IMG/VR virus record: IMGVR_UViG_3300030339_000865
Location: 1 to 46,841 of that record
Reading direction: 5' to 3' (one strand)
From: a virus
Length of the DNA: 46,841 nucleotides
How positions within the stretch are numbered: position 1 is the stretch's first letter; the number at the start of each line of letters is the position of its first letter. The notes beneath the pieces are model-generated. The model saw nothing but the letters and a program-made list of their open reading frames with translations. It did not search any database and had not been told where the DNA came from. Positions 1-46,841 of this stretch are shown piece by piece. The translations under genes were made by a program, and so were the position numbers.

Positions 1-677
1 CAGCTCGTGGTGGGGTATCACCTTTAGTATCATTAACAGAACAACAAAGATTGGCTATAGTAGCAAAGATTCTTAATACTATTGAGAAATATAGAGCAAA
101 TACAACTACTAATCTATGGAAACATGGACAATCAGGAATATTTGAGCATGAAGGAGAATTTCTTCCAGCTAATTGGTATGGTGCACAGCATCCATTTGAG
201 TTTGAATTTGTAGTAAATGGGGATGAATTAGGTATACATAAAATGTTTGATAATTTAAAAATCATCTCAAATAAAGTACAACCTGCCTCATTTGAATTTC
301 AGATAGTAGGAGATGCTTACGAATTTACTTCTAATAATGGGGAAATTGTAAAAGATACTACTTTTCCATTTGCTGATAAATATAAGTTAATGAATGCATT
401 ACAAGTAGAGTATGCAAAGACTAAAGAAAAAAGATTACTCATGCATCAACCAGCAATTAATGTGGATGTTGTGGGACTAAGAAAAGGTAATGTTTATTAT
501 AAAGAAGATATGTGGGAAATTCAAATACAACCTATTAAGGTTAAAAAAGTATCTACCGGAAATATAACAGAGACAAGAATCAGAGATAAGTATTGCATTG
601 TAAAAGTACAATATACTGGAGATCAGTTAGCTATTATAACAGCATTACAGACTTTATATACATTAAGTTACTCATAA
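1..677 (+). CDS. C-terminal part of crAss-like tail stabilization/muzzle-type protein (5' partial)
   Basis: The reading frame is open to the left edge of the window (first full codon at position 3), so this is the 3' end of a longer gene. The TTG at 51 is an internal codon, not a start. About 224 residues are visible. The region with WYGAQHPFEFEFVVN, then MFDNLKIISNK and SFEFQIVGDAYEF, and the end RIRDKYCIVKVQYTGDQLAI, resemble the C-terminus of the large structural protein called stabilization protein in crAss-like phages. That protein belongs to the tail/muzzle assembly and precedes the cargo genes, which fits the order here. No catalytic motif is visible. The next gene starts 15 nt after the TAA stop. 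The family call is recalled, not searched; membership in a virion structural gene is more certain than the exact name. Confidence 0.65.
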   Translation, partial: ARGGVSPLVSLTEQQRLAIVAKILNTIEKYRANTTTNLWKHGQSGIFEHEGEFLPANWYGAQHPFEFEFVVNGDELGIHKMFDNLKIISNKVQPASFEFQIVGDAYEFTSNNGEIVKDTTFPFADKYKLMNALQVEYAKTKEKRLLMHQPAINVDVVGLRKGNVYYKEDMWEIQIQPIKVKKVSTGNITETRIRDKYCIVKVQYTGDQLAIITALQTLYTLSYS

Positions 678-692
678 ATAAATTAAATAAAT

Positions 693-1715
693 ATGGCAGA
701 TGCATTAACATCAGATCCTAAACAGCAACAATATACACCATTTAAAGCTTCCGATATATTAAGTATCGGAAGTATATTTGGTGATAACACAGCTGGTGGA
801 GGAAAAAGAACTTCTCTTGTAGATGGAATTATTAATTCTGGAGTATCTGGAGCAATGGCTTATGAACAAAATAACATTAAAGGTGCTACTCCATTTCAGA
901 AAGGTTTAAATAAAAACGCAGCAATCTTTAGTGGAATTACTGGAGCTATTGGTGCTATACCTGGAGGTGCTTTATTTTCAGGAGCACTAGAAGGAGCTAA
1001 TTTAATAGCTGGAAAACTAGCTAAGAATGCAAATAGAATTGGAATAGGATCTACTGTAGGAACTTCCTCTGGATATTCAGGAACAGCTTCTGGAATAGGA
1101 GAACAAGCTAGTAATATCTCAGCTTATAATAATGCTGGAGGAACTAAGTTATTTGGTAATAATAGATCAATTTTAAATGATTGGACTAAGAAATTAAAAG
1201 GATTTCAAAGTACAGCTACTAAAATAGTACAAAATTCTAAAAGACAAATGGCTGCTTTACCAGGAGCTGCTCAAAATCAAGCCATGCAGAATGAGATTAC
1301 ATTTCAAAATCTCCCAGAAGTTCCAGTAGGTAAATCTGGTTTAAAAATAAATACAACATTCCTAAAAGAATTCAAAACATTTAAAGCTGGTGGAAAGATA
1401 GATGAGCCTAAAAATGTAATAGTAGATGGTAAACTCCATAAAGAATTAAATCACATGGAGGATGTGACTGGTACTGAAATTACTAGAAAAGGAATTCCTG
1501 TTTTAGAAATGGAAAAGGGAGGAGAATTAGGAGAACAGACTGCAGAACTTGAACGTGATGAGATTATTTTTCATCTACAATTAACTAAGACTTTAGAAGA
1601 ATTAGAAAAAGAAAATACAGATGAATCTATGATTCAAGCTGGTAAGATTCTTGCAAAAGAAATACTTAAAAACACTAAAGATTCTAAATCTAAACTTTTA
1701 AAAACTATACAATGA
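693..1715 (+). CDS. Conserved crAss-like virion-module protein, Gly-rich with hydrophobic segment
   Basis: This 340-residue protein has no recognised enzymatic domain. Residues about 73-122 are rich in Gly, Ala and Ile and could embed in a membrane or form a flexible channel element. The C-terminal third holds FKAGGKIDEP, then ITRKGIPVLEMEKGGEL and an acidic helix with ERDEIIF and a probable coiled coil (TKTLEELEKENTD). This arrangement recurs in crAss-like phages between the tail proteins and the giant genes. The start follows an A/T-only leader with no Shine-Dalgarno. Its stop overlaps the next start as ATGA, so the two are probably translationally coupled. Position suggests a minor virion or ejection protein. 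Function is unknown. Confidence 0.6.
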   Translation: MADALTSDPKQQQYTPFKASDILSIGSIFGDNTAGGGKRTSLVDGIINSGVSGAMAYEQNNIKGATPFQKGLNKNAAIFSGITGAIGAIPGGALFSGALEGANLIAGKLAKNANRIGIGSTVGTSSGYSGTASGIGEQASNISAYNNAGGTKLFGNNRSILNDWTKKLKGFQSTATKIVQNSKRQMAALPGAAQNQAMQNEITFQNLPEVPVGKSGLKINTTFLKEFKTFKAGGKIDEPKNVIVDGKLHKELNHMEDVTGTEITRKGIPVLEMEKGGELGEQTAELERDEIIFHLQLTKTLEELEKENTDESMIQAGKILAKEILKNTKDSKSKLLKTIQ

Positions 1716-2314
1716 TCAACATAGAAATAAATGGTAAGATTTATAAAGTAGAATTGGCCCAAACTGAAGAAGAAAAAGAACAGGGACTGATGGGAGTAAC
1801 AGAACTTTCGGATAATGAGGGGATGTTATTTTGTTATGATGAACCTCAACAAGTAAGTTTTTGGATGAAAGACACTCCACTAACTTTAGATATAATTTTT
1901 ATCAATGAGTATGGAGAAGTGTTATCAGTACAAGAAGGGAGACCAAATGATGAGACTCCAATCACAGAGAACAACGTATGCTATGTATTGGAATTAAATG
2001 CCGGATCTGGTGTGTCTCAAGCAGATGACGTAGATCTATCGGAATTAGATGAGGATTACCCAGACGAAGAAGAGGAAGAAGTAGCAGAGGAGTCCCCTAA
2101 TAAGATGCATGTACTCTCTGAAACTGGAGAATCTCAGATGGAATTAAATGGTGGAGAAAGAATTTTTTCTAGAATACATACTAGAAAATTAATCTCACTA
2201 GCTAAAAAAGCGTCTAAATCTAAAAGTGATGCTGATTATAAGAAATTAGGTAAAAAAGTTTTTGAGTATATTGACAAACAAAATACGCAGAAACAAGAAT
2301 TTACTCAGGTATAA
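1712..2314 (+). CDS. DUF192-domain protein with acidic linker and basic C-terminus
   Basis: Residues 1 to about 98 match the DUF192 pattern: VELAQTEEEKEQGLMG, GMLFCYDEP, FWMKDTPLTLDIIFI and YVLELNAG. A very acidic stretch follows at about 105-127 (runs of Asp and Glu). The C-terminal part is basic, with GGERIFSRIHTRKLISLAKKA. DUF192 proteins are usually short, secreted or stand-alone, and of unknown biochemical role, so the fused tail is a phage-specific addition. The gene is coupled to its upstream neighbour by ATGA and is the last before a hairpin terminator. Position implies a virion-associated or morphogenesis role; that is inference. The domain assignment is fairly secure. Confidence 0.72.
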   Translation: MINIEINGKIYKVELAQTEEEKEQGLMGVTELSDNEGMLFCYDEPQQVSFWMKDTPLTLDIIFINEYGEVLSVQEGRPNDETPITENNVCYVLELNAGSGVSQADDVDLSELDEDYPDEEEEEVAEESPNKMHVLSETGESQMELNGGERIFSRIHTRKLISLAKKASKSKSDADYKKLGKKVFEYIDKQNTQKQEFTQV

Positions 2315-2319
2315 AAAAA

Positions 2320-2347
2320 GCAGGAGACTTTACTCCTGCTTGCTTTG
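2320..2347 (+). terminator. Hairpin terminator after the DUF192 gene
   Basis: The inverted repeat GCAGGAG / CTCCTGC forms a 7-bp stem with a 6-nt loop (2327-2332), starting 6 nt after the TAA at 2314. It is preceded by a run of A and followed by a T-rich stretch interrupted by GC, so it may work in either direction but is not a perfect U-tract terminator. It separates the tail genes from the next transcription unit. Confidence 0.6.
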
Positions 2348-2474
2348 AGATATTTAAATGGATTAAAGAGAGTCTATTAAGACATACCTACTTTCTGTTT
2401 TGTGAACTCAAAGTTTATACTACAAATATAAGTATAATTTCCAGATTTTACTCTGAAAGTTTTATTTATTTACT

Positions 2475-2506
2475 ATTGTACTTTACCAAAAATTTGAGTA
2501 CTTTTG
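2475..2506 (+). promoter_or_regulatory. Candidate Bacteroidetes-type promoter for the 2553 gene
   Basis: ATTG at 2475-2478 is followed after exactly 20 nt by TACTTTTG at 2499-2506. This fits the Bacteroidetes primary sigma pattern (TTTG, 19-21 nt, TAnnTTTG). Transcription would start near 2513, giving a leader of about 40 nt. It lies in the 238-nt gap that follows a terminator, where a promoter is expected. Phage or virion polymerase promoters could differ, so this remains a candidate. Confidence 0.4.
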
Positions 2507-2552
2507 GCATCGTATATATACAAAAGAATGTTTAATTAAACTATTAAGTACT

Positions 2553-2951
2553 ATGAAATTCAAAATCAAGTCCTTCCAAGAAGGTGGGCCAGTGGCCCCA
2601 GAAGCAGCTCCAGCCGCACCACAAGGTGGAGCCCCAGAACAAGGTGGCGCACCTGCTGAAGGTGGGGGCCAAGATCCTTTAATGCAGATTGCTGAGATGT
2701 TTTCTCAAGCATTACAATCACAAGATTGTGCAGCATTATCTCAAGGAGCCCAAATGTTTCTACAATTAATTGCTCAAGCACAAGGCGGAGCAGGTGGAGC
2801 ACAAGGCGGAGCACCTGCAGAACAGCCTGGTCAACCAGTCTTTAAAAAAGGTGGTAAATTTGAAAAAATTCAAATGAAAGGCAGAAAACCTGTTGAAAAA
2901 GAGGAAGCCATTATGGATAAAAAAGGTGGTAAGATGAGCAAAAAATGCTAA
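2553..2951 (+). CDS. Gly/Pro/Ala/Gln-rich small virion-module protein ending in Cys
   Basis: The 132-residue protein starts MKFKIKSFQEGG, a short basic-plus-GG N-terminus of the kind seen again in the gene at 7094. Two low-complexity Gly/Ala/Gln/Pro stretches (about 14-40 and 76-93) flank a predicted amphipathic helix (MQIAEMFSQALQ to AQMFLQLIAQAQ). The C-terminus is Lys-rich with two KKGGK motifs and ends SKKC, a terminal cysteine. Base composition of the low-complexity parts is markedly more GC-rich than the surroundings because of Gly/Ala/Pro codons. A frame on the opposite strand is a composition artefact. The gene is flanked by terminators, so it may be expressed separately. Function unknown; a cargo, scaffold-like or linker role is possible. 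Confidence 0.6.
   Translation: MKFKIKSFQEGGPVAPEAAPAAPQGGAPEQGGAPAEGGGQDPLMQIAEMFSQALQSQDCAALSQGAQMFLQLIAQAQGGAGGAQGGAPAEQPGQPVFKKGGKFEKIQMKGRKPVEKEEAIMDKKGGKMSKKC
2613..2823 (+). repeat. Short imperfect repeats coding Gly/Ala/Gln/Pro linkers
   Basis: Copies of a unit close to CAAGGCGGAGC recur at about 2617-2670 and 2774-2823, on either side of a non-repetitive helix-coding core. They encode QGGAP/AQGGA linkers. The repeat is coding rather than a separate DNA element. Confidence 0.45.
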
Positions 2952-2971
2952 TTATTAAAACTATGAAAGAG

Positions 2972-2997
2972 AGCAGGGAAATATCTCTGCTTTTTTT
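2972..2997 (+). terminator. Rho-independent terminator before the cargo/giant gene block
   Basis: AGCAGGGA / TCTCTGCT forms an 8-bp stem (one G-U pair) with an AATA loop, followed by seven T (2991-2997). It lies 20 nt after the small gene's stop and 20 nt before the ATG at 3017. No convincing promoter fits in that gap, so the 33-kb block downstream may depend on read-through or on an unrecognised phage promoter. Confidence 0.75.
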
Positions 2998-3016
2998 CTA
3001 TTAAATTACTTTTACT

Positions 3017-6000
3017 ATGGGACAAATACCAAAAATAATATATGCTCAATCCGGTACTAAACTTACATTCAATGTTAATGGAACAGATGTGGCTTTAGAT
3101 AAAGAAGCCGTTGAAGCAGCTGGTGCACAAAGTTTTGATGAATTGGTTAAATCAGGAGAATTAAATGATAGAGATCGTACTGCTTTTATGAAGACAGTAG
3201 GAGATTTTTCTAATCAAGCACAACAAGGGAAATATAAATTAAATACAGCAGGACCATCTTCTCTCATATCTATGAATTATGAAGGCCCTACTAATCAAGC
3301 TGGTTTAGGTAAAACTGAATCAGGAGAAGTGGCCGAACGTACAGGTGTTGGTAGATTTTTGTCTAAAAGACTAAAGCCTACTGAAGCTAGTCATATGGCT
3401 AGACTCAATACTATTTTAGGAACTAAAATAGGGGCTATGGCATTGGATGCACAAGCTAAGGAAGATGCTAATAAAGCCTCTTTAAAAGTAAAAACTGATG
3501 CAGAAATCAAGGCTAAAGCTGATGCAGAAGCATTAAGTTTTGCAGGAAAACCTCAACAATTTGCTGAATATTTAAATACTAAATTAGGAGGAGCACATAA
3601 TGCAGAAGTAATTGCAGCAATGTCTTCTGATGAAAAACTAAGACACGCAAGAGAATACTTTGAGAAGACTTATCCAGAAGTTAAAAAATATGGAAAGAGT
3701 AAAGATATTGATTTTTCAGAATTAGAAAAACGAAAAAAAGATGGAGCATTTGATTATAGTCCAGATTTTTTCTCTGATTTCTATGGCAGATTATATGAAG
3801 ATAGCGGAAGAAAACAGATGCAAGATTTCTTTGGTACTACTCCTGTGCAAAAAGAAGAGATAGAAAAAAATGCTTTACAAAAAGCTAGTGCTGAGGCAGA
3901 TCAAAATGCTTTAGCAGTTAATCCTAATTATCATGCTATAGGTGAAGATCTTGTAAGTAAATCACCACGTATTAATATAGGTGGTAATAATTATCACGCT
4001 GTATTAACAAAAGATCCTAAAACAGGAAAACAGTCTCTTGAGTATGTTAGTCTTCCTGATAATTTAGCAAGTTCAGCTCCTGATGCTATGCACACAGAAT
4101 TGAAAACTGCAAAACGTATTAAAACAGTGCCTGGAGCTAATGGAGAGATTCTATTGAATGTAGATGGTAAATTATTTCATTTACCAAAAATTGGAGAAAA
4201 TATAACTCCTAGAGCAGTTGAAACTCCCTCAGGCAAAAGTCCTGTTAAAACTGATATATCTAGTTTAATTTCTGGCCTAAAAGGCATTCCTTTAAATCCA
4301 GCTAATGCTAATAAAACGCGTATGCGTACTGTTAGTCATACTTCTGTAGATGATCCTATTAATGCTTTAATACATAGAGCAGCGGGTTTTAAAGAAGGTG
4401 GTATAGTATCTTTACAAGATGGAGGAAGTTTTGATGCAAATATTCAGAAGAGATTAGCCGAAGAGGATGCATATGAAGCCAGTGTGGCACAAAAAAATAC
4501 ACAAACTCCTGTTGAAACTCCTACTGAAACTACTACAACCCCTGCTATTAAAGGAAAAGTATTACAAGGAAAAGGAGCTCCAACGATTAAAGATATATAT
4601 GGTGCAGCCACAGATGATAACATTGAATTATCAGAAGCTGATAAATTAGATGCAGGTGCTTTGGCAAGCGACTTTGCAGGACTTATTATAGGTCTTACAG
4701 CAGGTGGTGTTGGTGGTTCTGTAGTATCTTCTGGTTTAGGTTTAGCCTCTACTATAGCTACTGCAAAAGCTGACTATTTAAGAGACGGAACATTTGGTAT
4801 GGATGACTTATTAAAAACAAGTTTATCTTTAACAGCAGATGCTGCTACATTATTTCCATACTTAGGAGAAGGGGCTCAATCTTTAAAAATAGTACAACAT
4901 ATTCCTAAAATTGCTAAACTACTAAAATATGCTGGATATGCAGGAATGGGTACTGGAGCATTAATCTTAGCAGATAAACTTAGATCAGGTGAAAAATCTA
5001 TCACTGATTTAGATACCAATGATTTAAAATTAATTATTGGAGGTTTAAGAATGGCTTCAGCTGGAACTAGTATGGGTAAGACCGTACGAAGACAACCTGT
5101 AGAAGAATTTGAGGGGCGTGTTATAAATCCAGAGGGACAAGAAATTCCAGCTACATTCAAAAGAGCTGGTGAAACGTTTGTTCCAAAAGATGAAGCTTTA
5201 AAAGATTATAAAGCTGTTATGGAAAAAACTAAATTTGGTTTAGGTAAATCTAGAATTGCAGGAAGTGCTCAAACTGAAGTAACAGTGACTCCAGAAGAAA
5301 CCACTGCTTCTTCTTTCTTAGGACGTAGAGCCATGGAAAGAAGAAATACAATGAGATTTGGTTTAAATAAAGAAAGTAAGGCTCAAGAAATTGAAACTTT
5401 AATAGCCTCTAATAAAGCCAAAGATTTTGAAACAGCTACTGCTAGAAAAGCAGCTAGTGTAGAGACGGATAAATTAAAGAGAACTCCAGGAAGTCCTATG
5501 CCTACTGGACAAGCAGAAGGTCCTTTAAAAGCTACTGATGTAACTACTGCTACAAAAATTCCATCTGTACCAACTAGAACTCCTTCTAATAAAATGAGTC
5601 AACCTACACCAAAGAAAAATGCTCCTGCTCCTACAAGAGAAGAAGTTTTACAGGAAGCATCACAAAGTACTCTATCTCCTAAAATACAAGAGATTTTAAA
5701 CAGAGTATCTACTCCAGTAACTACAACATCTACATTAAATAGAGCCACTATTAAAGTACCTAGAAGAGGTACTATCGGTAAAAAAGAGTTAGCATCTGCT
5801 AAACAATCTGAAAAAGAAACAGTAAAAATACATAAAGAAGAGGCTAAGAGTATTAAAAACAAAACATTATCTTCAAAACGACAAGATTCTACTTTATCTT
5901 CTATTAATAAAAAATATCGTGCTGGAGGAATTTTATTTGGATCTAATGGATTAATAGCACCTAAATATTCGATGCCTTATGATCCAGAATCAAATGATAA

Positions 6001-7093
6001 TCCAGAATGGCTTACTGATGCTATGAATAAAATGAAATATGTGGCACCAATACGTGATATAGATTCTTCTTTAAATAACAAATTAATGCCTAATAGTTTT
6101 AATAGACTTAAAGTAAGTAAAGGTATTGGAAATCAAAGTCCTGGTGTAGCATTGTCTCAAGGATCTAAAGGAGGTTTAGGTAATCTAAAATTAAATTTAA
6201 ATAATAAATCAGCTTTACAAGCAGGAGAATTTGCTAGAGTATTGGCTCTAAATAGAGGTATAGATCAGAGGGATACTAGAATAGAAGCCCCAATGGTAAC
6301 TGCCCCCGCAGAAGTTCCAATATCAGTTAGAGGTGATATGTTAACAGAGGCTGCTTTTGAACAACAAGCTAATAGAATAAGAAGTTCTGCATCTCCTACT
6401 TCAGATGCTACTAGAAATGCCCTAATAAGACATAGTTTAGAAGAACAGGCTGGCCAAAAAGAAGCACAAGGTATAGCCGCAGATGCACAAGCAAGACAAA
6501 CTTCTGCTGGAAGATCTATGGAAAATCAGTTAAGAAATGCAGAAGTGAGAGGAAAAGTAGCTGATCAAAATACTTCTAATTTATCTCAAGCAATTCAAGG
6601 ACAAAGAATGGCAGAAAATCAAAAAAGAGACGAAAAAATTGCTAACTTTGATACTTTAGCAGCATCACAAATCTCGGATAAAAAACAAGAGATGTACCAA
6701 AAAGAAGGTATGATTAAAAAGATGCGATTAGATCAGCTGCAGAGAACATTAGATCAATCCCCAGAATTTAAAGGCTTACAACAACAATATTGGCAAGAAA
6801 GTTTAAAAGGACAAATATCTCCTGAAACTGAGGCTAGATATCAAAAATATCAAGATGCTCTTAATAGAGGAACTAGTCAAGTATATGGATTGCCAATTGC
6901 AAAATCTGGAGGTTCTATAAATAATGAAACTGCTAAATACGAGATGGAAATGTATAAAGAGAGAAAAAAAGATAATAAAGAAATTACTCAAACTTCTAAT
7001 CGTTGGAAAGAAAAAGTTTCTGATAAAAGACAGGACATAACAGTTAAAGCATCAAAAGAATTAACAGACTTCATTACTAAAATTTTGAAATAA
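3017..7093 (+). CDS. Large crAss-like cargo/ejection-type protein (1358 aa)
   Basis: No enzyme motif is visible. Residues about 545-660 hold several hydrophobic Gly/Ala-rich helices (LIIGLTAGGVGGSVVSSGLG, then YAGYAGMGTGALILA), compatible with membrane insertion. The remainder is polar, Lys/Thr/Gln-rich and probably extended or coiled, with a Pro/Thr-rich stretch at about 490-515 and another at about 830-900. Double-glycine motifs occur at G461-G462, G970-G971 and G1298-G1299, each within a basic-x-GG-hydrophobic setting. The C-terminal 250 residues are strongly helical and charged. It starts after a terminator and ends directly before the next ATG (TAAATG). In crAss-like phages the genes at this position code for capsid cargo proteins; that role is inferred from position and composition. 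Confidence 0.6.
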   Translation: MGQIPKIIYAQSGTKLTFNVNGTDVALDKEAVEAAGAQSFDELVKSGELNDRDRTAFMKTVGDFSNQAQQGKYKLNTAGPSSLISMNYEGPTNQAGLGKTESGEVAERTGVGRFLSKRLKPTEASHMARLNTILGTKIGAMALDAQAKEDANKASLKVKTDAEIKAKADAEALSFAGKPQQFAEYLNTKLGGAHNAEVIAAMSSDEKLRHAREYFEKTYPEVKKYGKSKDIDFSELEKRKKDGAFDYSPDFFSDFYGRLYEDSGRKQMQDFFGTTPVQKEEIEKNALQKASAEADQNALAVNPNYHAIGEDLVSKSPRINIGGNNYHAVLTKDPKTGKQSLEYVSLPDNLASSAPDAMHTELKTAKRIKTVPGANGEILLNVDGKLFHLPKIGENITPRAVETPSGKSPVKTDISSLISGLKGIPLNPANANKTRMRTVSHTSVDDPINALIHRAAGFKEGGIVSLQDGGSFDANIQKRLAEEDAYEASVAQKNTQTPVETPTETTTTPAIKGKVLQGKGAPTIKDIYGAATDDNIELSEADKLDAGALASDFAGLIIGLTAGGVGGSVVSSGLGLASTIATAKADYLRDGTFGMDDLLKTSLSLTADAATLFPYLGEGAQSLKIVQHIPKIAKLLKYAGYAGMGTGALILADKLRSGEKSITDLDTNDLKLIIGGLRMASAGTSMGKTVRRQPVEEFEGRVINPEGQEIPATFKRAGETFVPKDEALKDYKAVMEKTKFGLGKSRIAGSAQTEVTVTPEETTASSFLGRRAMERRNTMRFGLNKESKAQEIETLIASNKAKDFETATARKAASVETDKLKRTPGSPMPTGQAEGPLKATDVTTATKIPSVPTRTPSNKMSQPTPKKNAPAPTREEVLQEASQSTLSPKIQEILNRVSTPVTTTSTLNRATIKVPRRGTIGKKELASAKQSEKETVKIHKEEAKSIKNKTLSSKRQDSTLSSINKKYRAGGILFGSNGLIAPKYSMPYDPESNDNPEWLTDAMNKMKYVAPIRDIDSSLNNKLMPNSFNRLKVSKGIGNQSPGVALSQGSKGGLGNLKLNLNNKSALQAGEFARVLALNRGIDQRDTRIEAPMVTAPAEVPISVRGDMLTEAAFEQQANRIRSSASPTSDATRNALIRHSLEEQAGQKEAQGIAADAQARQTSAGRSMENQLRNAEVRGKVADQNTSNLSQAIQGQRMAENQKRDEKIANFDTLAASQISDKKQEMYQKEGMIKKMRLDQLQRTLDQSPEFKGLQQQYWQESLKGQISPETEARYQKYQDALNRGTSQVYGLPIAKSGGSINNETAKYEMEMYKERKKDNKEITQTSNRWKEKVSDKRQDITVKASKELTDFITKILK

Positions 7094-8908
7094 ATGAAAA
7101 TAAACATAAAAAAATTGCAAGCAGGGGGCCTATTAACATATAGGCCCACTCCTTCTTTACCTCAGCAAGAAGTTGCTCCAACTCCTCCAGTAGAAGCTCC
7201 TATTAGTGATGATTTATTGGATAAATTAGTTGGAGGAGGAATAACTAATGATGTTAAGGCTTATGTTAGTGAAATAACTAATAAATATAATGCTTATTCT
7301 TCTATGCCGGATGCTATAAGAAATTCTACTATGGGGCGTAATATCAGACAAAGTTTAAAAGGAGATCGTGGAGTTCTTAATGAAATGCTTAGATCTAAAA
7401 AATATTTTGACGATACTATAGAAACAAAAAAGAAAGCAATGTCAGAATATGCTGTAAAGGATGGACAAGTGTTAGTTAAGGATAATGATAATAATTTATC
7501 TAGTATTAGTTTAGCACAATATTCTCAAAATTTACAAAGCGAAGAGCCTAAATATAAAGCAATTACTAATGATGAAGTTAGAATAGCACGTGAAACAGAT
7601 CCTAGATTTGTTGGCAATAACTCACTTATAGATGTATTAACTCATGCTACTTCTACAGATGAAGTTACTGAAAGAGTTAGAAAAGTATTAACTGATTTAG
7701 GCAGTTTCACTAAAGGACAAACAGATGTTTCATATGAGCAACAACAAGTTGCAGATGGAGCAAATGCTGCTTTAAACAAAGGACTATCATATGTTAAAAC
7801 TTCTGAGGGAGAGTACAAACAATCCAATGCAGAGAATTTAAAAAGAGCAGGCATGGCTATGTGGGCTAATTTAGATCCTGATTCTAAAGATCTTTTAAGA
7901 TTAAAAGTAGTTCATACAAATCTATATAAACCTGAACAAATTGAATCTGCTGCAATGGGTTTAGCATTATCTTTACTACATCCTGCAGAAAGAGAAATAG
8001 ATAGAACTAATGAAGGAGAAGGTAAACCGTCAACAGGTAAAATTGGTGGTGCTGGATCAGCTAATAAAGCAGTTCTTGGTTATTGGAAAGCCTCTGTAAC
8101 AGGAGAAGGAATTCCAGAAGATATTACCGTATTAAACGGTGATAGTAATAAAGTGGTAATGAAAGGTTGGACAATGAGTCCAATGGAGAGTGATAAAAAA
8201 ATGTTAAAAGGCCCTACTAGTATTGATAAGATTCCTGAATTAGGAAGTATTGGAGAAATGAGTAGTGTTTATTTTGGTGATCAAAAAGTTGAATCTAATG
8301 CATTTGATTCTATTATTTATGATAATACAAAACCTGCTATAGTTATGATGCCTTTTAAAGAAGAACAAGATGGTAGTATCAAACCTGATTTAGAAAGAGC
8401 TAGTGACCTAGAAGAAGCACAACAAATTATCAAAAAAGAACATATTACATCTCCAGAAATTAAAAAAGATATTTATAGACAACATAATTTTAATAGTTTT
8501 GATAGTAAGGGAGAACCTACACAAGATGTAGAAGTAAGACCATTCTTTACCTTCTCTGCTTTTTCAAATACTAATGCTATTAAAGGAGATTCTAAATGGT
8601 TTAGTCCAAGAGATGATAGATATGATTGGTATAAAAAACAATTTGAAGAAGGCCCTAAAAAGGCTGTTACTTCACCTTATTTTGATACTTCAGTAACCAG
8701 TTTATGGGCAAAACCTGATGTATTAAAAGGCATGGTTTATATACCAGTAAGAAAAGGAGCTGCATTCCTCTCAAATTATGCAGATCAAACAGAAGTCAAA
8801 TTGCCAACAGAATTTGAAGAAAATTCAGCATATGCAGGAAGCAAAAGAGCTGCTCCTGAATTCAGACAATTAGATAAAAAAACAAACTTAAGTTCAAGCG
8901 CATTATAA
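7094..8908 (+). CDS. crAss-like cargo-type protein with basic GG N-terminus (604 aa)
   Basis: The protein begins MKINIKKLQAGGLL, followed by a Pro-rich linker to about residue 40, then a helical domain. It includes KGLSYVKTSEGEYKQ, an Asp/Asn-rich middle and a C-terminal mixed alpha/beta part with VRPFFTFSAFSNTNA and LKGMVYIPVRKGAAFLSNYA. It resembles the conserved protein that precedes the giant polymerase-region genes in crAss-like phages; the basic-GG start is a recurrent feature of their cargo proteins. It abuts its upstream neighbour (TAAATG) and is one base from the next gene (TAATATG), implying a single transcript. No catalytic residues recognised. Biochemical role unknown. Confidence 0.62.
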   Translation: MKINIKKLQAGGLLTYRPTPSLPQQEVAPTPPVEAPISDDLLDKLVGGGITNDVKAYVSEITNKYNAYSSMPDAIRNSTMGRNIRQSLKGDRGVLNEMLRSKKYFDDTIETKKKAMSEYAVKDGQVLVKDNDNNLSSISLAQYSQNLQSEEPKYKAITNDEVRIARETDPRFVGNNSLIDVLTHATSTDEVTERVRKVLTDLGSFTKGQTDVSYEQQQVADGANAALNKGLSYVKTSEGEYKQSNAENLKRAGMAMWANLDPDSKDLLRLKVVHTNLYKPEQIESAAMGLALSLLHPAEREIDRTNEGEGKPSTGKIGGAGSANKAVLGYWKASVTGEGIPEDITVLNGDSNKVVMKGWTMSPMESDKKMLKGPTSIDKIPELGSIGEMSSVYFGDQKVESNAFDSIIYDNTKPAIVMMPFKEEQDGSIKPDLERASDLEEAQQIIKKEHITSPEIKKDIYRQHNFNSFDSKGEPTQDVEVRPFFTFSAFSNTNAIKGDSKWFSPRDDRYDWYKKQFEEGPKKAVTSPYFDTSVTSLWAKPDVLKGMVYIPVRKGAAFLSNYADQTEVKLPTEFEENSAYAGSKRAAPEFRQLDKKTNLSSSAL

Positions 8909-8909
8909 T

Positions 8910-11900
8910 ATGGAAAATACTAAAGATACCAATGATTGGGTAGTAGCCAATTTATCATTACCAGGAGCCCCAATAGAAGAATTTAAACAGAATAATATAA
9001 CTCCAGAAAATACAACTTTAAAAGACAAAGATTTTTATAAGGGAACTAAAACTATACAAGAAAACTTTACTAATCCTGAGAATGGAAAATTTGATGAAGA
9101 TAAATATGATCAATTCTATAATTCTATGTTATATACTTATAATGAGTATGCTAAACAGGATACTTTAGAAAAAACAGGTAAAGATTTTGAGTATGCTCCC
9201 TTTGATATATTTGCTCCTCAGAATGCTAAGAGAGTACAGGATTTATATAAAATTGAAAAAGTAAGAAATCCTTTTAAAACTAAAGTTGGTATCGAGGATT
9301 TTAATTATAGAAGTAAACCAGAATTATCTTTAGAGGAAATTGCACAAGATAATACTGTAAGAGATCATCTTACAGGAAAAGCTCTTGATTGGACACCTAA
9401 TGATGATAGTGCTACAGGAATTTTTGATTTCTTAAAAAGGCCTACTTTAGTAGTTGGACAATATGATGAAGACGGTGAACACTATGATGAATTTGAAGGA
9501 AGAAAAATAAAACATAAAAAAGGTGATTATAAACTAGATGAAGAAGGTAAACCATTTTTTGAGACACTTGGAGATAGAGAAGTTTATAATAGAGAAGTAT
9601 TAAATTGGTCAGATACTCTTACTAAAGAAGGCACTTGGTTAAACAAGTATGATTTTATGGATTCAGATGGTTTGGATAAATCTCATATTGGAGCTGTTAT
9701 GAAAATGGCTTCAAAAGTAGCTCCTTTATTTATACCGGGAGTCGGAGAAGTTTATGCAGCCGGAATTCTGGGTGTAGATCTTATGAATGTAATTCCTATA
9801 TTATTAAAAGCAGGAATTGGTTCTATTATTGGAGATGCTGATACAGATAAAAGTTACTGGAAAACATTAAGTAAAGTACAAGGAGTTGGTAAAGTCCTCT
9901 CTGCTAATTCAGTATCAGATTATGCTAAAAGCAGTACATTTTCATTTGAGAATGTGAGTTCTATGTTGGGTGATGTATTTACTCAATTATATACACAGAG
10001 AGCTATAGCCTCCATTCCTAAATACATAGGAATGAATAAAGCAAGTGTTGCACCATTAACTAAAGTTGCTGAAAATTTTGATGATGCTACAATAGCAAAA
10101 ATTTTTGAAGGTTCTTTAACAACAGGTGAACGTCATATGATACTTGAAAAAGTACCAGAAGCGGCTAATTATATTGATAGGGCTATTAAATCTGCAAAAT
10201 TGTCAAGAGCTTTAGCTACTACATATATGTCAGCTACTTCAGCTGCTGGTGTGGCAGATCAAGCAAAAGCTATTGGATTAGATGAGAGAGATACTGGTCT
10301 TTTATATTTAGGAACTTCTTTAGGTTTCTTTGGTATGATGACTTCACTTCCTATTGGAGAATGGGCTTTAAAAGGAATAGGTCTTGAAGAAACTGGTGTT
10401 CTGGTAAATAGAGGAATTAAAGATGCTGCTCAGCCTTTTATTGAAGATCTAAAAAGATTGGGTGCTACTGTCGCTAAAACTCCAAGAGATTATCAAGGAA
10501 TTTTTAAAATTGGAAAAAGTATTGGACAAGCAGTAGGTAAAAAATTAAGCCATGTAGATGGTTATATAGGAGCTATGGCTTCAGAAGGTACGGAAGAAGT
10601 GACTGAACAAGTCATGCAAGATTCTATCACAAATATATACAATGGATTGTCTTCTTTAGGATTGACTTCTTCTAAGGATCCTAATAAACAATTTAGTTAC
10701 GGAAGTGCTTCTGATATAGCAGCAAATTATGCCATGAATTTCTTCGGTGGTGTAGCTGGTGGAGCTATGTTTAGATTTCATGATCAAATGTCTAATTTAG
10801 GTAGAGAAAATGATGAGTCTACAAAAGATATATACTGGTTAATTAGAAATGGATATAAAGATAAATTAGATGCTGCTACTAGTAAATTAATGGAGAAAGG
10901 CTATTTTGGTAGTACTACTTTAACAGCAGAACAAGTAGATATTGATTTACCAGGAGCTGGTAGAAAAACTGTAATGAGACCTAAGGGAGCTAATGATTTA
11001 TCTCAAAATGAAGTAATTGGTAAAACCCTGTTAGGTTTATTTAATAATGTACAAAATCAAATATTTCAAGAAGGAGTAAAATCAGATAGTGAATTGACTA
11101 GAATACTGGATACTAGATATGATTTAGTAGTAAAGGATTTAAAAGTAAATAGTTCTCTGTATGAAGATCATACGAATTTAGTAAATGATATATTAGGTTT
11201 AAACAATGATATTGCTAAAGCTCTAGCAGTTCCTACAGAAGTAGGGGCTTCAGATGCATCAGTTTTGGCTACCGCTGAAGCTGTTAAAGCTATGCAAGTA
11301 AAGCTTGGAGAAAAGAGAGAGGCTTTAAGACTAATTACTTCTGGCGAAGCGTTCCCAGCTTATCAAAGTCAAGCTTTATTTAATATGAGTGAAGTATTGA
11401 ATGGTGCTTTTGGCAACACTTCAGTAGATGATTTGTCGTGGAATAAATATAAAAAACACTATAAATCATTAACAGAGGAAGAGAAAAAAGAGATTGATGA
11501 AGACTATGTAGCTTGGAAAGCCACAAATAAAAAAGATATGCTAAAAGCTGGTTATAAAACTTTTACTTATCTAAATGAAAAATTTTCTCCAGTATTAGCA
11601 GAATTAGCTAAATATGCTGAACAAAGAAAAGGACATTATACTTTAGTTGATGCTTTAGGTACTAAAAATAGATTTAATTTATCAACAAGTACTTTAGATG
11701 AGATTAGTAAAGCTAAAAATTATCTAGGTAAAACTCTCACAGTAAGTGAGGCATTAAATGATGCTATTAATGGAAAGAAGGATGTTAATTCTATTTTAAA
11801 AGCAGTAGATGATATCATGAATTTTGTTAGTAACCCTAGTATTGATAAATTTGATCAAAATTTCACTAGTGAGATGAGGGGTGTATTTGATTCTCTAACT

Positions 11901-14900
11901 TTAAATGATATGATTGGAGAAAATGCTTCTTTATTTGATACATTAGCAGATGATAATTATTTTAATGAAGAAGGATTGCCTGGAACTTCTTATGATATGA
12001 TGTCTATAGATGACCTATTAAATGAGAACCTTACAAGTGTATTTGCTAAATTAGAGGAGGCAAAATTGCATAATAAAGATAATAAAGGGGCTTTAGATAC
12101 GATCACTAAAATCTCATCTTATATACTAAGTAATCCTAATGTTAATTTAATCAATAATAAAAAAGTAGAATTTGAACAATTGACTAATGGTAGAACTATT
12201 AATACTTTAAATGAACTTTTAGATAAATTTGATTTTTTACAGAATGGCACAAAATCTACTATAACACAATTACTTACAAATGAATTTGATGCTTTAGGTA
12301 AAGTAAATGATATTACTGATTATCAAATTTATAATCCTAATACCATAGAGAATCTTGAAAATGCTAAAGTTTTATTGGAACGTTTACAAGCATTAGTAAT
12401 TGCTTCTACAGAATACAATTATAAAAAACATGGTATTTCTGGTTATAATACAGTACTCAACAACACTTTTCCAGATATGGAATTAGGAGTAATTACCCAA
12501 GAACAAGCTACACCATTACTTAAAGAAATTCAACAAGTTAATGCGAAAATTGAGTTATTTTTAACATTATCTTCTTTTAATAGAGAGAGTAAAATAAAAA
12601 ATAACATTGCTGCAGGAGTAAACATGGAGACTGTTTTCTTTGGACATTTACAAGACGGTCCTTTTAGAGATTATCTAAATAATATTAGAATTGAAGATGA
12701 GGATTTTGTTACAGAAGATATGTCTAGATCCATAGAGGATGCTAAAGTAATGAAAAAAGCTTCTGAAATTAAGACTAGTCAAGAAGGTTCATTACCTTCT
12801 TCTAATGAAGAAGTATTTCAATTTGAATCAGAACGATTAAAAATCAATAAATTATTTTTTGAGAGAGTTAGGGAACTTACTAATAAATATGGCGAAGATA
12901 AAATACATGAAAAATTATTTAATAATCCCGCAATTAAAGCTTTATTTCCTATAGATCAAATGAGTCAAGCTACTCCTACTAATTTTAATAGTACAACTAC
13001 TCATGTTCAACCATTGGATTTATTCATATGGTGGAATACCATGATTACAGTAGATCCTGCTAAATTTTATGCAGAATTAAGAGGAAATGAAACAGAACCT
13101 GGTAAATATGATGGTTTAGAAACTAGTAAGTTTGTACCATTCTATGCACAAGAATATGCTGCTAAAATTATATTAAGTGCTCTGGATAATCAAAGTTGGA
13201 TTAACAAATCTCTTAATTATTTAGGAGGAGTTGATATAGATGGTGCTCCTATAACTGGAACATTCATGGAAAAATTACATGAAACTTTTAAAAATTTTAT
13301 ATTAGTTGATGGTGTTCCCGGAGCTGGTAAATCTTCTGCTGTAGGTTATACTGTAGCTAAGATATTAAAAAGAAGAGGAAGTGCTTTCTGGACAGCTGGT
13401 GCTTATGATACACAAGCTAAACAATTAGAAGAATTATTGGAGAATCCTGATGGAAATGTGTCTTTTGATAAAACTAAATTATTAGCACAATTTTTTAGTC
13501 CAGAAGCTATTATAGAAATAAATAATTCTAATACAACTTGTTTAAAAGCAAAAACTACAATAGAAATAGATGCTGCATTAGCTGGGAATAAATTAATGTC
13601 AGTTAATAGAGTTATTGTAAAACAAGCTGGCAGAGAATATGATAAAATTAAATTAGGAGAAATCAAATCTGAAGCATTTTTAGATGTAAATAAAAGTAAA
13701 TTACCTGCTGCTATCTTTATAGATGAAATTACACATTTTTCTATGATTGAACTGGAAGCATTAAGACAAGCATTTATACGTTTAGGAAATTCTGCTCCTT
13801 TAATAATAGGATTAGGAGATTCATTACAAAATGGATTTAGAATTGTAACAGAAGATCATAATATAAATATGTTTCGTACTTGGAATACTCCTAAATTATC
13901 AGCATCTCTTAGAACTTCTAATGATATAAAAAATCATAATCTTATAAATATAAGAGCCAGATACGGACTCATTACTAATGAGTATAATAAAGTTTATAAT
14001 GAACAAAGTCTAGAATATGCAGCTGTTAAAGCTAACATACAAAGTTTACATAATCCAGATGATGAATCTACTTGGTTTAAACTGGGTTATCACGTTAATG
14101 CTGATAATAATATTTTTGGAGAAAAAGTATCAACTAGTAATGATGCTTCTAAAGATTTAATTAATCTTTTAAACACAACTACAGAAACTATTGGTTATAT
14201 TACTGATAATAACACTTCTAGTAATGAAATTTTAAACGGATTAACGCCATCTCAAAAAAGCAGACTTGATATAAAAGATGTTAATACTGTACAAGGACTT
14301 GAATATGATCACGTTATAATTGATGTGAATTGGAATGAACTCTCAAAAGATTCTCATTTTAGTCCCCTAAATTTTATTTCGAATATATACACATTAACTA
14401 CTAGATCTAAAGTTGGAAGTGTTATAGTAGATAGGGGATTTAGTAATAATGATTATTTAGTAGTTAAATCTCAAAAACTTAACCAAGTAATTGATGTTAA
14501 ATTGGATCCTAAATTATTAACAAAATATAAAGAAGAGAGAGTAGCAAATATTTCTAAATTAGCTAATATCTATGATGCACCAATTGATCCTGGGGTATCT
14601 ACAAAACCTGTGGCTACTTATACTGAACCTCCTTTATTACCTGTATCTGTTACTGAAAGTTTTGCCTCTGAAATTCTAAGACAGGATGAAGAAGCTTTAG
14701 CAGCAGAAGCTGGTAATAAAACTGATAATAGACAAGAAATTGCTTTAAATCTTGCACAGAAAAATACTCATTTAATGACTTATCCTTATTATGAGAGAAT
14801 AGGAGTTCCTGGAGAAGATGCATTGATATTTGGTTTAGAAGCTGATGAAAAACCTGATTTAAAATTTTTAATGGATATTAAAAATGCAGTATTTTATGGA

Positions 14901-17072
14901 GCAGGAAAAGAAAAAATATTAGAAATTTTAAATAATAAAGGAATTGATAATATTGATAAATTAAATGTTGTAGTTAGAGCTTCAAGATACAATCCTAATA
15001 CTGATGTAGACAACTCATTATTACGTACAGGAAAGAGGGATCCTGATAAAGAACTAACTAATAAAGATGCATTTGTTAGAACTGCTCTTAGAATCGAACG
15101 TTCTGATAATACTGGTAAATTAAAACCTATTTATATTACATTAGGAGTATTTGCTTCAGCTAAAAGTACTTCAAAATATGATTATAAAAATAAAACAGAT
15201 TTATCCAAAACTCTTAAAACATTTTTAGACAAAGTAGAAATAGGTTTAAAAACAGCCCCTAGTATTGATTTAAGTATTGATCATTCAAACCCTTTTGAGT
15301 TATTAAAGTATACTACTAACATACAGTTAGATTATCTAGATAAACCAATTAGTTTTAAAGATTTTAAATCAGACTTAGACAGAACAGCTGTTATTTCTCC
15401 TATTTATATTTTCACAGGACATAATAGTTCTGTAGCAGGAAGTCCTTCTCAAAATCAACGTTTGAATGAGTGGATAAAAAAAGGAAATAACTCAGCTAAA
15501 GAAAGATCATTAGCAGGAAGAGCAGTAACATTTGTTTCTTTTGACAATAAATTAAAAGCTAGTGAACTGGCTGATAAATTTGCAGAAGAAATTATGACTA
15601 ATAGTTCTAATCCTAGAGTTAAAGCAGTAATGCTAAATTCTACTGGAACAGATCCTAAAGTATGGTTTGAAAATGCTTGGAATACATTAGCTGATGCTAA
15701 AAAAGCAAAGGTAGAGAGAGTAGCTATGGGGACATTAGCTTCTCAACATATGGCTACTTTTATGGCAAGTACTATTAAGATGATGGCTGAATCTCCTAAG
15801 TATACTGGAAAAACTATTGGCATCAAAAATATTGCTAAAGCTATAATTGAACGTTTAGGGCCAGGTGAGAAAAACATGAATATTCTAGAAATAGATAGGA
15901 ATGAAGCAGAAGCTTTTAGATGTAAAGTTAAAGCTTATACTGACGATAAAATTAAAAATCCAGAAGAATATTTAGCTTCAGCTACTGCTGGATTCTTAAA
16001 ATTAAAACCTAATCAAAGAATATCTGCTTTTAATTTTAACCATACTTATAGACTTTTAGTCGGAATGGGTATTGCTATGAATGGAGGTATTCATGCAGAA
16101 AGTGCTGATGTGAAACATTATTTTGAACCTATTTCTAAATACACAACAGAATATGGAGATTTCTTAGAAGAATTTTATGGGTTACTTAGAAAAGAATTTA
16201 AATATGGAATATTTTCTCATCCTTCTTATAATATTAGAGGAAAACGTGCTAATCCAGATTATGCACAATTAGTGGAAAATGAAGAAGATGATTTTGAAGT
16301 AACAGCGAGAGCTACACTTCCTAACTCTTTATTAGATTTAAAACTAATAATGACTGGTCCAGAAGCACTTAGTAAAGAGCAAATAGAGAAAACTAGTAAC
16401 TTAAATAGTATTGCTGATTATATAAGTTTAAAACAAAATACTATTTCCACATATGTCATAGATGATTTTATTAGAGGATCTGATATGTTTAGTAAACAAT
16501 TTGAGGATGGAAAAGAAACATCACTCTCAGCTGTTATGTCTAATATAGATGCTCTATATGATACATTATCAAAATCTGTATATACTACAGAACGTATGTA
16601 TGAGGGTATACGTAATTTACAATGGACTAATACTGAGGTCTCTAAAGAAGATGCTGTTAATCTAGAGAATAAAATTGAGAATAAGGGCAATGGTTCTTTT
16701 GTAATTACAGGAAATAATGGTAAATTTGACTTCGAAATAAAATATAATATGAATGAAACAATCGAAGAAAATAAAATGAAAATATCAACTAATGAAAGAC
16801 CTATTCCTTTAGAAGAAGTTAGTGCACTTATACAAAAAACTACTGATTTAGTAAATAAATTTAAAATGCAATATTCAGATATTATTCCTGAAGATATATT
16901 TGCAAGTGTACTAAATGCTTTATCAACAGGAACAAGAGAAATAGCACCAGGAAGTGCGATGCAGATGGCATTTGCACAATTATCTGCACAAGCTCTTACA
17001 TTGGGTGATGAAGCATTACTAAAAACTTTACATGATTACACTAATACAAAAGACATCAATACTTGTAACTAA
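8910..17072 (+). CDS. Giant virion protein P1 with embedded SF1 helicase domain (2720 aa)
   Basis: Residues about 265-305, 460-485 and 615-630 are hydrophobic and may insert in membrane. The middle is helical and polar. Residues about 1455-1840 hold a complete superfamily 1 helicase set: Walker A GVPGAGKSS (K1474), Walker B IFIDEITHF (D1605, E1606), motif III IIGLGDSLQNGF, motif IV ASLRTSNDIK, motif V NTVQGLEYDHVIID (Q1795, G1796) and motif VI LTTRSK (R1832). The C-terminal 880 residues match nothing I recognise. Only about three cysteines are present, the last being the penultimate residue. The stop overlaps the next start (TAATG). Placement directly before the virion RNA polymerase suggests a packaged motor or unwinding partner for early transcription or DNA entry; that is inference. 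Confidence 0.8.
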   Translation: MENTKDTNDWVVANLSLPGAPIEEFKQNNITPENTTLKDKDFYKGTKTIQENFTNPENGKFDEDKYDQFYNSMLYTYNEYAKQDTLEKTGKDFEYAPFDIFAPQNAKRVQDLYKIEKVRNPFKTKVGIEDFNYRSKPELSLEEIAQDNTVRDHLTGKALDWTPNDDSATGIFDFLKRPTLVVGQYDEDGEHYDEFEGRKIKHKKGDYKLDEEGKPFFETLGDREVYNREVLNWSDTLTKEGTWLNKYDFMDSDGLDKSHIGAVMKMASKVAPLFIPGVGEVYAAGILGVDLMNVIPILLKAGIGSIIGDADTDKSYWKTLSKVQGVGKVLSANSVSDYAKSSTFSFENVSSMLGDVFTQLYTQRAIASIPKYIGMNKASVAPLTKVAENFDDATIAKIFEGSLTTGERHMILEKVPEAANYIDRAIKSAKLSRALATTYMSATSAAGVADQAKAIGLDERDTGLLYLGTSLGFFGMMTSLPIGEWALKGIGLEETGVLVNRGIKDAAQPFIEDLKRLGATVAKTPRDYQGIFKIGKSIGQAVGKKLSHVDGYIGAMASEGTEEVTEQVMQDSITNIYNGLSSLGLTSSKDPNKQFSYGSASDIAANYAMNFFGGVAGGAMFRFHDQMSNLGRENDESTKDIYWLIRNGYKDKLDAATSKLMEKGYFGSTTLTAEQVDIDLPGAGRKTVMRPKGANDLSQNEVIGKTLLGLFNNVQNQIFQEGVKSDSELTRILDTRYDLVVKDLKVNSSLYEDHTNLVNDILGLNNDIAKALAVPTEVGASDASVLATAEAVKAMQVKLGEKREALRLITSGEAFPAYQSQALFNMSEVLNGAFGNTSVDDLSWNKYKKHYKSLTEEEKKEIDEDYVAWKATNKKDMLKAGYKTFTYLNEKFSPVLAELAKYAEQRKGHYTLVDALGTKNRFNLSTSTLDEISKAKNYLGKTLTVSEALNDAINGKKDVNSILKAVDDIMNFVSNPSIDKFDQNFTSEMRGVFDSLTLNDMIGENASLFDTLADDNYFNEEGLPGTSYDMMSIDDLLNENLTSVFAKLEEAKLHNKDNKGALDTITKISSYILSNPNVNLINNKKVEFEQLTNGRTINTLNELLDKFDFLQNGTKSTITQLLTNEFDALGKVNDITDYQIYNPNTIENLENAKVLLERLQALVIASTEYNYKKHGISGYNTVLNNTFPDMELGVITQEQATPLLKEIQQVNAKIELFLTLSSFNRESKIKNNIAAGVNMETVFFGHLQDGPFRDYLNNIRIEDEDFVTEDMSRSIEDAKVMKKASEIKTSQEGSLPSSNEEVFQFESERLKINKLFFERVRELTNKYGEDKIHEKLFNNPAIKALFPIDQMSQATPTNFNSTTTHVQPLDLFIWWNTMITVDPAKFYAELRGNETEPGKYDGLETSKFVPFYAQEYAAKIILSALDNQSWINKSLNYLGGVDIDGAPITGTFMEKLHETFKNFILVDGVPGAGKSSAVGYTVAKILKRRGSAFWTAGAYDTQAKQLEELLENPDGNVSFDKTKLLAQFFSPEAIIEINNSNTTCLKAKTTIEIDAALAGNKLMSVNRVIVKQAGREYDKIKLGEIKSEAFLDVNKSKLPAAIFIDEITHFSMIELEALRQAFIRLGNSAPLIIGLGDSLQNGFRIVTEDHNINMFRTWNTPKLSASLRTSNDIKNHNLINIRARYGLITNEYNKVYNEQSLEYAAVKANIQSLHNPDDESTWFKLGYHVNADNNIFGEKVSTSNDASKDLINLLNTTTETIGYITDNNTSSNEILNGLTPSQKSRLDIKDVNTVQGLEYDHVIIDVNWNELSKDSHFSPLNFISNIYTLTTRSKVGSVIVDRGFSNNDYLVVKSQKLNQVIDVKLDPKLLTKYKEERVANISKLANIYDAPIDPGVSTKPVATYTEPPLLPVSVTESFASEILRQDEEALAAEAGNKTDNRQEIALNLAQKNTHLMTYPYYERIGVPGEDALIFGLEADEKPDLKFLMDIKNAVFYGAGKEKILEILNNKGIDNIDKLNVVVRASRYNPNTDVDNSLLRTGKRDPDKELTNKDAFVRTALRIERSDNTGKLKPIYITLGVFASAKSTSKYDYKNKTDLSKTLKTFLDKVEIGLKTAPSIDLSIDHSNPFELLKYTTNIQLDYLDKPISFKDFKSDLDRTAVISPIYIFTGHNSSVAGSPSQNQRLNEWIKKGNNSAKERSLAGRAVTFVSFDNKLKASELADKFAEEIMTNSSNPRVKAVMLNSTGTDPKVWFENAWNTLADAKKAKVERVAMGTLASQHMATFMASTIKMMAESPKYTGKTIGIKNIAKAIIERLGPGEKNMNILEIDRNEAEAFRCKVKAYTDDKIKNPEEYLASATAGFLKLKPNQRISAFNFNHTYRLLVGMGIAMNGGIHAESADVKHYFEPISKYTTEYGDFLEEFYGLLRKEFKYGIFSHPSYNIRGKRANPDYAQLVENEEDDFEVTARATLPNSLLDLKLIMTGPEALSKEQIEKTSNLNSIADYISLKQNTISTYVIDDFIRGSDMFSKQFEDGKETSLSAVMSNIDALYDTLSKSVYTTERMYEGIRNLQWTNTEVSKEDAVNLENKIENKGNGSFVITGNNGKFDFEIKYNMNETIEENKMKISTNERPIPLEEVSALIQKTTDLVNKFKMQYSDIIPEDIFASVLNALSTGTREIAPGSAMQMAFAQLSAQALTLGDEALLKTLHDYTNTKDINTCN

Positions 17073-20000
17073 TGAGAAATAACTGCGGTTTAATATCAAC
17101 AAACGCGTCCATCGAACTGATGGGCGTGTTTAATAATTTTATAAAAACACTCTATAAAAAAGGAGAAAAAGATAACTATGCAAGATTAGAGGATAAAATT
17201 GCAGAATATCTATATGACAAACATAGAAAAGATGACAAAAATAATGCTCTAACTCCTGAGGAAAGTCATTTTATTGAACAACAGTTTATTTTATACACAG
17301 CTGCTGTTAAACCTATTCTAACTAAAAGTAGAGTAGATACTGCATTTGCAAAAAAAATATGGGGAGATGCTACAGTTGTTAAGCCTATAGAATTGTTTCT
17401 TGCAGATGTGCAAAAAGCACTGATTGAGGGAAGTGATACTACATTAACAGAAAAAGTAAAAAATCTATATGAAATTTCTCCAGAAGAAACTACTTTAGTA
17501 CCTGCACCAAAAGTAGATTTAATAGCAACACCTCCTTTAGAAAGTGAAACTAAAATTGAAAAAATTACAAATGTTAGTAACAAAGTTGAATTAAAAGAAG
17601 CATTTGCTAATGCAAATACGGCTTACTTAGCATTAGAAAGACGTGTATCTAATCATATAGTTAGGAATTATCTTATAAATCAAGAAACAAATGTTTATAA
17701 TGCATCTAGTGATGCTGTAGATAAATCAGTTAAAGCAAACAAAGTTAGAATTTATAGAGAATTGCTTAGAAATTTTGCACAAAAAGGTCTGGTCTTTTCT
17801 GAAAATGAAAAAGAATATTATGTAAAAGGTAGAATAAATCCTAATGTAAAAAATGTTCTAGATAGAATTGCAAATCACTACGATAAATTTAATGGTAGTG
17901 GAGTTACTAATGTAATGTTAGAGGAATGGACACAAACTAATTTAGGAGAGATTTCTGATTACATTAATTTTGTAATTATGTCCAATTTTGATAATCTATT
18001 ATTATCATATGGTAAAGGAATATTTAAAATTTCAGATAGTTATTTAAATTCTACTAATGAGAAATACGATGAACCTAAATATGTCTTAGACATTGAGAGT
18101 AATATAAATGACAGTATTTTTCAAACTGGGGAATATAATTTAGCTGATGAACAATCTTCTTTATTTAAGATGTTAATTTCTTCTATGCCTTCTGTAACAT
18201 TTGATAAACAAATTTCTCATGATAAAGAAATTGATTTAAATACTGTTAATACAGTAATGGCTAAGTTATTACATGGTAAATTATTAGAGGGTGCTCCTAG
18301 TTTTGATCCTACTAACAGTATGGAAAGTATAAAATCTTTACTAGAATTTGTAATTAATAATTTTACAGGATCTGGTAAAAAAATAAAAAGTTTTGATAAA
18401 GTAGAAAAAGACACACTTTTATCAGTTTACTTATATTTTTTTAGAAATAATGATGAATTATCTACTAAAAAACCTAAAGTTATTTTAGATGAGGCATTAA
18501 GATCTGCTATACAAGTTGCATATGGAAATGATACAGAAACTGGATTTAAAACTATTCCATCATTCTATCATTTAGCTTCAAATAGCGAAGTAATTTCTGG
18601 GATGGATTACTTTAATGTCATGGTAAGTAACTTTGATAAAACCTACTTAAATGAATATACAGAGTATACTTACGATAAAGAAAGGGGTACTGTAACAGTT
18701 AATAGTCCTACAGAACGTTTAATAAACAGTTCTGAAATTCAATTTACAAATAATTTAAATAATTATATTAATCAAGAATTTGGAGAATCCTATTTAGAGA
18801 GTAAGTATAAAGACATAACCATCGAGGCTTCTGATACTGATAAACCAATAGTTCGTTTTGAATTATCAAAAGGAGTATTTGCTACTGTAAATTTAGCAAA
18901 TGGTAGTATGAGTATGACTGATGGTATTAAAAAGACTGACTCTAAAGAACTTAATTTTAAAATAACAACTGAACAAGAAAATAAATTAGTAGAAATCCTA
19001 AATAAAATCTTACCTCAACTCCAATTAAGAGATGATAAAGGAAATAATTTCTACTATCCAATATTTACTCAAATATTTTCTCCTACTTTAGATGATCATA
19101 CTGAAGCTATTGTGGCTTTAACTAAAGTAGCTGGATATACTGCTTATACTTCTTCTATGGTTAATACTGTAGGTAAACAAGACTTATTGAACACCAAATG
19201 GATAAAAGGATTCGGATCTGATAAATCTCCTTATATTGCAGATGATGAGGAATTTTCTATTGCTCGTATGTTTCCTGGCTATAGTGATATAGCTAAAAAT
19301 ATAGGTAAAGGGCTCTCTATTATTAATGGGGAGACTCATAAAGCAGTTATTAAAGTAGGTAACGTAACTGTTCCTACTATAGGTGAGGTACGTCATTTAT
19401 ATGCACTTCCAAAATGGAGAAACTGGCTGATGAAACAAAATGGTAATAAATTAACAGGTATGCCTATAGCTAGTAATTTATTTATGAGAAATCCAGATTT
19501 TTTAAATGGATTTAAAATCAGAAGTTTTGTGAAGTCTGGAGAAGAAGTAAAACATTCTTCAGAAATGGCTCCTTTAGAAATAGCTACTACTTTTATTATG
19601 CATGATTACATAGCAGCTGCTAATAAATATAATGAGGTATATATTCAATCTACAGTATTTGCTGATAAAAATAGTCATAATAGTGTGATAATAAGATTAA
19701 ATGAAGAAGTTCAAATTCCAGGAATTACTAATAAAATTGCTTTAGGTAATGTTACAGCAACAGAATTAAAACGTGCTGCATATTTAAATAATAATACTTA
19801 TTATAAAGCTATTTCTGAGAAATTAACCTCTACTTATATTCCTGTGTTACAATCTTTATTGCCTGGTGTAACAATCGATAATACATTAAAAGGAGTAAAT
19901 GATGCTATGTCTAAAGTACAAGAACAAGTATTTAGAGATGCTTTTTATAAATTTTATAATGGAAAAGAATACATCATAGAAGATTTAGGTATAGAAAAGA

Positions 20001-23000
20001 ATAAGAAAGAAGGTACTTGTGGTTTATCACCACTCCTAATTTATTATGCTGATATGTATACTGATAAGGATAAAGCTACTCCAGCTTTTACTAAAATGAT
20101 GAAAGCAAATGAAATATTATTTGCACAGAGTTTAGTTAAATATAATATGAATATTGAGTATATGAATGGTAAAGGAGATATTAATCCTCTATTTATACGT
20201 AAAGGAACCTCTACTATATTTGATACTTTAAAAATTACTGATGAGAAAACTGATGAAAAAATTACTAAAGATATATTTGAGAAAAATTGGGTAGACCCAA
20301 ATACTAAATATATCATCATACATAAAGGAGGACAACTAAATCCATTATTAAGGCATTACTTTTATATGGATAACTATGTTTCTGAAAACTTATCACAAGC
20401 AAGTATGGGAACTATTCATAACCATCCTTTTAAAGGAAAAACTACTGCAAAACCGGGAAGTTTCGAATTTTTTACACAAATAGAATCTGCAAAAACTGCA
20501 GCTATGTATAAAAGACAATTACAAGGAACTCCTATGAAACCACTTAATTTAAATTTAATTAATGGTGTTCGAGAGACAATGAGTTCTGTGTTTTTAACAG
20601 ATATAAATAACCCAGTTTATACTAGTTTTGGTATAAACGATAAGATGACTGTAACAGATGGTTCTGCACAAGTTACTCCTCTTCAATATATTTTGCAGAA
20701 TAATTCTCTATTGGAAAATTCAGTAGGACCTAATGCTAAGATGTTTAGTCTTTTTATGGATCCTAAATATAATTCTTATGGCTTAACTAAATATGCTGAA
20801 TTTGGTATTACTAATGAGATGATTAGAAATTCTAAGGGATCTTCTTATGATCTTATGAATTTAATAGAAAAAAGTTATAGATACAAACCATTTGCTAGAA
20901 CTGCTATTTTAGAAGATTTTAATCCAGAGACTTTTAATTATGATAAAAGAACAATACAGTATACTCCAAATATTTTAAAAGATTTTAGAGGGAATAATAT
21001 ATCAATTGAAACTATAGCACCTAATGGATTATTTTATGAAAAGAATAATCAAGTTTATGAAATTAAAAGTTTAACTAGAGGAATTACCATTACTCAACCT
21101 AATGGAGAAGTTATAGTAGATAAAGGAAATACTAATGATTTTCAAATACAAACACTTAATCTAACCACAGGAATACTAGAAAATCCTAAATCAGTTAAAA
21201 TAAATGATTTATATGACTTATGGCAGGCATTAGGTGCAGAAAATTCTGTATCAATTGATAAAGAAGGTAAGTTTTCTGGTAGTAGAAAACCAGGTGAAAC
21301 CTTACAATTCACTTCATCTGATGCCTCACATTATGCTTTAGCTGAATTTGTTAATAGAGTAGGACATAAAATGGATGCTAATCAGAAAGTTAACCTAATC
21401 AATCAATATGGTTTAAGAGACGATTCTGATCCACATACTAATGCAGTTTTCTCAAAAGAAACTGAAGCTAATTTTGTAAAATTATTTCCTGAATTTAAAC
21501 TTAATAAAACTGATTTTAAAGTACATAATCAAACCAATACATGGCAACCATTAAAAGAGATGTTCATTGGAAAATATATCCATACATCTGCACAAAAATC
21601 AGGTGCCATCAACGTACATAATATAGCTGATGTATATGATCAGAAAAAACCAGTTTATCCAGTAGATATTCCAGCTATTTCTACAGGTTTACTTATGACC
21701 ACAGAACATGAAGTAGAGGGCTCAGAGATTACTAAAATGACTCAAATTTATAGTGCTATAGAATTTATGGGTGATTCTCATAATGTTTCTAGTGGGGTTT
21801 ATAATGCAATAGCTGATGTATTAAATATCAAATTAAAATCATTGTTTGATGCCTCAGAATTTGAAAATATAGATAAAGAAACTTTGTATAAAGAAGTTAC
21901 TACCAATTTAATACGTACTTTTAATTCTAAAGACCAACAATCTATTGGTAAGTTTATAGGACAAATGGTAGAGAGAGAATTAGATGCTACTAAAGCGTTT
22001 ACAGCACAAGCAAAAGAAGCTGAAGCTATCTCAGAGGATGCTACTGGTGAAACTCCTGGAGTTGCTAGTACTATGGGAATGAGTGTACTTAGAGATGGTA
22101 AAAGAATGCCTTTTAGCACATATATGTATAATTCTTTTATCTCATTAATGAGTAATTTTTTAAATAAGGAGGCTATTAAAGATAAACAATCTGGTATTGC
22201 CTCCCCTATTAAACCTTCTGGAGGAATGGTTCAAGTATATGATTCAGAAGATATTTATGGAAAAAATCATGTATTATTGAGATCTAATTATGATAAAATC
22301 AATAAAGCTGAACATATTACAGAAAAACCTATTACCATAGGTGAAGTATCTTTAAATGATTGGATTAGAGAAGATGATGGAGAAGGTAACATTAAAGAAT
22401 ATCAACTTGATACTCCAGAGAAATTAATAACATTAAAAAGAAAGGAAACTACTAAAACCGTTGCTCCAGAAGTACATAAAGGATTTTGGACAAGAGGACA
22501 AGTACAAAATGATCCAGAAAATATGTATTTATTTGGGGACAATACTAATGATAGAACTGTTACTAAATACATACCCACTGCTACACAAGCGGTTATTAGA
22601 GGACTTCCAAATGCAATAGGAATTGATACTAAGAAAGATAGAGGAACAGGCACTAGATCTTATTTAACTGATTCTGATTTAGACTGGTTTAAGACACATG
22701 TAAATACACAGATAAAAGCTGCATTAGCCACAGGTAAACCAATTATATTACCAGAAGATGGAATAGGAACAGGAAAAGCTATGTTAGCTTCTAAAGCTCC
22801 TAAATTATTTGCCTATTTACAAGAAGCATTACAAAATTTAACTACAACTAATAAAACAGCTAAGGGAACTATTGTTAAATTATATGGTAAACCTAGAGAT
22901 TTACAACCCCCACTTCTTACTTTTAAAGTAATAGGTAAAGGAATGAAAGAAAATCCTATGTCAGTTTATGAATTAGCTGATTTTGCTATGGTATATGATT

Positions 23001-24667
23001 ATAGAGATTTTACTCTTGGTAAGAAAGAGATAACTCCAGAATTAATAAATTTTCTAACTAAGAGATTCCCAGGAGAAAATATAAGTAAATTAATTAAAAA
23101 TAGTAAACTAATAAACAATGCATTAAGAGTAAATATTCAAAGTATTTTTAATAGAATTGATACTCAACATACTGTATTAATAGACGGTAAAGAGTATCCC
23201 GTAGAAGTACTATCACGAAAATCAGGAGAAGCTCTAGGTCCAAATATTTATAGAAAAATGTTTGATTTACCAAAAGGAATTTCTGTAAGTGAAGTTACAG
23301 AAGAGTTCTTATTTAATAGAATGTATGAGAAGTCTAAACCTACCATTACAAATAAGAATTGTTATGCATATGTACAGAATCCAAATGGTGATCACATCTA
23401 TATTTTTAATAAAATACCTGATGGATTTACAGAATATGAGAGTGGTAAACAAATAAAAGAGATTAATGGAAAACATTGGATTGTAGATGAAGATGGGGAT
23501 CCTAGATTTATTGCTCCATCAGGTGTTATAGGAACTGCATTAATAGGAGGTAAGAGAGTAGAAGTAGTAATTACTAATGATCTAACTAGCTTACAACAAA
23601 CTTTAAAAGATACTAAAAATGCTGATAGAACATTACAAGTAGGACGTATTTATAATATCAACGAAATTAATGATGATATATTAAAGGCAGATTGTGCTGA
23701 ATTAGCTAAAAAAAGATTCTCCAGTTTTAGAACTACTTTAAGTTATATAGCAGCACGTATTCCTGGACAAGGATTTCAGTCTTTCACTGATTTAGATTTA
23801 GTTGATTTTATTCACACTGAAGGTAATACAGTAATGACTAATCATTTTACTTCTTGGTTAAAAGGAGAGGATTATGATATTGATAAGGGATTTTGGTTAG
23901 GATTAACTCTTAAAAACGGAGTTGTAGTGGGATGGGCAAATGAATTTGATTATAACACAGAAGAATCTTTAAGAGCTTCTATGTCTTTACCTTATCCTGA
24001 TAAAAAAATTAGAATTCTAAATGAAGATACTCCAGAAGTTACTTTAACAAGAGAAGAAGTTGCTAGTTTATTTGATGAGGGAATGACTAAATTAAGAAGT
24101 GAGACCTTAGTAAAATTAGGTAATGTAAATACTTATAATTATTTAAATGAAGATTTAGATATAGATGCTGTAGAAGCTAAGATTAGTGAATATTTCCAAC
24201 AAACTATTCCTCTTAATTCTATGGAAAATGCTGTTAAAAATAAAATGGCTTGGGGTATTAGAGATGCTGTAGTTAAACCTATAAATTTAAATCATACTGA
24301 ATCTCCTATTGGAATGGAAGAACTTAGAGATGAAGCTACTGAAGAAAATGTAACTGTTAGTAACAATAATCCTATGAGTAAAGCAGATTTTCAATATGCA
24401 AATATGGTTGGTAAAAATGTTATCGGTATTGCAGCTGTAGCATTGAAAATTTGGAGTGCTGTTTCATTTTATGGAAATGATAAAATTAAGAATAGTGATT
24501 TTGCTTCTATAATAATGGATAAAAACCTAAAAATTAACGGAAAAAATCACTATATTGCGGGCCAAGCAAATCTTAATTTTAGTGCGAAAGCATCTACTGT
24601 AATTACAGATGAATATATTGCTGATCAAATGGATAAAAATAATATTGAGGAAAATTGCAATGGATAA
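17072..24667 (+). CDS. Giant virion RNA polymerase P2, crAss-like single-chain type (2531 aa)
   Basis: The catalytic signature is RIPGQGFQSF followed by GEDYDIDKGF, giving DxDxD at D2267, D2269 and D2271, the metal-binding loop of the beta-prime-like double-psi barrel in crAss-like polymerases. An upstream beta-like region carries VTDGSAQVTP (D1196) and the probable barrel lysines K1509 (AQKSGAI) and K1555 (EITKMTQI). Between them, about 1798-1923, lies a compact domain with MYLFGDN, AVIRGLPNAIGIDTKK and ILPEDGIGTGKA, similar to a small phage domain of unknown function. The N-terminal 1000 residues are uncharacterised. Known relatives are packaged and transcribe early genes after injection. 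Cysteines lie at residue 5 and third from the end. The gene overlaps both neighbours by 1 and 8 nt. Confidence 0.87.
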   Translation: MRNNCGLISTNASIELMGVFNNFIKTLYKKGEKDNYARLEDKIAEYLYDKHRKDDKNNALTPEESHFIEQQFILYTAAVKPILTKSRVDTAFAKKIWGDATVVKPIELFLADVQKALIEGSDTTLTEKVKNLYEISPEETTLVPAPKVDLIATPPLESETKIEKITNVSNKVELKEAFANANTAYLALERRVSNHIVRNYLINQETNVYNASSDAVDKSVKANKVRIYRELLRNFAQKGLVFSENEKEYYVKGRINPNVKNVLDRIANHYDKFNGSGVTNVMLEEWTQTNLGEISDYINFVIMSNFDNLLLSYGKGIFKISDSYLNSTNEKYDEPKYVLDIESNINDSIFQTGEYNLADEQSSLFKMLISSMPSVTFDKQISHDKEIDLNTVNTVMAKLLHGKLLEGAPSFDPTNSMESIKSLLEFVINNFTGSGKKIKSFDKVEKDTLLSVYLYFFRNNDELSTKKPKVILDEALRSAIQVAYGNDTETGFKTIPSFYHLASNSEVISGMDYFNVMVSNFDKTYLNEYTEYTYDKERGTVTVNSPTERLINSSEIQFTNNLNNYINQEFGESYLESKYKDITIEASDTDKPIVRFELSKGVFATVNLANGSMSMTDGIKKTDSKELNFKITTEQENKLVEILNKILPQLQLRDDKGNNFYYPIFTQIFSPTLDDHTEAIVALTKVAGYTAYTSSMVNTVGKQDLLNTKWIKGFGSDKSPYIADDEEFSIARMFPGYSDIAKNIGKGLSIINGETHKAVIKVGNVTVPTIGEVRHLYALPKWRNWLMKQNGNKLTGMPIASNLFMRNPDFLNGFKIRSFVKSGEEVKHSSEMAPLEIATTFIMHDYIAAANKYNEVYIQSTVFADKNSHNSVIIRLNEEVQIPGITNKIALGNVTATELKRAAYLNNNTYYKAISEKLTSTYIPVLQSLLPGVTIDNTLKGVNDAMSKVQEQVFRDAFYKFYNGKEYIIEDLGIEKNKKEGTCGLSPLLIYYADMYTDKDKATPAFTKMMKANEILFAQSLVKYNMNIEYMNGKGDINPLFIRKGTSTIFDTLKITDEKTDEKITKDIFEKNWVDPNTKYIIIHKGGQLNPLLRHYFYMDNYVSENLSQASMGTIHNHPFKGKTTAKPGSFEFFTQIESAKTAAMYKRQLQGTPMKPLNLNLINGVRETMSSVFLTDINNPVYTSFGINDKMTVTDGSAQVTPLQYILQNNSLLENSVGPNAKMFSLFMDPKYNSYGLTKYAEFGITNEMIRNSKGSSYDLMNLIEKSYRYKPFARTAILEDFNPETFNYDKRTIQYTPNILKDFRGNNISIETIAPNGLFYEKNNQVYEIKSLTRGITITQPNGEVIVDKGNTNDFQIQTLNLTTGILENPKSVKINDLYDLWQALGAENSVSIDKEGKFSGSRKPGETLQFTSSDASHYALAEFVNRVGHKMDANQKVNLINQYGLRDDSDPHTNAVFSKETEANFVKLFPEFKLNKTDFKVHNQTNTWQPLKEMFIGKYIHTSAQKSGAINVHNIADVYDQKKPVYPVDIPAISTGLLMTTEHEVEGSEITKMTQIYSAIEFMGDSHNVSSGVYNAIADVLNIKLKSLFDASEFENIDKETLYKEVTTNLIRTFNSKDQQSIGKFIGQMVERELDATKAFTAQAKEAEAISEDATGETPGVASTMGMSVLRDGKRMPFSTYMYNSFISLMSNFLNKEAIKDKQSGIASPIKPSGGMVQVYDSEDIYGKNHVLLRSNYDKINKAEHITEKPITIGEVSLNDWIREDDGEGNIKEYQLDTPEKLITLKRKETTKTVAPEVHKGFWTRGQVQNDPENMYLFGDNTNDRTVTKYIPTATQAVIRGLPNAIGIDTKKDRGTGTRSYLTDSDLDWFKTHVNTQIKAALATGKPIILPEDGIGTGKAMLASKAPKLFAYLQEALQNLTTTNKTAKGTIVKLYGKPRDLQPPLLTFKVIGKGMKENPMSVYELADFAMVYDYRDFTLGKKEITPELINFLTKRFPGENISKLIKNSKLINNALRVNIQSIFNRIDTQHTVLIDGKEYPVEVLSRKSGEALGPNIYRKMFDLPKGISVSEVTEEFLFNRMYEKSKPTITNKNCYAYVQNPNGDHIYIFNKIPDGFTEYESGKQIKEINGKHWIVDEDGDPRFIAPSGVIGTALIGGKRVEVVITNDLTSLQQTLKDTKNADRTLQVGRIYNINEINDDILKADCAELAKKRFSSFRTTLSYIAARIPGQGFQSFTDLDLVDFIHTEGNTVMTNHFTSWLKGEDYDIDKGFWLGLTLKNGVVVGWANEFDYNTEESLRASMSLPYPDKKIRILNEDTPEVTLTREEVASLFDEGMTKLRSETLVKLGNVNTYNYLNEDLDIDAVEAKISEYFQQTIPLNSMENAVKNKMAWGIRDAVVKPINLNHTESPIGMEELRDEATEENVTVSNNNPMSKADFQYANMVGKNVIGIAAVALKIWSAVSFYGNDKIKNSDFASIIMDKNLKINGKNHYIAGQANLNFSAKASTVITDEYIADQMDKNNIEENCNG

Positions 24668-27164
24668 AGGATGTATACATACATATAAAGGAGTTGAATA
24701 TAAGAACTACCAAGATTTAAAAAATGCATTAGTAGAGGAGCAGAGTAGTTATTACTTTGCTCCTTTTATGGAAGCAGTTCTAGAAAAGTTAAAAAATAAT
24801 CCTGAAATAACTGGTGCTCAAGAAATTGAAAAAGTAGTTAAAGAAATTTCAGATCAATTCATGTTAAAAGAAGATGCTGCTTTGACTTTAAGTCAGTTAT
24901 TAAGTGCTGCCACTGATAATGCTAAAGAATTAATTTTAGCTAAAATCAATGCTGGCCCAGAAACTGCTGGAGTGTATGCTTATTTAACTATGTTGGGAAT
25001 TCCTTTAAAAGAAATTGCCCAGATGATGAAGAGTGATCCTGTTAAATGGGTAATTGAGAATTCTCGTAAGAATATTTTTGATAAACAAACTGAATTTAAT
25101 AGCATTAAAAACTCTATTAAAGAGTATATAACTGGTCCTAATGTGTATAAATATCTGGATTTTGATAGAGCTAATATATTTACCAATATTATTAGAGATA
25201 GTCTAAAAAATCCAAACTTTATAAATGCTTTACCTGCTGGTAATAGATTTAGTAATCCAGAGGTTATTAAAATACTTACTAACACAGATAAAAAGAAAGG
25301 TCCTGTAATAAAAGTGCACTCAGTGGGTGCATTATTAACACCTATAGAAATTCCTAGGATATCAGGTGGTGTTAATACTGTTGATACAGTGGATTTGAAA
25401 ATTACACGAGACGACATACATGATATGTATGAGACTTTAGAAATGGGTAATTTTATAAAAGCTTCATACGAACCAATAGTTAATCAATACCAAGAAGATG
25501 GTATGGAAGATGCTTGGGAAGATTCAGAATTAAGATCTAATAAAATTCCAGTTAAAACTGAGATTGCTAGATTTATGAAGAGGATGATAGATTATTTAGA
25601 ATTTGCACCTGAAGGGGATATTTCTGAATTTGCTAATATTATGGAAGATTCTAAAGAGGTTCTTATATTAGGAAGAATGCTTTCTATAAATCAAGGTATT
25701 AAAACAGACAGTTACTCTCAATATGCTTTTTTTCAAAGAGTTTCTGATTATGTAATTCAAAGAAGTAAAGAACAAATTTCTTTACAAACACAAGATAAAT
25801 TAGTTGGTGAAATGAAAACTAGTTTAGAAGAAGCTAATATCAATCCAAAATTTCTTGAAGAAATTATGAAAAAATTTGACTTCATGAAATTTTTAGGAAT
25901 AGGACTCTCTAAAGAGGATGCTTCTACTTATAAAGAAACTAGTAAAATATGGTACAATAAAATAAAAGCTTCTTTTAATATATTAGCTGTAGTGTCTGAT
26001 ACTCCACATTTTAACGCAATGCTTGGAGTTTCCTCATTAATGGAGAATATGAAAAACATTCTATCAGTTAAAGCCAAACTTGTTAATAAATTAGTCAAAG
26101 ACGTATACGATAAACATATTATAGCTACAGACCCAACTGAAGAAAATATGGAATATAAAACTATAGCTGATAAAGATTATTTTAAAATAATGGATTTTGC
26201 AAATGACACTATTATATTAAAATGGATTCGTTCTTTACCGGACTCACAAAGAATTTTTACACACAATTCAAATACCTATCATAAAATAGTAGATGGAAAA
26301 ATTGTAAAAATCACAGAAGAAGGTGGTAAAAGATATCCAAGACAAATAGATGTTAGTAGTGCTGAGGGACGTTTAGATTATATAGATATGATTCATGAGA
26401 TGATAGCCATATTAAAAGATGGTAAATTCCTGGTAAATGGCGACTATAAAGAACACCCTTTATTAAAAAATAATGCATTCATTCATTCATTTGATATTGA
26501 TAAGAAAAGAGATCCTTTAACCGGAAAGAATAATAAGTTTTATAAGCTACCTATGAATATCTTAAATGTAAATGAGGCAAATACTCATAAATTCAATAGT
26601 TATTTAATAGGATTCTCTGATTTAGCTAAAATAGAATATGGAGGAATTAACGTTCAGAATTTATTATTTCTATACAATACTTTTATTCATAGAGATAAAA
26701 TAAATAGAGATTCTTTAACTAAATTATTTGAATCTTCTACTTCTGGCATCGAGCATACTATGATGGGAGATTTTATAAAGTGGGCTGGAGATTTTGATTG
26801 GAATGAATCTGAGATAAAATCTTTAACTGATTCTAAAGAATATGACTACGATATTAATGATATTATTATTAAAGGATTAGCTACTAAAATATTCTCTAAG
26901 AATTTAACCAGAAATGTGGGAAAATACACCTATTCAATTGAATTTAATGCATCTACAGGAGATACTTCTAAACAATATTATGAATGGAGTGATAGTGCAA
27001 AATCTTATGTAAAATATGATCACTTTAGTAGTGATTTAGCAATAGCTTCAAGTGCAGGATCACAAATTGGAGTACAAAGAGGAAATGCAAATGACTTTGA
27101 TGCCACTTTAAGAGAGATTGCTCAAAGAGGAATAATTATAAACGATGTAAAAATAGAATGTTAA
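24660..27164 (+). CDS. Large virion protein P3 of unknown function (834 aa)
   Basis: The chosen start at 24660 gives MDKGCIHTYKGVEYKN. An ATG 51 nt upstream is in frame but would add an unlike, hydrophobic leader buried in the polymerase gene. With this start the overlap with P2 is 8 nt. The protein is mostly helical and charged and no enzymatic motif is recognised. Only two cysteines occur in 834 residues: residue 5 and the very last residue (NDVKIEC). The N-terminal Cys/KG/Y pattern followed by an L-rich helix (YQDLKNALVEE) resembles the starts of P4 and P5, suggesting a shared terminal module. Its position between the polymerase and the protease-like protein suggests it is co-packaged. It may be a polymerase-associated or structural filler domain. 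Confidence 0.7.
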   Translation: MDKGCIHTYKGVEYKNYQDLKNALVEEQSSYYFAPFMEAVLEKLKNNPEITGAQEIEKVVKEISDQFMLKEDAALTLSQLLSAATDNAKELILAKINAGPETAGVYAYLTMLGIPLKEIAQMMKSDPVKWVIENSRKNIFDKQTEFNSIKNSIKEYITGPNVYKYLDFDRANIFTNIIRDSLKNPNFINALPAGNRFSNPEVIKILTNTDKKKGPVIKVHSVGALLTPIEIPRISGGVNTVDTVDLKITRDDIHDMYETLEMGNFIKASYEPIVNQYQEDGMEDAWEDSELRSNKIPVKTEIARFMKRMIDYLEFAPEGDISEFANIMEDSKEVLILGRMLSINQGIKTDSYSQYAFFQRVSDYVIQRSKEQISLQTQDKLVGEMKTSLEEANINPKFLEEIMKKFDFMKFLGIGLSKEDASTYKETSKIWYNKIKASFNILAVVSDTPHFNAMLGVSSLMENMKNILSVKAKLVNKLVKDVYDKHIIATDPTEENMEYKTIADKDYFKIMDFANDTIILKWIRSLPDSQRIFTHNSNTYHKIVDGKIVKITEEGGKRYPRQIDVSSAEGRLDYIDMIHEMIAILKDGKFLVNGDYKEHPLLKNNAFIHSFDIDKKRDPLTGKNNKFYKLPMNILNVNEANTHKFNSYLIGFSDLAKIEYGGINVQNLLFLYNTFIHRDKINRDSLTKLFESSTSGIEHTMMGDFIKWAGDFDWNESEIKSLTDSKEYDYDINDIIIKGLATKIFSKNLTRNVGKYTYSIEFNASTGDTSKQYYEWSDSAKSYVKYDHFSSDLAIASSAGSQIGVQRGNANDFDATLREIAQRGIIINDVKIEC

Positions 27165-27165
27165 T

Positions 27166-30100
27166 ATGGCATGTACACTAACGTTCACCTTAGGTGGAAT
27201 AAAATATACTATACCTGCAGAAGGTAAATTGGCTGATTATGATGGTAAAAATTTAACTGATATACTAGGATCCTTGGATTATAGTGTGCAAACTAAATTA
27301 TTGAATAATATCTTAGCTTATTCTAATATTCAACCATATGAATACACTGAAAATCCTACTGTCACAAATTTAATGGCTTCAAATGATATTCCAAATATTA
27401 GTATTAGTAAATTAACTGAAAAATTAGGAGATTTAATTCTACCTGATGATTCAGATCATTTTAAATTACGTCAAGTAGTATTATCTTTATTTGATTGGCC
27501 AGGTGGTGCTAAAAATATATCTTTAGTTTCTAATAAAATTACTGATGGTTCTAGAAAAGGCCACGGTGTCTTTATTTCTCATACTAAAAGTATATATGTT
27601 CATGCAGAACCTAATGATAAAATAGAGACTTTAGAAGATCATTTTCTAGGTTCTAATAGCAAAGTTTTATTAGAAAGACTTGCTCATGAATTAACACATG
27701 GTGCATGGGATGATATGCTTACTAATAATCCAAGTATAGCTAAATTAGTAATGGATGAATTTAATTCTAAAAAAGCTGGACTTCCAGATACTTTAAAAAG
27801 TATTATTAGTAGTATTACTAAAGTTAAATCTATAGAAGGGCAAGCAAAGGAATTGTTTGCATATTATTTTAGTAACTTCGATTTACAAGGGGCTTATAAA
27901 AGCCAGGTACTTCAGGAATACTTTGAAAAGTTGGGAATTGAAGTACCTGTGGAAAAATTAGCTTCACTTTCTACTTCTAATTTTGGAAATTATCCTCCTT
28001 TATCTTCTTCTAGTTTTGGCACTGAAATGTCTTATGAAGATAAAATGAATGATTATGATTCAGTTTTATATGATTATGCAGATAATGATCCTGATTGGAG
28101 AAAAAAATATCCAGATCTAATGTCACCATTTACAGGTGATACAAACGCTGCATTACAAAAAATGGTTGCCGAAATGGATCCTACCACAGAGAACTATCAA
28201 GCAGATAAAGCTAAACAAATTTTAGCTAGATTTCATGCTAATACCTCTGAGATACAAGCATCAAAAGAATTTAAATACCAGAAGTTTGATATATCTTATG
28301 AAGAACCTATTACAATTGATGATTATAATAGAGATATTCAAATTTTAAGACTGGCTGAGAATGATTTAGTATTAGTAAGTAAAGACATATTTTTAAATCC
28401 TCAAACAAAAGAGTGGGAAGAAAGAGTAGTTAAAAAAGAAGAGAAGAAATCTTCTTATAGACCAGTGATTAGTACTTATATTAACTCAGCTAATGAGGTC
28501 ATGGTGAATCTACCAGTTAAAGATGGTAGTGGTAAGACTTATTCACTTCCAGCTAGATACGTTGAAACAATACGTAAATATGCAGGGGATTTAATTGATA
28601 TTCCTTATAATAAAGAAAAAGCTCAAGAGTATTCTGATTGGTTAAAAGCTAATGTTAATTCGGCATATGGAGATGATCCAGCTCCAGGAGCTATTGTTAA
28701 AGCTATAGATATAGTAGATGAAAAAACAAATAAATCATTTCAAATATCTGTGGCATCTAATTATGATTCATATGGATTTAAATTTTATAATGCAGAAGCT
28801 GCTAAAGGAATCTATGATGGAGCTGAAGTTGGTGACGTAGTTAAAGTATACATTCCTGCTAAAAAAGGAGAGAGTGCTGGTGGATATAGGGGAAGAATCT
28901 TACGTAAATTTGGTAATTCAGTAGAAGTAGTTTCTGCAAAAGGAGGAATAGCTATTGTTAAATTATCTTCTCTTAATGAAATTATTTACTTAAAGGAAAA
29001 TCATGGAGATTTTCTAGCACAAGTTGAAAATATTGATAAAGCTACTATTAGCAAAGATTTAATAGATGATGGTAATAATCAATTTAGAAAATATCGCAAG
29101 ATAAATTTTGTAGCTCAAAATAAAAAAGAAACAGAATGGAAAGATAAAGTAAATGATTACTTTGATATTTATTCTAAAGAAGATACTGATCTAAAAATAC
29201 AACGTAGACGTAATGAAGTAAAGAAATTAAAAGCAGGTGATCTTATAAAAGTTAAGTGGTATTTTAAAGATGAAATTACAGGGGATGATAAAGAAGCTTC
29301 TCACTGGTATCCAATTGTAACGAAGACTTCTGATACTATTTATTATTACAATTCTACATCTGAAAAAGTTTCTAAAGTCAATATTTTAGATGGAAAAAAC
29401 TATGAGATATATGGATTAGCTATAAATAACTCTCAATCAGCTAGATTATTTGATGAGTTTAATGCTATTCGTAAAAATATAGAAGGCTTACGTAGAGATG
29501 ATACAGGAGCATTACTCTCAGATGATGCCATTAAAAATAACTTAGGAGAAGCTCTTAGAAATGCTGAACCATCTAGTTTACAGGATATTTATAATATTAC
29601 TGAAATAGAAGATGTTGATGAAGTAGAAGTAGGTGAAGATAATGATCTTAAGTTAGCTGTATCTCAATCACAGAGAGGTAGTATTCTAAAAGCATATGTC
29701 TTTGATATAGATGAGGAAGGTAAAGATAAAAAAACTAAAATATACAAATGGTTTGTCGTTACAGGATTTGATGAAAATACTGGAAGACCTATTTGTGTTA
29801 CTCAAACTAAAGATAAGAATGGTAAAACAGGTGTTTATAAAGAATATCCTATTGAATACCAAGACATCAAAGCTGTTGGTCATAGATTAACTGATAATTC
29901 AGAATTAGGTATTTTTGGTAATAAAACTTTAAAAGAATATCTAGATAAACTAAAGAAAACATTTTCTGGTATAAATGATCCAATTTTTATAACTCAAGAA
30001 GAGACTCCTAAATATGAGAGATCTAATAGAACGTTTAACAATGCTTTATATGGTTATCTCAAAAATGGTAAGATGGGATATGCAGTATCAGATAAATATA

Positions 30101-31398
30101 TAGTAGAGAATTTTAAAGATAAAGCTGATTTTGAAGAATGGAAGAAAATAACTCCTGAAGCAAAATCTTTAACTTGGACTTATACTGGTCCTAAACTTTA
30201 TATTTTAAGAGGTAAACAATATATGAAGAAATTATTTACTAATTACCTAGAAGTACATGATTTATTAAATTATGAACCTAATATACATGATAATGTAGGA
30301 ATTGGTGATATAATAACTGAATCTTGGAAATATCAAGGAGATGACGTTAGAATGGATTCTTTAGTTATTGGAAAAACTCCTACTGGATTCTGGGTGGAAA
30401 GATTAAGTAAAAGTCCTTCTGGAGAATTTCTACCAGTTAAGAAAAAAATATATAGACATAGAGAAGGGGTGGAATATCCACAAATCTCTGATATATATAT
30501 TAATAAAAAACATGATACAACTTCTACTTCTAGACAAGATGCTAAAACTAGACAAACTTCTTTATTAAAAGGTAATGAGAATTTTGAAAAAAAGATAAAA
30601 AGCCTAGAACAAGATACTAAAGACAGAAAAGCTGCTGGTATTAAGAAACAAGTTAAAGCATCTATGAATACTGATAATTTCTATAAAAGTAGAGATTCTG
30701 AAAGTAAAATTATGGAAATTGTAGATAAATTACAATCTATATATAATGTACCTATTATCACTTTAAGAACAGATGAAATAGCAGAATCTTTTGGACCTAT
30801 GTTAGGAGGAGATGCTACTAAAGTAAGAGGATTTATCTATGAGGGTAAAATTTATATTAATTTAGATAATGCATCATCAGCAGAACCTCTGCATGAAATG
30901 GCACATATTATTTTAGAGAGTATAAAAGCTAATGATTACTCTTTATACCAAACCATAATAAACTCTGTTAAATCACATCCATATTACGATGATATAGCTA
31001 AGAGTTATCCTAATAGAAGTCCGGAAGATTTAGATGAAGAAGTATTTGTTACAGTTTTTGGTGAAAAATATAGAACTAAATTACATAGTACTTATAATCA
31101 ATCATGGTATGATCAAAATGAAGATATTTTTACTAATATATGGAATAACATAAAAAACATGTTTGCTTCTATATTTGATAATAAATCTATCTTAGATATC
31201 CCAAATGATGAACTCTCAACGATGTCTTTAGACGAATTAATTAGTACCTTTGGAGATAATTTAACTGAAGGAAAGTTTAAACATGTTTTAAACTATGATA
31301 CATCTACAGTAGAAAGAAAAATAACTAATTTAAAAACTAGTTTACTTTCAAATGACGATGAATCAGAAAGTTATCTTAGAAAAACTTGTAACACTTAA
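27166..31398 (+). CDS. Giant virion protein P4 with two zincin (HExxH) motifs and barrel-like repeats (1410 aa)
   Basis: Two metalloprotease-type motifs are visible: LAHELTHGAW (H174, E175, H178), with a possible third ligand in AKELFAYYF, and PLHEMAHIIL (H1243, E1244, H1247), followed by DEEVFVTVFG, a plausible third-ligand helix. Between them at least five segments share a hydrophobic-Gly/Asn-Asp-hydrophobic start to a beta-rich block (about residues 399, 556, 691, 838 and 1047), looking like repeated SH3-like barrels. Zincin domains are known in crAss-like giant proteins. Possible targets are phage proteins, for self-processing, or host proteins after ejection. Cysteines lie at residue 3 and third from the end, with only one other. 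A one-base gap separates it from P3. Confidence 0.78.
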   Translation: MACTLTFTLGGIKYTIPAEGKLADYDGKNLTDILGSLDYSVQTKLLNNILAYSNIQPYEYTENPTVTNLMASNDIPNISISKLTEKLGDLILPDDSDHFKLRQVVLSLFDWPGGAKNISLVSNKITDGSRKGHGVFISHTKSIYVHAEPNDKIETLEDHFLGSNSKVLLERLAHELTHGAWDDMLTNNPSIAKLVMDEFNSKKAGLPDTLKSIISSITKVKSIEGQAKELFAYYFSNFDLQGAYKSQVLQEYFEKLGIEVPVEKLASLSTSNFGNYPPLSSSSFGTEMSYEDKMNDYDSVLYDYADNDPDWRKKYPDLMSPFTGDTNAALQKMVAEMDPTTENYQADKAKQILARFHANTSEIQASKEFKYQKFDISYEEPITIDDYNRDIQILRLAENDLVLVSKDIFLNPQTKEWEERVVKKEEKKSSYRPVISTYINSANEVMVNLPVKDGSGKTYSLPARYVETIRKYAGDLIDIPYNKEKAQEYSDWLKANVNSAYGDDPAPGAIVKAIDIVDEKTNKSFQISVASNYDSYGFKFYNAEAAKGIYDGAEVGDVVKVYIPAKKGESAGGYRGRILRKFGNSVEVVSAKGGIAIVKLSSLNEIIYLKENHGDFLAQVENIDKATISKDLIDDGNNQFRKYRKINFVAQNKKETEWKDKVNDYFDIYSKEDTDLKIQRRRNEVKKLKAGDLIKVKWYFKDEITGDDKEASHWYPIVTKTSDTIYYYNSTSEKVSKVNILDGKNYEIYGLAINNSQSARLFDEFNAIRKNIEGLRRDDTGALLSDDAIKNNLGEALRNAEPSSLQDIYNITEIEDVDEVEVGEDNDLKLAVSQSQRGSILKAYVFDIDEEGKDKKTKIYKWFVVTGFDENTGRPICVTQTKDKNGKTGVYKEYPIEYQDIKAVGHRLTDNSELGIFGNKTLKEYLDKLKKTFSGINDPIFITQEETPKYERSNRTFNNALYGYLKNGKMGYAVSDKYIVENFKDKADFEEWKKITPEAKSLTWTYTGPKLYILRGKQYMKKLFTNYLEVHDLLNYEPNIHDNVGIGDIITESWKYQGDDVRMDSLVIGKTPTGFWVERLSKSPSGEFLPVKKKIYRHREGVEYPQISDIYINKKHDTTSTSRQDAKTRQTSLLKGNENFEKKIKSLEQDTKDRKAAGIKKQVKASMNTDNFYKSRDSESKIMEIVDKLQSIYNVPIITLRTDEIAESFGPMLGGDATKVRGFIYEGKIYINLDNASSAEPLHEMAHIILESIKANDYSLYQTIINSVKSHPYYDDIAKSYPNRSPEDLDEEVFVTVFGEKYRTKLHSTYNQSWYDQNEDIFTNIWNNIKNMFASIFDNKSILDIPNDELSTMSLDELISTFGDNLTEGKFKHVLNYDTSTVERKITNLKTSLLSNDDESESYLRKTCNT

Positions 31399-31408
31399 TA
31401 TAAAATAA

Positions 31409-34400
31409 ATGAGCAAATGTAAATTTACCTTAACAGTAAAAGGAAATAATATAGAATTTGATACCGAAGAACAGTTAAATGCATATCTAAAAACTCAATA
31501 TGACTCTCTTTCAAGAGGTCATATTGGGGGAGATGTGGAATTATCTACAGTATTAGAGGGTAAAGAAAAAACCAAATTAGAACAAACTTTAAATAAACTA
31601 CAAGCTATAGCTGCTAAAACTCCTTCTATAATTACAGTAGAGTTTAATGAAAATGGAGAAAGAATAATTAAATCTAGTTATGAAGGTGTAACTAAGCGTA
31701 TTAAACGTTTAGCAAAGGCTGGGACATTGCCTGTTACTTATTATGATGAGGCTAATTATATCGATAATCGCCTGATTCAAATTAGAAGTGCATTACGTAG
31801 AGGAGTTGGTCCAGAAGATTTAAAGAAAGATTATGCCAATATTATATCTAAATTTTCTAAAGGTGTAGAACAATTAAAGGGAGAAGAATCTGATACTTAT
31901 GATAAGCTCACAAAAGCTCTTATAATGCCCCTTATATTAAAAGAACAAGCACAAAGAAAATTACTAGGAACATTCGGAACCAATTTACATAGAATGGCTG
32001 AGACTTACTTTGCTAATAGGTTAGAGAACTCAGATAAGTCATTCTCAATTAATAATTTTCCAGCTGGTATTACTAATTTATCTGTTGGAGGTAAAGAAAA
32101 CTATTTACAATATCTAAAAGAACTTACTACATATTTAAAAAAGGAACATGGTGATGATGTAGTTTTACTCCCAGAATATAAAATATATGATGACACAACT
32201 AAACTAGTAGGTATCATTGACTTATTAGTTGTAGATAGTTCTGGTAAAGTACATGTTTATGATTTTAAAGCTTCTTATAAGGATCCATCTGATTGGCACT
32301 CTGCTAAACAAATTGAATTTAAATATCAATTAGGAATATATTCCAACATGCTTAAAAATAAAGGATTTGATGTACAAAGTATTCAAGTGCTTCCTATTAC
32401 TATGTTAGATATTAATTTTGAACAAGAGACAATACCAAGATTATCTGAATATTTACCTATAGATGCATCTCCTACTGAAGATATTAAATATAATATAAAT
32501 AACAGTGTTATTCCATTAACTTCAGCTTCTTTCTATGAATCCACTACTAATAGTAATGCTATTATTACTGAAAACTTAAAAAGAGCTTGGGGATATAATC
32601 TAAAATTAAAGGCTTCATTTGCTAATGTACAGTCATTTAAAAATAGTACTAGAGTAACTACTGACATAAATAAACCTGGAGTATTTACTTTCTGGGATAA
32701 TATTAAAAGAAAATTTATTGATAGTACAGCAGAATCTTTAGATAAGAATATAGAAGCATATTTAAAAACAGAAGCTGAAGCTACATCTTCTGAATTAATT
32801 CGTTTTAAAGCATGGATGATAGCAAGTATTGCTGGTACAAAACAATTAATGGATTTTAAAAGAAGAACTGAAATTGGTAATATTCATATGGTGAGGGCTT
32901 TTGAAAAATACACTAAAGGAGGATGGACTTTAGTAGCAGACGACTCTGATTTGGATAATTTAGGAATGTTAATGTTTGTAAATGAATCTAATAAATCAAT
33001 TGAGTTCGTATCATATACAGTTAATGCTCTTAATAAGAAAGTTAAACTCCCTATAGGTTCTACTATACTTGGTAATTTCACGTCTGATGCAAAAGGATTA
33101 GAATTACCTGATTTGTTACCTGCTACAAATGGTAACATCGAACTGCTTAAAACTTATTTTTATATCAATGAAAATGCAGAAAAATTAAAAGAATACACAG
33201 TTGGTAGAGTAATGGCATTTAATCCTATTAACTCAGAATTTGTAGTAAATAATAATGATGTTTTAAAAACGAATTTTAGTTATTTATTATCTAGATTAGA
33301 AGGAAAAAATAGTATTTTAGAAGTAAATACAACTGATAAATTATCAGCACTTCATAATCAATTTGTAGAAATTTTAACTGAATCTTCTACCTCACCTTCT
33401 GAAAAAGACTTAGTTAATAAATACTTGACTACTTTAAATGATTATCAGAATACAGGTCGTATGGAAAGTCTTAAAATTATACAAAGAGATTTACATAAGT
33501 TAATGAATACATATGGACAACATAAAGTAAATAGTTTTTTACTATTTGAAGAAAAACTTTATGGGATGATTAGTGAAGCTATTGTAGCAGAAGCTGGTCT
33601 TAGAATTTCTACCTCAGAAAAAGATATTCCTAAATATAGTGCAAATGGTACTATGTTATCAAATCCAGGAAGTATAGGATCTCGTAATTTACGTGTCTTT
33701 GTAGATGTTATTAAATTAGCTATGCATAAAATACGTAGAAGACAAACTGAATTTAAAGCCACAAATGTTGATATTTTTGATAAATATCTTACATCTAAAG
33801 GTAAAACTAATTTACGTAGAGCCACTGTGGGTGATAATATTAGAGCATATGATTCTTTATTTGAGGGAAATACTCCTAATAAAGAACTTATTTTAAAAAA
33901 TCCTTATGATAGTAAATCTCCATTAAATAATGAGGAAAGAGAATTTCTTAAATACTTTTTAAAAGAGATCAATTTCAGAAGGTTTAATACTCAATCGTTA
34001 GATTCGGAAACTGCTCAAGATGCTATAAGTAGTAAAGAATGGTTTAAATTACCCTTATTAAGAGCATCAAGTTCTTCTAAAGCTTCAAATATGAGTCTTA
34101 AAGGTTTACGAGATGCTACTGCTGAGAATTGGAATAGTTTCTTAAATACTAATCATTTATTTGATGAGAAGGATGAATTAGATGTAAAATCCAGAAGTGA
34201 AGATATGTTCACAATGTTTAATGAGTTTAACTTTCATGCACATCCGGATGCTCGTATGAAACTAATTGAACAACAAAGTCCGAATGCATTTGAAACAAAT
34301 TTAGAGAGAGTTCTAGATAATTTTGTATTCTCTTCTATAAGAAAAGAGGAGTATGATGATATGCTACCCATAGCTAATGCTATTAGAACTACTATTGCTT

Positions 34401-35839
34401 ATAATGGATTTGGTGTAAATATTCCAGTCCCCAATGCTTTAGAGTTTATGGATAAATATTCTCAAGCAGCTGTATTTAATGAGAAATCAATACCACCTGA
34501 ATTAAGAGGAGTATATAAAGGAATTAGTATTATTAAAGATATTACTAGTAAAATGAATTTAGGTATCAACCCTTTAAGTGGATTTGTAAATACTTTACAA
34601 GGATTATGGGGAAATGTGTCTAGAATTACTGCTGGTAAATACCCAAATATGTTCGGAAAAGATGATTATTTCTGGGCTTTGAATCACTTCTGTAAAGATT
34701 CTTCTGAATCTATGACTAAATTAACTGTTCTTGAAAACTTAAATATGATATATGGTATTAATAACATGGATATCAATATCTTATCAGAAGTTATGTCTAA
34801 GAATAATAGTGGACTTTTAAATTTTAAATCTAAGTACCTATACTGGATGGCTTATGCTCCTGATTATTTTAATCGTATGACTTTATTTATTGCTCAAATG
34901 CATAAAGATGGTTGTTTTGAAGCACATAAGATGGTTGGAAATCAAATGGTTTATGATTGGACTCTGGATAAAAGATTCTCTGAATATGCAAAGGGAAACA
35001 CTTCTCACCCAGATTACAACAATCAATTCTCTTTATATATGGCTGTTTTAGCAGATTTCAATAAAGAAGGTTATAATTTAACAAAAGGACAAGCTTTACC
35101 ATATGCTTATACAGGAGCTCAAAGAGAAAGTATGAAAATGTTTTCAGATAGTATTCATGGATATTATGATCATGAAAGTAAGACTCTTGCAAATAATACT
35201 ATTTTAGGAGTTCTATTCTTTCAATTTAAAACCTGGATTACAGCTAAAAAAGATCAATGGGCGTTACATCCTGATACTTATGCTATCGGTGATTATGGAC
35301 CTGTTATCATAGACGGAGTAAAACAATTCATTGATGCAGAAGGGAATCAAACTACAGAAGACACAGGTATGCCGCTTATGAAAATGCAAGGTTCTTTTCA
35401 AGAAGGAATACTATATTCTTTAAAAGGAATGGCTTTAGATTTTCAAGAAGCTAAATGGGATATAGGTAAATTATGGGAGATGACTAAAGAACATCCAGAA
35501 AGAATGTCTAATATGAAACTTATGCTTTTTGATTTAGGAGTAGTTATAGCCATGGCAATTACTACAGGTCTTATTGATTGGGATCAATTAAAAACAGACG
35601 ACACCTACGCCTATACGATGTATAGAGCTATTATAAGATCTAGTTCTGATTTAAATGTTTTAAATAATGTAACTACTGTGTTAGATATGAAAAAATCACC
35701 TTTTATGTCTTTTAATTATATGGGAGATTTAATTTATGGAATGGGTCCTGTATTAACAGGAGATCAACAATTTTCTAAGTACTTATTTACAAATACTGGA
35801 CTTTTACGACCATTTACCCCGTTACTACCAACAAAGTAA
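31409..35839 (+). CDS. Giant virion protein P5 with RecB-like PD-(D/E)XK nuclease domain (1476 aa)
   Basis: Residues about 185-320 form a RecB/Cas4-type nuclease core: LHRMAETYF (H194, E198), LPEYKIYD, LVGIIDLLVVD (D271), VHVYDFKAS (D285, K287) and the QxxxY motif QLGIY (Q307, Y311). The rest is unassigned. The C-terminal 300 residues contain aromatic helices (VLFFQFKTWI), a single hydrophobic segment (LGVVIAMAITTGLIDW) and the end LLRPFTPLLPTK, in the style of crAss-like terminal giant proteins. Such a nuclease might degrade host DNA or process injected DNA; that is inference. Cys4 lies near the start but none is near the C-terminus, where the gene cluster ends. A 10-nt A/T leader precedes it, and a strong terminator follows 6 nt after the stop. 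Confidence 0.8.
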   Translation: MSKCKFTLTVKGNNIEFDTEEQLNAYLKTQYDSLSRGHIGGDVELSTVLEGKEKTKLEQTLNKLQAIAAKTPSIITVEFNENGERIIKSSYEGVTKRIKRLAKAGTLPVTYYDEANYIDNRLIQIRSALRRGVGPEDLKKDYANIISKFSKGVEQLKGEESDTYDKLTKALIMPLILKEQAQRKLLGTFGTNLHRMAETYFANRLENSDKSFSINNFPAGITNLSVGGKENYLQYLKELTTYLKKEHGDDVVLLPEYKIYDDTTKLVGIIDLLVVDSSGKVHVYDFKASYKDPSDWHSAKQIEFKYQLGIYSNMLKNKGFDVQSIQVLPITMLDINFEQETIPRLSEYLPIDASPTEDIKYNINNSVIPLTSASFYESTTNSNAIITENLKRAWGYNLKLKASFANVQSFKNSTRVTTDINKPGVFTFWDNIKRKFIDSTAESLDKNIEAYLKTEAEATSSELIRFKAWMIASIAGTKQLMDFKRRTEIGNIHMVRAFEKYTKGGWTLVADDSDLDNLGMLMFVNESNKSIEFVSYTVNALNKKVKLPIGSTILGNFTSDAKGLELPDLLPATNGNIELLKTYFYINENAEKLKEYTVGRVMAFNPINSEFVVNNNDVLKTNFSYLLSRLEGKNSILEVNTTDKLSALHNQFVEILTESSTSPSEKDLVNKYLTTLNDYQNTGRMESLKIIQRDLHKLMNTYGQHKVNSFLLFEEKLYGMISEAIVAEAGLRISTSEKDIPKYSANGTMLSNPGSIGSRNLRVFVDVIKLAMHKIRRRQTEFKATNVDIFDKYLTSKGKTNLRRATVGDNIRAYDSLFEGNTPNKELILKNPYDSKSPLNNEEREFLKYFLKEINFRRFNTQSLDSETAQDAISSKEWFKLPLLRASSSSKASNMSLKGLRDATAENWNSFLNTNHLFDEKDELDVKSRSEDMFTMFNEFNFHAHPDARMKLIEQQSPNAFETNLERVLDNFVFSSIRKEEYDDMLPIANAIRTTIAYNGFGVNIPVPNALEFMDKYSQAAVFNEKSIPPELRGVYKGISIIKDITSKMNLGINPLSGFVNTLQGLWGNVSRITAGKYPNMFGKDDYFWALNHFCKDSSESMTKLTVLENLNMIYGINNMDINILSEVMSKNNSGLLNFKSKYLYWMAYAPDYFNRMTLFIAQMHKDGCFEAHKMVGNQMVYDWTLDKRFSEYAKGNTSHPDYNNQFSLYMAVLADFNKEGYNLTKGQALPYAYTGAQRESMKMFSDSIHGYYDHESKTLANNTILGVLFFQFKTWITAKKDQWALHPDTYAIGDYGPVIIDGVKQFIDAEGNQTTEDTGMPLMKMQGSFQEGILYSLKGMALDFQEAKWDIGKLWEMTKEHPERMSNMKLMLFDLGVVIAMAITTGLIDWDQLKTDDTYAYTMYRAIIRSSSDLNVLNNVTTVLDMKKSPFMSFNYMGDLIYGMGPVLTGDQQFSKYLFTNTGLLRPFTPLLPTK

Positions 35840-35880
35840 AAAAATAGCCCCTCAGAAATTTCTTTCTGAGGGGCTTTTAA
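35838..35880. terminator. Bidirectional terminator between the convergent modules
   Basis: AGCCCCTCAGAAA (35846-35858) and TTTCTGAGGGGCT (35863-35875) form a perfect 13-bp stem with a TTTC loop. An A-run on the left and a T-run on the right allow function on both strands. It lies between the stop of P5 (+) and the stop of the lysin gene (-), only 42 nt apart. Confidence 0.9.
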
Positions 35881-35881
35881 T

Positions 35882-36514
35882 TTATGCTTGTAATTCTTGT
35901 ATTTGCTTTACCATATCATATAATTTAGGTTTATATGTAGAATCGGATGCATATCCTGTTTTCGCCATAATGTCTACTGCATCATATGGATCTTTTACAC
36001 CAAATAATGGCTTATATCGTTTATTTTTAGCTAAAAATTCAAAGTATCCTTTAACTCCTTCCTCAGGAGTATTATAAGCTCTGAATGTTTGTTTTACTTT
36101 ATAATTTCCTTTTTCTGGACTATATTCAGTGGTCATTAATTCTTGAGTTTTTCCCTTCCAAGAAGAATCTGCTTTAATACCACCTATATTATTACCAGGC
36201 ATGTGTTTACCCCACCCAGTCTCAAGTGCTACTTGTGCTAATACCATATCACCTGATAGACCAATACTATTAGCAGTATCACCTATTAATTTACCAAAAT
36301 GCTTCATAAATTCACGTGAACTGCCTGATAGTTTATTTACTACAGGTTCTCCTAAAGTTTCCTCTTTTTTCTCGGATGTATAATCAGATCCTAAGCCTGT
36401 CATAAAATCCATATAATCTTTTAAATATCCAGATGGATCTATTTTTGAAGATTCTCCAGGTTGTGATTTATAATCAGTAAATTTTTCTTTTTGTGTTTGA
36501 TTTAATAGTTCCAT
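35882..36514 (-). CDS. Glucosaminidase-type endolysin (210 aa)
   Basis: Residues about 80-205 match the FlgJ/glucosaminidase family of peptidoglycan hydrolases: MVLAQVALETGWGKH with the probable catalytic Glu98, then NNIGGIKADSSWKGK, QTFRAYNTPEEGVKGYFEFL and KTGYASDSTYKPKLYDMV. The first 70 residues are polar linker. No signal peptide or transmembrane segment is present, so export would need a holin or another route, and no holin gene is obvious nearby. It is the last gene on this strand before the convergent hairpin. A separate candidate promoter lies just upstream. The role is inferred as host lysis; tail-linked wall digestion at entry is an alternative. Confidence 0.85.
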   Translation of the reverse strand: MELLNQTQKEKFTDYKSQPGESSKIDPSGYLKDYMDFMTGLGSDYTSEKKEETLGEPVVNKLSGSSREFMKHFGKLIGDTANSIGLSGDMVLAQVALETGWGKHMPGNNIGGIKADSSWKGKTQELMTTEYSPEKGNYKVKQTFRAYNTPEEGVKGYFEFLAKNKRYKPLFGVKDPYDAVDIMAKTGYASDSTYKPKLYDMVKQIQELQA

Positions 36515-36533
36515 TTTTTAGTTTTTGTTCAGA

Positions 36534-36564
36534 CAAAAATACGAAAAAAAAATACCCTATACAA
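36534..36564 (-). promoter_or_regulatory. Candidate promoter for the lysin gene, overlapping a terminator
   Basis: Read on the minus strand, TTG (36564-36562) is followed after exactly 20 nt by TATTTTTG (36541-36534), matching the Bacteroidetes promoter pattern. Transcription would start near 36527, about 12 nt before the ATG at 36514. The upstream box lies inside the hairpin that ends the preceding operon, so termination and initiation share DNA. Confidence 0.45.
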
Positions 36565-36587
36565 GACTTTCGTCTCATATAGGGTAT
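36544..36587 (-). terminator. Strong minus-strand terminator with GAAA tetraloop
   Basis: On the minus strand, ATACCCTATATGAGAC pairs with GTCTTGTATAGGGTAT around a GAAA loop, giving a 16-bp stem that includes two G-U wobbles, followed by eight T. On the plus strand the same two positions become A-C mismatches, so the element is optimised for minus-strand RNA. It ends the helicase/ligase/NAD operon. Confidence 0.88.
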
Positions 36588-36589
36588 AA

Positions 36590-36835
36590 TTATTTTTTTA
36601 AAGCTTTTCTTATATTTTGTGAAAAGCTGGGCTTGATTATCTTACGTTTCTGTTTTCTAGTCAAAGATTGAAACTTTTCCATAGTCTCAATCATTTCTTT
36701 ATATTCCTTAGAACTATTCTGCACTTTTTCCATAGTGGTGGTATCATCAAATCGAAATGAAGGATCTCTATCTAATAGTTGATAATCAGGTGATAAATTT
36801 GCTGTTGTATCTTGCATTGTTTTAATTATAATCAT
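36590..36835 (-). CDS. Small basic hypothetical protein (81 aa)
   Basis: The product is polar and ends in a strongly basic segment (RKQKRKIIKPSFSQ to RKALKK), which could bind nucleic acid. No family is recognised. The ATG at 36835 overlaps the upstream gene by 14 nt. A second ATG at 36817 gives 75 residues, no overlap and an A-rich leader typical of this genome, so it is equally or more likely. It is the last gene of the operon; its stop touches the terminator hairpin. Confidence 0.5.
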   Translation of the reverse strand: MIIIKTMQDTTANLSPDYQLLDRDPSFRFDDTTTMEKVQNSSKEYKEMIETMEKFQSLTRKQKRKIIKPSFSQNIRKALKK

Positions 36836-37031
36836 TAATGGTTAATTGACCTTCTTCATCTATAGTAACAGAACATTTACAGTTGACTCCACGAACACCT
36901 TCGTCTACTGCAATCTTTTCAGAAGTTCTACCATTTGCAAATACTATTTGTACAAAATAAGCACTCCATAAACCTGGGTATATTCCAGGTTCTATTATAG
37001 GAACTTTTTCTAGGCTTTTTCCGTGTATCAT
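36822..37031 (-). CDS. Small conserved phage protein with CxC motif (69 aa)
   Basis: The sequence has an aromatic beta-like core (IYPGLWSAYFVQIVFANG) followed by EKIAVDEGVRGVNCKCSVTI, ending in an acidic strand. This compact arrangement resembles small hypothetical proteins of crAss-like and other Bacteroidetes phages. The two cysteines might bind metal, but two alone are not enough for a defined motif. It is coupled to the helicase by an ATGA overlap. Function unknown. Confidence 0.6.
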   Translation of the reverse strand: MIHGKSLEKVPIIEPGIYPGLWSAYFVQIVFANGRTSEKIAVDEGVRGVNCKCSVTIDEEGQLTINDYN

Positions 37032-38416
37032 TTGTATATATGTGCTTTATGAGAGGCTCTTGAATAAGCAACATACTTAATCTTATTTCTCTCAGCAATG
37101 TTAATATTTTTATTGATGTTAGGCTCACTTATAAAAGTATTAGTATAAGTAGAGCCTTGTGCTTTATGACAACTTACAGCATAACCATAATCAATGTCTT
37201 TAGTCTTTTTACTCCCATATGTACAATCGCGCATTAGAGAGTGAGTTTCTTTAAAAGGAAAGTATTCATCAGAGAAACACTTTCTTCTGTTCTTACTTCT
37301 AGGAGTATAACTTAATGCTTTCTTTAAAAGATCATCATGTGTCTTTAAATAAGCAAATTCTCCTGCTAAATTAGGTTCTACTATAAATATTTCATGTACA
37401 GTAATTCCGCCAACTTCTTTTAATCCAGTAATATAACCAGGAATTCCGAAAGGACTTGTGTCCCATTTAACAGATTCTACTGTATAATCCTCTGAATTTT
37501 TAATAATAGCTCCTGTGTAATCCCTTCCAATATTTGAGTAACTCATCATTACATCTCCCACAACTAAGGGAGAAGGTTCCTCAGGAAATCTCATCTCTCG
37601 TATAATAGCATTCCATTGTCTTACAGAAGCATTAGTCCAAGTTAATAATTTTGAATATAAAGGATCTTTCTTATATTCTTCTGAACAGAATTTTAAAGCT
37701 AATTGTTCTCTAAATTCCTGTAGATTAAATATTTCTAAACCCTCTCCAATTGAATTTAAAGAAGTTTCAATAGGAACCTCTTCTAGACTCCTATTTGCAT
37801 CTCGTAAGAGATCATTTAGAGTTAATAATGGATTGCCATCGTTTTGTCTCTCAATTTTAGTGAGAGAGTACCTTGGTATGTCCTCGGTAAATACTTTACT
37901 AATATTCTCTCCTATAGGTGGTATCTGATCTGGATCTCCCATGAATATTACTTTAACTCTAGCTCTTTTAGAAACTAATTTTAAGTAATCAAATAAATCA
38001 TTATTTATCATAGAAGCCTCATCTATAATGAGTAATTCATATAGACTAATCTCATCTCTACCTGTTGGATCAAATTGTAAGTTATTTATATCGAAGTTCT
38101 CAACATTCAAATTAGGAGATAATCCTAATAAAGATTGTAGAGTTCTTCCCTGTTCTCCAGTAAATTTTGAAATTACTTTTAAAGCTTTATGAGTAGGAGC
38201 TGAAACAACTAAATCTAACTTAGTTGAATCAATTAATTTTTTAATACTACAGCTCTTACCTGTTCCAGCAAACCCCTCAAGAATAAACATATGTTCTTTA
38301 GAGGTAAGCCATATCTTAATTTTATCAATAGCTTCTACCTGTTGTGGATTAAGAGTTATCAAAATCCCAGATGGAAGAAGTAATTGATCATTAGATAGAT
38401 TATTCGTCAGATTCAC
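37028..38416 (-). CDS. SF1B DNA helicase, Dda/RecD2-like (462 aa)
   Basis: All core motifs are present: Walker A GFAGTGKSCS (K54), SAPTHKAL (motif Ia), Walker B LLIDEASM (D132, E133), motif III IFMGDPDQIPP, motif IV with SLTKIERQ, motif V YAVSCHKAQGST and motif VI YVAYSRASHKAHIY. Length and the THKAL/GDPDQIPP style fit Dda-type 5'-3' helicases found in phage replication modules, including crAss-like phages. It overlaps the ligase gene by 17 nt upstream and the next gene by ATGA downstream, so it belongs to one coupled operon. The likely role is replication-fork or recombination unwinding. It is distinct from the SF1 domain inside giant protein P1. Confidence 0.9.
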   Translation of the reverse strand: MNLTNNLSNDQLLLPSGILITLNPQQVEAIDKIKIWLTSKEHMFILEGFAGTGKSCSIKKLIDSTKLDLVVSAPTHKALKVISKFTGEQGRTLQSLLGLSPNLNVENFDINNLQFDPTGRDEISLYELLIIDEASMINNDLFDYLKLVSKRARVKVIFMGDPDQIPPIGENISKVFTEDIPRYSLTKIERQNDGNPLLTLNDLLRDANRSLEEVPIETSLNSIGEGLEIFNLQEFREQLALKFCSEEYKKDPLYSKLLTWTNASVRQWNAIIREMRFPEEPSPLVVGDVMMSYSNIGRDYTGAIIKNSEDYTVESVKWDTSPFGIPGYITGLKEVGGITVHEIFIVEPNLAGEFAYLKTHDDLLKKALSYTPRSKNRRKCFSDEYFPFKETHSLMRDCTYGSKKTKDIDYGYAVSCHKAQGSTYTNTFISEPNINKNINIAERNKIKYVAYSRASHKAHIYK

Positions 38417-39557
38417 GTATACATTTAAATATTGGTAAATTGGGAGCTCCTTTTGGCGAATAATGGAAGAATTTAATAGTAGCTTTCTTGCCTATATAAT
38501 CTTTAATATGCTCAAGATATTCTAGTCTCTTTGCTACAGATCCTGTAGGTTTAGCTTCAAAGTCAACTCCTTTATCAGTAATTAAATTAAATACCATATC
38601 TTCAGGACGAAGTCCTTCAGTAGCCCCTACAATCTCAAACTCATCGTCTTGCATAAGTTTTACCTTAATCATACGAGCATCTCTTCCACCTATTTTATAA
38701 GTAGCATCAGCTTCTCTCCAGATTCCTCCTTCATAACCGTCTAATACCCACTCATCATGTAATTTCATAACAGTTTCAATATCACCAGGTTCTATCCTAA
38801 TGTGTTCAACTATTACTACTCTATTAGTAGTAGGTTTAATTTCTTTCAGAATCTTTAATCTTTCCTCGAAGGTTAAACCATCTGCTATAATATCATAAAT
38901 CCAATACTGTAAATCATCATGTCTCTCAGGTATATATTCTCTTTTGCGAGCATGTCCAGAAATTTCATCTAAGAACTTTCCATGAACATATATTTCACCA
39001 TCTAGTTGATAATCTGGATATTTATCAAAGAATTCTTTAAAACAACCATCCTTAACAATCTGGGTACAAGCGGGATCATAATCTTTTCCACCTCTGCTAA
39101 CAGTCCCTATTAGCTTCTTGATCATTCGAACACCATCCAATTTACGTGAAAGATATCCTACTTTTTCATTGATCTTGCGTAAAATTCTAGTTATAATAAT
39201 CTTTCTAGCATCATCTTCAGATACTTTCGAATCAATTTTACCTCTACAATCTAAAGCTAACATAGGTTTTTTATTCCCATTACTATCAGTTTTATGTTCC
39301 ATGACATCAGCAATTTGATCTTTATAGCCTTTATCTCTGGCTTTATTAATTAAACTGTTGTATTCAAGTTCCATTTGTGCTTTTATACACCTTCCAGCTT
39401 TTCCTATCTTTATCTCTAAGGTAGGTTGGGGCACATCAGCTCCATCTACAAGACCAGAGGATCTTTTAATTTCATATCCAGGAAATTTATCAACAACAAG
39501 AAAAGACACATAACGTATCTTTCCTTTACTGTCAATATTATATAATTTTATGTCCAT
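38400..39557 (-). CDS. ATP-dependent DNA ligase with WGR-like N-terminal domain (385 aa)
   Basis: Nucleotidyltransferase motifs are clear: motif I SRKLDGVR with the probable adenylated Lys139, motif III YQLDGEIYVHG, motif IV DGYEGGIWR and motif V MIKVKLM, followed by an OB-fold-like end (EFEIVGATEGL to ATIKFFHYSPKG). The first about 85 residues (YVSFLVVDKFPGYEIKRSSG, IKIGKAGRCIKA, ARDKGYKD) resemble a WGR-type DNA-binding module, an addition to the minimal phage ligase. It seals nicks in replicated DNA using ATP. The start overlaps the upstream stop (TAATG) and the end overlaps the helicase start. Confidence 0.9.
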   Translation of the reverse strand: MDIKLYNIDSKGKIRYVSFLVVDKFPGYEIKRSSGLVDGADVPQPTLEIKIGKAGRCIKAQMELEYNSLINKARDKGYKDQIADVMEHKTDSNGNKKPMLALDCRGKIDSKVSEDDARKIIITRILRKINEKVGYLSRKLDGVRMIKKLIGTVSRGGKDYDPACTQIVKDGCFKEFFDKYPDYQLDGEIYVHGKFLDEISGHARKREYIPERHDDLQYWIYDIIADGLTFEERLKILKEIKPTTNRVVIVEHIRIEPGDIETVMKLHDEWVLDGYEGGIWREADATYKIGGRDARMIKVKLMQDDEFEIVGATEGLRPEDMVFNLITDKGVDFEAKPTGSVAKRLEYLEHIKDYIGKKATIKFFHYSPKGAPNLPIFKCIRESDE

Positions 39558-39889
39558 TATTTTTCTATAAATTTTCTTAATTTATCAATGGCTTTTATTC
39601 TATCGTCATAAAAACCTTCTCTAATAGCTGTATTTAACTCTGAATAAATAGAAATTAATTCATTGATGGGATAATCTATACTTGTTTTTGCAGTTATACT
39701 TGTTTTTGAAGCCACATCTTCCAAATTATATATTTCATATATCACATGTTTATCAGAACATGCCATGTCTCCACATTTATAAGAACCGTCTAATACACAT
39801 CCTGAACAAGACTCCTCAGACTTCTCTAGTTTTGCTATATAAGATACTCCATCTAAGATAAAAATATCTCCAACATTATAACTGTCCAT
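39557..39889 (-). CDS. Small Cys-rich probable zinc-binding protein (110 aa)
   Basis: Residues 1-25 form a short beta domain (VGDIFILDGVSYIAKLE). Four cysteines follow at 28, 31, 39 and 44 (C-x2-C-x7-C-x4-C), a plausible zinc knuckle. The C-terminal half is helical. The same layout occurs in small hypothetical proteins of Bacteroidetes phages. Its start overlaps NadE by 14 nt and its stop overlaps the ligase start by one base. Function unknown; the location between metabolic and DNA-repair genes gives no clear hint. Confidence 0.65.
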   Translation of the reverse strand: MDSYNVGDIFILDGVSYIAKLEKSEESCSGCVLDGSYKCGDMACSDKHVIYEIYNLEDVASKTSITAKTSIDYPINELISIYSELNTAIREGFYDDRIKAIDKLRKFIEK

Positions 39890-40748
39890 AGATTATATTA
39901 CTTCTAGATATATTATATGGATTCTTTCTCTTAAATTCAGTAGCTTTATTTCTTTGTATTATTTTTGTACATACTTCAGCATTGATTTTTTCATCAAAAC
40001 CAAACATTCTTAGAAGACATTGATCTACTTCAGTATAACTGGTAGCACCTAATTGATCAAGGTCACTATTAGTGATACCTAAGCCATCAGTAGGAGTTGC
40101 ATCAATACAAGCTCCTAAAGCTTGAGCTTCAGCTAATTTACCTTCTAATTCCAATTGATTTACAATATATTTCGATAATCCATAGACCTCAGTTTTCCAA
40201 AGATTCTGCATCATTCCGTAATCTCCAACGTCACCATGTAAGGTCCAGAAACCTAACAGATATTCAGTATAGTTATCTGTGGAGAGAACCATGCCTTTAT
40301 TAAATTGAGCTAGATTGTAAAGATAAATCATTCTCATACGAGCTTTAATGTTACCCATACGTATTTTTTTCTCAATTTCAGATTCTTTTTTAAGAGGATC
40401 AGTTATGAAAGTATTCATTGTATGAGACAGTTGCTGAAAAGGAAATCCTAAGTCCATTTCATGAAATTGAGTGCAAAACAGTTTTCCAATCCCTAAAGCA
40501 CGATTAATCTCATCTTTGTGATTACTCTGAATTGGAATACTTACTCCTATTAAAGGAATGTCCAATAGATCACATACAGGTTTAGCCAGTGCAGCACATA
40601 ATGCTGAGTCTATTCCTCCGGAAATCCCTATTACTAAGGATTTTAATTTGTTTTCAATTAAATATTGTTTTAACTCTTTCTGAATGTTATCATACATTTC
40701 ATCGTAGTTCTCACTAATTCTTAATTGATATGTTACGTCTTGTATCAT
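39876..40748 (-). CDS. nadE: NAD+ synthetase, ammonia-dependent (290 aa)
   Basis: The N-type ATP pyrophosphatase loop is visible as GISGGIDSALCAAL (SGGIDS at 43-48). Further family features are LSTDNYTEYLLGFWTLHGD and an end with FKRKNPYN. There is no glutaminase domain, so it should use ammonia to convert nicotinic acid adenine dinucleotide to NAD+. Length is close to bacterial NadE (about 275). It is coupled by ATGA to the nicotinate phosphoribosyltransferase gene just upstream, forming the first and last steps of the Preiss-Handler pathway. The middle enzyme (NadD) is not in this window. The family GTGN loop is altered to STDN, so activity is likely but not proven. Confidence 0.88.
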   Translation of the reverse strand: MIQDVTYQLRISENYDEMYDNIQKELKQYLIENKLKSLVIGISGGIDSALCAALAKPVCDLLDIPLIGVSIPIQSNHKDEINRALGIGKLFCTQFHEMDLGFPFQQLSHTMNTFITDPLKKESEIEKKIRMGNIKARMRMIYLYNLAQFNKGMVLSTDNYTEYLLGFWTLHGDVGDYGMMQNLWKTEVYGLSKYIVNQLELEGKLAEAQALGACIDATPTDGLGITNSDLDQLGATSYTEVDQCLLRMFGFDEKINAEVCTKIIQRNKATEFKRKNPYNISRSNIIYGQL

Positions 40749-41896
40749 AATTTTAATTCTTTTTTGCAGTTAATAATTTCTTCTGTATTTCCAGTATTTT
40801 TACCCAAATCATCTGAGATTTTTACTGTGTGTTTTTCTCCTACTTTACTTAGTTTTATGACTATGTTCAAAGGTTTAATTCCAGTGATGTCATTAGTAAG
40901 AAAGGTACCTACTCCATAAGTCTTAAGAATAGGTGAATTTGGTCTATATGTATCAATCTTCTCAATTTTTTTCAAATCAAGACTATCACTATACATAATA
41001 GTTTTTGCTTTAGTTATTTTATTATCTTTTAGATAATTAATAACTAGATCAGTATAACTAGACGGATCTCCACTATCTTGTCTAAAACCATCTAATAGTT
41101 TAGCTTCTTTCGGATCTAAATTACCAAAAAAGTGTTGAGAAGTAAATGTATCAGTTAAAACTAAATTTAACTGTTTATCATACACTGCTTTCCAAGCAGA
41201 CATGGCCTCTTTATTAGCCTCAGAATAACCAAATTTACTTCCATGGAACATTATCCATTCATGAGCAGTAGTTCCTTTAACAGGTAGATTATGAATCATC
41301 CCAAAGTACATATTACTTGTGCCTCTAATCCCACCATTCATTTTAAGAATACTAATGGCAAGAGATTGAGTTAATTTGGAAAATCTTCTTCGAGTTCCAA
41401 ACTCAATAATATTATAATCTTTCTCAGAGAATACCTTTCCTTTTTTAGCAGTTTTAGTCTTAAATTCACTTAAACTGGTAGTAGGATGATTTATATTGAA
41501 ATAAACTTCTGAGATAATTCCCATTAAAGGTACTTCCCATAGTATAGTCTTTTCCCAATCACCTTTAATCAAAATACTCAATTCAGTACCTAAACCAGTA
41601 ATAATTACATCCGTTGGGTCAAACTTAAAATTCTTAATATATTCAAAGAATTCTTCATCAAATAAATGTGAAAACTCTTTTCTTAAATATATTTCTTCAA
41701 TTTGAGTCAACCTTATGTTGGACATTAATCTTACTTGTTCACGTATTTCTGCATTCACTTCTAGAGAAAAAGCTCTTTTATCTCTATTATGAAAAGTATA
41801 TTCTACATATTCTCCTGGATATTTTTTTAATACCGCATTCAACATCGTAAATTTATACAAATCATTGTCTAGGAGGCTTGTTATTATTTGTCTCAT
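40745..41896 (-). CDS. pncB: Nicotinate phosphoribosyltransferase (383 aa)
   Basis: Family motifs are present in order: LLDNDLYKFTMLNAVL and VEYTFHNRDKR at the N-terminus, IIEFGTRRRFSK, GTSNMYFGMIHNLPVKGT followed by AHEW (substrate and activation region), DTFTSQHFF, and GFRQDSGDPSSYTD for the phosphoribosyl pocket. Length fits PncB (about 400). It makes nicotinic acid mononucleotide from nicotinate and PRPP. ATGA overlaps on both sides place it in one coupled operon with nadE. Together they would raise NAD+ during infection, either to feed replication enzymes or to offset NAD-depleting host defences; the purpose is inference. Confidence 0.9.
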   Translation of the reverse strand: MRQIITSLLDNDLYKFTMLNAVLKKYPGEYVEYTFHNRDKRAFSLEVNAEIREQVRLMSNIRLTQIEEIYLRKEFSHLFDEEFFEYIKNFKFDPTDVIITGLGTELSILIKGDWEKTILWEVPLMGIISEVYFNINHPTTSLSEFKTKTAKKGKVFSEKDYNIIEFGTRRRFSKLTQSLAISILKMNGGIRGTSNMYFGMIHNLPVKGTTAHEWIMFHGSKFGYSEANKEAMSAWKAVYDKQLNLVLTDTFTSQHFFGNLDPKEAKLLDGFRQDSGDPSSYTDLVINYLKDNKITKAKTIMYSDSLDLKKIEKIDTYRPNSPILKTYGVGTFLTNDITGIKPLNIVIKLSKVGEKHTVKISDDLGKNTGNTEEIINCKKELKL

Positions 41897-42330
41897 TTCA
41901 TTATAAATTTATTAGTATTTACCATCTCCGGCAATTCATATCCTTTTTCTGCAGCAATCATCTTTTTATACTCTATATATCGATTATTATAAAGATCAGC
42001 TAATTCTTTTCGTATCCTAGTTAATACTTCTATTTCATGTTCTGTCCAGTATTTAGGATTATTTAGTGGATCTATTTTATATAATCTATCATCATTTTCT
42101 GGTATGTTAAGATGAAATGTATTTCTTATTAATCTAAAATACCACCAACATCTTCTCATATGTCTTTGAGGCCATCCCCTTCTTTTAGTAGGTGTCACAC
42201 TTGATGCACCTGCAAGGCCAAAGCCAGAAGTACCAGTAGAGATACCAGATGAGCCAAAAACTAATGAACCAGTAGAAGTTAAATTCATAGTAGGTGTTAT
42301 ACTAGATTTAATATTTGTTGTACTTGACAT
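41893..42330 (-). CDS. Hypothetical protein, Ser/Thr/Gly-rich N-terminus and basic-aromatic core (145 aa)
   Basis: Residues 1-48 are Ser/Thr/Gly-rich and probably disordered. A basic, Trp-rich segment follows (RRGWPQRHMRRCWWYFRLIR, about 50-69), and then an acidic-basic helix (EHEIEVLTRIRKELADLYNN). This could contact nucleic acid or membrane. No family is recognised. It leads the operon that carries pncB and nadE, coupled by ATGA. A terminator-like hairpin lies only 11 nt before its ATG, which leaves no room for a normal promoter between them. Confidence 0.55.
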   Translation of the reverse strand: MSSTTNIKSSITPTMNLTSTGSLVFGSSGISTGTSGFGLAGASSVTPTKRRGWPQRHMRRCWWYFRLIRNTFHLNIPENDDRLYKIDPLNNPKYWTEHEIEVLTRIRKELADLYNNRYIEYKKMIAAEKGYELPEMVNTNKFIMK

Positions 42331-42341
42331 TATCTAAGTTT

Positions 42342-42379
42342 AAAAAAAATAGCGAACCAGTTTCCCAGTCCGCTATTTT
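42342..42379 (-). terminator. Minus-strand hairpin with GAAA loop, 11 nt before a start codon
   Basis: On the minus strand, AAAATAGCG and CGCTATTTT form the lower stem. GACTGG and CTGGTT extend it through G-U pairs to a GAAA loop, and eight T follow. The G-U pairs exist only in minus-strand RNA. It ends the nucleotide-metabolism genes, yet sits directly in front of the next gene, so it could act as an attenuator or RNA processing site as well as a terminator. Confidence 0.8.
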
Positions 42380-42395
42380 AGGATAAAACAACTAT

Positions 42396-42827
42396 TTATT
42401 TTACAGAAGGTTTACCTACTTTTAGGAATAAACCTTGATTTTTTTGAATGAAATCAACTTGTTGAGCTAAAATGACATCAATCATTTCTTTTCCAAGAGC
42501 TCCTCTTGATTCACTTGATATAAGCATAATTTGCTTATTAGTTCTTAAAGCCCTTCCTTCTGCGATTAGGATGCCTTTTTTGACATCATAAACGTCGATA
42601 GGGTTAGTGATAGACAACCCAACAGAAAGCTCTTTAAGAGCTTTATTCTCGCTCCAACGGGTAATAACTTGAACAGTTTTACCTTGTACAGTATTGATAC
42701 TGGTGGTTTGATTTGGTTGCTGATACTTAAAAGTATCTAATACTCCTACTAGAACAGCTTTGTGTTCTACAGCATTACTATCTGTAATGACAAATTCTTT
42801 AACGATTGTTGCACGCGTTTCTGACAT
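42396..42827 (-). CDS. Conserved crAss-like hypothetical protein (143 aa)
   Basis: The protein is mostly beta/alpha with the stretch KELSVGLSITNPIDVYDVKKG and then LIAEGRALRTNKQIM, and a C-terminal helix ending in FLKVGKPSVK. This arrangement is familiar from small conserved proteins in crAss-like replication modules, but no function is attached to it. No catalytic motif is seen. It is 14 nt downstream of the ThyX-like gene and is the last gene before the hairpin at 42342-42379. Confidence 0.6.
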   Translation of the reverse strand: MSETRATIVKEFVITDSNAVEHKAVLVGVLDTFKYQQPNQTTSINTVQGKTVQVITRWSENKALKELSVGLSITNPIDVYDVKKGILIAEGRALRTNKQIMLISSESRGALGKEMIDVILAQQVDFIQKNQGLFLKVGKPSVK

Positions 42828-42841
42828 AATCTTTTTTTGTT

Positions 42842-43306
42842 TTAAATTAAAGGGATTTGATCCCCATATTTTTGATTTAGTGCTTTATTTAATTCATTCA
42901 TGAGAACTCTTGTCTCAGGATAAGTTCCGATAGCATTTATTCTACGGAATATTGTTTTCCACATAAATTTATCAGCTAGTACAAAATATTGTACTTTCAT
43001 ACCTAATGGTAATATTTTATGTGCTATTTGTGGTGATACTCCGGCTTTTATTAAGCTGTTGTATCTTATTTCAGCTTCTACACAAGCCTCATGATATATC
43101 AATTCTTGTAGAGAATTTTCAATCATGGTCTCTGGAGTGATGATAGAGATTTCATCTGCTTTAATAATATCTGGTACAGGTGTGGTAGTTATAAAATTAC
43201 TAATGTCTCTGTGAGTTAAACAATCACTTGTGATTAATACCATAATCTCAGGAGCATCTTTAGTATATAAATCCATAATTTCAAAGGAAGGAATTACATA
43301 TTTCAT
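42842..43306 (-). CDS. ThyX-like protein, probably catalytically degenerate (154 aa)
   Basis: Residues about 72-141 resemble the C-terminal helical half of flavin-dependent thymidylate synthase: EAEIRYNSLIKAGV, IAHKILPLGMKVQYF, and FRRINAIGTYPETRVLMNEL. Near the N-terminus CLTHRDISNF recalls the start of the ThyX signature (THRxxS), but the rest of the motif (N, S and R at the expected spacing) is missing. The full-length ThyX encoded three genes upstream keeps it. The protein is shorter than ThyX (usually 210 or more). It may be a non-catalytic paralog or partner, or a separate family with a similar fold. ATGA couples it to the preceding small gene. Confidence 0.5.
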   Translation of the reverse strand: MKYVIPSFEIMDLYTKDAPEIMVLITSDCLTHRDISNFITTTPVPDIIKADEISIITPETMIENSLQELIYHEACVEAEIRYNSLIKAGVSPQIAHKILPLGMKVQYFVLADKFMWKTIFRRINAIGTYPETRVLMNELNKALNQKYGDQIPLI

Positions 43307-43551
43307 TCTTCGTTCGTTTTATAAGTAAATGTCTTTAAGTTAGGGCCTTTATGCCAATTATTAGTACTATCAGGTCCTTTATATAAAGTCACTTTTATTT
43401 CGTAACAGTCTTCTAGTTCATTATAAGTTAATTGTGTTTCACAATTAATCTCCTCACATTCTAGAATGGAATTTAATCCACTTTTACGATTACTAATTCT
43501 AAAACTAGTACCCTTAGGACCAGTTAATTGTCCTCTAACATACTTAACCAT
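43303..43551 (-). CDS. Small hypothetical protein (82 aa)
   Basis: The product is predicted to be beta-rich, with a basic N-terminus (VKYVRGQLTGPKGTSFRISN) and acidic middle. Cysteines occur at three sites (ECEEINCET and DCYE). No family is recognised. It overlaps the dUTPase stop by 8 nt and the next start by ATGA, so it is embedded in the nucleotide-metabolism operon and is very likely translated. Confidence 0.55.
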   Translation of the reverse strand: MVKYVRGQLTGPKGTSFRISNRKSGLNSILECEEINCETQLTYNELEDCYEIKVTLYKGPDSTNNWHKGPNLKTFTYKTNEE

Positions 43552-43990
43552 TTATTTTCCTCCCATCAGTGCCTGTAGAACCCATACCACCTTCTCCTCT
43601 ATCTGTAACAGATATATCAGTCACTGGTTTCCATTCTACAGAACCAACTTCAGCCCAAACTAGTTGAGCTATTCTCATTCCAGGAGTAATTGTAAATGGA
43701 TCCTTAGAGAGATTTACAAGAATTACCATGATTTCTCCTCTATAATCTGCATCTATCGTTCCTGGAGTATTTAAGACGGTTATACCATGTTTAATTGCAA
43801 GACCTGACTTTGGTCTCACTTGTAATTCAGAACCCATAGGAACCTCTACAAATAAACCTGTAGAAACAGCTGTTCTCTCAAGCATCCCTAAAATAATAGG
43901 TTCAGTGATATTAGCACTTACATCCATTCCAGCTGCCCATCTAGTTTCATATTTAGGCAGTGCATAATTTGATTTGTTTATTACTTTCAT
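43544..43990 (-). CDS. dut: dUTP diphosphatase (dUTPase), trimeric type (148 aa)
   Basis: All five motifs are present: AAGMDVSA (19-26), RPKSGLAIKHGI (59-70), NTPGTIDADYRGEI (74-87), GMRIAQLV (104-111) and RGEGGMGSTG (131-140). The usual Phe of motif 5 is Met here. It hydrolyses dUTP to dUMP and pyrophosphate, limiting uracil in DNA and supplying ThyX with its substrate. The gene is coupled to thyX by ATGA, which matches that metabolic link. Length is standard. Confidence 0.94.
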   Translation of the reverse strand: MKVINKSNYALPKYETRWAAGMDVSANITEPIILGMLERTAVSTGLFVEVPMGSELQVRPKSGLAIKHGITVLNTPGTIDADYRGEIMVILVNLSKDPFTITPGMRIAQLVWAEVGSVEWKPVTDISVTDRGEGGMGSTGTDGRKING

Positions 43991-45027
43991 AATGGTTTGT
44001 CTATTAATTGTCTATATTGTATCCATCCTCTTAAATTTCCTGACCATAGATTATGGTTTCCATCTACATGTGTCCATCCATTACCTAATCCTAAGATGTT
44101 TACATTAGCTCTAGGAACTTGAGCACAATGTTCAAATGGACTCATGTGTTTATTAGCTAATAAGTTATCATGCAATTCAATATCTTTCTGATAATCTATC
44201 TTTCCATCAAAATTATTATAAGAAGTTCTTGCACAACGAGCTGTTGCTACTTTTAAATGGTATTCTTGAAGTTCAGTTTCATTTAATAATTTAGTCGCAT
44301 CAATATAATTCATACTACTTTCTTTACTAAACTTATCACCAAATGGCATATGCCATTCCCCTGGTTTTAAGAACTTAGGAGTACTCTCTATCATTGCATC
44401 ATACATTGCTTCAGCTAATGCTTGTATATGTATTTCTGCACCTGATGTACTTATCTTAATCCAGTCAAGATCGGCACATTTATCAAATGGAAGTGAAGGA
44501 GCAAATCCTATATCTTCTATTGATTTACGTGCCTCTTTTCTGCTTTTATACAAGGTAGTATCCATAGGATTCCCTAACCAGTACTTGGGACACCTCAACT
44601 CAAAGAATCCATCATATTCAGTGGCTGTTATCAGTACTTTATGCCATAAAAATGGTTCTAAAATACGATTACAAAGTTGTTTTGTAACATTGTTATTATG
44701 CAATCTTATAGCACTTTGTACTGCACCTTCTGCTGCATATAACCAAGTTCTTCTACAAGCATCTGTTTCCAGTTCTCCAAAGTATTCAGTTCCCTGCATA
44801 CCAGAATGATCTTTCTGAAAAGCTATAGGAATGAAAGGATCCGTTTTTACAGAATCTACCATTTTTTGAAAAGGAATAGCTCTAGAAGAAGCACTATTTC
44901 TACTAAAAACTCTATGAGTCATTAGTTCCGAATGTATAAACCTTGGATAGGTTAACACATAAGTAGTAATTCTATCTCCCTTTGGGGACATAGAATCACA
45001 TATTATTTCTGCGCTTATCTTATTCAT
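43987..45027 (-). CDS. thyX: Flavin-dependent thymidylate synthase ThyX, phage type (346 aa)
   Basis: The ThyX signature is at residues 37-49, THRVFSRNSASSR, with Thr replacing the first Arg of RHRxxSxNxxSxR. The C-terminal part has VATARCARTSY and KHMSPFEHCAQVPR, typical of the longer phage-type ThyX. It makes dTMP from dUMP with methylenetetrahydrofolate, FAD and NADPH. It directly follows the ribonucleotide reductase stop (TAAATG) and is coupled to dut, forming an RNR-dUTPase-ThyX supply line. The NADPH demand may connect to the NAD genes downstream. Confidence 0.92.
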   Translation of the reverse strand: MNKISAEIICDSMSPKGDRITTYVLTYPRFIHSELMTHRVFSRNSASSRAIPFQKMVDSVKTDPFIPIAFQKDHSGMQGTEYFGELETDACRRTWLYAAEGAVQSAIRLHNNNVTKQLCNRILEPFLWHKVLITATEYDGFFELRCPKYWLGNPMDTTLYKSRKEARKSIEDIGFAPSLPFDKCADLDWIKISTSGAEIHIQALAEAMYDAMIESTPKFLKPGEWHMPFGDKFSKESSMNYIDATKLLNETELQEYHLKVATARCARTSYNNFDGKIDYQKDIELHDNLLANKHMSPFEHCAQVPRANVNILGLGNGWTHVDGNHNLWSGNLRGWIQYRQLIDKPL

Positions 45028-46841
45028 TTAACCACATTTAGAAAAGCTACAAACTATACAATGAAGACATCCACCCTCATTAACCATTTTACCACCACAT
45101 GAAGGACATTTTTCATCAACTATCATCTCAATAGCATACTTAGATAAAGTTCTTGTTAGAGCTTTACAAAATGCAGTTACTGATGTAGGAACTTGTTGGA
45201 GTTGGTCTATAATGAATCTTATATCAATATCTTGTCTAAGACCTAATACTGAGATCATTCTTGTTAGAGCCTGTTCTTCATCACTTCCAAAATACTTTGC
45301 AATATTTTTAATAGTAACAGATTCAGTTTCTAAGTTATAGACTTTACCAACCTTTATAAGATTTCCCTTCTTTACATTCTTACCTAAAGAAATTTCCATC
45401 TCTTTAAATGCAAATATTTCATAAGGTTTTCCATTTGGTTTTAATCCTACAACTACTAACCAATCATCTCCAGAAGCTTTCAAGTGGTGTATATCACATG
45501 GAAGTACTTTAGGTCTTTTTGCTAATACTGTTTTAGGTTCTTCTTTCTCAACTTTCTTTAATACAGCAGACATAGTACCAGCTCTATAAGTAGTTAAACC
45601 TTTAATAGTACCTGTTTTCCAAGCCTTTATATAAAGACTTTTAAAGTCTTCAAAAGGATAGTCATTTGGTAAATTAATAGTTTTACTTAAAGCTGCATCC
45701 ACATAATTAGAAACTATTGTCATAATTCCTAAATGTGCATTTACATCAAGTTGTTCAGTTGTTTTAGCCCAATTTGCTTTTGGATCCCATTCTCTAATAT
45801 TTTTAAGATAATGCACAGCATAATCCTCAACTAATGATTCTTTAACATAACCTCCAGTTGGAGACCACTTATAAACAATATCATTAAATGTTATTGTTTT
45901 AAATGTAGTATCTCCTTCTAAAAGAGTATTGGTCCATTTATCCTGAGTTGGTAATCCTTCTGGCAGCACATCTACACCATGTGTTCTAACATATTCTGTC
46001 ATAAACACAGGTTCAAATCCTCCAGATATATTATTAGCTAAAATACCAGTATTTCCTGTTGGCTGTACTGAAGTTAAATGACTATTTCTTAAGCCATAAA
46101 GCTTAATAAGATCCATAGTCTCAGTAGTTAAAGCTCCTGCCCAAAAATCAGATTCTAAGAAATTCTCATAATTCCATAAAGGAAATGGTCCTTTTTCTTT
46201 AGCCAATAAAGCAGATGCTTGATAAATTTGATTAGTTACAAATTTAAAGTATCTCTTAACTAAGAGTTTACTTTCTTCAGATCCATACTCAACTTTTAAT
46301 ATCATTAAAGCTGAACCTAAACCAGTTACACCGATTCCAATTCTTCTCTTATTCTGAATTTCTGTATATTGTTCTGGAAGTGGCATAAATGTCACATCTA
46401 TTACATTATCTAACAATCGGACAATTGAAGGGATATGTACTTCTAAGGCATCATAGTTCCAATCTTTCCTATCATCACTGATAAATTGAGTAGCATTAAT
46501 ACTACCTAATAAACAAGCTCCTCCAATTGGAAGTGGCTGTTCTCCACAAGGATTAGTAGCATTTATAGTTTCGATAACTTTTAGATTATTCATACCATTT
46601 ACGGTATCAATAAACAAACAACCTGGTTCTGCTCTATTATAAGTAGAGGTCATTATTAAATTATACAATTCTCTAGCTGGTATAGTCTTATAAACTATAA
46701 TTTTTCCACCTAGTTTTTGCCATCCTTCAATATCACCATCCCAAGATTTTTTATAAAGAGGTTTATCTGCCTCAATATCAGGAAATATTAATTGCCAATC
46801 TTCATCGGCAAGTACAGCTTCCATAAACTTATCTGTTAATA
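45028..46841 (-). CDS. nrdJ: Class II (B12-dependent) ribonucleotide reductase, 5' partial
   Basis: The frame is open through the right edge of the window (LTDKFMEAV precedes the first internal Met), so the N-terminus is missing. The visible 603 residues contain NPCGEQPLPIGGACLLGSIN (catalytic finger-loop Cys and Glu), GIGVTGLGSALM, PTGNTGILANNISGGFEPVF, LSKTINLPNDYPFEDF followed by the IKGLTTYRAGTM segment, and a C-terminal zinc ribbon (CPSCGG, CLHCIVCSFSKCG). The ISKTINLP-type block and the zinc ribbon favour class II NrdJ over class Ia. It reduces ribonucleotides with adenosylcobalamin, so the phage would depend on host B12. It heads the nucleotide operon as far as can be seen. Confidence 0.9.
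   Translation of the reverse strand, partial: LTDKFMEAVLADEDWQLIFPDIEADKPLYKKSWDGDIEGWQKLGGKIIVYKTIPARELYNLIMTSTYNRAEPGCLFIDTVNGMNNLKVIETINATNPCGEQPLPIGGACLLGSINATQFISDDRKDWNYDALEVHIPSIVRLLDNVIDVTFMPLPEQYTEIQNKRRIGIGVTGLGSALMILKVEYGSEESKLLVKRYFKFVTNQIYQASALLAKEKGPFPLWNYENFLESDFWAGALTTETMDLIKLYGLRNSHLTSVQPTGNTGILANNISGGFEPVFMTEYVRTHGVDVLPEGLPTQDKWTNTLLEGDTTFKTITFNDIVYKWSPTGGYVKESLVEDYAVHYLKNIREWDPKANWAKTTEQLDVNAHLGIMTIVSNYVDAALSKTINLPNDYPFEDFKSLYIKAWKTGTIKGLTTYRAGTMSAVLKKVEKEEPKTVLAKRPKVLPCDIHHLKASGDDWLVVVGLKPNGKPYEIFAFKEMEISLGKNVKKGNLIKVGKVYNLETESVTIKNIAKYFGSDEEQALTRMISVLGLRQDIDIRFIIDQLQQVPTSVTAFCKALTRTLSKYAIEMIVDEKCPSCGGKMVNEGGCLHCIVCSFSKCG

Follow-up and report, generated by a model that had tools for sequence, protein, structure and literature searches.

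Paired terminal cysteines that probably join the giant cargo proteins of crAss-like phages into one disulfide-linked thread

Five giant proteins and their cysteines

We analysed a stretch of 46,841 nucleotides of viral DNA (IMG/VR record IMGVR_UViG_3300030339_000865), referred to here as the window. It encodes five giant proteins, P1 to P5; these genes and all other features of the window described below lie on the plus strand. P1 (2720 aa, 8910-17072), the first protein of the chain, has no cysteine at its N-terminus and ends in NTCN. It contains a Walker-A-like motif, GVPGAGKSS, at 13311-13337, and its match to a helicase was sub-threshold. P2 (2531 aa, 17072-24667) starts with MRNNC, ends with NCNG and carries a DUF7831 domain; we assign it as a segment of the virion RNA polymerase (RNAP). 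Its active-site motif DYDID lies within GEDYDIDK (23864-23887), which aligns at DxDxD with GSDFDIDK of the phi14:2 RNAP (profile match, E 3.2e-5). P3 (834 aa, 24660-27164), the putative C-terminal segment of the RNAP, starts with MDKGC and ends with IEC, and is split from P2 in the lineage of the window only. We took position 24660 as its start, as in a relative with 80% identity; a further in-frame ATG is found upstream at 24609, inside P2. The C-terminal C834 is invariant across 13 homologues and the N-terminal cysteine is confined to the split lineage. P4 (1410 aa, 27166-31398) starts with MAC, ends with TCNT and has two zincin-like motifs, HELTH (27685-27699) and HEMAH (30892-30906). P5 (1476 aa, 31409-35839), the last protein of the chain, starts with MSKC, contains a PD-(D/E)XK nuclease domain and has no cysteine at its C-terminus.

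Two large proteins without any cysteine precede this block: B (1358 aa, 3017-7093) and A (604 aa, 7094-8908), the latter directly before P1. By their position and cysteine content they are candidate counterparts of the crassvirus cargo proteins C1 (B) and C2 (A), and they stand outside the cysteine chain. Searches of P1 to P4 against PHROGs and Pfam gave almost nothing. The AlphaFold model of P3 has a low confidence (pLDDT 61, and below 50 at residues 1-35 and 788-834), and a PDB fold search with such a model gave a meaningless result. A sequence search with the muzzle protein of crAss001 (gp44) matched phi14:2 and none of the relatives of the window. Taken with the comparisons below, the block quite probably encodes virion-carried cargo of a crAss-like phage, that is, a virion RNA polymerase and its associated polypeptides.

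Translation of the five reading frames gives 16 cysteines in 8,971 residues: 1544, 2338 and 2719 in P1; 5, 983, 2097, 2208 and 2529 in P2; 5 and 834, and no others, in P3; 3, 877 and 1408 in P4; 4, 1095 and 1169 in P5. Eight of the 16 sit at most five residues from one of the four internal junctions, where 16/8971 x 40 = 0.07 would be expected by chance, and each of the two outer ends (P1 start, P5 end) is free of cysteine for more than 300 residues. The sequence-only reading of this DNA had given the total of about 16, the eight near junctions, the expected 0.07, the cysteine-free outer ends and the two cysteines of P3, and these proved correct. The cysteine codons are 17064-17066 (TGT) and 17084-17086 (TGC) at the junction of P1 and P2 (17064-17086), 24656-24658 (TGC) and 24672-24674 (TGT) at that of P2 and P3 (24656-24674), 27159-27161 (TGT) and 27172-27174 (TGT) at that of P3 and P4 (27159-27174), and 31387-31389 (TGT) and 31418-31420 (TGT) at that of P4 and P5 (31387-31420).

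Cysteines are paired at breaks and absent from fused chains

The same reading had suggested a comparison with the termini of P1-P5 homologues. In 33 curated crAss-like genomes with 71 junctions, we found the N-side cysteine at positions 3-6, never at position 2, at 71 of 71 junctions, with the start set by our own choice at an internal ATG for P3, gp33 of crAss002, P2 of G010 and the fourth protein of G005. The C-side cysteine is found in the last 11 residues of the preceding protein (-1 to -11) at 70 of 71; the remaining one, in cr273, is at -50. With an interior cysteine frequency of 0.15% in these genomes, 0.6 N-side and 1.2 C-side cysteines would be expected, although the 71 and 70 observed are not independent events because the genomes are phylogenetically related. 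For control genes within these loci the rates are low (3/86 and 5/86; 2/79 and 13/79). The outer ends of the chains have cysteines in 0/29 and 0/32 cases, so that the first protein carries one at its C-terminus only and the last at its N-terminus only. More than a quarter of the chain proteins (28/95) contain no further cysteine, and in phi14:2 every one of the 4 cysteines in 5,398 aa is at a junction. On the other hand, some chains of TAG-recoded relatives have many interior cysteines, up to 23, and therefore the pairing there is not uniquely dictated.

A second set comprised 80 further RNA-polymerase loci, or 72 once near-duplicates were dropped. Among its abutting gene pairs, 83 have cysteines on both sides, 20 on neither and 5 on one side. 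Eighteen of the 20 are boundaries outside the chain and the other two (L101 and L117) resemble frameshifts; the five one-sided pairs, each examined singly, are accounted for by a cysteine at position 7, an inserted gene or a frameshift. Every intact split has the pair, and the pattern is a rule throughout the crAss-like group; the outcome that the sequence-only reading had named as refuting, equal splits whose homologues are without cysteines at their termini, did not occur.

The pairing depends strictly on the break and not on the adjacency of the genes. Where the position of a break moves, the cysteine pair shifts along with it. The pairs are kept across opposite strands (crAss001, DAC15, cr128, cr126), despite inserted genes (L074, L088, L112, L118, L113) and across a displacement of about 6 kb in L076, a case that was predicted beforehand and then found. 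The fused homologues, whose comparison had also been suggested, contain no cysteine at all in 11 of 11 fully fused chains (5 complete, of 5,220-5,639 aa, and 6 partial), while the genes next to them do carry cysteines. At lineage-specific break sites, the fused homologues have a cysteine in 5 of 26 windows versus 3.9 expected, which is background. The order gp78-gp77-gp76 within the fused chains is the same as the order deduced from the cysteine ends.

How the subunits may be joined

We propose that the giant proteins of crAss-like phages from the gut and the environment, putatively injected before the DNA, are probably joined tail-to-head by disulfides into one thread, as the sequence-only reading had suggested; every comparative test that we ran supports this joining. 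Each break would be bridged by an intermolecular disulfide that runs from the cysteine in one protein's C-terminal tail to the cysteine at position 3-6 of the next. P1-P2-P3-P4-P5 would thus form a covalently continuous thread, some 9,000 residues long, that corresponds to the one polypeptide of the fused relatives. The type of the bond is inferred, as are its timing and its role in ejection: it may form during or after assembly, the thread may be extruded via the portal and tail in a fixed order with each part pulling the next, and the reducing cytoplasm of the host may then cut the disulfides and free the subunits to refold. The virions of crAss001 contain gp47, gp49 and gp50, as found by mass spectrometry with a non-reduced and a reduced sample, and show other inter-protein disulfides (PMC10172136). 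Points against the disulfide thread include the unresolved cargo density in the cryo-EM map of crAss001 and the anaerobic gut habitat of many hosts, which makes oxidation harder.

The explanation predicts specific cross-linked peptides. For crAss001 these are CNS with CITTNSTIEELAAK between gp47 and gp50 (monoisotopic 1812.8233; 2+ 907.4190, 3+ 605.2817) and ICGANTLYEL with CAIIPQVR between gp50 and gp49 (1992.0172; 2+ 997.0159, 3+ 665.0130); for phi14:2 they are GEDSNTIC with MACK (1286.4941) and QECK with MSCK (971.3875).

A phage thioredoxin was considered as a required release enzyme and rejected: it is not required, since a Pfam search did not find it in G001, G005, G012, G016 and W01, some of which are incomplete contigs. 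Thioredoxin is encoded in G015, W02 and several named Crassvirales.

Potentially, the paired cysteines could join the subunits tail-to-head by another bond, such as a shared metal ion, a thioether or other cysteine chemistry. The genetic pattern says only that two cysteine side chains are needed per break, and the ends of P3 lie in the low-confidence parts of its model, giving no geometry. However, comparison of the terminal peptides gave no conserved histidine or cysteine near the junction cysteines, the cysteine is never residue 2 and therefore never a free N-terminal cysteine for ligation, and crassvirus virions already have inter-protein disulfides (PMC10172136). We regard another bond as unlikely.

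Still less probable are disulfides between copies of one protein, or end to end within one protein, that would stabilise packing. Virions hold several copies of the cargo proteins (PMC10172136) and the middle proteins bear cysteines at both ends, but circularisation fails because the first and last proteins carry a single terminal cysteine, on the inner side. Such pairing also leaves unexplained why a C-terminal cysteine is matched by an N-terminal one in the next protein, and why the fused chains have none.

As probable cargo proteins, P1-P5 might instead use their terminal cysteines as docking tags to the capsid, the portal or C1/C2. This we consider very improbable: the fused chains of the same gene block, the outer ends, and the C1/C2-position proteins A and B of the window's own lineage all lack cysteines.

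The sequence-only reading had named an alternative, in which the cysteines are left over from the processing sites of an ancestral polyprotein. Fused and split versions do coexist with a conserved order, but the fused versions have no cysteines at the sites and the pairs persist with genes separated or on opposite strands, which contradicts it. Moreover, the junction cysteine is often the only conserved cysteine at 20-25% identity and is thus under selection; we give this alternative hardly any credence. The same holds for a DNA or RNA signal (a start/stop overlap or regulatory motif) that incidentally encodes cysteine: the codons are mostly TGT and close to stops and starts, yet both codons are used (121 TGT, 19 TGC), the spacing varies, the partner may lie 6 kb off or be encoded on the opposite strand, and outer ends at the same distances have none. 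In summary, since the cysteines occur in pairs at breaks, move with the breaks and are absent from fused chains, chance, nucleic acid signals and polyprotein relics are excluded and docking tags are largely contradicted.

What the thread would mean, and known systems

Among human gut viruses, those of the crAss-like group are the most abundant. The ejection order of their cargo has been ascribed to protein packing and interactions, without a mechanism (PMC10172136). We think it likely, if somewhat less so than the thread itself, that a whole phage order delivers its early transcription machine as a disulfide-coupled protein train, in which flexible cysteine-bearing ends replace peptide bonds and fix the order and stoichiometry of ejection, the reducing cytoplasm uncouples the parts, and gene splits are tolerated only when a cysteine pair is gained at the cut. 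Such a train would offer a concrete and cheaply testable answer to how megadaltons of cargo get through a narrow tail without losing their order. If true, it accounts for the near absence of other cysteines in the cargo proteins and predicts the ejection order and subunit ratio. For thousands of metagenomic phages, the cysteine rule could help to recognise the true starts of genes, the members of the chain and assemblies that are broken. Protein-delivery engineering would also have an interest in a protein thread that passes a narrow channel and is released by redox chemistry.

The closest known system is the RNAP and cargo block of Crassvirales (crAss001 gp47, gp50 and gp49; phi14:2 gp78-gp76, RNAP structure 6VR4), which shares the gene block, the DxDxD motif and the cysteine rule with the window; gp76-78 of phi14:2 are annotated as structural proteins confirmed by mass spectrometry. 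In contrast to it, the window, which comes from an uncultured phage, has the chain in five proteins, with a lineage-specific cut inside the RNAP. The terminal cysteine pairing and its meaning go unmentioned in PMC10172136, PMC7886860 and PMC10136315. A literature search on crAss-like phages gave no prior mention of cysteines at the termini or of disulfides in the cargo, the key RNAP paper (Drobysheva 2021) being outside that search.

In the Thermus phage P23-45, the tape measure protein is fused to the virion RNAP (PMC10770324). As proposed here, a virion RNAP is thereby covalently tied to another ejected giant protein; unlike here, the phage is a siphovirus and the tie is a peptide bond within one ORF, without cysteine pairs. 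Coliphage N4 is a podovirus that carries and ejects a giant single-chain virion RNAP. Both this enzyme and that of the window are giant and virion-carried (the latter by prediction), but the window has a split series, whereas the N4 enzyme is one polypeptide and, to our knowledge, no cysteine-joined series is known for it. Finally, cryo-EM has revealed inter-protein disulfides in the tail hubs and rings of the crAss001 virion. These fix folded exterior parts, whereas those proposed here would link the flexible ends of ejected cargo proteins tail-to-head.

Cysteines of the giant proteins

Translation of the five giant open reading frames P1-P5 (8910-35839, +) of this viral IMG/VR contig gives 16 cysteines in 8,971 residues. 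As the sequence-only reading had claimed, eight of them are found at the four internal junctions, the outer ends have none nearby, and P3 has only its two terminal ones. The proteins ahead of P1, A (604 aa) and B (1358 aa), have no cysteine. All eight junction cysteines are kept in close relatives (80-93% identity), which by itself would prove little.

P2 has an RNA polymerase active-site motif, P4 two zincin-like motifs and P5 a PD-(D/E)XK nuclease domain, and the block is the counterpart of the RNAP-associated cargo that crAss001 carries in its virion. A sequence search with the crAss001 muzzle gave no match among the relatives of the window. The convergent early genes at 35882-46841 (-), assigned by eye to nucleotide and NAD metabolism (ribonucleotide reductase, ThyX-like protein, dUTPase, NAMPT, NadE, DNA ligase), have a normal cysteine content.

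A lysine-rich N-terminal motif of the K[LF]Q.GG type, possibly a packaging or cargo signal, recurs in the cysteine-free proteins at the C1 and C2 cargo positions and in a 132-aa ORF (2553-2951). Instances are MKFKIKSFQEGG, MKINIKKLQAGG and LQDGG; the motif is found in the window (2553-2951, 7094 and the 3017 region) and also in W01, G005, G015 and G016. The 132-aa ORF ends in SKKC, and C1-like proteins of Intestiviridae (L053 2551-5124, L052 10548-12221, L056 2490-4763) have a single cysteine near the C-terminus (-2, -8, -11), for which no partner is obvious; it may serve in a homodimer or an extra link.

Pairing across genomes

The first distant relative checked, MT835470.1 (24-29% identity), shows the same junction cysteines (...NCKLNI / MAC..., ...INC / MSC..., ...ENC / MAC...), which in several of its chain proteins are the only cysteines. 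We assembled a set of 33 genomes by taking the blocks of giant proteins from IMG/VR contigs and from named phages, with TAG translated as Gln or TGA as Trp where the frames required it; a few rows use hand-set starts or ends. The downstream protein has a cysteine at positions 3-6 at 71 of 71 junctions, and the upstream protein has one at most 11 residues from its end at 70 of 71 (the remaining one is at -50, in an acidic tail), compared with 0.6 and 1.2 matches expected from the interior cysteine frequency; the genomes are phylogenetically related, so that these counts are not independent events, and they cover at least six different break sites. Terminal cysteines are absent from the outer ends of the chain (0/29 and 0/32) and occur only at background rates in other genes of the same loci. 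In some TAG-recoded chains interior cysteines are common.

Among the named phages, phi14:2 gp78, gp77 and gp76 have 4 cysteines in 5,398 residues, every one at a junction. In crAss001, gp47 (2341 aa) has a single cysteine at -3, gp49 a single one at 5, and gp50 has cysteines at 5 and -9 plus one in the interior. The rule also holds in p-crAss, Rudgehvirus, crAss002 (where gp33 truly starts at an internal ATG, MSC), DAC15, Dulem virus 41, Suoliviridae and Flavobacterium phage Fpv1. The record of Fpv1 (KU599877, Fipvunavirus) does not assign it to Crassvirales; its RNA polymerase block, which is the same, and the cysteine rule suggest that it is kin to the crAss-like phages.

For a second set, IMG/VR was scanned with the phi14:2 RNA polymerase and all 80 returned loci were put through a fixed script; a few, such as phi14:2 (L068), also belong to the first set, and L106, having no single RNAP ORF, was left unscored. 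After near-duplicates were dropped, 108 abutting pairs of large ORFs were scored. Cysteines are present on both sides in 83 pairs and on neither in 20, of which 18 are boundaries outside the chain (a C2-position protein before, unrelated genes after) and two (L101, L117) look like frameshifts, in L101 judging by its intact near-duplicate L102. On inspection each of the five one-sided pairs had an explanation: the cysteine is at position 7, a gene has been inserted (573 aa; GIY-YIG endonuclease) or there is a frameshift. In these sequences terminal pairing is a rule of the chain and not a curiosity of the window.

Fused, cut and separated chains

Where the chain is a single protein (five complete, 5,220-5,639 aa, and six partial), it has no cysteine at all, while neighbouring genes do. 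The phi14:2 proteins match along the fused ones in the order gp78-gp77-gp76, as the cysteine ends had implied; L140 matches all three of them, the other fused proteins gp77 and gp76. The suggestion that the terminal cysteines are relics of processing sites in an ancestral polyprotein finds no support in these cysteine-free fusions.

At lineage-specific breaks (P2|P3 in the window, 1|2 in W02, 2|3 in G005), cysteines occur in 5 of 26 windows of uncut homologues, compared with 3.9 expected, only chance level. In a 13-member alignment the C-terminal cysteine of P3 is invariant and the N-terminal one is present only where the protein is cut. A cysteine-bearing N-terminal cap domain is common to the third protein of G005 (1-79) and the second of cr50 (1-80), which are non-equivalent members; it looks as though an existing coupling end had been transferred to a newly formed break.

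The pair stays intact when a ferritin-like or endonuclease gene is inserted between two members. In L074, L088, L112 and L118 the ferritin-like gene (about 165 aa, by eye) separates the RNA polymerase gene from that of the last chain protein. In L113 the inserted GIY-YIG endonuclease ORF (17047-17808) ends in IKNCN, which closely resembles the RIKECN terminus of the preceding RNA polymerase. Elsewhere an insertion splits the RNA polymerase gene itself precisely within its active-site codons (GSDY|DID; W01, G004, G011, G005); in W01, G004 and G005 the insertion has an endonuclease-like ORF. In L076, where the partner is absent from the junction, a distant partner with an early cysteine was predicted beforehand and then found past several tail genes, with a single cysteine at position 3. 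In crAss001, DAC15, cr128 and cr126 the gene for the first member lies on the strand opposite to that of the other members, and its product still has a terminal cysteine at the C-terminus only.

A proposed disulfide-linked cargo

Each break in the otherwise single polypeptide comes with one C-tail and one N-tail cysteine, and there are always as many pairs as breaks. The simplest reading is that the cysteine pair, as an intermolecular disulfide, stands in for the peptide bond. The proposed tail-to-head joining of P1-P5 is supported by sequence comparison, both by the paired ends of split chains and by the cysteine-free fused homologues. Ligation chemistry is argued against because the cysteine is never residue 2, so that the thiol is never on the exposed N-terminal residue; a protease or metal site is argued against because the flanking residues are not conserved.

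An intermolecular disulfide at each break would make the cargo one continuous thread, which would fix order and one-to-one stoichiometry. Every subunit could then pull the following one through the tail, and the links would be undone by reduction in the host cytoplasm. In crAss001 the RNAP-associated cargo is kept chiefly in the capsid and has to cross constrictions of < 50 A, partly unfolded (PMC10172136). Other inter-protein disulfides are present in crassvirus virions, and the crAss001 virion mass spectrometry experiment includes both reduced and non-reduced samples (PMC10172136).
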